From assembly GCA_001972305.1 (NCBI GenBank), contig BDDD01002114.1, positions 112,472 through 176,471 of the forward strand: DNA of 64,000 nucleotides. Direction: 5' to 3'. The translations under genes were made by a program, and so were the position numbers. Origin of the DNA: Cephalotus follicularis. Taxonomy: Eukaryota; Streptophyta; Magnoliopsida; Oxalidales; Cephalotaceae. Below the pieces are notes generated by a model. The model saw only the letters and a list, made by a program, of their open reading frames with translations. It had not been told where the DNA came from and searched no databases. Shown piece by piece: positions 1 to 64,000 of this stretch (positions are counted from its first letter, which is position 1; each line of letters opens with the position of its first letter).

Positions 1-1137
1 TCGCAAGAGTATAAATTGTGAACGACCAAATAAACATTTTTTTTCATTTACCCTTAAATTGTAATAATTTTTTATGTGACTTATCATGTAAGACAACAAT
101 CTCATTTGATCAATAAAAGTAATGGTGTAGTATTTTTCTTTTAAAATATTTGTTCTTAATTATAACACTTTTCATTACGCTTGAGGCAAAACACTTTATG
201 TAAGTGAACATCTCTAACTATTTTCATTACAACGTATCATACGATTCGAATTTTTTAATTACATTTATTTACTTTAAAACTGGACATCTACAGCTTTCCA
301 ACGAGTGTTCGTTTGCAAAAAATAGATAACGAACGAACAACCGATAGTAGTTTATATATAATTGAAATTTTTTTCATTCCTAACGGGTCAAAGCGAATCG
401 TTTAGAACCTGTTTCGAACTAGCTTGGACTGAACCGTACATGACCCGGACCAGTCCACGAACTGTGACAAAAAATTAGACTGGACCAGAGTAGACCGTAT
501 ACAATACAGTGCCAACTCTAGTTACTTCGTTCTGCATGGAAATGGGATAGTGAAGGCGGTGCCTTACTTTTGAGCATAGTTATTAAATTCGGACTGGACC
601 GGCTGGTTCAACCGGTGAACCAGTCCAAATCAAGCATCAAATCAGTTCTACAATCGAATTGGGATTGAACCGGTTGACCTAATCGATCAAATCGATGACC
701 CAGGATTGATCCGAGTCTATCAGAACGGTGAACTGCCAGGGTCACACAGAACCGATCAGATCAATAATTTTTTTATTTTAAAATTAATTTACTTGTTAAC
801 CCATTAATCCATTAATTGAACCATTAATCCATTAATCCAAAATTTTAATACATTCAATCATCAATTCAATTTTCATAACTATACTCAAATTACTTACATA
901 TACGGGACTAGAAGCAATAAAGTTTATTGGTTGTCTAACACACATGCCTTTCATTATAGGTCAGTTCTAGTGCTGTAATAACAGTCATTTTAGTTGCTAA
1001 AACATTTTTCAGCAATTATCACATGAAAATACAGTTACAGTAGCTTACAACAACAACATCATAAGACCAAACATGCTACATGTGCAATTGAAAAATGGCA
1101 ATGCAAATAATAAGACGTAGGACATCTTGGCAAATAT
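1..1137. other. AT-rich flank without a recognisable gene
   Basis: This is low-complexity AT-rich DNA with stops in all frames and no coding region I can recognise. Between about 395 and 770 it is richer in GC and holds many short direct and inverted copies of ACCGG, GGTTCAACC and ACCAGTCC words, the texture of an old dispersed repeat. Copia-1 begins at its right edge. Confidence 0.6.
591..626. repeat. Inverted repeat around GGTTCA/TGAACC
   Basis: CTGGTTCA (603-610) and TGAACCAG (616-623) form a perfect 8-bp inverted repeat around ACCGG. GGACT and AGTCC extend the symmetry on the outside. Related ACCGG-containing words lie on both sides, so this is probably part of an old degenerate repeat rather than a single regulatory site. 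Confidence 0.45.
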
Positions 1138-1510
1138 TGTTTGTGGGTCGAGTTTGACCCGACCCATGACCCATGAACCACCCACATGAAATGGGTGGGT
1201 TCTATCTAATCCCAGGTAATTAGATAACTGTTGGGAGTTATAATGTCTCTTTGTGTTATTTAAAGGAGATGAAACTCCTTGTCGAATATATGTTCCTCTG
1301 CAGAACATAATAGATGTTATCTCCCTCACAACTCTCAATTAGATTGTCCTATTTAACTCTAGAAACATCACCGATCATTTCTAGGATTTGTGAACGTGGA
1401 TTGAACCGGAGAAACTCTAGTAACAACTCCGTTGATCAAGAACAAATTCTAATCTCAAATCATTTGTAAGTGTCCTGTAATTATATATTCATGATTATGT
1501 TAATCTAACA
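1138..1510 (+). repeat. Copia-1 5' LTR
   Basis: This 373-bp LTR runs from TGTTTGTGGG to TCTAACA and matches the 3' LTR at 6968 almost throughout. A few bases near its start are missing compared with the other copy, which reads TGTTAGTATATGGG. Confidence 0.9.
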
Positions 1511-1511
1511 A

Positions 1512-1523
1512 TGGTATCAGAGA
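1512..1523 (+). promoter_or_regulatory. Copia-1 primer-binding site (tRNA-iMet type)
   Basis: TGGTATCAGAGA begins two bases after the 5' LTR and matches the classical plant copia site TGGTATCAGAGC at 11 of 12 positions. Minus-strand DNA synthesis would start here from initiator methionine tRNA. Confidence 0.85.
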
Positions 1524-2742
1524 CTGGTTAATTTGAGATTAGACTAATTCTTAATGATATGCTAACACTGTTTTAGCGTCCTAAGTGACAGATTAAGAGA
1601 CTGTTCATTTTTTTTAATGAAATATGTTTTGGGTAACACTGAATTACTGTTTGAGAAAAAAAACAAAAAAAAACTGTGTAACATCGTGAACAATGAACCC
1701 AAATATCACAGAGCGATTCAAAATGATACAAGAATAGAGCAAATGAGGCATTGAGAATCACAGTCCCAAAGTTTACAAATAATTTCTGTTATACATGAAA
1801 AAGAAATTGATGAAATTGATTTTGTTTAAATTACAAAATTAAACAAAAAACAAAAAAAAACAAAATCAAAATAAAAAACGCCTGTGGTGGCAAGCGTTCG
1901 CTTTGCCACCGGGGAGAGGCGGAAGAAGAGCGGAAGAAGAGGCAGAGGCAAAGGCTTACCGTTGGCGTTGAGGACCAGCGTCGTACGCCTTCTCTACCCG
2001 GTGAACAGGCGCTCGAAAGCCTAGTGTCAAGCCATCGCTCTTCCTCTGTCCTGTGCCCGGTGCTATGACGAAGACGACTAGCGTCTAATCGCGCCGCACA
2101 CCTCGCACGCCCGACGTCGATTCCTCTCTTCTCCTCTGCGATGCACAGTGCCTGGGCTATGCGTCACGCGCTATCGCCAACGGTAAGCCTTTTATAAAAC
2201 TCATGAGTATAAAACTCAGTCTTTTATAAAACTCATTTACTATGAGTATGCATATTGCGTATAATGGACTCATTTCCTTGCTCATTGACAGTTTAATTGA
2301 TTAAGTAATTGACTGTTTCAATGTAATATATCATTTACTCGGTTGTTATTAACTTTGTAAATTGACTGTTTAAATGTTAATTATTAGTTATTAATTCTGT
2401 AAATTGAATTATGTAATATGTCATGCATAATGTTAATTAGTTATAATTCAATTTAATGATTAAATTATTTAGTATTGAGATTTATTTAATGTTTATTGTT
2501 ATAAGTCAAGGATTGTGGTTAATAATTGAATAAAATGCCTTTTCAGTTATATACATTTGTTCGAAACAATTATGAAAAATATATATTTAATTCACATATG
2601 TGGGAGATGGTCATGAGCTTTATGTGAGTTTTCGATCTCACTGTGTGAAAGAAAAATGTATTTTTCATAATTAAGCGTTTTTTGAATAAATAAAAAGAAT
2701 GTGTTTATATGTCATTTTGTGTATTCTAATTGCAGTGATAAT
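1524..2742 (+). other. Copia-1 untranslated leader
   Basis: About 1.2 kb lies between the primer site and gag. A GC-rich block at 1880-2190, with purine-rich GGAAGAAGAG words, stands out against AT-rich surroundings. It is followed by short direct repeats of TTTTATAAAACTCAT near 2190-2240. No coding signature is visible. Confidence 0.6.
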
Positions 2743-3588
2743 ATGGCCACTAAAAACATTATTGCTGACCTTAATAAGGGAGAAAAGCTCACTGGCACCA
2801 ATTATGATATTTGGCATAAGAAAATGACTTTTCTACTTAATGAGCAAGAACTTTTTGAGCATCTCACTACTATAATGACCAGACCACCAGAGGGAAATAC
2901 TGCCCAATCTCGCCAAGATCTTGAGGTTTTTGAGACATGGTCCAAGAAAGACCGTTGTGCGCGCTTTACTTTGCTAAGCTGCATGCATGACGACCTTATT
3001 GGTGCTTATGAGCACTGCGCCACAGCTAAGGAAATGTGGGACCAGCTCTGATTTGATTTTGGGGGAACTTCTGTTACTAGGCTCCGAAGCTTGGTTCTCA
3101 AGTTTGAAATGTACAAGAAAGACCCTAAGAACTCGATGACTGAGCATCTGAGGATTATGTCTGCCATGATTAGGGACTTGAAGAATACTGAAGTTGCGCT
3201 TTCTGATGAGCAACAAGTTCAAGCTGTGATTAGATCCTTACATGATTCATGGGTCAACATGAGGCAGATTCTGACCCATAATGAAAACATCAAGAATTTT
3301 GCTGATGTTTCTCGCCATGTGGAACTTGAGGTTGAGCGCGAGGAAGCGATCCGCGCTACTGCTCTTTTCGCCCAAGGGGGCAAGCGCCATGGACATTGGT
3401 CCAAGCGTAAGAATAAGGGCAAATCAAGTACCAAAGAAGGATCTAGCAGTCAAGGGCCTAGGGTTGGCAGAGTTTCCAAGCCCCGTAGGGGCAAGCGTGG
3501 TGGTAAGAAGGACAAGACAAACGTCAAGTGTTATAACTGTCAGAAAATGGGTCACTTTGCTCGTGAGTGCACTGAGCCGAAGCAGGTA
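2743..3588 (+). pseudogene. Copia-1 gag (broken)
   Basis: This is the capsid/nucleocapsid region of a copia polyprotein. I take the ATG at 2743 (MATKNIIADLNKGEKLTG) as the start because it fits the usual copia gag N-terminus with the GTNYDIWHKKM block; an ATG at 2701 would only add an unrelated tail. A UBN2-like gag domain follows. A CCHC zinc knuckle, CYNCQKMGHFAREC, lies near 3529-3570 after a basic KKDK-rich stretch. A TGA at 3049-3051 interrupts the frame just before FDFGG, most simply explained by CGA changing to TGA. The frame continues into protease without a break, as is normal for copia. Confidence 0.88.
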
Positions 3589-4749
3589 TCCATTTCTACC
3601 TCCTCTAGTATTATTTGTGTTTGTTCATATGTACTAGTTCCTCATACTTTTCCTATGTGGATTGTAGACTCGGGAGCAACAAGACATGTAACCAGAGATC
3701 GAGGAGGATTTGTAGATTATCATCGGATTCCAGCGAGTTCCCAAAGAATCTACATGGGTAATGACAGTAGCGAGGAAGTATTGGGAGTTGGATGTTATCG
3801 ACTTCCATTGCGTACAGGACGCACCTTGCTACTACATGATGTTATGTATACACCTGGAGTTCAGTATAATTTACTGTCTGTCTTGTCTCTTATAACTTTG
3901 GGTTATTGTATTAATTTTAAGAATTCTAGTTTGGATATTACTTTGGATGATATTATTATTGGACATGGAAATTTATGTAATAATTTCTTTATTATGGATT
4001 TGGTTGATTCTGCTTCTTCATCTTTATTTGTAAATGAAAATGATATGTATTCTGTTACTTGGCATGCTAGATTGGGTCACATTGGGCAAGATAGGATGAC
4101 TCGATTAGCTAGAGAAGGTCTTTTAGGCCCACTCGCTAAGGTCCATCTTCCTATATGTGAGCCTTGTTTAGTAGGTAAGGCATGTAGAAAGCCTTTTGGT
4201 AAGGCTATTCGAGCCACTCAACCACTTGAGTTAGTTCACTCAGATATCTGTGGACCTATGAATGTGAAGGCACGTCATGGTGCTATTTATTTCCTTACTT
4301 TCATAGATGATTATTCGCGTTTTGGTCAAGTTTTTCTGTTAGCTCACCGTTCTGAAGCTTTGGATTGCTTCAAACGCTTTATAGCAGAGGGTGAGAATCA
4401 AAAAGGAAGAAATTTAAAAATTCTTTGAACAGATCGTGGTCGCGAGTATTTATCAACTCAATTTAATGAACTTTGTGAGCTAAAGGGAATAAAAAGGCAG
4501 CTTACTATTCCTTACACTCCACAACAAAATGGGGTGGCTGAGAGAAGGAATAGAACTTTATTAGATATGGTTAGGTCGATGATGGCGCAAGCTAACATCC
4601 CAATATCTTTTTTGGAGGATGCTTTATTGACTGCAGCCTACATCCTTAACAGAGTTCCATCACATTCAGTTTCCTCTACTCCATATGAGCTTTGGAATAA
4701 TCAAAAACCTAATTTAAGCCGTAGGATATGTTCACAGTACTTCTCATAA
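3589..4749 (+). pseudogene. Copia-1 protease and integrase region (broken)
   Basis: WIVDSGATRHVT near 3658 is the aspartic protease active site (DSGA). WHARLGH near 4060 followed by CEPCLVGK is the HHCC zinc module of the GAG-pre-integrase domain. The integrase core follows, with first D in VHSDICGPM, second D in TDRGREYLS and E in NGVAERRNRTLL, so the catalytic DDE set is present. A TGA at 4426-4428 falls directly before TDRGREYLS, again consistent with CGA to TGA. The reading ends near 4749 and coding resumes in another frame at 4760, so a frameshift separates this block from what follows. Confidence 0.88.
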
Positions 4750-4759
4750 ATTTGGGAAG

Positions 4760-5875
4760 TTGGAACTTAGGGCTAGAAAGCATATCTTTATTAGATATTC
4801 TGATAGCTCAAAAGGTTATGTGATGTATGGTGAACATCCAGATGGGGGAGGAATGACAGAGGTTGAATCACGTGATGTTATTTTCCTTGAAAATGAATAT
4901 CCAAGTTTGGGTAAAACTTCGAAGAATCTAGACCTCTTTGAGTCAGAGGACAATGGGAGCATCCTACCATCATTAGGTGAGGGTGGGGAAAATATTCCTT
5001 ATCCAATCGCTAATGATAATAGGAGTGATCCCCAATCCAGTGGGAGTATACCAGATAATAAGAGTGTATCACCACAGAATATTCTGGATTCTCAAGTGCG
5101 TAAAAGCAAACGTGGGAACATTCATACCCCAATGGAAAAAGGATCTACTTTAAGCTTGGATCAATGTCCTAAGAATAATGAAGAAAAGATTCGCATGTCC
5201 AAAGTACCATATGTGGCTGCTGTAGGGAGTCTGATGTATGCTATGATGTGTACACGACCCGACATTTGCTATGCAGTTGGCATGGTCAGTCGTTATCAGA
5301 GTAATCCAGGAGAAGCTCATTGGATAGCTATTAAGAGAATACTTAGATACCTTCGTGGTACAGCTGACATTGTCTTATGTTATCATGGAGGTGACTTAAG
5401 ACTTAGAGGTTATAGTGATACTGATTGGGCTAGTGATAGAGATGGTAGAAAGTCCACTTCAGGGTATGCATTCATACTTGGTGGTGGTGCTATCTCTTGG
5501 AGCAGTAAAAAGCAAACTTGCATTGCCCTTTCTACAATGGAAGCAGAATATGTGGCATGTTCTGTAGCGGTTCAAGAAGCTGTATGGCTAAGGAGATTTT
5601 TGCAGCGGTTAGATGTTACAGCCCATTCCAAAGGGCCTGTTCTTATGTATTGTGATAGTACGGCTGCATTGGCATATGTTAGGGATCCCAAGTACCATGG
5701 GAAGACCAAACATATTGATGTTCGTTATCACTTCATTAGAGACATGGTAGCACGTGGTGAGGTGATCTTGCATCATATCTCTACTGGCATGATGGTGGCT
5801 GATCCCTTGACTAAGCCTATTGCTAGAGATGTGTTTCTTTCTCATGCTAGAAGCATGGGGTTATGTAGGATTTAA
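4760..5875 (+). pseudogene. Copia-1 integrase C-terminus fused to RNase H; reverse transcriptase missing
   Basis: The first part (RKHIFIRYSDSSKGYVMY) is the usual end of copia integrase, followed by the variable linker ending in KSKRGNIHTP near 5100-5130. A typical element would then encode about 250 residues of reverse transcriptase with a YVDD motif. Here the sequence jumps straight to LSLDQCPKNNEEK and PYVAAVGSLMYAMMCTRPD, the segment that normally leads into RNase H. RNase H itself is well kept: GYSDTDWASDRDGRKSTSGY, STMEAEYVA, YCDSTAALA and the terminal ADPLTKP. The deletion junction is near 5135-5155. The remaining 371 codons are open in one frame. Confidence 0.88.
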
Positions 5876-6967
5876 TACGTGTATTTGTTAATATTTCTAT
5901 TAACTTGTATGATGACATATGTAAACTTTTTTAGTTTTTCCTAATATAATTATGTGTGGTTTATTATGGAATACTTCTTTTATAGTACACATTCTTCAAA
6001 AGATGTCACCAGGCTTGATTTGACCTACTCACACAGGTAAATCACCTTGGCGCTAAGATAGCGAGCAAGTTGAGACGTTTAAACTTTTGGCTCTTAGAAG
6101 TTGAGCAAGGTTAGATTAAATTTTGTATGTCGCCTTAGTTAGAGCTAAGATGAGACATATTTACTTGGTCGATCATGGAGTATCACCACAACTCCATGTA
6201 GCCTGTCTATAGCTGAATATGAGATTTCAGACAATACTTTGAGATTGTAATTGTGCTGAAAAACTTAGGTTAGGCGGTAGAATGGCGACTAGACCAAGAT
6301 TCATATGACGTTCTCTAATTTCGTTTGTATAGTGACATGCCCATGTTTTGGGAAAAAACGTCATAGCATACATTTCATACTGTATGTGCTGAAAGTCGAC
6401 CATTAGTGAGAGTGGCAAATAAATCCCTGCTTTGTCATTGTGTGAGTCACTTGAATCATTTTTCACATGATTCTTCTTGTGCCCTTATTGACTAGAAACT
6501 ATGTCAAGAAGAGGAAACTCAATGTTGCTACCGTAGTATGTACCCTATAATCATGATTAATACGATTTCATGGGACATGTCTAGGAAAGCAGTTGAGTCA
6601 AATTTTATTGACATGAGTGTTTTGGGAAGAAAGTACGATAACACATCATGTTGTGTAACTCATAGCCTAGGCGACTGTATCGGATTTAGTTCCTGAGTCA
6701 AGTCATGAGAACATGATAAATATAGGGGTATACGAGGGATTGAAAATGCTATGTCCGGTGTAGTCGAATTTTCTGAGGCATAAATGAGATATATATTTTT
6801 TTTATTTTAATAATGATATGTTGTGTTAGTTTGGTGATGACTTAATACAACATTCAGAAGATGTGTTCTTCTCGTGAGGTCGCACGTTCCATTTCCTGTA
6901 TGAAGAGTTATGAGAGTTTGAGAATTTGATTGTAGAGATACTTTATGTCATGTGGGCGAGTGGGAGC
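5876..6967 (+). other. Copia-1 3' untranslated region and polypurine tract
   Basis: About 1.1 kb of non-coding DNA separates the end of pol from the 3' LTR. GTGGGCGAGTGGGAGC at 6952-6967 abuts the LTR and is the polypurine tract that would prime plus-strand synthesis. I see no extra gene in this stretch. Confidence 0.7.
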
Positions 6968-7345
6968 TGTTAGTATATGGGTCGAGTTTGACCCGACCCA
7001 TGACCTATGAACCACCCACATGAAATGGGTGGGTTCTATCTAACTCCCAGGTAGTTAGATAACTGTTGGGAGTTATAATGTCTCTTTGTGTTATTTAAAG
7101 GAGATGAAACTCCTTGTTGAATATATGTTCCTCTGCAGAACATAATAGATGTTATCTCCCTCACAACTCTCAATTAGATTGTCCTATTTAACTCTAGAAA
7201 CATCACCGATCGTTTCTAGGATTTGTGAACGTGGATTGAACCGGAGAAACTCTAGTAGCAACTCCGTTGATCAAGAACAAATTCTAATCTCAAATCATTT
7301 GTAAATGTCCTGTAATTATATATTCATGATTATGTTAATCTACCA
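6968..7345 (+). repeat. Copia-1 3' LTR
   Basis: This 378-bp LTR runs from TGTTAGTATATGGG to ATCTACCA. It is the better preserved copy at its start, but its last bases differ from the TAACA end of the 5' LTR. Confidence 0.9.
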
Positions 7346-10343
7346 GTCCGGTTAGGCACTTGTTAACAAGTTATTTGAAGTAAAAAGTAACTGTGAGACT
7401 AAAAAATTGTTAAAAATATCAACATTGATTTTTATCATACCATTTTAGAGTGCGAAACCAAATAAGTGTTAACAATTTTCATTCTATTTCAGAGGGTCAG
7501 ACCAAATAAGTGTTAACAAATACCTCATGCTGTTTTATCTTAAAATAATGTCATAAACAACAAAAAAAAATTAAAAGTTATAATAATTGTTGATGTGTCA
7601 AAACATTATTGAGTTTGAGTAAAAAATACGAAAAAATCATCATTGAGGTTAATTAAAAATATGATCTGTCGTAATCTCAATAATTTTTATCAATTATTTT
7701 TTAAATTACTATTCAGAATATTATTATTTAATTAAACCACTCATAAAAAAATAAGTATATAAAAAGAAAATTCAATGACCATATATAATCATAACTCTTC
7801 GATGCAACCGTGTAACTTTGATGCCTTCTTTTTTAGGCTTACTGTATTGATGGATGTGACCCAACGGTTGGGTCGTTTGAAAGCGATGATAACTCTAGCA
7901 TTCAATTATCTACAGCTACTCTTATCAAAAAACAAGCTTGTCAGTTCAATCCCTTTTGCTCATGAAGTTATTGCATTATTTTTGCCCTTTCTATATATTA
8001 GGACAATGGAAATGCAATGTGTCAATTATCATGGTTAAAAAAGGCATTGAAAAGTTTGACAATATTCGACCCTAGTGTTGATGTTCAACTATAGGTAACC
8101 AGAACCAAATAGAGTTCAGCCAAAAATAAAAAGCCTGAAACTGCCACTGTACTTTGTTGTCTTTACAAAAATAGATTTATCTTCTTCAATTTGTGGAATT
8201 GTTTTAGTTTCACCTCGTTTTTCTTCCTCTTTTTGTCCCAGTTTTTTCAATCTTTTGGACCATTCTCTCTTCATATATATTAGTATTACTAACATGTGTA
8301 CTTTTGACAGTTTTTGGCCTCTTTTATGGGCCATTGTCACCGCAGTGATCAATCAAGTAATCACGATTCACGAGAGAGTTGACAGATAGAAGGAAAAATT
8401 ATTGGAACAACGCAAGGTCTATTAAGGATTTTTCATCTCACTGTAAAAAAAAATATTTTATTTTATTATGATAAGATGTGTTTAAAATACACTGTGTGAA
8501 TGATAATAGATCATAGCATTGTAGAGTAATACTTTGCCTTGAATTTTTGCCCCACATATTTTGGCGAAAACTATTTAGCATGGACTGGTCAAAACTTGTC
8601 GCATAAGATAATGGGTATATCATAGACTTATAGAGTAAAATTGCTGATTAGTTTTTAGGCGATCCCACTAGGCATATGCATATCGGACCAATAAGTTTGC
8701 ATATTTTGTTGTAAGCTTTGTATTATGCTCTTACAACTTTTGGCACGCGAATTTCACGTAAGTAATTTGTGTTTTCTTTTGAATCAAAGATCATGTGATT
8801 GTTAGGCATACATTGTCTTATCTTCCAAGCCTTAATAAAGAAAAAAAAAACAAAGAGAGGAGATAAAGAATCGAAATTTGTACCCTCAATTTTGATCTTT
8901 AATAAATGTTCATGTGCATTGTGCAACAATAATCAGAAGTTGGTGAAGATTGTATCTGTGTGATCAATTGAGAATCTATTACGTGTTGGAGTTGGCATAT
9001 ACTTTGATATATTAACAGTACGATTATGACATTATCGCTTGAGAGTTTCGCTACTCGGTCAACGGGGAGCTCAGGGACAGAGCCTCTGAAAAAACATCAG
9101 GTTTTTTTAATCGGATACAGACCTTGTTTTATATTATTTATTAGTTGTTTGGGTATAGCCGATGAATAGCTATTTGAATACTAGGGTTTTTTAGTATTGC
9201 TTATATAAACTATGAGGATTTCTTATTTTTTATTGTAACAGAGTAGTGTGAGGAAACTATTGAATCTATAATAAAATTTCTTTGTACAGGACGTAACCCT
9301 GAATTATGATGAACCTAGATAACTCTGTCTTATTTATTTTATCGTTATTTTGTATTCTGTGTGATTGATTGTTTTACAGATATATCACAGTCGTACAACA
9401 AAAGTTTAGTCAACTTATTTGGTATTTGAATGAGACTATTGATTATGCTACAAGAATATATATAAATCCACTTAACAAGAACCAATCATCAGTCACATAT
9501 AGGGGTTGTTATCGGCTCTTTTTTTGTGGAAATATTGCGCATGGAATAGAGCTATGACACCCCTATAGAATCTATAAATAAACACTTATAAAGAGAAAAA
9601 TTCCAATTCCAATTCCAATAAGATCTTTGAAATGAATGGAAAGGTCGTAGAAGAAAAACCCTAGATAGCAATTAGGTCCATGATAGATGCTTGGTATAAT
9701 GTTTTTAGAAGGAGCCTAACCACTTTTATTATTCTTATTCAAATATAGGCATGTGATCTCTTGCCTTAAAGACGTTGAAAGTCAAGGCAAACCTTTTTGC
9801 CATGTAAATGTGTCAAAGCTATTTTCTACTTGTCTCTTGATTCTCAGTATTATGGACCATAGCATCTATCTCTTCATGTGGGAGGTTGCATTTTCGAGGG
9901 ATTATGAAGAGATTTTCATGAGTTGTGTTAGGTAAACTAATGTCTGTGACAGTGCAGTGCCTCAGAGATTGTGATTTTATTTATTTGTTTATTATTATTA
10001 TTATTATTATTATTTAAATATTCACATTCATGTCATTTTAAGGGGGGAAATATGCATAGTAATTGAGCATGCAACTTTGGCTTAAGTTTCTTTGGTGCTG
10101 GTGATGCCATGATTAATTTCTCCTTCAAATTTTTTTTTTGGAAGATGAAAAATATCTCTTATTACTGATTAGGAAGGGAAGAGAAAAACTAGAAATTGTA
10201 AAAACCTAAACTATCAAAATAGTTTTTTCATCTAACAGGTTAATTTTTAAAACTAATTGACAATTGAACCAAAGTCAACTTCAATAAGGATACTTTTGAA
10301 AAATAAATGAATAAAATCATTTAATCACCTCAACAACAGCACT
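7346..10343. other. AT-rich DNA between copia-1 and copia-2, no gene recognised
   Basis: About 3 kb with only short open frames and no recognisable domain on either strand. The segment at about 9120-9385 has the look of a copia LTR downstream half: a TATATAAACT motif near 9200 and a T-rich end with TTATTTATTTTATCGTT. I could not find a partner LTR, so it may be a relic. Confidence 0.5.
9999..10094 (+). repeat. 96-bp direct repeat, upstream copy
   Basis: The sequence from an ATT microsatellite through AAGGGGGGAAATATGC to TTAAGTTTCTTTG recurs almost exactly at 10408-10503. The upstream copy lies in the flank of copia-2 and the downstream copy inside its 5' LTR. Confidence 0.88.
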
Positions 10344-10812
10344 ACTGGGTTGGCTCGTGGACCAGTCTTATTACTTGTTTTTTGTGTTGAATTTTAGTTG
10401 TTAGGCTTATTATTATTATTATTTAAATATTCACATTCATGTCATTTTAAGGGGGGAAATATGCATAGTAATTGAGCATGCAACTTTGGCTTAAGTTTCT
10501 TTGAGATGCTTACTGAACTAAAGTAAAAAGACAAAAAAAAAAAGTAGGGGCGGCTAAAAAAGAAAGAGAGAGAGGACATAGAGTTTATTCTTTGGTCAAG
10601 AGAGGGTATATAAAAGTTTTGTGAATAAAAACTTAATTGTCTTTTTGTACTAGTAATTCTTGTAGTGAAATAAAAAGTCTTTATGTTTGTCGAGATAGGT
10701 AAGATTTTATCGAATTACGTAAGTTTGGTGTTCTCTTGTGTTTTTTGAATCGTCTATTTATTTATTTAATTTATTTTTTTCGTTGATAGATTGAACTAAT
10801 AATTTGATACCA
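10344..10812 (+). repeat. Copia-2 5' LTR containing a copied-in segment
   Basis: It aligns with the 3' LTR at 12647 except that 10408-10503 is replaced by a near-exact copy of the upstream flank (9999-10094). A TATATAAAAG box lies near 10606. Two primer-site-like sequences follow the LTR: TGGTATCAAAG near 10839 and TGGTATTAGAGC at 10878-10889. The second resembles the iMet site more closely but is unusually far from the LTR end. Confidence 0.65.
10408..10503 (+). repeat. 96-bp direct repeat, copy inside the copia-2 5' LTR
   Basis: Near-identical to 9999-10094. It starts in an ATT run, and in the 3' LTR the equivalent place holds a TA/GA microsatellite (12715-12752) instead. Confidence 0.88.
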
Positions 10813-10914
10813 AAACGTGTGAGTAGTTTCGCAACGAATGGTATCAAAGGGGAAAAAGAATATATTTTATCAACAAATGGTATTAGAGCGAAAAGTTATT
10901 TTTCGATCAGTATT

Positions 10915-12095
10915 ATGGCTCAGTTTATGCCAAGTGCTTATGATGGAGATTCTAACACAACAAGATTTGAAAAAGGCCTTGTGGGGAAATCGAAGAAGTC
11001 AGATATGGTGTCGGAAGATAATTGGAAGATATGAATAATAAAGCACTTTCTGTAATCTAGTTTTGTTTGTCCAAAGATGACCTTCAGGAGATGCTGTCGA
11101 AAGACAGCGACGAATTTGTGGGTGAAATTGTAGAGTTTGTATCTCACAAAATTTCTCATGCATGAACAGGCTTCGGTTGAAGCAATAGTTGTACACGTTA
11201 CACATGGTGGAAAGTACTTCTATTCAATCTCATATCGCTGAGTTTAATTCCATAATTACCAGGTTGTCAAGAATTGATGTGAGGATAGAAGATGAATATC
11301 ATGCTTTGTTACTATTATGCTCTCTAGCACCTTCGTACAACCATTTCAGGGCACGATGATATATAGTTGGGATTCGATCTGGGTGGAGGATGTCAAAGTT
11401 AATCTTCAAAGTAAGTTGAAGATTGATGGTAATTTGGCATCGAAAAGTGAAGATAGTGTCTTGGTAGCTGATGTGTGAGAAAGGCCGACAAACAAGGGAT
11501 TTAATATAAGCATATGTAAATCGAAAGATAATGGAAAAAGCATACAATGTTATTACTATAAGGAATATGGACATATCAAACGAAATTGTCTGTACGGGCA
11601 AAAGATAGTGGTTGTTCCAAACTATAGCCGTGGTGTTCGATGGATAGAACCATGAAGATGAACTCATCACCATCTATAAAGATAAAATCAATTCTTCTCG
11701 TAAAAAATGAGTGGTTTATTAATTCCAGGTGTTTTATTCATGTTAGTTCCATGCGAGATTATTTTAACATGTTCCAAGAACGTAAGTATCATGTTGTATC
11801 CTTGGGAGACGAGTCCACATTTGGCATGGTCAAGAGAGAAACTGTTAAAATAAAATAAATTTGATAGAGTGGTACGTACTTTCGGTTGTGTGTAATGTAT
11901 TTTCCAAAGATACGTGAAAATTATGTTTCGGTCAACCAATTGGACTCCATGAACTGTAGGACTACAGTTGATGGTAGAGTTGTCAAAATCACACATGACA
12001 GCATGGTTCTAGAAAAAGGACGAAAGTGCGAAAAATTGTATTGTTTGAGAGAGAGTACAGTGACTCATGTTCCTAAGATCTCGACAAATAATTAG
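10915..12095 (+). pseudogene. Copia-2 gag-protease relic
   Basis: Fragments in several frames can be followed. After an ATG at 10915 (MAQFMPSAYDGDSN) comes a gag-like stretch, then EDEYHALLLLCSLAPSY near 11290, a conserved copia gag block (the L-L-L-C-S-L-P-x-S-Y motif). A damaged zinc knuckle, CYYYKEYGHIKRNC near 11550-11590, has lost its second cysteine. EWFINSRCFIHV near 11709 is a damaged protease active site with DSG changed to NSR. A GAG-pre-integrase-like tail follows (KGRKCEKLYCL, about 12015-12050). Many stops and frameshifts rule out function. Confidence 0.65.
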
Positions 12096-12242
12096 AAACT
12101 GGGTAAAGATAGTAAGATCTTACGAAAGATATATTTCGTAGTTGGAGCAGAGACATTGGCAAATGGTTTCCCAGATGCAAACGATGGAGATGAGAAGATA
12201 CCTGCTGCAGGAAAGATAACTAGAGATCTCGAGCGTTGACTA

Positions 12243-12654
12243 TGTAGTCAAAGAGTTTGGCAGCTACACATGTTCATTTGCTGTAGTTTCGAAACAGGTG
12301 GAGTAATGATCATTTACTGTTTTGGGTTATGTGTAGTTGGTAGTCTTAAAGGCTAATGGTTTTTTGTTTGCGGTATTTGGAAATAAGGTAGAGCTACAAC
12401 AAATTTTCAAGGTGACAAGAATACTCGTCAAAGTGGAGATTGTTTTGATGTAGTCAAAGAGTTTGGCAGCTACACATGTTCATTTGCTGTAGTTTCGAAA
12501 CAGGTGGAGTAATGATCATTTACTGTTTCGGGTTATGTGTAGTTGGTAGTCTTAAAGGCTAATGATTTTTTGTTTGCGGTATTTGGAAATAAGGTAGAGC
12601 TACAACAAATTTTCAAGGTGACAAGAATACTCGTCAAAGTGGAGATTGTTTTGA
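12243..12654 (+). repeat. Two tandem 206-bp units at the copia-2 3' end
   Basis: Unit 1 (12243-12448) and unit 2 (12449-12654) differ by only about two bases that I can see. Each ends in AAAGTGGAGATTGTTTTGA, which is the polypurine tract plus the first bases of the 3' LTR. The duplication is much younger than the element around it. Confidence 0.92.
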
Positions 12655-12714
12655 TTGGCTCTTGAGCGTGACTCTATTACTTGTTTTTTTAGGTTGACTT
12701 TTAGTAATTAGGCT

Positions 12715-12753
<39 letters not shown>

Positions 12754-13089
12754 TGTATATTTATATGTGTCTTAATTGTTGAGTTGCTACCTACACTAAA
12801 GCAAAAAGAAAAAGAAAAAAAGGGTAGCGGTGGCCCAAAAGAAAACGAGAGGAAATCACTGAGAGTTTGTTATTTGGTTGAGATAGGATGTACAAGGGTT
12901 TTGTGAGATTGATATTTGTAAATAAAAACTAAATTTTTTTCTTGTACTGATAATTGTCATTGTGAAATAAAAGATTTTACCGAACCTTGTAAATACGGTG
13001 TTCTCTTATATATGTTTGCTTAATCTTCTATTTATTTTTATCTAATTTGTTTATTTTCTTTTGTAAATCGAACTGATAATTTGATTTCA
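12647..13089 (+). repeat. Copia-2 3' LTR
   Basis: Begins TGTTTTGATTGGCTC after the purine tract AAAGTGGAGAT and ends near TTTGATTTCA. It contains a TA/GA microsatellite at 12715-12752 where the 5' LTR has the 96-bp insert. Confidence 0.68.
12715..12752. repeat. (TA)n(GA)n microsatellite
   Basis: Alternating TA for about 16 bases runs straight into alternating GA for about 22 bases, inside the copia-2 3' LTR. Confidence 0.95.
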
Positions 13090-13095
13090 GAGTGT

Positions 13096-13275
13096 GTGAT
13101 TGGTAATTCTCATTGTGAAATAACATGTCTATCATTTCGTGGGCGTAGACAGGATTTTACCAAAGAACGTAAATCTAGTGTTCTCTTATATTTGCTGAAT
13201 CCTCAATTTATTTTAGTCTAATCTATTTATTTTCGTTAATGAATTGAAATGATAATTTGATTTCAGCGTGTGTGT
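13096..13275 (+). repeat. Extra partial copy of the copia-2 LTR 3' end
   Basis: From GATTGGTAATTCTCATTGTG to GATTTCAGCGTGTG this repeats the last 150 or so bases of the 3' LTR (about 12940-13095): TCATTGTGAAATAA, GATTTTACC, GTGTTCTCTTATAT and the GATAATTTGATTTCAG end. It forms a diverged tandem LTR terminus. Confidence 0.75.
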
Positions 13276-15179
13276 GAATAATTTATCGCCAAATAATATA
13301 AAGGGAAAAAATGACAATATATTATCAACATCTATAACTGTGGAAAGCGAACGGTAAATAAGGATGATTAATGATATGATAAAATTAAAAAAAATCAAAT
13401 GATCCTCAATCACTACTAACATCAAAGATATGATAAAAATAGTAATGGAGGTCACGATACACGGAATAACCTTCCTTTACCCTAAATCATATCAAATCAC
13501 GAAGTTAATTTTTTATGAATCCCCACTAGGGATCATTCTTCTACTAAAAAGGAAGATATTTATATATAAAACAATTTTGTTATGCAATTTGCAATTGTCA
13601 TCGTTTTTATAATCATATATGAGATGGATGCTTGGCAAGTGGAATTCCACCATTCCGACGTGGATCCTTCTAGGAAGGCATCACCTCACCAACTGTGTGC
13701 ATTGAGGAATGATTAATATATTGACTATATAGGATATCAAAAGGAGAAAAGGAAAAGTTCAATTTTATCTTAAATCCAGCAGCATCTAACCTTTTTAATT
13801 ATATATGATAGAAAAGATCAAAATCCAAACCCAGAATGAAGATAAAAAGAGAAAGCACATTGAAGCTTGGAGACTAATTAGAATGTGAAAAGTAACATTA
13901 GCCATTGAGATAGAGTTGTAGCTAGCTAGTACCTACACTATGATAAAATTGGACTCATTTGCCGACAACATATAGTTTCGATAAGGCACCGAAAATTAAT
14001 AAAAAAGATGTCATAATCATAGGTGGTACATATATGATGATTAACAAGATCATGAGGGACAAATGGAGTCTTGCTCCCAGGGATAAGTACTAAGGCTAGC
14101 TAGATATTGAATGATGTTGTTGATCATATATGCTAAGAATGCTTAGAAATAATTCAACTTCTAAAGTGCCATGATTGCAAAAATAGTACTTAGAACTCAA
14201 CTCACATTATAATTTTAAAACATATATACATTTTGAAAATGCTTAAAGACTATAAGTTTGAATACTAATAAAGTTTAATGCAGTAATTATACTTTGTCAA
14301 CAGCAAATGATAGGATTCCCTCAAGGACGAGCAAGGTTTTAACGATGTAAGAAAATAAATTCCATGGGCACATAATATACTTACATTTATAATACGTATC
14401 TATTTCTGCAAATTACCTACAATTATGGTCACCACTATATATATATATATATATAAATAAGATGTGTAAATTACTTATAGTTATATCACGATACTATCCG
14501 TAAAAGAAATAATCATTACATAAAAACGAATATATTATAAGAAGAATCACAGTTTTTGATTATAGGTTTTGCGCTATTGTCAGATTTAAAAACGAATGAC
14601 TATAACTATAGAAATTGTTTTTAGCAATATTATAATTGTAGTCACAAGAATATATTATTGTTAATAGAGTAGTAGAATGTTTGGTGTAATTCAGTACGGT
14701 TGACTAATAAATTGAAAAGAAATGAGACAATGTGATAAAAAGGAATAGGGTTGTAAAATGACTAGTTGGTCGATAAATGGATGTAAAAGGTCACCGAAGC
14801 GATGATCAAATGATCATTTAATATCCCGTCCCTTCAACGTACAATCAATACTTGGTTTGTTTGTTTGTTTGTTTTAATCTTTTAAAGAGAAAATATTATT
14901 TTCACTTCATCATATTTATATCAAATTTTAATTTAATTTTTATATTTTAATTGTTTTAATTTAATTTAATATTTTTATTTATTTTTAATTTAACTCATCC
15001 ATTAATTAAGAATAATAAAAAATTAATTAAATGTCACGTTATAAAATAAAATTATTTATATGGAAATCTACATATGTCATATTAGAGAAATTTGAGTAAA
15101 ACTATAAAATTAAAAAGAACTCGTTTATTATGTTAATATTGATACTTTTTATAAAAATTTTAGTAATTTTTTGAGAATC
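13276..15179. other. AT-rich DNA with no gene recognised
   Basis: About 1.9 kb of AT-rich sequence with only short open frames. It holds a (TA)n run near 14432-14455 and a (GTTT)n run near 14850-14872. The Tat-type element inserted at its right edge, using AGTAA as the target. Confidence 0.6.
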
Positions 15180-15184
15180 AGTAA

Positions 15185-15683
15185 TGATATGGGAAAAATC
15201 TCACTTTTAAAATACAGTCACGTGTTCTCGGGAAAACAAGACAAGTATCATCCAGAGTTACAGACACGTGGACGAGCGTTTATAATATGAGAAGATAACA
15301 CACAATAACGCTCCGGCGCCAAATCAGGGAAATGACGAGATACTCGGCATTTTCTTAGGGGTACAATAATCATCTCCGCAAGTCATGCAGGGCAGTTACA
15401 ATCAGGCACTATAAGTACAACAAAGCAACAATTACACATGTCCGTCATTTTTACATACAAAAGAACCTTTTATTTGTCTTCTTTGTACACTGCCTGACTT
15501 AAGTATCAGAGAGTCCCCAAGAGTGAAACTTCCTGAACCTTCGTGTAGTCTGCTTTCTGTGTGCAGGAAAGACGATCAAACACCATCCCAAAATACCATC
15601 TCTCGGAGGTTTAGCAGCATTTCCTCTACAAATCAAAGCCCTACATGTGGAGAACTGTTGAGGAGTTGATTTCAACATCAACA
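15185..15683 (+). repeat. Tat element 5' LTR
   Basis: This 499-bp LTR runs from TGATATGGG to CAACATCAACA. It matches the 3' LTR with scattered substitutions and a small extra segment (CAATCAGGCAC near 15400). Confidence 0.95.
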
Positions 15684-15685
15684 GT

Positions 15686-15703
15686 TGGCGCCGTCTGTGG
15701 GAA
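15686..15703 (+). promoter_or_regulatory. Tat element primer-binding site
   Basis: TGGCGCCGTCTGTGGGAA starts three bases after the LTR, the usual position for gypsy elements. It is not the tRNA-Asp type site seen in the Athila-like element at 59609; I do not assign the tRNA. Confidence 0.8.
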
Positions 15704-15738
15704 ATACATCAAAAAAGCTTTCAGTCGATCATCTAATC

Positions 15739-16137
15739 ATGCCTCCGAGAAGAAACAATAACAACAACTGTGCGGCCGATGGCAGCCAGGCTCCTACAGA
15801 AAATCAACCTCCTGCTACCGGTCAAGTTGTCGCCACCGAGCAAGCTCCCATTAATGGGGAGCAATTCAACTAGCTGCTTCAGGAAGTGGATCGTCTTACC
15901 ACTCTGTTGGCAACCAATCTAGCCAACCAGAATCAGGTCGGACCGGCCCGACCAGTCAGCCGAGGACAATATGGTTGAGATTCACGACCGAGAAGAGGGA
16001 CTCAGATAAATATTGCTGGTACCATCGTGACCACGGGCACGATACAGAGGAGTGCAGGGATTTGAAGAATCAGATTGAGGACCTGATTCGCAAAGGTCAT
16101 CTACACAAGTATGTTGATAGGAATGCTCTGCAATAAA
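15739..16137 (+). pseudogene. Tat element gag remnant
   Basis: The ATG at 15739 gives MPPRRNNNNN, a usual start for gypsy gag, followed by a proline- and glutamine-rich stretch. A stop at 15871-15873 and a frame change near 15970 lead directly to the C-terminal nucleocapsid part, [14 protein letters not shown] near 16015-16060. This is the zinc-knuckle-like motif of Tat gag proteins, followed by [12 protein letters not shown]. The central capsid domain, normally several hundred residues, is missing, so a large internal deletion is inferred. A TAA at 16135-16137 separates it from the protease region in the same frame. Confidence 0.8.
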
Positions 16138-16718
16138 GAATGGAGTGCAGAGAAGAAGCTTCGCAGCAACCAGAGGAGCAGCAGCCCAGATGTGTCATTC
16201 ACACCATCTCTGGAGGAGTCGTGTCTGGTGGCAACCATAACAGGTCTAGAAAAGCCTATGCAATGCAAACCTTTGTTGTGCAACAATATCAGCATAGAAA
16301 AAGATTGAAGACTGGTGGATATGAGGAGGTGATATCCTTCTTCAAGGCGGACTATGAGGGATTACGTCTCCCTCATGATGATCCAGTGGTGGTGACTCTT
16401 CAGGTGGCGCTATTCACTATGAAGAGGATCCTCATTGATAGCGGGAGCTCGACGAATATCCTGTACAAGCATGCTTTTGATCAACTGAGGATACCGACCG
16501 ACCAACTCAGGTCCGTAAAAACTCCTCTGGGCTTCGTGGGAGATATGGTCCATCCTCTGGGATCCATCGACCTGTCAGTGGTAGCAGGCACGGCCCCACG
16601 CTAGACTCAAGTGCAAATGACGTTCCTGGTGGTTGACACACCAAGCCCATACAATGCTATAATAGGGCGACCAAGTCTGAATTTGTTGGAAGCGATAGTG
16701 TAGATAAGGCACTTATAG
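16138..16718 (+). pseudogene. Tat element aspartic protease region
   Basis: In the frame that continues into pol, ILIDSGSSTNILY near 16429-16467 is the retropepsin active site (DSGSS). LGFVGDMVHPLGSIDL and FLVVDTPSPYNAIIGRPSL after it are the usual Tat protease C-terminal blocks ending in the IIGRP-like loop. Stops at 16602-16604 (TAG) and near 16701 and 16716 interrupt it. The first is explained by CAG to TAG. Confidence 0.85.
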
Positions 16719-18339
16719 ATGAAGTTCCCAACAAGGTTCAGTGTGGGGGAAGTCCAAGGAGACCAACAGGTAGCGAGGCAGTGTTACAAGACTGTCGTAA
16801 TGGACAAGGGAAAAGAGAAAGCCTTGCCCATAGCTAACACGGAGCTTAGAGGAGAAGTGGAGCCCGAGCATCCAAAGCCTGTTGAAGATGCAGTACAGGT
16901 GCCCATGGAAGAGGGCAATACAGAGAAAGTGTTCCAAGTCGGCTCACAACTTGGAGAGATAGAGAAAGATGAACTAATAACGTTCCTCAAGAACAGCAAA
17001 GATGTGTTTGCTTGGTCGACAGAGGAGGTCCCTGGGATCAGCCAGGAGGTGATGGTGCATAAGCTAAGCGTGGATCCTATGAGGTCTCCGACCAAGCAAA
17101 AGAAAAGGAACTTCGCTCCTGAGAGGCAACATGTAATAGCAGAAGAGGTGAGCAAGCTATTACAAGTGGGGTTCATTAGGAAAGTGCATTACTCTGACTG
17201 GCTGGTGAACCCGATCCTAGTCAAAAAGGCAAATGGCAAGTGGAGGATGTGCATTGATTTTACCAACCTCAACAAAGCTTGTCCAAAGGATCACTTTTCC
17301 CTCATGAAGATCAACCAGTTGGTGGATGCAACCTCAGGATACAAGATGTTGAGCTTCTTGGATGCATACTCGGGTTATAATCAAATCCCCATGTATGGGC
17401 CCGACGAGAACAAGACAGCTTTCATCACTGACAGGGGCATGTATTGATACAAAGTCATGCCCTTAAAATTGAAGAATACAAGGGCGACTTACCAACGGTT
17501 GGTCAACAAAATTTTTGAGCCTCAAATCGGGAGGAATATGGAGGTTTACATTGACGACATGCTCGTCAAGACGCCAACAAAGAGCCCTAAAATTAAGGAC
17601 TTGGAGGAAACTTTTGAGGTACTGAGAAGATACAAAATGAAGCTCAATCCTTCCAAGTGTACTTTTGGGGTCACTTCTGATAAGTTACTAGGGTTTATGG
17701 TTTCGAGCAGAGGAATAGAAGCCAATCCAGAGAAAAATACAGCAATTCAGAGCATGAAACCTCCTCAAACTATCAGGGATATACAAAAATTGAATGGCAA
17801 GATAGCAGCCATAAGCAGGTTCGCTTCAAAATCAGCGGAGAAGTGCCATCCTTTCTTCAAAGTGTTGAGAGATCCCAAGAGATTTACTTGGTCGGAAGAA
17901 TGTCAAGCAGCCTTCGACAAGTTGAAGGAATACCTAGCTTCCCCTCCTCTGATATCAAAACCAAAGGATCGGGAAGACTTGTATTTGTACCTTGCGACAA
18001 AAACAGGCGTAGTGAGTGTAGTGCTTGTCAAGGAAGAGGAAAAAGTTCAAAGGCCAGTATACTATGTTAGCAAGGCCTCGAATGACGCTGAGTGGAGGTA
18101 TCCAGAAGTAGAGAAATACGCTCATGCTCTGATTATAACGGCGAGGAAGTTAAGGCCATACTTTCAAGCCCATACTATTAAAGTTTTAACCGACAAGACA
18201 CTAAGACAAGTGCTAGCAAAGCCAGACATCTCGGACAGATTGATCAAGTGGTCGGTCGAATTGGACGAGTATGACGTAAAGTACGAAGCCAGACCAGCAA
18301 TAAAATCACAGGTCTTGGCCGACTTTGTGGGAGACCATA
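16719..18339 (+). pseudogene. Tat element reverse transcriptase and first RNase H
   Basis: Reverse transcriptase blocks appear in order: VGFIRKVHYSDWLVNPILVKK, WRMCIDFTNLNKACPKD near 17240-17290, SFLDAYSGYNQI near 17350, and YIDDML near 17550 with the catalytic aspartate pair. A TGA at 17445-17447, where family members have a cysteine codon, splits the domain just before YKVMPLKLKN. The gypsy-type RNase H follows (LYLYLATKTGVVSVVLV, PVYYVSKA, VLTDKTLRQVL, DVKYEARPAIKSQVLADF). The first metal-binding position of this RNase H is not the usual aspartate. In Tat elements this domain is commonly degenerate, with its role thought to pass to the second RNase H. Confidence 0.9.
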
Positions 18340-18840
18340 CACTTACGGATTGTATGGAAGAAGACACCTCTGAAGATGAGAAGGGGTTATGGAAGTTATA
18401 TGTGGATGGCTCATCCTGCATCACCGGTAGTGGAGTAGGATTGGTGTTAACTAGTCCAGATGGGTGGACCTTGGAGTATGATCTAAGATTCGGATTCAAA
18501 GCCACAAACAATGAAGCCGAGTGGGAAGCTCTGATTACCGGGCTGACAATTGCAAAGCACTTAGAGGTTCAAAAAATAGAAGCCTCTAGTGATTCTCAGT
18601 TGGTAGTTGGTCTGGTGAACGGGGAGTATGAAGCCAGAGAAGATTGCATAGCTAAATACTTAGCACACGTTCAGAGTTTGAAGTCGGCTTTCCAAGTGTT
18701 TAGAGTCTTGAAAGTGCCCAGAGAAGAAAACACCCGAGCAGACCAATTGTCTAAACTAGCCACAACGGAGGAATTGGAGAAAAATCAAACCGTACCAGTG
18801 GACTATCTGGATAATCCTACCATTTCAGAGATGGATGTGA
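18340..18840 (+). pseudogene. Tat element second (archaeal-type) RNase H
   Basis: LWKLYVDGSSCITGSGVG near 18388 opens a separate RNase H domain with YVDGSS, NNEAEWEALITGL, ASSDSQLVVGLVNGEY and the distal ENTRADQLSKLA. These supply the expected D-E-D-D set (D in VDGSS, E in NNEAE, D in SDSQL, D in TRADQL). It is unbroken in this copy. An additional archaeal-type RNase H after the gypsy RNase H is the hallmark of the plant Tat lineage. It is in frame with the preceding domain and with integrase after it. Confidence 0.9.
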
Positions 18841-20105
18841 TGGACATAGAATTACTACAGGAGCCAAACTGGATGACTCCATTTATCAGTTGGCTAAGGG
18901 ATAGAATTTTGCCAGAGGAGCCAGAAGAGGTAAGAAGATTGGTGTACAGATCAAACAGATACCAATTTCACGAAGGGATCCTCTACAAAAGGTCTTTTTA
19001 TTTTCCTTGGTTGAGATGTTTGAAACCCCCAGAGGCCTATTATGCTTTGAGGGAAGTTCATGAAGGAGTATGTGACAATCACACGAGGGGCAAAACCTTG
19101 TGCAGATAATTGTTGAGGCAGGGCTATTTCTAGCCCACCATGCATTAAGATGCCATCAACTTTGTAAGAAAGTGTGATAAGTGTCAGAGGAATGCTAATA
19201 TAAGCAGAAGACCATCAGAGCCCTTGACGTCTATCATTGCTCCTTGGCCTTTTGCACAATGGGGGATGGACTTCGTCGGACCACTTCCAGTAGCAACTGG
19301 GCAGAGGAAGTATCTCATTGTGGTAGTGGATTACTTCACCAAATTGGTAGAAGTCGAGCCCCTAGCCACAATAACAGAGAAGAACACGGAGAGGTTAGTC
19401 TGAAAATCAATCATCTATAGATTCGGAGTCCCGAGGATAATAGTCTCAGATAACGGGAAACAGTTTGATTGCCAAGCATTCTGTGTTTTTCATAAAGAAT
19501 GGAGAATTGAGCATAGGCTTGCCTCAGTAGCCTACCCCTAGAGCAATGGTCAAGTCGAGGTGATTAACAGAGAGATCATCTTGGGCTTAAAAAAGGGCCT
19601 TGAAGATAGCAAGAGTAGATGGACAGAGGAGCTGCCAAGTGTACTATGGGCATATAGAACCACTCCTCGGACCACAACTGGTGAGTCCCCATTCAGCCTT
19701 TGTTTTGGAGAAGAAGCTATGATACCAGTAGAAATTGAAGTGTATTCGCCAAGAGTAGTGCATTTTAGTGAAGAAAATAATGAAGAAGGATTGAGAAACC
19801 TTCTCGACCTAGTGGAAGAGCTCAGAGATAAGGAATCCATCAAAGTAGCAGCCTATCAACAAAGAGTGAGCCGATATTATAACAAAATGGTAAATCCCCG
19901 ACTACTAAGGGAAGGAGACCTAGTCCTCCGCAATGCGGCTATAGCTGATCCAACCGGTACCAGAGGACAATTGGCTCCTAATTGGGAGAGGCCCTACAAG
20001 GTGAAGAGAATGCTCCGACCAAGAACATTCAAACTTGAAACTCTGGGGGGCAGGGAGATTCCTAGAGCTTGGAATGCCGAGCATCTGAGGAAATACTATC
20101 AATGA
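18841..20105 (+). pseudogene. Tat element integrase (multiple stops)
   Basis: The zinc module is visible as H-x-H in LREVHEGVCDNHTRG near 19045-19090 and CDKCQR near 19175. The core follows: GMDFVGPL near 19265 (first D), VSDNGKQF near 19445 (second D) and SNGQVEVINREI near 19540 (E), then AYRTTPRTTTGESPF and a C-terminal part ending at 20105. Stops occur at 19107-19109 and several later positions. Most fit a single G-to-A or C-to-T change from TGG, CAA or CAG. Confidence 0.9.
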
Positions 20106-21124
20106 CTGTTGTAAGTTTGTACAAATTCAAAAATGTCAATAAAAGTTCGATTTTTGACTCAAAAAGCATGTTCAAGATTATAGTTACAATTTTACAAGGG
20201 ACCGGAGGCCCAGTGTTCAAGTCCTTAAACCTCTGAATAGCCGCTAAAAGTTCCCTAGGTCAAGAAGCTTTAATACAAGCATGTCCGACCACGCTCCCAA
20301 GGGAGAAATCAGAGCAGGCCTTGATACAGGACCCGAACTCTCTAAAGTCTCATGAAGACGAAAGACTCTTAAGGGAGCAATACAAAAAGACTTCTAAGGA
20401 AGCAATAAAACTCCCAAGGGAGCAAACGCTTGTCGACAACTCTATAAGAACTTGTCCGACCAGACCAATATCGTAACTTGAGAGGCGAATCCATAAGAAC
20501 TCGCAACGATCAAAGTTGTTGGACTGAGCACTCTGAAACAAGTGTCCCTATGAGGACTACAAGCTCAGGCGACCTGGTTGGGTATAGTCCGACCAAACGA
20601 GATCCTGCTCGGCAATCCCATAAGAACTTGTCCCAGCAGACCAAAAACTTGATCTACGAACACTTAAGAACTCGTAAAGATTAAGTCCATTTGCCTAAGC
20701 GCTTTTGATACAAAGTGTCCTATGGGGGCTAGAAAGCTTAGGTGATTAGGTCTGAAAACTATAAGACTACAATACAAAATGTCTATAAGTTAGACTAAAC
20801 TAAAATTCCTAATGGGAATTATAGTGCTCAAATGAAGCACAAGTCGAATTCTATTACTTGCACTAAATTATCCTAAGGGAATTGTAAGTACTCAAATATA
20901 GCTCAAGCATACAGGGCAAAGAGCATAGAAGATCATAAAGGAAAGATCTGAGCTTCCAAAAGTCTTTTATTTTATTAATCAGAAGAAAATTACATTACAA
21001 AAGGAAAAGTACAAGTGGTAATCCAAAAGAAAGAAAACAAAGAGTTACAAAACTAAGGCTCCGGAGGGGAGGGCTCATGTTCATCCACGGGCAAAAGAGC
21101 AGTGAAGGGTTTTGAAACAGGAGG
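20106..21124. other. Tat element spacer between pol and antisense gene
   Basis: About 1 kb without a coding signature. It is full of imperfect short direct repeats such as AAGGGAGCAA, AAGAACTCG/AAGAACTTG and GTCCGACCA, a typical low-constraint region of Tat elements. Confidence 0.65.
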
Positions 21125-21847
21125 CTAAGGAGCGATGAGCTCTGAAGAAGGTGGCAAAGAAGAGGGGGCCGCAGCGGCATCCGAGGATAGGATAACCAGA
21201 TCCGGGGACTCGGTTCTCTCTGACTCATCCTCTTCCAGAGCAGGGCAAGCCTCCCCTCCCAAAGCAAGCCCAGCTTCCTCTTCCTCCTCCTCGATCCCAT
21301 AGGGATAGAAATCGAAGATGTCGGCAGTCGGGCAGTAGACAATGCCAGCCAAAGGAACCTCCGGGTGAAGAGTAGAAATCCAGTTCCGACAGGCGTAGAA
21401 GCCCCGACGGAAGTACTCAGTAGCTTCCTTGAACACTTCATCGTCAAAGGTTGATGAAGCTTTAAAGTCCTCTACGGAGGTCTCCATCAGTGAATGGAAT
21501 TCGTCCAAAGACTTGAATTTCTCTAGAGCCTTGTCCACTGCTTTCTTCACATGAGCTTCGTCCCTGCTCTGGTAATCCTCGAATTTCTCCTCCAAAGCAT
21601 GGTACATGACGCCGACGCGTGCAAGGTCGTTCTCCATTGCTTTCTTCTCAGCCTTCTCTTTCTCCAAAGCCTCCACAACCTACTTCTTCTCCTCCGAGAT
21701 GGATTCCTGGGCCCTGAGAACCTCCTCTAGCCGAGTTTGGGCGAAGTCGACGGTCTCCTTGAGCTTGGACACCTCACCCCTCGGATGGTCATTTTTCTCA
21801 AGGATAGCCTCGAATTTTTCCACCATTAGTTAGGCATCGTTTAGAGC

Positions 21848-21919
21848 CTACAAAAGAAAGACGGAAGTTAGAGGAAAAGCAAAGAATGTGCTCGAAAAGA
21901 AACAGAAGGTATCACTTAC
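21848..21919 (-). other. Intron 2 of the antisense gene (72 nt)
   Basis: On the minus strand the donor is AGG|GTAAGT at 21919 and the acceptor TTTCTTTTGTAG|GC ends at 21848, preceded by a pyrimidine tract. The upstream exon ends after a whole codon, so the intron is phase 0 and splicing keeps the frame. Confidence 0.8.
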
Positions 21920-22404
21920 CCTGATGTTGCTCCGGATGCAATGGTTTATCATCATCTCATGGTTCCAGCCCTTCTTAGCGTTGAGCTCGGACAAAAGGAT
22001 GAATAGCCGGCTGAGTTCCAAGGGAACTCCAGGAGTGTTTAAATTCAAACCCGAGCTGCCCAAAGCCTCCAGCTTGTCAATCATCTTGTCGATGTTGCGA
22101 GGAGCGCTAAGTTGAATTTGATCTCGAGAGCTTGTGGCTGGAGTAGCTTTTTGTTTGCCGAGAGAAGAGCTCTCCGCCTCTTTCCCTCCTTTGTGCTTCT
22201 TGGCCAGAGGAGTGGGAAGAACCGTGGGGGGACATTCCTCCATAGGCCGCTTGCCCGTGTCAGTCTTCTCCTTGACAGCCGAAGTAGCGGCAGACCTCCT
22301 CTCAGCCATAGCAGTTTTTTCTCTCTGCTTTGATCCCTCGGCAACAACTCGTTTCCTCTTCTCCTTGCTGACCCTCAGGATGTCATTCACGTTGCGCTGA
22401 GGAC

Positions 22405-22471
22405 CTATTGCTACAGAGAACCACAGAAAGCACAGAAGATAAAAATGGAGGAGACGAAGGCTTTATACAAC
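22405..22471 (-). other. Intron 1 of the antisense gene (67 nt)
   Basis: The donor is GAAA|GTTGTA at 22471 and the acceptor is GCAATAG|GTCC ending at 22405, with T-rich sequence between. Joining gives phase 1 and reads EEE-S-PQRNVNDILRV in the frame of the next exon. The donor is weaker than that of intron 2. Confidence 0.65.
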
Positions 22472-23062
22472 TTTCTTCCTCGGTCATGGGTCGAGCCTCG
22501 GTTTTGTCTCGGATGTTTTCATCCCTCTCTCTCTATTCCGATCGGAATCTCATCCTTATTATCCAAGTGGAATTGATGGCCCGAGGACATACTTAGCCCA
22601 ACTCGGCGAAGGTGATCCTCCCATATAGTATGGTTCACCCCCTCTGGCTCCAGAGCCGAGAGCCTGGCCAGGTCTGCCCTCTCGGCTATTGATAGTTTTG
22701 ACCTCTTATTGAGGCGTTGGATGTCCAATGTGTCCAACCATGGGCAGGGGGTAAACCCAAGGAGATTACAGACTAGGAAGTACCTCCCTCTATAACCCTT
22801 GACGGACTTCGTTGGCTCCACCAATAGCTTCTTAGTCAGGCTTGGTCGGGACTTGAAGTAGTACCCATGTTTGCCCGGGGAGATCGCCAAAATGTGGAAC
22901 TCTTTGAAGAGCTCTACTGTTGCAACCACCTCGAAATCCAGACACTTCTCCAAAAACCCTATGATGAAGGCCCAATAGCTCAAAACATGCATAGTTAACA
23001 TATCTAAGCCCTGCTCAGAATCAAGCCAGGCCACAAATGGTCTTCCTCCTCTGCCAAGCCCA

Positions 23063-23083
23063 GAAAAAGAAGACCAGGGGGGG
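23063..23083 (+). promoter_or_regulatory. Tat element polypurine tract
   Basis: A purine run with seven consecutive G residues (23077-23083) lies five bases before the 3' LTR. It would prime plus-strand DNA synthesis. Confidence 0.85.
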
Positions 23084-23087
23084 CATA

Positions 23088-23577
23088 TGATATGGAAAAA
23101 ATCTCACTCTTAAAATACCGCCGCGTGTCCTCGGAAAAACAATACAAGTGTCATTCAGAGCTACAGACATGTGGACAGGCGTTTATAATTTGAGAAGATA
23201 AAGCACAATAACGCTCCGATGCCAAATCAGGGAAATGACGAGATACTCGGCATTTCCTTAGGGGTACAATAATCATCTCCGCAAGTCATGCAAGGCAGTT
23301 ACTATAAATGCAAGAAAGCAATATATTACACAGGTCTGCCATTTTTACATACAAAAGAACCTTTTATTTACCTTCTTTGTACACTGCCTGACTTAAGTAT
23401 CGGAGAGTCTCCGAGAGTGAAACCTCCTGGACCTTCGTGTAGTCTGCTTTCTGTGTGCAGGGATGACGATCAAACACCATCCCAAAATACCATCTCTCGG
23501 AGGTTTAGCAGTGTTTCCTCTCCAAATCAAAGCCCTACATGTAGGGAACTGTTGAGGAGTTGATTTCAACATCAACA
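23088..23577 (+). repeat. Tat element 3' LTR
   Basis: This 490-bp LTR runs from TGATATGG to CAACATCAACA and is followed directly by the target duplication AGTAA. Confidence 0.95.
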
Positions 23578-23582
23578 AGTAA

Positions 23583-24188
23583 TATACTGTAGGTTTTGAC
23601 AGTTTTTTTTTTTATCTTAAGGGGCGAATTTTTTAATATAATTAAGAAAAATGAAAATAGTGTAGTTAAATTGGGAATAAATGAAAAGTGTAGATTTAAA
23701 TTTGAACAACTAAAATGTGAGGAGTTAAATTAGGATTTGATGTAAATGGGTGTGATTTTCCTTTTTTTAAGAAAACAACAAGTATACATATATATAAAAT
23801 GAAAATGAATATGTTTGTCATAGTATACAAGTTATATGTTTTTCACTTTAATTACCGGACCTACGAATCATATTTGATCAATTCAACCGTTGAATTAAAT
23901 GTTTTATAGATCTAGCATATTAAATTTCAATTTAATTGAAAATTTTCAACTATTTCATCTATTCTTAAAAAATTCAAGTGTTTATAATTTTCTCATTTAA
24001 TATAAAACGATAACTTATTCGATGAATGATCTAGAACTATCCAAATGCTTAAAAAATGACATGCATATTTTATATCAGTAGAACATAAAATCCAAGAATA
24101 TTGCCAGATTTAATATTTTATCAATTTTTTCGTCCCAACACATGTGGTATTACACATTTCATGCATTTATAGTCATTTATGAATAATA
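23583..24188. repeat. Left part of an inverted-repeat element split by copia-3
   Basis: AT-rich sequence from about 23800 (GTCATAGTATACAAGTTATA, AATTACCGGACCTACGAATC, TTCAACCGTTGAATTAAATG) recurs on the right of copia-3 both directly (from about 28670) and inverted (about 28550-28660 and 28960-29060). CGTCCCAACACATGTG near 24131 pairs with CACATGTGTTGGGATG near 28504. The arrangement is that of a foldback or MITE-like element with long, partly duplicated inverted arms. Confidence 0.72.
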
Positions 24189-24242
24189 TATTGGGAAAAC
24201 ACCTCAAATTCTACATTGGTTAAATATAACGAGTTTGAGGTT

Positions 24243-24340
24243 TGTTGGCCTTTGCCACCCCGATTAATTGCATTACACATGTTATTTTGATGATTAACAA
24301 ACGTAGATTACTTGTATGCATAATTCTTTAAGTTATAAAT
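24243..24340 (+). repeat. Copia-4 5' LTR remnant
   Basis: 98 bp almost identical to the start of the 3' LTR (25687 onward). Homology stops abruptly after AAGTTATAAAT, where a deletion joins the LTR to internal sequence. Confidence 0.9.
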
Positions 24341-24365
24341 AGAACAACCTAATGTCAATCCACTT

Positions 24366-25052
24366 TTGAATGTGACTAGTGGTCATTTGCCAATTGCCTC
24401 TAGGATCATTCTACTTCTTGTTACCAACACTTTTCTTCCAAAAGAAGGATCACACACCCTCCCCTCCGAGCGCGACCTTAAATTCGTCGCTTGTGTTAAA
24501 AACGAAACCCCAATTAACCTACCCTATCTTATTGTCAACCCTCTTTTGTCTAGACCAAACCACACTCCATATCCTATGCTTCTTAGTAGGATCATTTCGT
24601 TTGTCCTTGCTTCACTCAACATAGATTTTCCTGATGATGAGCAAAATATCAAACCTACCCATAGGCAATTGGTGAACAAGGCAGGCCTTAGATTGTGTGG
24701 CATTGTTTTTGAGGATGGTGAGTGGGTCAAAGGAAGAGGTAGAGAGCAAGCAAGAGAGCAAGTGCCTGTTAGGGCTGGGGATGATGATGATGATGAGGAG
24801 GATGATCCTCAACAGTATGAGATGCGCCCGAGTGTTGGCCCGAGCAGCAGTAGCAGCAGGCCTACTATGGAGTCTCTTCAGGCAAGGATGGATCTTGCCC
24901 AAGCTGACATTGAGTTTCTCAAAGGGTAAATGCATCACTTTCGTGAGGGACAAGCAAACATCATGCAAAGTCAAGCGGATCTCCGACAGGGACAAGCGGA
25001 CATCATTAAGATGCTTCAAAACGCTTTTCCTCAGCACCCTCCTCCATCTTGA
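24366..25052 (+). pseudogene. Copia-4 coding remnant, possible plant-transposon accessory protein
   Basis: One frame runs from the ATG at 24366 to a TGA at 25050-25052, broken only by a TAA at 24927-24929 that fits CAA to TAA. The first 120 residues include LPYLIVNPLLSRPNHTPYP and RQLVNKAGLRLCGIVF. I think they resemble the C-terminal part of the 'putative plant transposon protein' family seen in SIRE-type and other LTR elements, but I cannot confirm it. An acidic DDDDDEEDD stretch, a serine run and a heptad-like tail with repeated GQA(N/D)I units follow. The N-terminus is probably truncated by the same deletion that removed most of the 5' LTR. Confidence 0.5.
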
Positions 25053-25422
25053 GCTTACATATGCATTATCATGTTTTTCTAAGTGTATTTTGAACTTTGC
25101 TTATGTAATGTCTTTAGTCGTTTTTAAAGTGTGAAAGACAATGTGTTGATGTACTTAAATGTTTTTAAGTTTTTAATGACAATATGCTTTTGGTTTATGC
25201 ATGGAATTACAATGTATCTCATATTAATTGCTTTAATCTTGTGGTTAATGTGATTGCTTATGCACTTCAAATTTTTAATGGAATTGAGCTTCAATCTAAT
25301 TTGTTCTCTCTTATTGCATTGATCGTATTGATTAAATTATATAGGAATGCATAACTTGAGGGGAAACTCTTCAATCCGTGCTATGATTGAGGGGGAGCCT
25401 CCGTCTCTCTTTTTGTTGTTTG

Positions 25423-25437
25423 ACAAAAAGGGGGAGA
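25423..25437 (+). promoter_or_regulatory. Copia-4 upstream polypurine-like tract
   Basis: ACAAAAAGGGGGAGA lies about 250 bp before the 3' LTR and resembles the true tract at 25673-25686. Extra internal copies of this motif are common in SIRE-type elements. Confidence 0.6.
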
Positions 25438-25672
25438 GATATGTTATTTTGCACATTGCATTGAAGTGATGTTGCATGCAATTTGGGAATATATTGATAA
25501 TATTGAAAATATTGCATATTGATGATGATGGCTTGAAATCTTGCATTGAGCAAGTATATTTTGGTATGACAAATGCATTGGATATGCCTTTATTGGTAAA
25601 TTTGGACTTGGGAACAAAAATGGGTAAAATTTGTCAAGATTTATGCAAAATATGCATGTTTTGTCAATCATC

Positions 25673-25686
25673 AAAAAGGGGGAGAT
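25673..25686 (+). promoter_or_regulatory. Copia-4 polypurine tract
   Basis: AAAAAGGGGGAGAT abuts the 3' LTR start TGTTGG, the standard plus-strand priming site for this lineage. Confidence 0.88.
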
Positions 25687-26331
25687 TGTTGGCCTTTGCC
25701 ACCCCGATTAATTGCATTACACATGTTATTTTGATGATTAACAAACGTAGATTACTTGTATGCATAATTCTTTAAGTTATAAATGCATTTACTCACTTGA
25801 TTCTTTGTCCAAAGTTGTGCCAAGAATGCTTATGCAGATACAGGCCAATCCAGCCGACTGGAGAGCAATCCAGTCGACTGCCAAGGTTAGGAGTCGACTT
25901 CCAAAGTTATGTAGTCGACTGCATCTTCAACCAAAACCCAAAATCTACAGAAACAGCACACCAGTCGACTGACACAGGGGTCCAGTCGACTGCCAGGCAA
26001 ATCCAGTCGACTGTCACAGGGCATCAGTCGACTGCCATGGGTACAATTTCAGGCAGAAGCTTCTGTAACATTTTACACCCAATCCAGCCGACTGAAGTAG
26101 GGGACCAGTCGACTGCCAGGGGGTCCAGTCGACTGCCAGGGAATCCAGCCGACTGCCATCAATTGTGCAAAATCATAGTTTGCCGAACCACTATATATCC
26201 GTTTGCAATCTCTAAACCCTACACTCTTTTCATTTCCGCAAATTGTGTGTTTGTGTTTATTGAATTATTTTGTGGTATTATTGCTAGTAATTTTTTATAA
26301 GTCTATTCACCCCCCCTGTAGACTTCCTACA
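25687..26331 (+). repeat. Copia-4 3' LTR
   Basis: This 645-bp LTR starts TGTTGGCCTTTGCC and ends CTTCCTACA. Its middle holds the twelve-site palindrome array at 25851-26155, and a TATATATCCG motif lies near 26192, shortly downstream of the array. Confidence 0.9.
25851..26155. repeat. Phased palindrome array A: 12 CAGTCGACTG-type sites
   Basis: Ten-base sites start at 25851, 25871, 25891, 25912, 25962, 25983, 26004, 26025, 26085, 26106, 26126 and 26146. Seven read CAGTCGACTG, three read CAGCCGACTG, and two have a changed end base (GAGTCGACTT, TAGTCGACTG). The spacing is 20-21 bp within three groups of four, and 50 and 60 bp between groups. Sequence between sites is not conserved, so this is not an ordinary tandem repeat. 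Confidence 0.95.
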
Positions 26332-26646
26332 AGGTTGGCCTTACCATGTAAATAAAGCTTGCATGCGTAATTTTTATTTACTTATAAATTCCTAAGTGCA
26401 TCAAATAGCTAATTGAGTTGGGCTATTACGAAAAGTGTAACTGGGCTTTTGGGTAGTGAGTGTAGTGAGTTTTTTGCAGCTTTTTTCTATATAAAAAGTT
26501 TTATTTGAGTTAAAGTTATAATGGAGACCGTGGACATAGGCATTTGTGAGTTGACCGAACCACGTAAAAATTATTTTGATATTTATTTTTGTTGCTTTAA
26601 TTTTTGTTGTGTTTGCGTGTGGAATTGCTTTTCAATTTCTAGCAAG

Positions 26647-26657
26647 TGATATCAGAG
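26647..26657 (+). promoter_or_regulatory. Copia-3 primer-binding site
   Basis: TGATATCAGAG follows the 5' LTR end (CTAGCA) by two bases and matches the iMet site TGGTATCAGAG at 10 of 11 positions. Confidence 0.8.
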
Positions 26658-26725
26658 TCGAACGTTTAGGATTTTCGTACTGAAGATTCTTCTATTAAAT
26701 TTGTGATTTCACTGCTGAGAAAACT

Positions 26726-27482
26726 ATGATGGAAGGTATGCCTAAATTTAAGGTTCCTTTATTTGATGGAAAAAACATTTTACTTTGTGGCAATGTACCA
26801 TTCAAGATGTTTTGATACAACAAGGCATTGATTCAGCATTAGAAGACGAAAAGCTGAATAGAGTGACAGATAGGGACTAGTAGAGAATTCAGAAGAAAGC
26901 GGTCAGCACAATCAGGGTAGCTCTTGCTCTCGAAATCAAGTATAGTGTGTTGAAAGAGATGACACTGAAGGATTTATGGAGCAAACTTGAGAACTACTAT
27001 GTGTCGAAGTCGTTGACTAACAGATTGTGTCTGAATATGGATTTATATTCATTGAAGATGGATGAAGGTATAAGTCTGAATAATCATCTCAATGAATATA
27101 ATAAGCTAGTGTCTCAATTATTAAATATTTCTTAGGATGAGTTAAAAGAAGAAGAAAATACGTTGTTGTTGTTGTCTTCCTTACCCAGATCTTACAGACC
27201 ATTAGTTCAGACGTGTTAGCAAGCAAATCTACGTTGAAGTTGGGTTATGTGACTGCCTTGTTATGTGAGAATGAAAGACTAATGGGAAGTGTGAACTCAT
27301 CAGACAAGGGGAATGCACTAGCTGTAGAAACTTCTAATCGAGGAGGACTCAAAAGAGGGGAAATAGTGCCACAAGTTGAAGATCAAAATCAAATCCTTGA
27401 GATAATAGTGAGATTGAATACTGCTATTATGGAGAGAAGGTTCATATTCAATATCGTTGTAGCAAGTTCAAAGAGGATTTGA
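26726..27482 (+). pseudogene. Copia-3 gag (broken)
   Basis: The ATG at 26726 gives MMEGMPKFKVPLFDGKN, a typical copia gag start with the F-D-G-K-N block. A frameshift near 26785 leads to TLWQCTIQDVLIQQGID, then stops near 26880. The central part LKDLWSKLENYYVSKSLTNR and MDEGISLNNHLNEYNKLVSQL (about 26965-27120) is well preserved UBN2-type gag. A TAG follows at 27133-27135 before DELKEEENTLLLLSSLPRSY. No zinc knuckle with the full CCHC set is readable after it. Confidence 0.82.
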
Positions 27483-27529
27483 CGAGCTTAAAATAGTTCA
27501 AAGAGAATATCAATCTGAAGGAAAGGAAA

Positions 27530-28069
27530 AGTGATTCTTATGCTACGGCGACTGATTGTGATAGCGGTGGAGAGTTTATAATGGTTAAAAGTATGGATGA
27601 CTTTCTTACATGTGTTGATGAGAATGGATGGTGTTTGGATTCTGTTGCTTTCATGCATATTTGCAAAGATAAAGATTGCTTTATAACTTTGAATATTGAT
27701 GGGGATTTTGGCTGCATCACTGGAGATTGAAGGCCTAGGGAGTGTTCGTGTCAAGCTTCATACCGATGATGTGAAAACTCTTCGTCATGTGAGGTATGTA
27801 CCTAAGTGTAGTGCTAGCATTATTTCTTTAGGACATTTAGCATGTCGTGGGTACACATATGTAGGTCGAGGAGATTGGTGCAAGGTGTACAAGCAAAAGA
27901 AATTGATTTTGTGAGGTAAGAAGAATTGGAAGCACATGTATTTTCTAGATGACACTATAGTTGTTGGCAAGCCAAGAGATGAAAATGTTCTTTTTTCTCA
28001 TGTCAATGAGGAAACAAATATTAAGAAGGGTGTGAGGTTCTCGGATGTTGTTAATGTTAAGGGAGGATT
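27530..28069 (+). pseudogene. Copia-3 protease-like relic and polypurine end
   Basis: WCLDSVAFMHIC near 27630 stands where the aspartic protease active site should be; the D-S pair is kept but the following G or A is V. GLGSVRVKLHTDDVKTLRHV, with RYVPKCSASIISLG after it (27740-27835, another frame), is the usual downstream protease and pre-integrase stretch. Coding then breaks off and GGGAGGAT leads directly into the 3' LTR. Integrase, reverse transcriptase and RNase H are absent. Confidence 0.75.
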
Positions 28070-28447
28070 TGTTGGAAAAACACCTCAAATCCCACATCGG
28101 TTAAATATAAGGAGTTTGGGGTTGGCCTTACCTTATAAATAAGGCATGTATGTGCAATTTTTACTAACTCCTAAATTCCTAAGTGCATCAAATAGCTAAT
28201 TGAGTTAGGTTATTATAAAGGGTGTAACTGAGCTTTTTTATGTAGTGAGTGTGATGAGTTTTTTTTTTTTTTTTTTTGCAGTTTTTCTCTTTATAAAAGT
28301 TGTATTTGAGTTAAAATTTTAGTGGAGACTATGGACGTAGACATTTGTGAGCTGATTGAACCACGTAAAAATTATTGTGTTGTTTATTTTCGTTACTTTA
28401 ATATTTATTGTGTTTGTGTATGTGGAATTGTTTTTCAATTCCTAGCA
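28070..28447 (+). repeat. Copia-3 3' LTR
   Basis: This intact 378-bp LTR runs from TGTTGGAAAAACACC to CCTAGCA and includes a T run at 28260-28277 that the 5' copy lacks. Confidence 0.88.
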
Positions 28448-29060
28448 AAATAATGGGACCAAGTAATGTGTTTTACTCTCTATGAGTTATTCATGTGTAA
28501 TGACACATGTGTTGGGATGAAAAAATTGGTAAAAAAGTTGAGAAGTCTAGTGTTAGTCAAAATTCAATGGTGTGAGAAGTCTAGTGTTACTCAAAATTCA
28601 ACGGTTTGATTGATGAAATATGATTCGTAAGTCTGGTAATTAAAACGAAAAATATATAATTTGTATGAATATGCTTGTCAGAGTATACGAGTTATATACT
28701 TTTTACTTCAATTACCGGTCTTATAGATCATGTTTCATCAATCCAACCGTTGAATTAAATGTTTTATATGTATATATCAAGCATACCAAATTTTAAATTA
28801 ATTAAAATTCTCTAATTATTTCATATTTTCTTAAAAAATTCAACCGATTTATAATTTTCTCATGTAGTATAAAAAGAATTATTTATTCGATAAATGATCT
28901 AGAGATATTCAAATAGCTTAAAAATTAACATATACTTTATAGAAGTAAAATATCTGATCCAATGGTTGTATTAATGGAATACGATCGTGGGTTTGATAAT
29001 TAAAATAAAAAAAAATATAACTTGTATGCCTTGATAAGCATATTTACTTTTCTTTTTATA
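28448..29060. repeat. Right part of the inverted-repeat element split by copia-3
   Basis: The first 210 bp or so are the reverse complement of sequence left of copia-3. From about 28670 the sequence repeats the left part directly, and about 28960-29060 is again inverted (TTTGATAATTAAAATAAA, ATAACTTGTATGCC against the left GGCATAC-like arm). This gives an inverted-direct-inverted layout of one repeat unit. No coding is visible. Confidence 0.68.
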
Positions 29061-29330
29061 CTGTGGTAGATGACAAGTTTGTTAAGAGTTTTCAAATAAA
29101 TTTCAGTTTATTATTGAAGAGCAGTTTTATTCCTAATTAAAGCTAATGTGCTTTGTCGTTGGAGCTATTCGTTTATGTAGAAATTATAACTTGCTCTATT
29201 ATTTTGGGAGAGGGGTCCAAGTTTCTAAGTTGACAAGAAATTATAGTTCCCTCTTGTTCAAGTTGTCATCTGGTAGTTTGTCCTTTGAATTGCATGAAAT
29301 AACTAAACGAAGTGACTTCCATGTATATTT

Positions 29331-29418
29331 GTGGAGATCTATGACAAATTGACAATTGCATGCCCATAATTTTTGTGGAGATCTATGACAAATTGACAAT
29401 TGCATGCCCATAATTTTT
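29331..29418 (+). repeat. Exact tandem duplication of 44 bp
   Basis: GTGGAGATCTATGACAAATT and the following 24 bases occur twice in a row with a period of 44. It lies just outside the left end of copia-5. The rest of 29061-29432 is AT-rich without a recognised gene. Confidence 0.93.
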
Positions 29419-29432
29419 AATTGGCTTGTCAA

Positions 29433-29665
29433 TGTTTTTGTTAAGGTTTTAGTCTGTATTGAGAGGTAAGTGTGTATGGCTTAAAACATTACACCATTCG
29501 TATCAAGTTTGGAATACTCCGTAGTGTTGCCTCCAATTAGCACACTTATTTTTATACTAGGGTCTTACCTTATTATGGACTCTAGTCCAGATAGGCCCAA
29601 GTATCAGGCCTTCACTTATTGGTCTCGTATTAAAACACATTGGTTAGATACCCAAGTATCCAACA
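29433..29665 (-). repeat. Copia-5 3' LTR
   Basis: About 233 bp sharing GTCTGTATTGAGAGGTAAGT, TTTGGAATACTCCG and TCTAGTCCAGATA with 40807-41044. On the minus strand it starts TGTTGGATACTTGG after the tract GGAGGAGAT. Confidence 0.88.
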
Positions 29666-29955
29666 ATCTCCTCCTATGTTTTACATATAGCACAATCCAA
29701 TACAATGGACAGTGTGATGTCCAAACAAAATATGGATCACCCACATTCAAAATTCTCAAATAATTCAATCCAAAATAGAATTTATCTAAGATGCATTTTA
29801 TTATAAAATGGACTATTCAGATATCTTAGATCTGTTCTAAACTCAATCCAACCGTCTCAAATAAAGAGTTTTAGAAACAATCTAAAAACAAAATATGCAT
29901 AAAGTCTCAAGTATATGTGAACCAAACAGAAGTATCCAAAAACTGTAAAGGTAAC

Positions 29956-30960
29956 TCAAAATGAACCATAGGTCTCACAAATACATGAGCTAAGCAACAT
30001 AATCTCATAAATAAAATGAACTAAAATAATAAACTGGACAGCAGATGGAATGTCTCTACAGCAGCAAAGAACCACACCAAGATCTGTCATGGCAAATTCC
30101 TTCGCCATAGTGGTTTTCACGTCACTCACTAAAGAGAGATCGGAACCAAGAATCAACATGTCGTCTACATACAAATAGATAATCGTAACTTTATTTGACA
30201 CAGAACGATAGTAAAGACATTTATCCGAGTAACTGGTCTGAAAACCAAGACTTTTTACTACTTTGTCAAATTTTTTATGCCACAATTTAGGTGCTTGTTT
30301 AAGACCATACAAGGATTTGTTAAGTTTACATACTTGTTCTCTAAACCTTCCATGACAAACCCCTCAGGTTGGTTCATGTAGATTTCTTCAGTCAACTATC
30401 CATTAAGGAAAGCTGTCTTTACATCCATTTGATGCACCACATAGTGCTCAACAAATGCCAAAGTAAGAAGAATCCTTATAGTGGATAGATGACACACAGG
30501 TGAATAGACATCAAAAAAGTCGATCCCACTCTATTGTGTATAGCCTTTAGCTACTAAACGTGCTTTATACCGAGCTATTGATCCATGACTATTGAGTTTC
30601 TTCTTCAAAACCCACTTGCAGGCCACAGTTTTAGCCTCTTTTGGAAAATCAACTAGCTGCCATGTGTGATTTTGCAACAGAGAGCTCATTTAATCATCAA
30701 TGGCTTCTGCCCAAAACAAAGAGTCCCTAGATCTCATAGCTTCCTTGTAGGAAGATGGATCATCCTCCAGATTGAAAGTGACGAAGTTCTCACCAAAACT
30801 CTTGGGTACTCTATCTCTTGTAGATACTCTCACAGGTACTGATGCACGAATCAATGTGGAACTAGTTTCAGAAGGACCAATTTCAGATTCGCTAACCTCC
30901 ACTGTATAGCTAGGTATAGTCAAACCATGGTCTCTTAGGAACTTATCCTCAAAGAAAATA
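29956..30960 (-). pseudogene. Copia-5 reverse transcriptase, RNase H lost
   Basis: Reading the minus strand: the linker ends in MRSRDSLFWAEAIDD (near 30690), then WVLKKKLNSHGSIARYKARL and VAKGYTQ, MDVKTAFLNG, YGLKQAPKLWHKKFD, and YLYVDDMLILGSD with the catalytic aspartates near 30160. Stops occur after AIDD, YTQ and FLNG. The polymerase domain is nearly complete in order. After AMTDLG the sequence becomes unrelated, and the RNase H region (the MYAM-x-x-TRPD block to DPLTK) is gone before the 3' LTR. The 29666-29955 stretch holds no domain. Confidence 0.88.
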
Positions 30961-31216
30961 GCATCTCAAGATTCTATAATCGCATTGGTAGATAGATCCA
31001 AAAACCTGTTTGCAGCACTATCTTCTGCACAACCTAGGTACACAAAAGTGTTGGTTCGAGTTCCCACCTTAGGTCTCCTAGGGTCTTGTATTTGTACATC
31101 AGCAATACAGCCCCAAGTCTTAAGAGTGTCATATCTACAAGGATGTTAATGCCATAACACATAAGGAATGGAGTTTAACTTAAAGTGTGACAATCTATTC
31201 AGGATGTGATTAGCAG

Positions 31217-32200
31217 TTAGAACTGCTCCCCCCAGTAGAAAGTAGGCATGCCAGCTGTCAATAACATAGAGTTTAACATTTCTGTTAACGTCCTATTCTT
31301 ACGTACAGCTATGCCATTTGATTGGGGTGAGTAAGAAGAAGTAGTTTCAAGTATTATGCTCTGAGAGGCACATAATTCCTTGAACTCTGTCATTGTGTAT
31401 TCTCCTCCTCTATCCCTCATAAACCTTTTAATTTTCAAGCTTAATTGATTTTCAACAAATTTTTTGAAAATTAGAAACTTCTCAAAAGCTTTGTCCTTCG
31501 ATTTCAACAGATAAATATGACAATATCTTGAAAAATCATCTATGAAAATAATTAGATACTTCCGACCTCCACGAGTTGTGAAACTTTTGAAATCAAATAA
31601 GTCAGAATGTATCAATTCAAGAAGTTGTGTACTCCTAGAAACCGACTAAAAAGGTTTTCTAGTGATCTTAGTCTGAGCACACACTTCACATCTGTTAAAT
31701 CGAATGGAAGTATTTAATGGTATATTATGAGTTTTAGCCAATTGAAGCATTTTCCTATAATTCACATGTCCAAGTGTATTGTGTAATAACTTAGGATCAA
31801 TTAATGTTGAAGTCACATGGAATATAGTCTCATTAGCTAAACTCAACCTATACATACCATCAATCAGAAATGCACAACCAAAATAAGCAGAATTAATAGA
31901 TAAAGTTACTCTACTGTTCATAAAAGAAGTGCACAGACCAGATTTGTCTAAAAGACTAATAGAAATTAAATTCTTATTAAGCAAATGTATAAATTTAACA
32001 TCTTATAAAGTAATAATGTTACCTAAAGAAAGGACCAAGTTTACAGTACCGGTATGAGTCACGAGTGTCACGGCCCCACTAGCCACTGTAACGGTTTCTT
32101 TCGTAGCAACGACCTCTGTCAGTAGACTCTTGTTATTGGTTGCATGACATGTAGCTCCAGTGTCTAATCACCACTTTGAAGAAGCGTTGACCTTGCCATT
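31217..32200 (-). pseudogene. Copia-5 protease and integrase
   Basis: On the minus strand LDTGATCHATN near 32160 is the aspartic protease active site (DTGA). A stop precedes it. LLHNTLGHVNYRKMLQLA with CEVCAQTKITRKPF (about 31660-31790) is the HHCC module. The integrase core has HSDLFDFKS (first D), MRDRGGEYT (second D) and SNGIAVRKNRTLTEM near 31310, where the expected glutamate of the GVAERxNRT motif has become V. The frame is interrupted after TRKPF and after WGEQF. The lost glutamate alone would abolish integrase activity. Confidence 0.85.
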
Positions 32201-32289
32201 CATCACCATTGCGATAAAGTTGCGAGGCTCAGGCTTGCCCACTAACATGTGAGCTTCCTTTTGTTGTGTGTTAGCACTAGGCTTTTTAG

Positions 32290-32933
32290 GTAGCCTACCC
32301 CACAGTTGTGGCACTTAGATTTCTTTTTCTTTTTCTTTTTATCGATAGTTTTCTTGGCCTCCAACTTTGGGGGTTCACTCTTATATGACTTGGACTACTT
32401 AGGAAATTTGTTGGGCTGTGTTACATCATTGGGAGCGGATTGTTGCTGCTTAACTAGCTCCAATTATTCTTAGCAAGATTCTCATCTTCGATACGGATGT
32501 ATCGTTTGAGCTCATCCAGTCCCAACTGTTCCTTCTTCCTATACATTTCGGTTTTGAAAGAATGCCATGCAGCAGGTAGCTTATAGATAATAGCACCAAC
32601 CAGGAAAATATCAGTTATACCAATATTCTCATTGTTCATCTTAGACCTCATGTTCTCTAGATCAGTAACTTGAGGAGTGATTTTCATGTCCTCACGGAAC
32701 TTGAAATCTAAGAACTTATCCACTCGGTGAGATTTGGATAGCTCCTCCTCTTTTTTGAATTGAGCGTCTAAGTTGTCCCATATTTCCTTAGCAGTCTTAA
32801 ACTTACTATAGGTTTCTGCAAGACAGTCTGACAAACAATTCAACAAGTAGTATCTACAGTAGTCCTCATCACTTAACCATTGAGATTCAGAAACATTTTC
32901 AGTGGTGTCAGAAAAAGTACTCAAATAGTATAG
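32290..32933 (-). pseudogene. Copia-5 gag, C-terminal part
   Basis: On the minus strand this is ILYYLSTFSDTTENVSESQW, then YYLLNCLSDCLAETYSKFKT and AKEIWDNLDAQF, FREDMKITPQVTDLENMRSK and YIRIEDENLAKN: a UBN2-type copia gag. A stop follows at about 32454. The zinc knuckle is damaged, with only KCHNCG near 32310 readable. The apparent N-terminal extension upstream of 32933 is copia-6 LTR sequence, not gag. The true N-terminus lies beyond copia-6 at 39926-40030, in register after removing one AATAT. Confidence 0.85.
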
Positions 32934-32938
32934 AATAT

Positions 32939-34877
32939 TGTTGGGATATGGTGTATCATCCCCGGAGTCAGAATCGGATATAGGGTGCCAAGGGTGTAAT
33001 TTTAAAATTTTTAACACAACGGAAGCATAAACCCTTTGCACCATTATATAACATATCCAATTCTAACACACATCACACCAAGGAACACCCACAACAATTC
33101 ATAATCAAATTTACATCACTAATACATGCACTTGTGATGTTCAATCCTACAAAGAGGATTTGAGAACATACCAAGCATGATGGATCCTTCTCTTTGCCAC
33201 AAACTAGCTTGGGTAGATTTCCTTTCACCTCCAAGATGATTGCTTCTCCTTCCTCAAACTTTGGAAGTCACTAACTTTCTCTAAACTTATAGAGAACTCA
33301 CAAAGGGAGGTTTAAATTCCACCCTAGGTAGCTCCTTGCTTGGTGAATATAATCAAAGAAAGGATTTGAGAGAAAAGCTAAAGCTCCAAGTTAGCCTTTC
33401 ATGGAATCTCAAGAGAGAAATGAAGAACAACCAAGAACAACAACAACAACCTTTTCTTTCTCCTCCTTCTCCCTTTTATAACTCAAAAATTGGCTTCTTT
33501 AAGAAGCTTGGAAATGGCTTCTTTAAGAAGCTTCAACATGGCTTGTTCAAGAAGCTTCAAAATGGCTTGTTCAAGAAGCTTTAACACGGCAATCCCGTTT
33601 TTCTCTCTTCTCTTGGCTTTTATTGGCTTAATTTGATATTATAACTTAAGTCTAACTTAGTTAATGACATGCCACATGCCCTATATCATGAAAGCACTTA
33701 AAACCATGTGTTAACTTCTCCAAGAAGTAAACAATAATCACTTAAATGTGTGTAACATATTTTTAGTGATTCTTTTCATTTCCCTTCATTTATTAATTTG
33801 GTAAGATCAAATGAGGTAATAACATGTGTTATCATCCAATGGTAATACACCTCATAAAATCCACCAAACTGATATATAATTTTTATAAGTTTCACCAAGA
33901 CTTAAATATGTCCAACATATTTATAAAGATATCATCATCGGGTAGGGACCCCAACAGTCATCGGTTCGCGCGTACTATAATCCTTCGTCATACTTGGCCC
34001 TAACTAAGGTCTAGAGTAAGGAATTGTGTCAACTCTAGTTTTACCTCAGTTACTAAAATATCTGATCATTACTAGGACCTTTGGTAGACTCTCCGGAAAT
34101 CCAATTTTCAGTCCACCTTAACCTTGGCCAAGGATTTCATAAAGTCCAAAGTACAATTAGACTAGTTTAGAGCCTATCACCTTCGCTCAGGTATGACGAT
34201 CCCATGTTGCGCACTCGCTTATATTCGTATAGATTCGATCATGCCCAAAGACCATCCGTTTGCCAGCTCCTCGAAAGAACTGGGTAAGATGAAGATCAAA
34301 GTATGATAGCCTCCATACAACATAGAGCAGTCGCTCAGGTCAAAGGATCAGACGAGTTCCCTGAACTCGCTAAATGTCCAACACTTATACACAACCGCAA
34401 CAAGTGGAAATCACTATTGACACTTGAATAGCGACTATCCTAATAGTGTTTTCACGCGGGTCCTATTCAGAGTACACGCTCCAACGTGCACCCCACATTT
34501 TCCCTAGTGTCCAACTCAAATGGTAATTAGATTATCCATCCTCCCATTTTGGAAGCAGGAAACATGCGCGCAAGTCTATCCGGTTTACTAATGTCCACAA
34601 AGTGAACTTATGACTTGGAACTAATCTGACATAAGGAGTAAAGTAACCAATCCCATTGCCTCCATGCTTGGCATCCAACCTTATGTCTGGGCATCACAAG
34701 TGTAAGTAGATTTATTTTAATTTACTTCAATTATAAGATTAAACACAAGTGATTTTGCTAATATTAATATATTCAAAAATAGCACATGTCATATATATAG
34801 AAAAAGACTGTTCATACAGAAGAATAGGTCCGATACAAAAGTCCATCCAATGGCTTGTCGGGTTACCCTATCTAACA
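32939..34877 (-). repeat. Copia-6 3' LTR
   Basis: On the minus strand it starts TGTTAGATAGGGTAACC after the purine tract AAGTGGGAGAA (34878-34888) and ends CATATCCCAACA. It carries four 24-bp units at 33492-33587. Confidence 0.93.
33492..33587. repeat. Four 24-bp units in the copia-6 3' LTR
   Basis: Each unit follows the pattern GGCTTCTTTAAGAAGCTT plus six variable bases, or GGCTTGTTCAAGAAGCTT. The core AAGCTTCTT/AAGAAGCTT is nearly palindromic, so each unit could form a short hairpin. Confidence 0.93.
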
Positions 34878-35592
34878 TTCTCCCACTTGGCTCTCAAGCC
34901 ATGCACTACAATAGCCTAACCCCATCATCCTACGATGACGCTCTAAAGCTTTTGTACTCATTGCCTTTGTCAATGGATCTGCTGTGTTTTCCTCTGAGGA
35001 AACTCTCTCAAATTTAATGTCTCCCCTACCAATGATCTCTTGGATCAGGTGATAGCGCCGCTCGATGTGTTTGGATCGTTGGTGAGACCGTGGTTCCTTG
35101 GCTTGTGCTCCAGTCCCATCATTGTCACAGTATACTACAACTGGACTACTGATGTTAGGTACTATTCCAAGTTCAGTAATGAACTTACGCATCCATACAC
35201 CCGCCTTGGCAGCATCTAAGGCTGCTATGTATTCAGCTTCTGTTGTAGAATCTGCAATTGTCTCTTGCTTAGAACTGCGCCAGCTCACAGCTCCTCCGTT
35301 CAGCAGGAACACATAACCAGAGACTGACTTGTGATCATCAGGATCACTATCAAAACTGAAGTCTGTAAAGCCCTCCAATTTCAACTCACTTTCTTTTCCA
35401 TATATCAATAAGACATCCCGAGTCCTTCTAAGATACTTCAGAATTCCCTTGATAACTTCCCAGTGTTTCTCACCGGGATCAGACTGAAATCGGCTTGCCA
35501 TACTCAGGGCATCCGCGACATCAGGCCTAGTACATAACATGGCATACATGATCGACCCTACTGCCGAAGCATAAGGTATTTTGAGGAAGACG
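34878..35592 (-). pseudogene. Copia-6 RNase H, fused directly behind gag
   Basis: On the minus strand, PYASAVGSIMYAMLCTRPD near 35540-35590 leads into a well-preserved copia RNase H. It has GFTDFSFDSDPDDHKSVSGY (the usual D-W-A is D-F-S here), DSTTEAEYIAA, YCDNDGTGAQAKEP, KHIERRYHLIQE and ADPLTKAM. About 225 codons are open to the stop at 34872, which lies in the LTR. The sequence just upstream is gag linker, not reverse transcriptase. RNase H alone has no known use to an element, so it is probably a passive remainder of the deletion. Confidence 0.88.
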
Positions 35593-36258
35593 AGGCACTG
35601 CCCTTCCCATGGGCAGCCTTAGATGAAGAAGGAAGAGCAGGGTGGGGGACTTTGACTTCCTAGAGTCAATGTCAGCCTCAGCCGTTCTCAACATAGAAAT
35701 CAACTCACTCAGAGTTACATCTATCTTATTCATGTGAAAATTCATCACGAACTGTGAGAATGACTTGGGAAGGGACGTCAGAATCAAATCCACATATTAT
35801 TCATTGTCCATGACAAACCCTAATTAAGTAAGCTACCCAATCATGTCTATCATCTTCAGTCCATGATCATGGACCGAAGCTCCCTCTGGCATCTGCGCCT
35901 TGAAGAGCCCACGTGAGAGAATTTACATTTGAGTCCTTGACTCAGCCCCATACATGTCCGTCAGATGGACTAGTACTTTGGATAAGGTATATTTCTTCTC
36001 AGTTTGACGTTGTAGCTCAGGTGTCATTCCCAGAATAGCTAAACACCTAGCCTGCTCGTCATCCTTTAGCCACTTGGCCAGACGTTCAGACTCCTCTGGC
36101 GTAGGATCTGCACCCAGTGCAAGAGGCTTCCCAGTCATCACATACGCCATTTTATTGGCAGTAAGGACTAACTTGAGATTACATTGCCAATCAATAAAAT
36201 TAGGGCATTGTAATTTGTTGGTCTCTAGAATATGAGACATTGCAGATTGAAAAGCCAT
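35593..36258 (-). pseudogene. Copia-6 gag (truncated)
   Basis: The ATG at 36258 gives MAFQSAMSHILETNKLQCPN, then the gag block FIDWQCNLKLVLTANKMAYV and MTPELQRQTEKKYTLSKVL. A stop lies at 35923. The gag continues in another frame with MDLILTSLPKSFSQFVMNFH and KIDVTLSELISMLRTAE (about 35690-35793), then a serine/lysine linker that runs into the RNase H junction near 35590. The zinc knuckle is missing. N-terminus and length agree with copia gags of the type whose central block reads L-x-x-Y-x-x-F-V-M-N-F/Y-x-M. Confidence 0.83.
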
Positions 36259-37951
36259 TCTAGCAACCTAGATAAGGAAATAAAAAGAATGAGTCAACAT
36301 ATATTCTAAATTTTTAATATATGACTATCATAATACTTGGTCTTTAGTGTATATGATACCTCCCACTATTCTAATCGTATTCCATACCCCCATACGGAAG
36401 TCGAGAAGTCCTACTTCATAGTGGGGATTGGAATCCATTGCAATCATATTATGGCCTCAGCTAGGGCATGACAAACCATAATATATCCAATGGGTAGGCT
36501 GTCTTACCAATTTGCATCCAATGCAAGATCCAATCATCAAATTCGGCCTCTCGATTCAATATGGCCTTAGCTAGGGCATAACAAATTATTAGAATCAAGA
36601 TAAATCAAACACCCATATTCTTCATTGGAATGCACTAGTTTTAAAACCCACACGTAGGAATGTCCAAGTGCTAAAAAATAGCCACCCTTTGCGGTGTCCT
36701 ACACCGACGCTGACATAGCTTCTATAGATTACCAGCCTCAGCTAGGGCATGACAAACCAATAATCCATATAGGCCATTCAACGAAGATTATGGAAGGCCA
36801 CGGGGAACCACTCCACGTGTCCCTACGTCCAGATTTATTAATTTAAATGAGGGAATTTTAAGGTCTCACATTTTAATTACCAAGCCTTTAATTAATTCAT
36901 TGGTTTCATTACCCAATTTAAATTAATTACGGCTTTGCATGCATGACGTGTATTTGGACTATCCATCTTATGTACCTTGAATTTATTTCTAAAATAAATC
37001 AATGGAATGGCAAAAGACCACACTATTGTGCATAAGATAATTAAAGCATATCTAATACTACTTTAAAACAATACACAAATGCCTTTTATAATAATCAATT
37101 TCAAAATTTAATATCAGAAGTTGTTTATGGGCTTAACTCCCACTAAATCAAGTGATGATCATTTATCCTTAAAGTGACATAGCTCAAAATTCAAAATTTT
37201 AAGATTCGTGTAAATTCAGTCTTAAGCATCGACGCATAAGTCTAAAGAGTCAGCGATTAACACGCAAGCGTCGACGGTTTTAACAAACCGTTGGGGCTTA
37301 GAGCAACATACCTGACTTTAAACAAAGCTTCAAAAACTCTGGTTCAAAGCGTTGGTGGTTTGTCCAAAACTGTCAGCGCTTTGTACAAGCGACTACGCTT
37401 TAACGAAAGCGTCAAAGGTTAAGCGCCTTGCGTCGACAGTTCTAACAAAACCATCGGCGCTTTACCTATGAAAATGGCCTAACCGTCGGCGCTTTAACCA
37501 AAAGCGTCGACGGTTTGCCCTGCTGCAGAAATGTCACCATGACAAAATCTGCATAAATTCCCACTTTTGGACTTAGGAATCCTTAACACTTGCACTATGA
37601 AAACATATGGGATCCTATAATTGCACCTTGCAGGTTCCAAACATGTCCAAAATAAGATGGCCTATGCAATTCACATATTCATTCAAACAATTTAAACAAA
37701 CTCCGAATAGCATTCCTTTTTTTGGGAACTTATCATAAAACAATCCTCTACATGTTCAAAACAACATCCAATGCCGATTCAAACAGGAAAGCAATACAAA
37801 CAGTTTTAAATTTTATCCAATTTCATTCAAAACATCAAAACTTACACTTAGGCACTAAAGGAATGAGTTTAACCACAAAATTTACCTTCTAATTAAACTT
37901 CTAATCAATCATCATCCTAGGCATTATAATTCAGTTATGATTGATGTGGTA
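36259..37951 (-). other. Copia-6 leader with repeats
   Basis: About 1.7 kb between primer site and gag. It holds three copies of a motif of about 33 bp, GGCCTCAGCTAGGGCATGAC plus ACAAACCA-like sequence, near 36451, 36561 and 36731, and the phased palindrome array at 37225-37512. No coding is visible. Confidence 0.7.
37225..37512. repeat. Phased palindrome array B: 12 GTCGAC-type sites
   Basis: Site centres (the T of TCGA or its degenerate equivalent) lie at 37229, 37250, 37271, 37291, 37352, 37373, 37392, 37412, 37433, 37454, 37486 and 37507. The arms are AAGCG/CGCTT or AACCG/CGGTT. Most steps are 19-21 bp, with single gaps of 61 and 32. It lies in the leader close to the primer site, not in the LTR. 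Confidence 0.88.
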
Positions 37952-37964
37952 GGCTCTGATATCA
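37952..37964 (-). promoter_or_regulatory. Copia-6 primer-binding site
   Basis: On the minus strand TGATATCAGAGCC follows the 5' LTR by one base and matches the iMet type site TGGTATCAGAGC except at one position. Confidence 0.85.
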
Positions 37965-37965
37965 C

Positions 37966-39920
37966 TGTTGGGATATGGTGTATCATCCCCGGAGTCAGAA
38001 TTGGACATAGGGTGCCAATGGTGTCATTTTAAAATTTTTAACACAGCGGAAGCATAAACCCTTTACACCATTATATAACATATCCAATTCTAACACACAT
38101 CACACCAAGAAACACCCACAACAATTCATAATCAAATTTACATCACTAATACATGCACTTGTGATGTTCAATCCTACAAAGAGGCTTTGAGAACATAACA
38201 AGTATGATGGCTCATTCTCTTTGCCGCAAACTAGCTTGGGTAGATTTCCTTTTACCTCCAAGATGATTGCTTCTCCTTCTTCAAGCTTTGGCAGTCACTA
38301 ACTTTCTCTAAACTTATAGATAACTCACAAAGGGAGGTTTAAATTCCACCCTAGGTAGCTCCTTGCTTGGTGAATGTAATAAAAGAAGGGATTTGAGAGA
38401 AAAGCTAAAGCTCCAAGCTTAGCCTTTCATGGAATCTCAAGAGAGAAATGAAGAACAACCAAGAACAACAACAACAACCTTTTCTTTCTCCTCCTTCTCC
38501 CTTTTATAACTCAAAAATTGGCTTCTTTAAGAAGTTTGGAAATGGCTTCTTTAAGAAGCTTCAACATGGCTTGTTCAAGAAGCTTGGAATGGCTTGTTCA
38601 AGAAGCTTCAACATGGCTTGTTCAAGAAGCTTTAACATGGCAATCCCGTTTTTCTCTCTTCTCTTGGCTTTTATTGGCTTAATTTGATATTATAACTTAA
38701 GTCTAACTTAGTTAATGACATGCCACATGCCCTATATCATGAAAGCACTTAAAACCATGTGTTAACTTCTCAAAGAAGTAAACAATAATCACTTAAATGT
38801 GTCCAACATATTTTTAGTGATTCTTTTCATTTCCCTTCATTTATTAATTTGGTAAGATCAAATGAGGTAATAACATGTGTTATCATCCAATGGTAACACA
38901 CCTCATAAAATCCACCAAACTGATATATGATTTTTATAAGTTTCACTAAATATGTCCAAAATATTTATAAAGATATCATCATCGGGTAGGGACCTCAACA
39001 GTCATCGGTTCACGCATACTATAATCCTTCGTCATACTTGGCCCCGACTAAGGTCTAGAGTAAGTAATTGTGTCAACTCTAGTTTTACCTCAGTTACTAA
39101 AATATCTGATCATTACTAGGACCTTTGGTAGACTCTCCAGAAATCCAATTTCCAGTCCACCTTAACCTTGGCCAAGGATTTCATAAGTCCAAAGTACAAT
39201 CAGACTAGTTTAGAGCCTATCACATTCGCTCAGGTGTGATGATCCCATGTTGCGCACTCGCTTATATTCGTATAGATTCGATCATGCCCAAAGGCCATCC
39301 GTTTGCCAGCTCCTTGAAAGAACTGGGTAAGATGGAGATCAAAGTATGATAGTCTTCATACAACATAGAGCAATCGCTCAGGTCAAAGGATCAGACGAGT
39401 TCCCTGAACTTGCTAAATGCCCAACACTTATACACAACCGCAACAAGTGGAAATCACTATTGACACTTGAATAACGACTATCCTAATAGTGTTTCCACGC
39501 GGGTCCTGTTCAGTGTACACGCTCCAACGTGCACCTCGCGTTTTCCTTAGTGTCCAACTCAGATGGTAATGAGATTATCCATCCTCCCATTTTGGAAGCA
39601 GGAAACATGCGCGCAAGTCTATACGGTTCACTAATACCCACAAAGTGAATCTATGACTTGGAACTAATCTAACATAAGGAGTAAGGTAACCAATCTCATT
39701 GCCTCCATGCTTGGCATCCAACCTTATGTCCAGGCATCACAAGTGTAAGTAGATTTATTTTAATTTACTTCAATTATAAGATTAAACACAAGATATTTTG
39801 CCAATATTAATATATTCAAAAATAGCACATGTCATATATATAGAAAAAGACTGTTCATACACAAGAATAAGTCCGATACAAAAGCCCATACAACGGCTTG
39901 TCGGGTCACCCTATCTAACA
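37966..39920 (-). repeat. Copia-6 5' LTR
   Basis: This 1955-bp LTR is near-identical to 32939-34877. It carries five rather than four of the 24-bp units (38520-38638). Confidence 0.93.
38520..38638. repeat. Five 24-bp units in the copia-6 5' LTR
   Basis: Units start at 38520, 38544, 38568 (23 bp), 38591 and 38615. Compared with the 3' LTR one unit has been gained or lost since insertion. Confidence 0.93.
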
Positions 39921-39925
39921 AATAT

Positions 39926-40030
39926 CTTATTGGATTTCAACCCAAATTGAGTCTTACACCTCCAAGCGTTGTACTCCGACCTACCAAACGATTGTAATTC
40001 AACCATATCAAAAGGAATATATTTATCCAT
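39926..40030 (-). pseudogene. Copia-5 gag, N-terminal part
   Basis: On the minus strand the ATG at 40030 begins MDKYIPFDMVELQSFGRSEY and runs without a stop to the insertion site of copia-6. The downstream half resumes at 32933. Start choice: it is the first ATG after the GC-rich leader, and the residues fit a copia gag N-terminus. Confidence 0.75.
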
Positions 40031-40806
40031 TTCAGTAAATAAATAGATTAAATAATAAGTAGAACGAGTGCATCTGAATTTTCAGCAGAAACAACAACCA
40101 AACGGAGCCTCAAAGTATGAAAAACAGCAAAACAGCCTCACTCTCTCTCTGCCGCGCGTGCACCACACTCGCCAGTCACCAGCCTTCTCACCCACGCGCG
40201 CATGCAAGACACGCACTCGTCTTCTCCGTTTCTTATACGTTGCAAGTACCGGCCAAGAAGAAGAAGGTAATTCCGGCGATGCCAGATGACACCAACCACG
40301 CAAATGAACCGACGGACCTCCAGGAGTCGATATCTGGACTCCTCTGCCTGAAACGATGTCACCGGTGGCCAGGAAAACAATTCAAAGCAGCGACGGCCAC
40401 ACAACCAATCTCCGCCGTCCGGCACCGGTTCGATGCCGTATCGCCCGGGAAAGAATCAATGTGGAATGGCGAATTCAACGCGATCGGTCCAAGTCTCTAA
40501 TGTCAACGGAGGCTGCCGGAATAGGAGGTCACAAGTTTTGATGCACAGATGCTTCAGGACGCTTTTCTGGTCGATTCCGGTACCGATTCAGAAATTCAAC
40601 ACCACCGGCAGATTCCTCTCGTCGAGGCGCCCCAGATCTGTATCTCGTTTGCCTCAAACGGTGGCCGAAACAAAAAATTACTTTTGGATCGTTTTGCCCC
40701 TACGTGAATAATGACCAAACTGCTCCTGTCGTGGAACAGTAAAAAATAGCACCTAAAACGAGATGTCCATCTCTCACCGGTAACCTCTCAAAATCAACGC
40801 TGCTAA
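40031..40806 (-). other. Copia-5 leader
   Basis: About 780 bp between the 5' LTR and gag. The part at 40120-40680 is much richer in GC and CpG than the surroundings and produces several overlapping open frames on both strands, but none shows a domain or similar codon pattern. I treat it as leader. Confidence 0.6.
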
Positions 40807-41044
40807 TGCTTTAAGATTATCAAGGTTTTCGTCTGTATTGAGAGGTAAGTGTGTATGGTTTAAAGCATTACACTATTCATATCAAGTTTGGAATACTCCG
40901 CAGTGTTGTTTCCAGCTAGCACACTTATATTTATACTAGGGCCTTACCTTATTATGGGCTCTAGTCCAGATAAGCCCAAGTTTTAGTCCTTCACTTATTG
41001 GGTTTATATTAAAACATATTAGTTAGATACTCAAGTATCTAACA
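40807..41044 (-). repeat. Copia-5 5' LTR
   Basis: About 238 bp matching 29433-29665. On the minus strand it starts TGTTAGATACTTGAG. The inner boundary is approximate because no primer site marks it. Confidence 0.82.
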
Positions 41045-41390
41045 GTTCTATAATTCACATAGAGAGGATAATGACAAACATTACTGAGAAGGATATATTA
41101 CTATATAATTTTAGAAATAAATAACCAAGTTTATGGTTATTAACTTCTAATTACGTTGATCAACACTTCTTTTGTTTTTAATAAGTAAGATTGGCCAATA
41201 CTAATATAGTAGTAATATATAGATTATTCTTTTAAGTCTTAGACAAGTAATTAAATTAACAAAAGCAGCACCACAGAGTTAAATTATAATTATGAATTTG
41301 CATGAAGAGAAAATGAATGAAGATCATTCATAACGCGACTTTAGGAGGAAACTATAGGAATTTTATCAACTTGTACACATATATATCTAC

Positions 41391-42037
41391 ACAAATTATC
41401 AGTCACATGCATCTCCTTTCACTGTTTATCATTTTCATTCGTTCCAATAACTCCCCTAAAAGTAGAAACCTACTAGAATGTTATATATATTGTAAACTTA
41501 AATATGTAAATTTTATTCAACATTAGAACTATTTTATCTAAAAGATTTTTTTGTGGTGAAAACGGTCTATCTAGACATAACAAATAATATCAATACACGT
41601 TAGATAAAAATATGATAAATTATATAAAAATAATGATATAAACACTTATTATTTTTAATATAAGTTGTGTTTATCTAAAAATTATTTTGTATTTTATTTT
41701 ATTTATTTCCGTTTGATTTTTTATATTTGAGAAAGGTCCTCCAATCAACATTGTAACACTAATTATAGTCCACAGGCACTTTTTATAAGTAATAATATTA
41801 ATAAAATGCAATATGAGAGTGAAAAAGAGAGGATATGGGTATATGCGGCCAGATTACGATACATGAACAAAGGAAAAGAGCACAACTATATATTTGAGTG
41901 GTGAAGATAGGTTGGGGTCCACAGGTCTCATCAGTAAAGTGAAGAGTGGGGCCATATAAATCGTGGAGCTGCGATGGCAAAAGTTCGTTCCATGGGCCCC
42001 GCCCGCATGTAGCCGAAAGTTTGAGAATACCGTTGGA
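41391..42037 (+). repeat. Large direct duplication, left unit
   Basis: 647 bp from ACAAATTATCAGTCACATGC to GAATACCGTTGGA that recur at 42084-42750. The last 150 bp are GC-richer (GGGGTCCACAGG, GGGGCCATATAAATCGTGG, CATGGGCCCCGCCCGC). This is the only non-LTR stretch here with a promoter-like look, but no gene follows. The sequence before it (41045-41390) is AT-rich and featureless. Confidence 0.92.
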
Positions 42038-42083
42038 ATATATATATATATATATAGATATATATATATATATACACACACAC
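42038..42083. repeat. (TA)n(CA)n microsatellite between duplicated units
   Basis: Alternating TA with one TAGATA break leads into CA repeats and sits exactly between the two long units. Confidence 0.95.
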
Positions 42084-42750
42084 ACAAATTATCAGTCACA
42101 TGCATCTCCTTTCACTGTTTATCATTTTCATTATTTCCAATTACTCCTCTAAAAGTAGAAACCTACTATAATGTTATATATATTGTAAACTTAAATGCCA
42201 ATTGAAAGTATATGTAAATTTTATTCAACATTAGAACTATTTTGTCTAAAAGATTTTTTTTTGATAAAAACGGTCCATGTAGACATAATAAATAATATCA
42301 ATACATATTAGATAAAAATATGATAAATTACATAAAAATAATGATATAAACACTTATTATTTTTAATGTAGGTTGTGTTTATCTAAAAATTATTTTGTAT
42401 TTTATTTCATTTTATTTATTTCCGTTTGATTTTTTATATTTGAGAAAGGTCCTCCAATCAACATTGTAACACTAATTATAGCCCACAGGCACTTTTTATA
42501 AGTAATAATATTAATAAAATGCAATATGAGAGTGAAAAAGAGAGGATATGGGTATATGAGGCCAGATTACGATACATTAACAAAGGAAAAGAGCACAACT
42601 ATATATTTGAGTGGTGAAGATAGGTTGGGGTCCACAGGTCTCATCAGTAAAGTTAAGAGTGGGGCCATATAAATCGTGGAGCTGCGATGGCAAAAGTTCG
42701 TTCCATGGGCCCCGCCCGCATGTAGCCGAAAGTTTGAGAATACCGTTGGA
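42084..42750 (+). repeat. Large direct duplication, right unit
   Basis: 667 bp near-identical to 41391-42037, with small indels such as an extra ATGCCAATTGAAAG near 42196. Confidence 0.92.
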
Positions 42751-43677
42751 GCGGTAGTTATGATTTAGGCATACATGTCCGCCTAGTTGTAGCTACAGGA
42801 ATATTCTCACTTAAAGAAAAGCTTTGGTTCTTCTTAAGGGGTCCTTGGAATCTATATAAAAGTTTCACTATCATGGTTCTGATCTCAAACACCAAAGTGG
42901 TTTTGTCTTTGTTAAATCTTCAAAAAGCTGGAATTAATGAAGTTGAGATATGGGACTATGTGATCTTGAAAAAGCTGGAATTAATGAAATCAAAATGATA
43001 TTTAGGGTTTTTTTTCAAAATTTATGATTGAGCAGTTGGATTAAATAGTTAAAGCATGCTTTGACTAATCGATAAGCATAATCAATTGCCTAAATTATTT
43101 TTGTTGCCTCATATAACAGACCTATGGTTCAGATTTCTTCTCCTTCAAATTATTGATTACTATGAAAAACAATAGGGTTAGTTTAAGTCAGTCACATTTG
43201 TGACTAAATCATGACCATAATACAGATTAATATAGTGATGATTTTATGAACATCAATACAGAATCTTATAGTCAAGGTTAAAACACTATTTTATTGTAGT
43301 GAATGCAAGTGGTTTTATGGATGTACCCTTGCATGTAATTGGTTTCTATCCACTATGAAATGAATATCCAGAGATCATGTGGTATTTCAGAGAAAATAAT
43401 TTAGAAATTGGATTCAATGGTGGTCTTTAAAAGCTCGCATACTATTCTTAGTGATTCATTTCAATGTGGTCGTAATTATGCTCATTGTTTAAAACGCAAC
43501 AGAGTATCTTCGTGTCGGTTTTACAAACATTTTTTTTTTAAAATAAATAAATGAGAGAGAATTTCATTGATTTAATGGTTAAAACGAATAAATTACAACT
43601 CGCATATTCCAAGGTACCGAACAAATAATCATGAAAATTATAAGACAGAATATTTCAACTAATTAAGTGGAATAACC
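42751..43677. other. Unassigned AT-rich DNA right of the duplication
   Basis: A TCTATATAAAAG box lies near 42852, and AAAAGCTGGAATTAATGAA occurs twice, near 42923 and 42970. No open frame with a recognisable product follows on either strand. Confidence 0.5.
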
Positions 43678-44868
43678 TGTCACATCTCGTTCCCAAAAAC
43701 GACCTAAAGGTCACGGCAATCAACATAAATTCAGCTTATATAAAATACGATGAATTTAAACTTTCTAATCATGTATAGTCTTTGCGGAAGCATTACCATA
43801 AGCCGAATTTAAAACGTAACATTCATCCCATACTACATACTACAACAATAAACATCATCAAAGTTAACTGTTCTTAAACGGAGGGTGAATAATATTCATC
43901 AATACATCGATTCATTTATTACAATGATCCATCAGTACATTAGTCCCATTAACGTTTCTCAAAAGTTAATACAACTTAAACTCCACCTTGCTCCCCAAAG
44001 CTCAACGGAGGCCATCCGCTGCATCAACCTGAAATGTAGGGAGTTAGCCTTTATCCTCACTCGGCTAAGCAGAGAAAATATAATGCACTTCGGGACTCAA
44101 TCATAATGAATGCTGCGAAATGAATGCACCATGATCAGGGGCGGAGTGACGTAGGGATTTGGGGGTGCCAGGCACCCCCAAAGTAAAAAAAAGATAAAAT
44201 CAGTAAGGTATAGGCTTGTAGGTATTTGATGGGGCATTTAAAAAAATATTTTAAAATTTGAGACACTTTAAAATATGCTCTTATAAAGTCATAGAGCTGT
44301 TCGTTTTTCAAGGATGACAATTATTATACTCTGCTTGTCTATTTAATACCAACTGTTCATCTTTCTCCTATTTTCTCTTATACTGCCGATTTCTACTTCT
44401 TCTTCATTACCTTCATCTCCTGCCTCCTTCGCGTGTCCATCACATTTTCATCTCCTGTCTCCTTCACGTGTCCAGACTTTGACTGCGACATGAGTGCTCG
44501 TGATTCCAGATCAAAAATCAGTGATCCAATTTCATTATAATACAAAAAGGTGTTCAGTAATTTCATCAAAATATTATTTATTTCATTAAAGTATTATTTA
44601 TATTGTAATTCTTATCACTTATCATGTTTATTATTTTTATTGTTTATTTATTTATAGTTGATACAAAATTTATTAATGTTCAGCCAAAAGGTACGACCAT
44701 GCCAAGTGGCTATGACCATACCAACTATCAATCATGTCACAGAGGACAAATCAATCCAATCCAATCAGTCATGTCACGACGGACAAACAATTCAATACAG
44801 TCAAACATGTCACAATAGACAAACAATCCCATAATCAGGTCACTAAGACCCATCAATCCAATTCAAAT

Positions 44869-45312
44869 TGCTTACACAACAGTGCTTAGCAACCGGTTAC
44901 TTACACAACAGTGCTTAGTAACCAAAAGGGAGTCCCTGGCGACTTACTCAACAGAGCTTAGTAACTATTGTATGGGAAACCCTAGCTACTTACTCAATAG
45001 AGCTTAGTAGTGGAATTCCTGGCTACTTACTCAACAGAGCTTAGTAACCACTGTATGAGAAACCCCAACTACTTACTCAACAGAGCTTAGTAGCTACCGT
45101 ATATGGAATCTCCGGCTACTTACTCAACAGAGCTTAGTAGTGGAATTCTTGGCTACTTACTCAACAGAGCTTAGCAGCCAACCACAATCATTCAATCCAT
45201 TACAAGTAATTATTAACAAATATAATACTTGTAAACCATGCATTTCCAAATGTACATCAGCCATTTTAAAATAGTTCACAGTCTTGACTACTTACTCAAC
45301 AGAGCTTAGTAG
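44869..45312 (+). repeat. Minisatellite CTTACTCAACAGAGCTTAGTA, nine copies
   Basis: The core, often bounded by CTA and TAG so that its ends are inverted (CTAC...GTAG), occurs near 44869, 44895, 44941, 44986, 45023, 45069, 45113, 45153 and 45284. Spacers of about 15-25 bp vary. It is inside LTR G. Confidence 0.9.
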
Positions 45313-45726
45313 TCATCAAAGTCTTTCAATCCATTTCAAGTAATTTATAAGTATAAACACTTGAAAACATATATATATTTACTCAATATATATAACAGTC
45401 CTTTTTCAATCATTTTCAAGTAAATTCAATGTATCATAAAATACTTGAAAGCAATACATTTTAAAATGTAAAACCAGCCATTTGAACCACATTCAAATAC
45501 ACGAAAATACTCATTTTTGTATAATAGTTTATCAATCCCTTGAAACTGTTTTCACAATCCTTTTGGAAAACATTACATTTTCACATAACAATGATTTTAT
45601 TAAACCATTTACGTACTTCCCAAAAAGAGGAAACAACTTAGAAATCAGGTGATAACTCAATTAGAAACCCAACTCACAATTGTATGCACTGCAAACATAT
45701 GCTCAAAATGCAAACAGGCTCTATTC

Positions 45727-46063
45727 GCGTCAACGTGTACCATATAGGTGTTAACATCCAGAACAATCACTTAAGCGTCGCCGTTTAAATCTAGGCGTCG
45801 ACGCTTATGTCCTTTAAGCATCGACACTTAAACCCTTTGTGTCAGCACTCTAGACCATAAGTTCTACGCGTCGACATCTATCTCCTTGGCGTCGACGCTT
45901 TGAGGTAGGAACCTTAACCGTCAACGTTTCAAGCATCGTTCACTCACGTGTAGCAGTACAAAGCGTCGACACTTCACCCAAAAGTGTCGAATGTCCAATG
46001 GACCAAGTGTCCAGTTCTCGAATAATAGTCCATAGCGTCGACGCTTTTCCTTTAAGCGTCGAC
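45727..46063. repeat. Phased palindrome array C: 14 GCGTCGACGC-type sites
   Basis: Centres lie at 45730, 45751, 45778, 45798, 45821, 45842, 45871, 45892, 45921, 45936, 45966, 45987, 46038 and 46059. They form seven pairs, six of them 20-21 bp apart, with the pairs separated by 23-51 bp. The best copies read AAGCGTCGACGCTT. Degenerate members change the central TCGA to TCAA, TCAG or TCGC. Confidence 0.88.
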
Positions 46064-47484
46064 AGTTAAAGAAGACCAGAAAATCGTCTTCTTCAACCCA
46101 TCTCAAACCAAGGGAAAATCATCCCAAAACACGCATGTAATTCAATCCTCAATCACTCTAAAACACGATATGCATGGCAGGTTAACTACTCATAGCAACC
46201 CTAACACCAATTACACAATTCACAAACCATGCATTTCATCAAATGAGCACTCAGTATTTTTGAACTAAAATATGCATGTATAAATCCCCTAAAAATACCC
46301 CTACCTGTTAAAGCAGTAGTAACAGTACAGTCGAGCAGCAAATTGCCGAACATTTCCAAATGTTTCCAACTGTCGAACCAAATTACCAGCTCGCTCACTG
46401 CACATACAACACATGCCATTATGATCAACGCACATAAATCAACATTGTCATCATCGGAGTTTCGGTCGGATTCCGGCCAACTCACCGAGCTTGTGAAACA
46501 CCCATATACAGGTTCCAAATTGAACGGTCTACTCAAAACCTCTCAAGACTCGCCGTGACTCGGTGCCAAACGCCGTGTCACGGCTGGAAGTGAGTTCGAC
46601 TCACTGAGTCAACTTGTCAGACTTCAACAGCTCCAGCCACCACCCAAAAACGCCACACAACCACCAGTTCTACACACCACTGTTGAAGACTCGTCGAGAC
46701 TCGGTGCCAAACGCGCGGTCACAGGCGGCAGGGATTCGAGCTCGCTGGGTCGACTCAGTCGACCGATTCTCGTCGATTCCGGCCGAACAACGCCTCAAGG
46801 TTGTCAAAACGGGCAGAGCTGGCCTCCTAGACAAAGACCCGCTCCATCCGCGACGCTAACGGTGCTGGAATCCCGTGGTCAATGCGCACAGTGACGGGGA
46901 AGAAGAGAAGGAAAAGAAGAGAAAAGAAAAAGAGAAAGGAAGAGCTTATCGATGGGTTGAGGGGTCTGGACCGCTCGCCGTTTCTTTCTTGTCCGGTGGC
47001 TAGCTCCGGCGTCTTCCCTGGCGCACCATCGACTCTCTTTCTCTCTCCCACGTCTCCCGCTCGTCTCTCTCTCGCCTATCTTTCATTTCTTCATTTGCAG
47101 TCTCTTTCTTTCTTTTCTTTTAGTCACTTGCTCCCCTATTCTTTATTGGTATTTACCAACAAAACATTAAGGACTGGGTCCCGTTTATTCTGCAAATTAC
47201 GATATTAATTTATCCAGCCGCCATTAAAATAACCGTAATAATAATTCTAACACTGGGCCTTACAAGTGCGCATTAAAAATAGGCTTTATTTACCGTTTTG
47301 GGCAACATAATTCCGGCTTCAATGCGAAATGCCTTGAACATTTTCTTATCATTCCTCTTTCGAAATTCGAAATTATAAAAGGGAAAACATCATCAAAGTC
47401 GAGAATTTCACTATTTTCATAATTCCATAATAAGATTACATTAAAATTGTAATATTACATTTTGTGAAAAACCCGGGCGTTACA

Positions 47485-48177
47485 TCACCATAGACATTGC
47501 ATTCAAATCTGTGCATGAAGTGGAGCTTTACCACTTCATGCACCACTGCCAAATTCGCTCATGTATCTGAATGTCTTTGATATCATAGATCATACGTAAA
47601 CAATGCCAACAACCTTAACTATATAAGCTTTCGCCCTTGCTCATATCTGGTCAAGGCATCAACTGATGTTTGGTAGGCAAATACTGCTTACAAAACTAAA
47701 GGGTAAATACAATTTCATAAAGGACCACACGCAAAACACAATACAAAAGCATCATACAAGCAACGCCAAAACCAACAGATCGGATGCTCCCCATAATTGT
47801 AGAGACTCGATTTTCAATAAAAAGCATTTTGGTCATATGACGTGAAATTGATGTTCGAAATCGGAATGATAGTATGGCATGGTATCGGGTTTTAGAATAA
47901 CATACAGTTTACGGTTATAGGCTTTACAGGATTAACGGGCTTTAAGTGGACGGAGTTAGGCTAGCTTTTGGGGCTTTGGACTTGATTATTTAAGTCTTTA
48001 GGCTTGAGAGGAAACTCATAACTTATAACTCCTATGGATTTTAGAAAGGGAGGCAGTGGCTAGAGAGAGAAAAGGAAAGGAAAGATCGAACGGGACCAAA
48101 TTGATGGCACGGGTTTGGTTGATCAGATTGTCTTCAAGCTTCTTAATGGTTTCTCTTCGAGAGTTATAGATTCTCTA
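47485..48177. other. Unassigned DNA between LTR G and gypsy F
   Basis: No coding is recognised. GTGCATGAAGTGG (47511-47523) and CCACTTCATGCAC (47531-47543) form a perfect 13-bp inverted repeat with a 7-base loop. Confidence 0.55.
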
Positions 48178-48463
48178 TGTGACATCCCGAACCTGGTAAG
48201 GATCTGAGACGTCACCCAAACCTATTCAGTCTCTTAATCCATAAGTTGGGTACTAGTTAAAACTTATTGTGCACAGCAAAAATCCCTAAATACTTAAAAC
48301 TTTAATACATATGTGCGTATATCCATTCAAACATTCTTAAACATCAATATATTTCATTATCTTTACAGATATAGGTTCATGCAATTCAATACAAATCCTT
48401 TCATAACATGCTTAAACATTCATACAATAAAACCATAAGTGACAACATCCTTGAATCCATGCT
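48178..48463 (-). repeat. Gypsy F 3' LTR remnant
   Basis: It matches the inner end of the 5' LTR (48836-49110): TCTGAGAC-TCAC, CTTAATCCATAAGT-GGGTAC, TTCTTAAACATCAATATAT. The homology stops near 48463 at the junction with gag. Confidence 0.75.
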
Positions 48464-48680
48464 CTTTGCATCTTTATCCCTTGCATTCCTTCTCATCAAC
48501 ATTTCATTCATCATTGCCATAGTTGAGCAAATATCTCTCCAAGTAGCATGATCATCTCCAAGAGGTGGAGCATTCTCAGCAAAATAAGGTGTCTGATTCT
48601 CATTTACTAATTCATCTTTATCTCTAATAGCCAAATTATTTCTCTCCCTCTTCGGTTTCTTGTTTCTCTATTATCCATAC
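48464..48680 (-). pseudogene. Gypsy F gag N-terminal fragment
   Basis: On the minus strand KKPKRERNNLAIRDKDELVN, then PPLGDDHATWRDICSTMAMM and NEMLMRRNARDKDAK can be read in one frame. This resembles the start of gypsy chromovirus gag, which is basic and then predicted helical before the capsid domain. It then runs into LTR sequence at the deletion junction. No in-frame ATG precedes it close by; an ATG just upstream is in another frame, so a small frameshift is likely. Confidence 0.5.
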
Positions 48681-48820
48681 CTACCTTATATAAAATATCC
48701 TCATTAGTCAACGCACATATATCCAATAAAAAACATTGACAAATATAAATAAATAAGTCATGCATATCCATTCAGTCAATCTATAATCATTAATCAGACT
48801 TAACTAGTAGACCAATTATT

Positions 48821-48833
48821 TGCTCTGATACCA
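48821..48833 (-). promoter_or_regulatory. Gypsy F primer-binding site (iMet type)
   Basis: On the minus strand TGGTATCAGAGCA is an exact initiator-tRNA site two bases after the LTR end. This is the site used by plant chromoviruses as well as copia elements, and it fixes the element's orientation. Confidence 0.88.
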
Positions 48834-49659
48834 ACTGTCATACCCTGAGCCCTTAGGGGGTCTGAGACATCACTAACATTCGTTCGGTCACTTAATCCAT
48901 AAGTAGGGTACCATGTAAGTCTATTCCATACAAGTGGAAAACCATTATAACTTTAAGCTTTAACATTATAACCATTCTTAAACATCAATATATTACAATA
49001 TCATATCTTACAAATACAATTCATTAACATTGAATGCTTATCTTTTATTACAACACAAATCCATTTATAACATAAAACAATAAAGTAGAATATCCACAGA
49101 TCTATGTTCCATACCTCTATGCTATCACGGGTTCCTCTATCCTTGGCCACTGCCACTTGCCCTTGATCCATCCATACCTTAACACAATATAGGTTCCCCA
49201 TCCCGAAGGATGGTTTAGCCATACGACCAAACATGACATAACCCCACACATAAAGAATTAATGAATGAACATTCATTACAGTTATATCCATGGAATGAAT
49301 GAATAGTAATCACAATTATAAATGTGTCATGGTATGATGTATGATAACAATTACGGTTAACCAAATCATGTATATAATCTTCCCATACTGGCATATACAT
49401 AATTCGTTAAATTATATATACACTCATATCCACCCATATATCAGACAATTAGGAGATTCACTAGATATACTGTCCTATATCAGTATATATAAGTGGTTGA
49501 CCTAACATACAATATCCGTAAGCCTAAACCCACATTTTCATGAGGGCACACAACTCTATGTTTAGAACATCTAGTTGCCTACTGTAAAGAGTGATAGGTC
49601 CAATTAGAACTAGCTGTCTATAGGTAGATCTATATGTACTTAATTACTTACAGATTCAT

Positions 49660-50990
49660 TGTGACGACCCGAATTCCCTGCTGTACTGTTCATGCATACA
49701 TCGTACCGTATTGTGCCGTTTTAGACCGTACTGAACTGTATTGAATTGAGGTATTCTTATACCTATTGATATTGTATTGATCATATGCATGTATAGTCGG
49801 GATTCTGGGCTGAGTTTCAGAGAGTTGGTCAAATTGACTATATAAGTCAATTTCTCACTCTTATCTCTTCATTCTTCACTCTTCTCCCTCTCTCTATCTC
49901 TCTATCTCTATCTCTCTCTCTCTATCTCTCTCTAGCTGGAGCCTCCATCTTCATCCATTGCAGCCGAAATTGCATCTCCATCGACAAAGGACAGTGATTA
50001 CAAGTGGTGACTTACCGATTGGACAAGAAAGTAGCGGATTACTGGGCGATTTCAGCCGATTGATCGATCGTTAGCTCAACTTTTGAAGCTTCAGTGATAG
50101 GTAGGACTTCTTTATTGAATTACCTATTGTTTTATTGATTTATTGACTGAATTGCATGATTGATTGAGTGATTGAATTGAGGTTTTTAGGGTTTGTAGCT
50201 AATCCTTGACCTAATTGTTAATTAAAGGATTGAAATTGAATTTGGAAGGTTGTAACTAGTCTTACTAACCTCAAATGATTGATTGTAAACTTTGGTTTTC
50301 AAAGAATGGCTTTAAATTCGATTTTAACTCGAGATTGGCCATTTTTCTGCATAAAAATTGACTTTGCCCGGAAAAGACATCGACCCTTAGCCCAAAGACG
50401 TCGATGTCTTTCTCATCTGAGTGCTTTATCCTTGATTCTGCAGCAAAGACATCGACGTCTTTCAAAGGCGTTGACTTGTACATGCACATTTGCCATGTCA
50501 TGCATTGATATTGTACACCGCACATTGATATTGTATTGATTGTCACTGATATTGCACATTGTACATGCATACATGCTGCATGGGGTTTCTGCTTAGCCAG
50601 TGTAGCTAACCCCATCCTTCGGGGTGGGGCTGTGTTGTACCTTTGTGTGCGGCATAGGTAGGGCAACAGGTAGCAGCGGACAGAAGGATTGAAGACTCGT
50701 TTGATCGCATGACTGCTTGGGTACCGCAGGACTGGTTATGAGATTGTAGTGAAGTTTGATATGTACTGTATTGAAATACTGTATTGAAGTATTGATGTTT
50801 TGTAAAAGACTAGTATTGTAAAAGATTTGCATTGTACGGTATGGATGGATTGGTATTGTATCTTCCGCAAGTGTTATGTATTGAAAAGTTTTAAGTTTTT
50901 CGCATTTTATATTGCTAGTCCCGACCATTGTTTTGTGTATTGGATTGAGAGTAATGCCACGTGTCCGCCATACGGGCGCGGGGTGTTACA
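49660..50990 (+). mobile_element. Solo LTR 1 of the chromovirus family
   Basis: It starts TGTGACGACCCGAATTCCC, ends GGGCGCGGGGTGTTACA, and is flanked by the perfect target duplication TTCAT (49655-49659 and 50991-50995). It matches the LTR of the chromovirus at 60631 (opposite strand) and solo LTR 2 at 54564. Relative to solo LTR 2 it lacks nearly 1 kb of the middle. It has no internal coding, so it is an LTR-LTR recombination product. Confidence 0.93.
50377..50475. repeat. Short phased palindrome array in solo LTR 1
   Basis: Four sites of the type AGACATCGACGTCTTT, centres at 50380, 50401, 50452 and 50471, give steps of 21, 51 and 19 bp. They match the first four sites of array D in solo LTR 2 (steps 20, 51, 19). 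Confidence 0.9.
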
Positions 50991-51039
50991 TTCATACAAG
51001 TCATATCATAACATACAATAGTATTCAGTAGCTCAACGT

Positions 51040-51375
51040 AAGACTCAAGACCCCCAAAGGTGACACGTAGCTCTTGGACGAGGACATCTAACCTCCCAAT
51101 GGTGGCACATAACTCTAAGGTTAGTTACATAGCTTCTCTGCACTAGCAAGTATAAACCCTTCCAAATGTGTCACACGGTTCTAGGGTTAAACATAAGTCT
51201 AAATCCCCTCGTAGGTGGCACACAACTCAAGGATTAGACAATCAGTCGCTTATCGATCCATCGATAGTAGCTAACGTGAGTCTCAAGTCCCCCAAAGGTA
51301 GCACACAACTCTAGGACGAGGACATCTAACATTCTGAAGGTGGTACACAACTCTATGATTAGTTACAAAGCTTGA
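51040..51375 (+). repeat. Minisatellite in the gypsy F LTR
   Basis: About six imperfect units contain GGTGGCACACAACTCTAGGA-like sequence (near 51055, 51103, 51150, 51208, 51296 and 51345). A higher-order copy starts at 51043 and again at 51281 (CTCAAG-CCCCCAAAGGT, then GGACGAGGACATCTAAC). Confidence 0.78.
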
Positions 51376-51826
51376 CTATGCACATTCTATGAGTAACTCT
51401 TGCAAAGGGCTTAATCGACTGTAGATTGACGCCTCCTACCTAACTAGTAGTTACCGTTCACTCTTTGGTGAACACATTTATAGAATCTCTCTTATTCTTT
51501 ACTAAGCCGTTGTAGAAAACATTTTAAAGAATCATCACTCAATGTAAAGTATGTTTACATAGGTTAAATTTATATTTAGGTGGCTCACGAAGAGGATCGT
51601 TTGAGAGAAATAAGAGAAAGGTCTCAAACGAACTACTTCGACGAAAGTCTCCATAAAACTTTACATTTCAAAACCCTTTAAGGAAATTGGTCAAAATCTT
51701 TATTAAACATATCAAGGTATGTCAAAACATGTTTAAAATATTATCATTTGGGTCTTGGAAGACTCCCATTGAAAATCGTTTGAGAAAACATGTAAAAACA
51801 ACACTTTTAGGGGTAAAAATAGCAGA

Positions 51827-51925
51827 CCAGTTGAGTACAACTAGATTGGTAGGCCTCATTAGTTGACTGGTGAAGCACCAGTCGACAGTTGAGGCCATTC
51901 CAATAGACTATTAATCGAGTAGACT
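51827..51925. repeat. Decayed palindrome cluster in the gypsy F LTR
   Basis: Sites like AGTTGACTGG and CAGTCGACAG have centres at 51842, 51863, 51882 and 51904 (steps 21, 19, 22), with weaker ones at 51831 and 51920. The arms are those of array A (CAG/CTG) but most cores have mutated. Confidence 0.55.
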
Positions 51926-52815
51926 GGGATGGACATAAGGTTTCCAGGTTAGCTCAATCTGACCTAACTTTAGGTTTTGACCCTCTTCCTCAAATCCGTT
52001 TGAAAAGAAACTTGAGGGACAAGATCTAGACATGGATAAGGGTGACATATCAAGAGATAGAGTTATTTGGACTGTCAGAAAGTCACTAGATATGAAAAGG
52101 GGTAAAATTGATCTAAAAGTCAATTTTTAATGAAATACTCATTTCAATCCGTTTTAATCCTTTCTAAAAAATCCTATCACATATATACTGAAGTGCTCAT
52201 CAAGGCACTACAATCCATGCATATCATAAAGCAACAAAATCATTCCAATGCATTTTAGGTAGAGAAATTCTTACCTAAACACTTTGGAGCTTCAGCCGAT
52301 GAATCTATCAGATAAAGGAGGAGAGACTCAAGTATCTAACTTCTATCAACTACCCCTTGTTCCCATGATCATTTAGGTTCCAAGTGTACAAGATTTCTAG
52401 GATAAATGGATAGAGAGAGAGGGAGAATGGCGGGTAGAGAGAGAGAATAACGAGAAAATGAAATGAAATAGGAATTGAGCTTCTATTTATTGGTTTTCTA
52501 GATTTTCTCTCTTAAACTAAAAAAGCTCACATCTCTCATATGCAACTAAATACCCCCATATTATCCCTCATGTACGTGCATATAACATTTAAACATCTCT
52601 TAAACATGCATATACTGGTATATGCTCACATACGGGAAATTAATGCCCCATTCACTGCAATAACATTACATATAACACTTATCAATCCATATGGGTATTA
52701 AATACCCCAATCCATATCATAATTATATACACAATCATTTCTATAATATCTATATACTATGAAAATATGATACAATATATGCTAAACCCAGCAGGGGTCG
52801 TTTCGGGGCGTTACA

Positions 52816-53956
52816 GACAATGACAAGAAGATTGCTTGACATTAGGAGGTTATTTTTAATGAACCATGGCCATTTTTTATACCTTCAATTATTATATAAT
52901 ATAGTTAACGTCTATGTATGTATTTTTATTCTTGAATATGTGTTGTATTCAGAGGCTCAATTTGATTTAAGCCCAATTTTTGGTTGAGGGGTATATTAGT
53001 ACTTTTATGTATGAGTTTTTGCCTATATATATTTACTTTTTATGTATGAGTTTTTGCCTATATATATTTACTTGTATACAAGGCTTTAGGTTCAGCCGTA
53101 AACATATTTTCATAGTGGATTTCTGATCTCTCTCGTGGTTTTTTTTTCCTTGTTTGGGTTTTTCCACGTAAAATCTTGTGTTCTTTACTGCTTTATTGTT
53201 GATCGATATCTATCTATGTGTGTAGATGTGAGGTTATTCTAATAATTCATGACAATTATTTTAAAATTTTAGTTGTTATGTTAAGGATCATTTTTATGCA
53301 TTATTGTTTATTTTAAGGTTTAGAAATAGTTATCTAACTTTGCATATAGTGGAAAATTTATTGATTTGTTTACAATATATATGTAGTATCTTTTCTTAAC
53401 TCCTTGTTGTTATGATTAGGTTAAGGTATGGATAACACCTTTAGTGACTCGTCCACAAACATAAATGATGAGAAGTTCGATATCTGTTAAGTATTAATAG
53501 TCAATGAGATTTGTGATTCCTAGAAATGTTCTTAGATAAAATTCCTATACGGATATGATCAAAACTTAAGGGGAACCAATAAATATATGGAGGAGATGCG
53601 AGCTAATTTGACTTAAGTTTGTTGAAATGTTATGTATGCACAAAACAACATTTTTAAATTTTTGTGAAGTCTTAAGAAAAAATGGAGGCCTAGAAACACA
53701 ATGGCGAAAGAATAAGTAACAATGTTCTTGATTTTTGTTGAAAGAAATTAGGATATCAAATGCCCATATGTGATAGTTTCCTCAATCGACTTGTCAGGCG
53801 TGTTATGAGATAACTTAATTTTCTTTTTGCATCAACCTTTTTCATCATTTGATATATAAGTTTATGATGTATTGACTAATGACACAATTTTGACTTTGCA
53901 ATAAAAATGTGTTGGAAGCAATCTATAAGACCTATGTAAGTGCATGGGCACATGCG
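52816..53956. other. Unassigned DNA with a 35-bp tandem duplication
   Basis: TTTATGTATGAGTTTTTGCC and the following bases occur twice in a row at 53004-53038 and 53039-53073. The sequence near 53130-53180 (CTTGTTTGGGTTTTTCCACG) looks like a copia LTR end, and weak gag-like words follow at 53430-53700, but stops are too frequent to call an element. Confidence 0.5.
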
Positions 53957-54563
53957 TGTAGCACCCTGGGTCCAAGGGGCGAGCCCGATGCGCTACCTTC
54001 TGTTCTATACATTCACTTATCCAATTGTTGGATGCTAGATAATATTATCCGTATGCGGGAACATTTAAAAACTTTGTCACATACCCTACCAATCCATTCA
54101 ATTACTTAGTAAATGACATAAATATACAATTACATCCTTACAATATATGTCTCTACTATCTCAATCTCATAACCATACATGTCCATACAATAATAAATTA
54201 CGAAACAAATACATCCCTCATTGCATCACTATCCCAAGTTTTAGCTATCCAATCATCGGCCGCTACTCTTGGCTCCTCTACTTGATAATCATATACAATT
54301 ACCCCATGCCGAATGATGGGTCAGCCAAACAGCCTCGTAGAAATAACCCCATGTGTTATGAAACAGTTATAACATTTATATGCATGTTATGTCATCTACA
54401 TGAATATCAATTGTGGTCGACCATTTATATACAACTATCTCATACTGGCATACATAAATAGCGTACATAAATAAAACCTAACCATACAATCCTATCCATA
54501 CATCTATCAAACAATCCTTACCATGTGTGTGAACACACCCATATAAACATATAGTACTAATGA

Positions 54564-56872
54564 TGTGACAAACCGAATTTCCTTTCTGTACTGTTCATGC
54601 ATCTACTGTACTGTATTGAACTGTATTGGACGGTATTGAACAGAGGTATTCCTATACCTATTGTTGTTGTATCGATTATATGCATGTATAGTCAGGTTTT
54701 TGGGTTGAGTTTCAGAGAATTGACCGAATTGACAATTTAAGTCAATTTCCTTTGTCATTTTCCTTATACTCTCACCATTTCTCATTCTTCTCCCACTCTC
54801 TCTACCCTTCCCTCTCTCCCTCTAGCTAGACATCCTCATTCTCCCCCTCGCAGCTCCGGATTGGCTTCTCCAACAAGCAAGATAGCGATTACAAGTCTTT
54901 TCCTTGCTATTTGAACAACATAGCAGCTGATTATTGGGGGTTTTTAGCCGATTGATCGATTGTTTCTCAACTATTGAAGCTTCGGTTATAGGTAGGACTT
55001 CTCTACTTGTATTACCTATTGCTTAACAGCATGATTGATTGAATTGCATGATTGATTGAATGATTGTATTGTATAGAATTGAAAAACTTGGGTTTTTATT
55101 GATATCCTCGATCTAACTGATCTAGAAGGATTAAATTGAAATTAGAAGGTTGTAACAAGTTTTACTAATCTCAAATGATTGATTTTAACCCTTAGTTTTC
55201 AAAGAATGGGTTTAAATTGGATTTTGACTTGCGATTGGCCACTTTTTTCTGCACAAAAATCGACCCTGCCCAGCAAAGACATCGACCCCAGCCCATGGAC
55301 GTCGATGTATTTCGCTTTAGAATGCTGTGTCCTTGATTCCGCAGCAAAGACATCGATGTCTTTCAAAGACATCGACGTCTTTGCCTTGAGATGTCTTTTC
55401 CCCAGGAAAGACATCGATGCTGAACATGGATGCACATTCCCAGGATAGTTTTATTGAATCGCATCGACGTCTTTGTTCAAAGATATCGACGTCCTTCGGC
55501 TAGATATCTATACAAATAGAGAAAGACATCGATGTCTTTCAAAGACGTCGATGTCCTTCCACCGTTTTAAGGGAATACCCTGATACGCATCGATGTCTTT
55601 GGCCAAGGACATCAACGCCTATCGGGCTGAATGGAACTTTTAACTATTTTAAAGCTAGTTTTCAACTCCTTTTCACATTGTCGCTTGACCGGAGCCTCAC
55701 TTGAGGTATTCAAGAGTTTGAAACATATTTTTCTATGGTTTTCAAAGATTGATTTGTTAGAATGATGGTTAAGCCATAGGCGACGACCCAGTGACTTTCA
55801 TGGATCGAATAGATGTATGATTGATTGATTGTTTGTATAAATCTTATAGAGCGGCTGTATGATTCGCATTGGCATGTTAGGGTGTTAACTTTGTTCACCT
55901 ATCTTGTCGACCATTTCATTTATTGCATTGCTTCATTTATTGTATTGTCGTGCTGACGAGCACTATTGATTGATTGACGATTGATGATCCCTTGAGGGCC
56001 GTAGCTCCCTAACGGTAAGAGTTGCTCCGTCGGTTGTAGCTCATCGAGATTGTATTGACCCAGCCATAGGCTGGAAGATCTATGAGTTCCAGACCTGATC
56101 AGTCTGAGAACCGTAGATAGATCTCCCACCCTTTTTAAAGGACTACATTCCGTGGGATTGATCATTGTTACAGATTTACATCGTACTGACCCGGTCGCAT
56201 GCTCTATAGGATATTGTTGATTGATTGGGTGTTTATACACCATCATTAAGTGTCTGTTATTGATTGATTGTTATAGATCCTATCCGTATGTTCTGTTGTG
56301 GGCCAGGACATATAAATAGTCAGATCGCCAACTGTATTCATGCATTGCCATATCATGCATTGATATTGTACACCGCACATTGATATCTGCATAGACTGTC
56401 ACCGATATTGCACATTGCACATTCATACATGCTGCATGGGGTTTCTGCTTAGCCAGTGTGGCTAACCCCATCCTTCGGGGTGGGACTGTGTTGTACTTCT
56501 TGTGTGCGACATAGGTAGGGCAACAGGTAGTAGCGGACCGAAGGCTTGAAGATTCCATCAACCGAGGGGATAGTCTGGATCTGACAGAGTTCACTGTAAT
56601 TTTGCTATGAGGAGTTTGATAAGTGTATTGTAAAAGATTGGTATTGTAGAGCACTGCATTGTATTGTATTGTATCGAATGACTGATATGGTATTGTAACA
56701 GAACTTGTATTGTATTGTATCGTATGGATGGATAGATTATTGTGTTGTATCTTCCGCACATTGTAAAGTTTTAAGTTGTTCCGCATTTCTATATTGCTAG
56801 TTCCGACCATTGTATTGTGTATTGGATTGAGAGTAATGCCACATGTCCGCCTTGCGGGCGCGGGGTGTTACA
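54564..56872 (+). mobile_element. Solo LTR 2 of the chromovirus family
   Basis: It starts TGTGACAAACCGAATTTCC, ends GGGCGCGGGGTGTTACA, and is flanked by the perfect target duplication AATGA (54559-54563 and 56873-56877). At 2309 bp it is the longest copy in the window and the only one holding the full palindrome array D. No coding is present. Confidence 0.93.
55278..55616. repeat. Phased palindrome array D: 11 ACATCGATGT/GACGTC-type sites
   Basis: Centres at 55282, 55302, 55353, 55372, 55414, 55464, 55486, 55529, 55548, 55590 and 55612. Steps are 20, 51, 19, 42, 50, 22, 43, 19, 42 and 22, so pairs about 20 bp apart alternate with gaps of about 42 or 50. The best copies read AAAGACATCGACGTCTTT. 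Confidence 0.9.
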
Positions 56873-56904
56873 AATGACCACCCTTTTGAATCTTTGATCT
56901 AAAC

Positions 56905-57120
56905 TCCTAGGAGGTAGTGCCTCCAACATCTAGGTTTAGATATCTAGCCACCTATAGGTAGTCCCATAGGAGCTCGACTAGATTTCCTAGTTGCTGTTGG
57001 GTAGTTCCCATATGAGCTCAACAAGGTCTAGTTACCGGTGGGTAGTGCCCACAGGAGCTCAACTAGTATTAGTTGCCTTTTGGATAGTGCCCGCAGGAGC
57101 TCAACTAATATACGTGTCCA
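56905..57120 (+). repeat. Minisatellite GGTAGTGCCCACAGGAGCTC, five units
   Basis: Five imperfect units of about 40 bp follow the pattern GGGTAGTGCCCACAGGAGCT, then CAACTAGT. GGAGCTC and GAGCTC are kept while the flanks vary. It is part of the F-like LTR right of solo LTR 2. Confidence 0.85.
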
Positions 57121-57133
57121 TTGAGGTCACTCT

Positions 57134-57547
57134 TGTGACATCCTGTACCCATAGGGGGTCCGTGATGTCACCCAAATCCATTCAATCACTTATTTTGGGT
57201 ACTAGCTAGTCTATTCCGTATAGCGGAAGACCGTAAAATTTAAAACTTTACTAACATCGATGTATTGCCATTCAAAACTCTTAATCATTCAACCATTAAT
57301 ATAAAACCTGTCATAACTTTAAACATTGTTACAAAAAATTACCATGCATATCGTCTTTTACAATCCATACATGAAACCTTACAATATTTCCCTTGATGTC
57401 ACCCAAGTCTTTATCATAAACATAAACACTCAAAGGAAAAACTCTTACATCCTTGAATCCATGATCTATCCATCCAAGCTATCACTAATCCTCATGCCCA
57501 TGATCACTGCCAATAGCTCCGGATTTATCTGTTCTTGAACATATATA
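57134..57547 (-). repeat. Second gypsy F-like LTR end
   Basis: TGTGACATCCTGTACCC-TAGGGGGTC, GATGTCACCCAAATCCATTCA and TACATCCTTGAATCCATG match the 48178 and 48836 LTR ends. Homology stops near 57547. Confidence 0.7.
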
Positions 57548-57803
57548 GCTGTCAATGGCAAGGGCACGACGAGGGCACTTCAATCCCCTCGCCATTGAGC
57601 AGTTTTTTTTATTTAAAAAGGCATGGTGAGGGTACCCTCGCCATGCCTTCGCCATCTTAAAAATACACGACGAGGGTAGTGATCGCTCTTGCCATGTCCT
57701 CGCCGTGCCCTATACCTAAATCGACTCGGCACTTTCTTTTTTCTTCTCACTCTTTTCGCTATTCTCTATTCCTCATTCTCACTCTTTTCTCTTCCCCACT
57801 GCT

Positions 57804-57804
<1 letters not shown>

Positions 57805-57852
<48 letters not shown>
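57805..57852. repeat. (CT)n microsatellite
   Basis: 24 uninterrupted CT units. Confidence 0.97.
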
Positions 57853-57857
<5 letters not shown>

Positions 57858-58096
57858 TACTCTCCTCCCTGCCTCTCTCTCTCTTTGCTTGCTCTTTCTC
57901 CTCCCTGCCGCTCTCTCTGTCATACCAGATTGCATCCAAGCACAATCGCACCCGATCGATCGTAAGCTCTCACACTCCAAGCTCCGGATCCAACCTCCAT
58001 TCTTCGATTCTAGGTGTTGATTTCTAGATCTAACCTCCATTTTTTTGTTTTATATATTGCTTTTGTATTTGTATTTGTATAGATATATATATATTT

Positions 58097-58097
<1 letters not shown>

Positions 58098-58129
<32 letters not shown>
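58098..58129. repeat. (CA)n microsatellite
   Basis: 16 CA units preceded by TATATATATA. Confidence 0.97.
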
Positions 58130-58132
<3 letters not shown>

Positions 58133-58299
58133 TGTTTAGCATAAAAATGTGTTGTTTTTAATGATTTATTTGTGATATTTTTATGCTTGGAATAGACTGC
58201 TTTGGTTGTGTTATGTTGATTTTCAGGTACAAGAGTAAAAAGACCAAAGTGCATGAAGAATGGTCCAAATTGGTGAAAAATCTGCAGAAAACAGAGCAA

Positions 58300-58600
58300 A
58301 GCGTCAATGCCTAGAATTTAAGCGTAGACGCTTACATACAAAGCGCCAACATTTAAGGTTAAGTATCAACGCCCTAGATCAAAAGTTTAAAAAATTGAAT
58401 TGCACACTTAAAGTATCGACGCCTTTACACAAAGAGTCAGCGCTTTACCAAAACCGTCGACGCTTTGATCGATTGCGTCGACGCTTAACACTGAAGTCTG
58501 CCCAAACAACGCAACATTCAAGTCGACGCTTAGCGCTTCAACATACCAAAGCGTCAACGCAAAGCACCAGACCATCAATGCTTAAATCGTAAGCATCGAC
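58300..58600. repeat. Phased palindrome array E: 12 GCGTCGACGC-type sites
   Basis: Centres at 58304, 58325, 58346, 58366, 58416, 58437, 58457, 58478, 58523, 58554, 58575 and 58596. Steps are 21, 21, 20, 50, 21, 20, 21, 45, 31, 21 and 21. Groups of four at about 21 bp separated by about 50 bp reproduce the layout of array A in an unrelated copia LTR. Confidence 0.9.
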
Positions 58601-58999
58601 ACTTAAGATGTCTGACAGCAAATTTGGAAAATTTATACTTTTGCCAGTTTTGTATCTAGGTTATTTTATTTCCATTTTTAGCAATTTTGAAAGTATAAAT
58701 ACACTACAAGGTCGGCCATAAACAGAGTGTAGCCACCCTCTTGCTCTCTTTTCTTCTTGAATTCAGTTTTTAGTTTATTTACAATGTTTTCTAGCTAAAT
58801 TCTTAATGTTTTTAAGGCAAGAACAAAGCCTAGATTGTATTGCTTCAATTCCATCAATAAAATCCTTGAAGTTTTGATTTGTTCTTCAATTTTTTGCCTT
58901 CACACACACTTTGTCTGTTTGATTAAAATCCACAAATATCTTGTCGGTGAATAAGAACGTTGTTGAATAAATGGTGTTTAACGCAATAAATGGAGTCTA

Positions 59000-59152
59000 C
59001 TCATACGGTTTGTCATGCCGAACACACTCCGTATAAACCTAGCATGTTTACTCATACGATTTGCCGCTGTTGACGTACTCCGTATAGACCTAGCATGAAT
59101 ACTCATATGATTTGTCATCATAGTCGCACTCCGTATCGACCTAGCTGCTATT
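59000..59152 (+). repeat. 51-bp minisatellite, three exact-length units
   Basis: Units start at 59000, 59051 and 59102. CTCATACG-TTTG and ACTCCGTAT-GACCTAGC are conserved, while about 14 bases in the middle vary. CATACGG and CCGTAT are inverted within each unit. Confidence 0.9.
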
Positions 59153-59309
59153 GGTTATCAAGGTTTGATCGTTCAAGTAAGTGAATTGTTCAATATAATA
59201 TATGGTAAGTTTCTATACCCTAAAACCAAATTTAATTTGCATATTTCATTCCATTTTATTTATTGCGTTGATATTTAATTGTTTGCCTGCTTTAATTTCT
59301 GTTTATTGT

Positions 59310-59404
59310 CGCATCAATGCCCTTAACCATCGACGCTACCCTGTAAGCGTCGATGCTTTCCTGCTTTAAATTAATTCTCGTCGACGCCTTGACAAAGCGT
59401 CGAC
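59310..59404. repeat. Second, smaller palindrome cluster in the Athila-like LTR
   Basis: Five sites of the GCATCGACGC type have centres at 59314, 59330, 59350, 59381 and 59400, about 700 bp downstream of array E in the same LTR. Confidence 0.8.
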
Positions 59405-59608
59405 GCCTTCAGTTCCTGTTTTAATAATTAGTTTATTTTTGCATGTTTAGGAGTATATTTTTGATAATAATCTTCTGTTTTGCATCCTTCGCCTAGGTTG
59501 AATAGATTAAAATTAATTTAACTTTATTTCCTAGTGTTCGACTCGTTACTGCACAACTGTGCACTTGTGGTATAAATTTAAAACATTCAAAACACGTGAA
59601 CAAGTTTT

Positions 59609-59626
59609 TGGCGCCGTTGCCAGGGA
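59609..59626 (+). promoter_or_regulatory. Athila-like primer-binding site (tRNA-Asp type)
   Basis: TGGCGCCGTTGCCAGGGA begins six bases after the LTR end and is complementary to the 3' end of plant tRNA-Asp apart from one base. This site type is typical of Athila elements. Confidence 0.88.
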
Positions 59627-59839
59627 AATAAGTTTTAGATTAATTTTAATTTATTTAACTTATTTGTAGTATTTAGTTTAATTAAGTTTTGATTAAAAAA
59701 AATTTTCTACGTTCTTTGTTTTTTGTTATCTGCTTTAATTTAGTATTTCCTATTTTAGTTTATGTTTTGCGTTAATTAGTACTTTTTTCGTTAGTGCATC
59801 CCGTTAGTATATATCTTGTGGTTTGTTTTACGTTAGTGT

Positions 59840-60630
59840 ATGACTGAGTGGGTTCGTGGTCCAAATCATCGTTTGGAAAGAATCAATCATCAACAAGCAA
59901 TAATGGCCGACGAACGCCCAATTCAAACTTTGTGCGATAGATTCTATCTTGCAAGGACAGTGCAACCATCCTGTATCCTGTTGCCTGCTCCTCAAGGGAA
60001 CAATTTTGAGTTGAAATTTCAGTTTATTAGCATGCTTCCGCACTTCCATGGTTTACCCAATGAGGATGCATATCTCTTCCATCGAAAGTTCGAGGAGGTG
60101 TGTGCCCTCATGAAACTTCAGCAACTCTCAGACGATGCCATTAAGTTACGATTCATAAATTTTTCTCTGAAAGATGGAGCTAAAAAGAGGCTGTATAGTC
60201 TCCCAAATGGTTCCATCTCTACATGGGACCATTTCACTGTTTCGTTCCTCAGGAAATTCTTTCCACTTCACAAAACCAATAAACTTAGGAACGACATTCT
60301 CCAGTTTCGCCAAAGACCCAATGAATCATTCTCTCGATGTATGGAATATTTCAAAGACCTTCTCTTAGAGTGTCCACATCACGGTTGGAACATGTGGCAT
60401 TTGTGCCAAATCATTTATGAAGGCATCGACTACCAGACAAAGTACTTGGTCGAGTCAATGTGTCCTGATGGGTTCACCTTGTACACCGATGAAAATGAGG
60501 TTTGGAATTTCCTGTTAGATTTGGGTGAGCGAACTAGGGAGTGGGAGTCCACTCAAGTTTCTGAGAGAGCTATGCCAAATAAAGGGTATGTTATAGAAGG
60601 AGCAGTTGCGCTGGAGGCACAGTTAGACAA
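59840..60630 (+). pseudogene. Athila-like gag, truncated by the chromovirus
   Basis: About 263 codons are open from the ATG at 59840 (MTEWVRGPNHRLERINHQQA) to the insertion point. The retrotransposon gag domain is clear: FHGLPNEDAYLFHRKFEEVC, SDDAIKLRFINFSLKDGAKK, LYSLPNGSISTWDHFTVSFL, RKFFPLHKTNKLRNDILQF and QRPNESFSRCMEYFKDLL, the order seen in Athila gag. An ATG 22 codons in (MADERP) could be the real start. It has no stop before the insertion, so it was probably intact when disrupted. The reading past 60630 belongs to the chromovirus LTR. Confidence 0.9.
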
Positions 60631-61811
60631 TGTAACACCACGCGCCCGCAGGGCGGACACGTGGCATTACTCTAAATCCAATACACAATACAATGGTCGG
60701 GACTAGCAATATAAAAATGTGGAAAACTTAAAACTTTACAATCTATAACACTTGCGGAAGATACAATACAAATCCATTCATACAGTACAATACAATCTTT
60801 TACAATACATAACAACCCTTTAAACAACATTACAATACAGTACATATCCATCTTTCATTACAATATCTCAAAGCAATACATTCCACAATCTACTACAATG
60901 TCTCACAACCAGCTCCGCGGTACCCAAGCAGTCATGCGATCAACGGTCTTCAGTCCTTCTGTCCACTGCTACCTGCTGCCCTACCTATGCCGCACACAAA
61001 GGTACAACACAGCCCCACCCCGAAGGATGGGGTTAGCCACACTGGCTAAGCAGAAACCCCACGCGGCATGTATGCATGTACAATGTGCAATATCGATGAC
61101 AATTTTTACAATATCAATGTGCGGTGTACAATATCAATGCATGACATGACAAATGTACATGTACAATTTGCGATCAGACTACCCGTATGACAATGGCCCA
61201 TAACAGAGCATACGAATAGGATCAATAACAATCAATCAATCAATAGCAGACATTCAATGGTCGTATATGAAACACCCAATCAATCAATCAATATCCTATA
61301 GAGCATGCGACCGGTGTCAATACAGTGTCAATCAGTTAGCAGGGTTCAATCCCACGGAAGGTAGTCCTTCGAAAAGGGTGGGAGATCTATCTACGGTTCT
61401 CAGACTGATCAGGTCTGGAACGCATAGATCTTCCCGCCTATGGCTGGGCCAATACGATCTCGATGAGCTACAGCTGAGGGAGCTACTGATGCCGTTAGGG
61501 AGCTACGACCCTCAGCGAGCGTCAATCGTCAATCAATCGTGCTCGTCAGCATGACAATACAATAAAAGAAGCGGTCGACAGAATAGGTGGACAAAGTCAA
61601 CCTAACATGCCGACGTAACCCACAAGGTCACTCTATAGGATTCATACAATACAATCAATCATTCAATCGAGTCAGTACAACATTAAGTAGAGTCAATGAG
61701 TGNATACAATATCAATAGGTATAAGAATACATCAATTCAATACAGTTCAGTACGGTCCAATACGGTACGATGTATGCATGAACAGTACAAAAGGGAATTC
61801 GGGTCGTCACA
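60631..61811 (-). repeat. Chromovirus 3' LTR
   Basis: 1181 bp; on the minus strand it starts TGTGACGACCCGAATTCCC and ends GGGCGCGTGGTGTTACA, the same family as the solo LTRs at 49660 and 54564. It lacks the middle third present in solo LTR 2, including palindrome array D. An undetermined base (N) is at 61703, near that junction. Confidence 0.92.
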
Positions 61812-61826
61812 TTCTCCTCTCCTTAA
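61812..61826 (-). promoter_or_regulatory. Chromovirus polypurine tract
   Basis: On the minus strand AAGGAGAGGAGAA abuts the LTR start TGTGACG. Confidence 0.85.
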
Positions 61827-61864
61827 AAGAATCTGGTCCCCAAATTCATAGGTCAAACAATCAA

Positions 61865-62106
61865 TCAGTCAAAAAGGAAAGGATATGTCTCTCTCATATC
61901 GTCCTCGCGCTCCCAGGTACGCTCCATTGAACCATGATACTGCCATAGAACACTGACCAAAGAGATGGTCTTGTTCCTCAATACTCTGGTCTATCGGTCA
62001 ACAATCTGTATAGGAGTCTCTGTAAACGATAAGTCAGGTTCCAGCTGAATCTGACCATACTCAATGATGTGTGAAGGATCCCGAACATATCTCCTCAACT
62101 TTGAGG
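61865..62106 (-). pseudogene. Chromovirus chromodomain
   Basis: On the minus strand RRYVRDPSHIIEYGQIQLE is the hinge before the chromodomain. It is followed by TPIQIVDR, a TAG stop at 61991-61993, VLRNKTISLVSVLWQYHGSM and ERTWEREDDMRETYPFLF, ending at the TGA at 61865-61867. The order (ILDR, LRNK-x-I-x-L-V-x-V-L-W, TWE-x-E) is that of Tekay/Del chromodomains, which in relatives steer integration toward heterochromatin. It is in a different frame from integrase, separated by a deletion. Confidence 0.85.
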
Positions 62107-63080
62107 AAAACATGGTCACCAACACTAAACTCCAAGCCTCTGCGATGAACATCAGCATAGCTTTTCTGTCTGCTCTGTGCAACACTCAATCGATCTCTAA
62201 TCAGTTTCACTTTCTCTGCGGTAATCTGTACAATCTCTGGCCCCAAAATACTCTTTTCACCGACCTGATCCCAACAAACTGGCGATCGACACTTCCTACC
62301 ATATAGAGCTTCATAGGGAGCCATCTGTATGCTCTCGTGATAACTGTTGTTATATGAGAACTCAATCAAATGCAAGTAGTCATCCCAAATACCTCCAAAG
62401 TCGAGAACGCATGCTCGAAGCATGTCCTCCAACGTCTGAATGGTCCTTTCGGACAAACCATCTGTTTGGGGATGAAAAGCAGTGCTGAAACTCAATTCTG
62501 TACCCATAGCTACCTGTAACTTCCTCCAAAACCCGGAAGTGAAGCGAGAGTCTCGATCCGAAACAATGCTGAGAGGAGCTCCATGTGCTTTAACAATCTC
62601 TTTCATGAACAATCTGGACAACTTCTCTCTAGAATAAGTCATCCGAATCGGTAGGAAGTGGGCCGACTTCATGAGTCGATCGACCACAACCCAAATACCA
62701 TCATGTCTGTCACGGGTCAGAGGCAACCCAGACACAAAATCCATGGAAATGTGCTCCCATTTCCACTTAGGAATGAGCAAAGGCTGAAGCAAACCTGCCG
62801 GTCTCTGGTGCTCTGCCTTAACTTGCTGACAAGTGAGGCATCTAGATACAAACTCTGCGATTTCTCTCTTCATGCCACCCCACAAATAGCTAAGTTTTAG
62901 GTCATGATACATCTTCGTACTCCCTGGATGGACAGAGAGACGAGATTTATGAGCTTGAGAAAGAAACTCTTCCTTCAACTCGCTATAGGCTGGAATGCAA
63001 ATTCTGTTCCTGTATCTCAATAACCCATCTGTATAGAGAGAGAAATCAGGTTTCAATCCTTCATCAATAGCAGTAGCCAC
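62061..63080 (-). pseudogene. Chromovirus integrase
   Basis: On the minus strand the HHCC module is visible (HKSRLSVHPGSTKMYHDLK, then CLTCQQVKAEHQ). The core has SMDFVSGLP (first D), IVSDRDSRF (second D) and HPQTDGLSERTIQTLEDM (E), then FSYNNSYHESIQMAPYEALY and GRKCRSPVCW. The C-terminus reaches GDHVFLKV and then departs from the family (EEICSGSFTHH). The GPY/F module, KGKLSPR-x-x-GPF in relatives, has been deleted, joining FLKV to the pre-chromodomain hinge out of frame. A TAG at 63081-63083 separates integrase from RNase H in the same frame. Confidence 0.92.
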
Positions 63081-63083
63081 TTT

Positions 63084-63779
63084 CTATAATTCAATATCCA
63101 CTATCTGTGCATCTCTAATCCGGTCAAGCAATGCGGGTTGCACCTGAATATGGGAAAGAGTCATACAAGATAGCTTGCGACTCAATGCATCTGCAACGAC
63201 ATTTGCTTTTCCAGGATGGTATTCAATGTCACAATCATAATCATTAAGAAGCTCAAACCACCTTCTCTGTCTCATGTTCAATTCCTTCTGCGAAAAGAGA
63301 TATCTCAAACTCTTATGATCAGTGAAAACTGTGAACTTGGTCCCATAAAGGTAGTGGAGCCATTTCCCTAGAGCAAAGACAATGGCCGCCAACTCCAAGT
63401 CATGCACTGGGTAGTTTTCTTCATGTGGTTTGATCTTCCTCGATGCATATGCTATCACTTTGTCGTACTGCATAAGAACACAACCAAGCCCCTTTCTAGA
63501 AGCATCGGTGTATACAACAAAGTCTTCGTTCCCGTCTGGCAAGGCTAAGACATGAGCAGAAATCAATCTGTCTTTCAACTCTTGAAAACTTCTTTCACAA
63601 TCACTATCCCATACAAAGGCAGCGTTCTTCTGTGTCAATCTGCTCAACGGTGTTGCAATACGGGAAAATCTCTCAACAAACCGATGATAATACCCTGCTA
63701 AACCCAAGAAGTTGCGAACTTCGGAAGCATTCGTCAGTCGTTTCCAATCTTTCACTGCCTCTACTTGCGATGGATCCAC
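63084..63779 (-). pseudogene. Chromovirus RNase H with reverse transcriptase connection
   Basis: On the minus strand [20 protein letters not shown] and [17 protein letters not shown] form the tail of the polymerase. RNase H follows: [58 protein letters not shown] and [12 protein letters not shown], keeping the catalytic D-E-D-D positions. The block is open for 232 codons. The TAG at its end (IEL*KVATAI) fits CAG to TAG. Confidence 0.92.
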
Positions 63780-64000
63780 TCATAAACCGTCACCAGAAAC
63801 AATATGCCCTAGAAAAGCAACCTCCGATAGCCAAAACTCGCACTTGTCGAATTTGGCATACAGTCGATGATTCCTCAAAGTTTGTAATACAATATAGAGG
63901 TACTGGGCATGCTCCTCATCGGTCCTGGAATAGACCAAGAGGTCGTCAATGAACACTACAATGAACTGATCCAAATACTGCCTGAACACTCGGTTCATCA
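63780..64000 (-). pseudogene. Chromovirus reverse transcriptase, C-terminal part (cut by window end)
   Basis: On the minus strand [20 protein letters not shown] contains the catalytic FIDD motif, followed by [20 protein letters not shown] and GHIVSGDGL. The TGA at 63780-63782 lies before VDPSQVEAV in the same frame and fits CGA to TGA. The rest of the domain, the protease and gag lie outside. Confidence 0.9.

Follow-up and report, generated by a model that had tools for sequence, protein, structure and literature searches.

How LTR elements of different lineages respond to host regulation has mostly been worked out one family at a time. The closest described arrangement is that of the Sireviruses, in whose LTRs palindromic repeated-motif (RM) boxes were described in 2010 (PMC2829016). 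These were termed Sirevirus-specific after comparison with 30 classic copia elements, and two of the 13 RMs tabulated are centred on TCGA, namely those of Tnd-1 (ACAATCGATTGT) and of Vitis (CGGTCGACCG) (PMC2829016, Table 3). In maize, an association of Sirevirus palindromes with small RNAs has been reported (a 2016 Genome Res study, via PMC10760457).

The first-pass annotation of the window, the 64,000-nucleotide stretch of DNA analysed here, had taken rows of TCGA-centred palindromes to be an undescribed layout. This does not hold for Sireviruses, where palindromic boxes, some of them TCGA-centred, have long been known. What is new is the same layout in the leader of a non-Sirevirus copia element, in a Ty3/gypsy solo LTR and in an Athila-like LTR. 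Among the matches listed, literature searches judged by title and the opening of the abstract found no such arrays outside Sireviruses, and searches with the motif strings gave no plant-LTR title.

Results

A mismatch-tolerant motif scan of the window, counted by site centres, gave six arrays of 4-12 sites each (Table 1), and 27 of their 46 adjacent gaps measure 19-23 bp, a spacing that the first-pass annotation had noticed. A stricter count took only exact TCGA flanked by 3-bp arms with no more than one arm mismatch, and its expectation came from shuffling dinucleotides within 1-kb blocks 20 times. On this basis the window held 58 palindromic sites (27.0 expected), 10 pairs 19-23 bp apart (0.05 expected) and 39 pairs at other distances between 8 and 130 bp (1.45 expected). 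The 15 remaining palindromic cores give 0-2 pairs at this distance of 19-23 bp, except for TATA and ATAT, which reach 11 and which we take to be A/T simple repeats. The arrays are real. Five of the six regions originally proposed were recovered, and the sixth, the 'gypsy F' LTR, was not matched to a locus. The element ORFs that were scanned matched gag, pol and PF20167, and a tRNA scan of the window returned none.

Table 1. Palindrome arrays and associated element features in the window
Feature	Position	Site centres	Strand	Remarks
copia-4 env-like/linker ORF piece	24339..24926		+	PF20167, E 3.5e-5, below curated cut-off
copia-4 Sirevirus PPT octamers AGGGGGAG (three), before 3' LTR	25390..25696 (octamers at 25390, 25429, 25677)		+	
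copia-4 LTR array, 12 CAGTCGACTG-type palindromes	25851..26155	25855-26151	+	9 TCGA, 3 CCGA
copia-6 leader array, 8 AGCGTCGACGCT-type palindromes	37225..37514	37230-37509	-	
'LTR G' array, 8 GCGTCGACGC-type palindromes	45774..46066	45779-46061	.	flank family common to L031
Second, shorter solo LTR, same gypsy family as 54564..56872	49660..50990		+	target-site duplication TTCAT; decayed array
Ty3/gypsy solo LTR	54564..56872		+	TG...CA; target-site duplication AATGA
Array in Ty3/gypsy solo LTR, 11 GACATCGATGTC-type sites	55278-55619	55283-55614	+	
Athila-like LTR array, 9 AGCGTCGACGCT-type palindromes	58300..58603	58305-58598	+	
Second Athila-like LTR array, 4 sites	59326..59407	59331-59402	+	near LTR 3' end
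Athila-like gag, downstream of 58-59 kb LTR	59837..60703		+	PF03732, E 1.3e-15

The copia-4 array is of the known kind, the RM boxes of Sireviruses, as supported by its polypurine tracts, its attachment site and an inverted repeat. The last tract reads AGGGGGAGATTG at 25677, with AGGGGGAG-AT-TG at the LTR start 10 bp on, at 25687, and the inverted repeat (left arm aligned to the reverse complement of the right arm) spans the PPT/LTR junction. RM boxes are defined by at least eight palindromic copies per element, and copia-4 has 12 sites in its LTR; their core is TCGA rather than the CGG-CCG of the definition, as in the Tnd-1 exception. The row in the LTR closely precedes a TATA-like box (CTATATATC, ~58 bp past the last exact TCGA site). 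RM copies lie upstream of the env-like gene in the relatives L001 (7460) and L006 (8427); around 24 kb, the copy in the window shows no cluster of at least four sites.

The arrays of copia-6, of the Ty3/gypsy solo LTR and of the Athila-like LTR belong to other lineages. The copia-6 array is placed between a primer-binding site (37961, minus strand) and a gag-like ORF (36267, minus strand) that has no Pfam match, its DNA being 83% identical to a region of L008 with gag PF14223. In place of the Sirevirus PPT AGGGGGAG followed by AT/TG, the copia-6 junction reads CAAGTGGGAGAATGTTAG in the window and CAAGTGGGAAATTGTTAG in L008. A relative of the 54564..56872 solo LTR comes, in L014, after a PPT and a pol whose reverse transcriptase (RVT_1, PF00078) is gypsy-type and not Ty1/copia; the shorter solo LTR of this family retains a cluster of four exact TCGA sites, two of which fit the motif. 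In the Athila-like LTR at 58-59 kb, for which no partner LTR was seen, TATAAATA was found by eye ~95 bp downstream of the first array, and a PBS-like sequence (TTGGCGCCGTTGCC), which we take to be Athila-type, follows the second at about 59608. The lineage of the gag there is presumably Athila; among named proteins, the one closest to it by E-value comes from Cephalotus follicularis (87% over 35% of the query), and the comparison of this LTR with Ty1/copia covered gag (PF03732) only. In the genome of the window, the best match of a Cephalotus protein, with 88 of 11,823 candidates scored, is 96% over 219 aa, so that the source is probably Cephalotus or a relative.

Across these elements the arms fall into two main classes, CAG-TCGA-CTG in Sireviruses and RCR-TCGA-YGY, the latter with two sub-forms and common to copia and gypsy elements, so that the arms do not simply differ by family, as the earlier view had it. 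Once the sites were masked, the four lineages (Sirevirus, non-Sirevirus copia, Ty3/gypsy and Athila-like) showed no similarity to one another, a result with reduced power because the masking was broad; the original statement that the arrays occur in unrelated element families is supported in that these lineages do not align. Exchange of U3 modules is illustrated by L001 and L002, whose gags are 90-95% identical and which share a 228-bp block towards gag at 85% identity; their array-bearing parts give no alignment and their arm classes differ. L003 was considered as a clean gypsy example and set aside, as its LTRs contain the Sirevirus 12-mer and group with L002 and L019, which are Sirevirus-like. 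A gypsy gag nonetheless lies between those LTRs.

The arrays are a genome-wide feature. Matches counted anywhere in this one genome, in LTRs or not, come to 38,281 for CAGTCGACTG pairs, where the reversed pattern has 137; the second arm class has 203,085 pairs against 1,696. A 200-kb sample taken without selection holds 34 TCGA pairs at 19-23 bp, and 13 other cores give 0-5 (TATA and ATAT left out); A/T-only cores aside, TCGA is the sole palindromic core so arranged in the samples.

Rows hold 4-16 sites and the commonest step is 19-22 bp, or two helix turns. Among 285 gaps in 48 arrays, 161 are 18-23 bp; the second LTR copies of L001, L002 and L003 and the A/T-type L030 array were left out of the gap tests. 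Steps of 19-22 bp account for all 57 of the genome places listed for CAG-class pairs (range 16-25 bp) and for 97 of the 100 listed for RCR-class pairs (range 16-23). At 24-31 bp there are 34,792 RCR-class pairs (3,542 in the control), with 41 of the 50 places listed at 29-31 bp and 14 of them at 29 bp exactly, whereas in the CAG class 40 of 50 places listed lie at 27-28 bp, which is 2.6-2.7 turns and off phase. In a set of 28 arrays picked to limit family copies, the period between 9 and 12 bp that best fits the 169 gaps is 10.45 bp, a fit equalled by none of 20,000 jittered sets, and the 74 gaps outside 18-23 bp give a period of 10.35 (R 0.34, P 0.0014; R 0.22 at 21 bp); these P-values are rough because array copies are related. 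For exact sites of the CAG class the phase is absent in gaps outside 18-23 bp (P 0.22), tolerant sites give these gaps a best period of 11.3 bp in the CAG class and 9.9 bp in the other, and a wide scan of 6-45 bp on the 285-gap set peaks near 27 bp, not 10.4.

A rule of helix-multiple spacing is thus weak and only partly supported, and strict helical phasing is weakened by the Sirevirus steps, the RCR-class places at 29 bp, the unphased CAG gaps and the wide-scan peak. The first-pass annotation had proposed that selection keeps a spacing of two turns: the two-turn step is strongly over-represented genome-wide and selection on the sites is indicated, but a strict helical-face rule fails in the Sirevirus class.

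The evidence for selection comes from 11 alignments, in which identity is 95.1% in the core, 91.1% in the arms and 82.8% in the rest, the core exceeding the rest in all 11. Palindromic TCGA is unchanged in 96 of 116 cases; the corresponding figures for ACGT/CCGG/GCGC (n 101), CG-free tetramers and the remaining NCGN are 66%, 52% and 51%. TCGA cores persist longer than the DNA around them, and selection on the sites is indicated.

Spacers within an array are also more alike than shuffled ones (mean 0.48 against 0.37 in the CAG class, 0.445 against 0.336 in the other arrays), so old tandem duplication contributed to the arrays; TRF also reports 20-21-bp arrays at copia-4. The contention that spacers are unconserved and that simple tandem duplication fails to account for the pattern was therefore only partly right.

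Discussion

The reading that we favour, and hold to be about as likely as not, is that the rows are sites bound by a dimeric DNA-binding protein of the host, or by a family of such proteins, that would activate LTR transcription. Such a protein would read the TCGA palindromes, probably as a dimer because the sites have two-fold symmetry; neighbouring sites may cooperate on one helix face, and their occupancy would activate the LTR, of which the rows are probably an enhancer. The lineages may have arrived at this site independently, with local duplication of ~21 bp and swaps of whole U3 modules as aids. Against this reading, only 9 of 41 arrays have a TATA-like word no more than 200 bp away (a raw count), which weakens the idea of a TATA box adjoining every array. 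The position of the copia-6 rows in the transcribed leader also speaks against it. The variation of arms between classes is not obviously tolerable to one protein, and the part played by duplication, seen in the spacers, also counts against this reading.

A broader version, to which we give tentative credence, on the doubtful side, is that one host regulator or small family reading RTCGAY palindromes could be a shared switch of this plant's retrotransposons, with Sirevirus, other copia, gypsy and Athila elements each having evolved two-turn arrays (more than 200,000 paired sites genome-wide) and trading U3 modules. If true, the common site and step in copia and gypsy would point to control of much of the retrotransposon load by a single host factor, and the common site would make the function of Sirevirus RM boxes testable. 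A feature described as Sirevirus-specific is in any case extended to other lineages.

Neutral tandem duplication of a short unit, combined with U3 exchange between families and without function, would account for the similarity of spacers, the TRF arrays of copia-4 and the L001/L002 swap. We consider it unlikely, since the four lineages lack similarity after masking (at the cost in power already given), TCGA cores survive better than other sequence although they contain CpG, and only TCGA is so arranged among palindromic cores that are not A/T-only. We judge it improbable, too, that the arrays recruit silencing, with a host factor directing DNA methylation and RNA polymerase IV to LTRs in the manner of the REM factors of Arabidopsis. 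Those factors recruit Pol IV sequence-specifically at tandem motifs (PMC12270911), the array cores hold CpG, and a host factor would explain one site in unrelated lineages; yet the REM motif is TTTTGCTTAT repeated in tandem two or three times, an A/T-rich and non-palindromic sequence (PMC12270911), and elements would be expected to shed such sites, whereas TCGA cores are retained better than the DNA next to them.

Pairing of the palindromes in the transcript, giving hairpin-derived small RNAs or serving packaging or translation, appears distinctly unlikely. Predicted folds of three arrays each beat 100 of 100 shuffles (z -6.0, -11.3 and -4.3), the leader position of the copia-6 rows fits, and small RNAs are linked to the maize palindromes (PMC10760457). 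Any row of palindromes would, however, be expected to fold well, imperfect pairs on the sense strand (31 G.U, 27 A.C) show no overall RNA-type preference, and a preference near 10.4 bp, to the extent that it holds, is the figure of B-DNA. It is very improbable that CpG palindromes at two-turn steps fix the rotational setting of nucleosomes or follow the ~10-bp periodicity of de novo methylation in plants. A best period near 10.4 bp in part of the data speaks for this; against it, 27-28-bp steps occur, and the TCGA core with its specific arms is stricter than nucleosomes would need.

The reading as host-factor binding sites can be set beside the known systems. The arrays resemble Sirevirus RM boxes (PMC2829016) in being palindromes of high copy number whose arms are particular to the element and which occupy the LTR's upper half, before the TATA box, and recur, in L001 and L006, before env; unlike RM boxes, they have a TCGA instead of a CGG-CCG core and occur also in non-Sirevirus copia, Ty3/gypsy and Athila-like elements, and the consulted text of PMC2829016 holds no spacing analysis. 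The maize LTR palindrome clusters share a strong predicted structure, in their case with an excess of small RNAs, but have the consensus CACCGGACNNNGTCCGGTG and lie in Copia, the motif being mentioned in Helitrons as well (via PMC10760457). Arabidopsis SIRC are short repeats with diverse spacers, common in mobile elements and some of them palindromic, but the consulted text on them gives no common core or fixed spacing (PMC10342631). The target arrays of VANC in Arabidopsis VANDAL elements likewise consist of short motifs amassed by tandem repeat formation, and are protein-bound and vary between related elements (PMC5735166). The VANC21 motif, YAGTATTAY, is however non-palindromic, arrayed in a single orientation and recognised by a protein encoded in the element itself (PMC5735166), whereas the palindromes here are common to unrelated element classes, which makes a host factor the more likely reader.

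TCGA palindrome arrays in the window and the genome

The rows of TCGA-centred palindromes claimed by the first-pass annotation are present in the window: it holds 34 exact TCGA palindromes of at least 8 bp, many clustered at the places that annotation had named, and family motifs with mismatches allowed give six clusters of 4-12 sites each. TCGA pairs at 19-23 bp number 10 against 0.05 expected from dinucleotide shuffles, and of the 16 palindromic tetramers compared TCGA is the sole core so paired in the window except for TATA and ATAT (11 pairs each), which we take for A/T repeats.

The same holds elsewhere in the genome. Twenty stretches of 10 kb picked without regard to content held 34 pairs of TCGA sites 19-23 bp apart against 0-5 for 13 other cores (TATA and ATAT left out of scoring), and a second sample of eight stretches gave 12 against 6 for TATA and 0-3 for other cores; in all 31 loci together there were 48 TCGA, 36 TATA and 36 ATAT pairs, with 0-7 for the remaining cores. 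In the 1.577-Gb assembly, where the window lies on contig C2114, matches were counted anywhere, in LTRs or elsewhere, against reversed patterns, a rough yardstick since their core differs (AGCT): 38,281 versus 137 for CAGTCGACTGN{6,15}CAGTCGACTG, 203,085 versus 1,696 for TCGAYGN{8,15}CRTCGA, 34,792 versus 3,542 for TCGAYGN{16,23}CRTCGA and 11,603 versus 34 for TCGACTGN{14,21}CAGTCGA.

Spacing and conservation of the sites

Gaps of 18-23 bp between adjacent centres are the commonest (161 of 285, in 48 arrays), and within the searched ranges 19-22 bp was found in 57 of 57 and 97 of 100 genome places listed, these being from the first contigs and dominated by abundant families. Gaps in 28 arrays, picked to limit family copies though a few families are represented twice, favour a period of 10.35-10.45 bp (range 9-12), also when the 18-23-bp gaps are removed (P 0.0014), and here about 10.4 bp fits better than 21 bp; the same test on exact sites outside the window gave P 0.016. 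In the 24-31-bp range, the class with RCR-TCGA-YGY arms has 29-31 bp in 41 of 50 places listed, 14 of these at 29, and for the Sirevirus class (CAG-TCGA-CTG arms) 40 of the 50 places fall at 27-28 bp, with just four at 31 bp. Longer gaps of the Sirevirus class show no phase at exact sites (P 0.22), tolerant sites give best periods of 11.3 bp for these and 9.9 bp for the other class, and a 6-45-bp scan of the 285 gaps peaks near 27 bp. Selection had been proposed to keep a two-turn spacing, with same-face binding sites as one reading; on these data the two-turn unit is solid, whereas a general same-face rule is not.

Across 11 alignments of related copies, identity is 95.1% in cores, 91.1% in arms and 82.8% in the rest, cores exceeding the rest in all 11 and arms in nine. 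Palindromic TCGA is intact in 96 of 116 cases and isolated TCGA in 60 of 80, compared with 66% for ACGT/CCGG/GCGC (n=101), 51% for other NCGN (n=304) and 52% for CG-free tetramers (n=13,921), in counts where some sequences are common to several alignments, both directions are included and motif anchors are possibly favoured by alignment.

Elements carrying the arrays

The 58-kb LTR, which we take to be Athila-like and whose partner LTR was not seen, is followed downstream by a PBS-like site and then a PF03732 gag. An LTR related to the gypsy solo LTR (78% identity, 1,018 bp) lies downstream of a gypsy reverse transcriptase and PPT at another locus (L014). The window copy of copia-6 has rows in its leader; its relative L008, with copia gag and pol, has them in both LTR and leader, and the copia-6 PPT, compared with the Sirevirus type, is not of that type. 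By a presumed likeness to ONSEN, the tandem repeats of the copia-6 LTRs may possibly serve a heat response. The sequence of copia-4 identifies it as a Sirevirus, because it has three AGGGGGAG octamers, AGGGGGAG-AT-TG before the LTR and a junction inverted repeat; PPT octamers, the AT-TG junction and the inverted repeat are Sirevirus features according to PMC2829016. Its array starts about 165 bp inside the LTR and ends upstream of a TATA-like box. Two relatives (L001, L006) have additional CAG rows just upstream of a PF20167 ORF, as the Sirevirus RM boxes sit upstream of env.

Positions of elements and accompanying features
Feature	Sequence	Position	Detail
Tandem unit	window	12242-12655	two 206-bp copies, 99% identity; one GTTTCGAAAC palindrome per unit
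copia-4 LTR start	window	25687	immediately preceded by AGGGGGAG-AT-TG
copia-6 LTR repeats	window	33487-33581; 38515-38641	24-bp tandem repeats, consensus AAAATGGCTTCTTCAAGAAGCTTC
Perfect heat-shock-element layout	window	33546; 38597	TTCnnGAAnnTTC, one per repeat region, plus near copies
gypsy solo LTR	window	54564-56872	TG...CA ends, AATGA duplication
Inverted piece of gypsy solo-LTR family	window	60631-61704	apparently without the array-bearing part; adjoins gypsy pol pieces
gypsy pol pieces	window	62064-63779	
gypsy gag (PF03732) between two Sirevirus-type LTRs	L003	485-9738	AGGGGGAGATTG ahead of both LTRs; PF20167 ORF outside them; nested or tandem
PBS	L008	4801	
Array-bearing LTR parts compared	L001; L002	4376-5300; 2703-3854	do not align; palindrome/arm classes differ

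Descent, probable exchange and duplication

Masking the sites placed 40 arrays in 15 flank families (one A/T-type array left out). A more sensitive comparison of 20 masked regions (E up to 0.05), its power reduced by the broad mask, gave no match linking Sirevirus, copia-6, gypsy LTR and Athila-like LTR with one another. Four matches of 16-53 bp involve regions whose lineage is a different one or unassigned (L009, L015, L029 and LTR G of the window); in two of these the partner is the Athila-like LTR (25 bp) or the leader of copia-6 (16 bp), each at E 0.03. Unmasked cross-lineage matches are short and on either strand, the pattern expected from shared sites. Spacers within arrays are more similar than shuffled ones, and the arrays therefore partly grew by old tandem duplication. 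The earlier argument that simple tandem duplication does not explain the pattern holds only in part. Between the Sirevirus-like elements L001 and L002, gag identity is 90-95% and a 228-bp block matches at 85%; because their array-bearing parts nonetheless do not align and differ in arm class, U3 exchange is the likely reading.

Possible function and relation to known arrays

We give about an even chance to the rows being putative enhancer-type binding arrays for a dimeric host protein, and rank silencing recruitment below this. RNA hairpins also rank below it: three arrays folded as RNA do far better than shuffles, as a palindrome row should anyway, but the sense strands of 21 oriented regions (261 Watson-Crick pairs; G.U 31, A.C 27 and other 11 among the non-Watson-Crick) do not, taken together, point to selection for pairing in RNA, single families leaning strongly opposite ways (A.C 13 to 1, G.U 13 to 1). 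Neutral duplication, and rows that set nucleosomes, likewise rank below the enhancer reading. The RM boxes are the already known kind of such array. They were described as a Sirevirus feature, whereas here rows with the shared TCGA core occur also in non-Sirevirus copia and gypsy-type LTRs, which is new as far as the literature searched shows.
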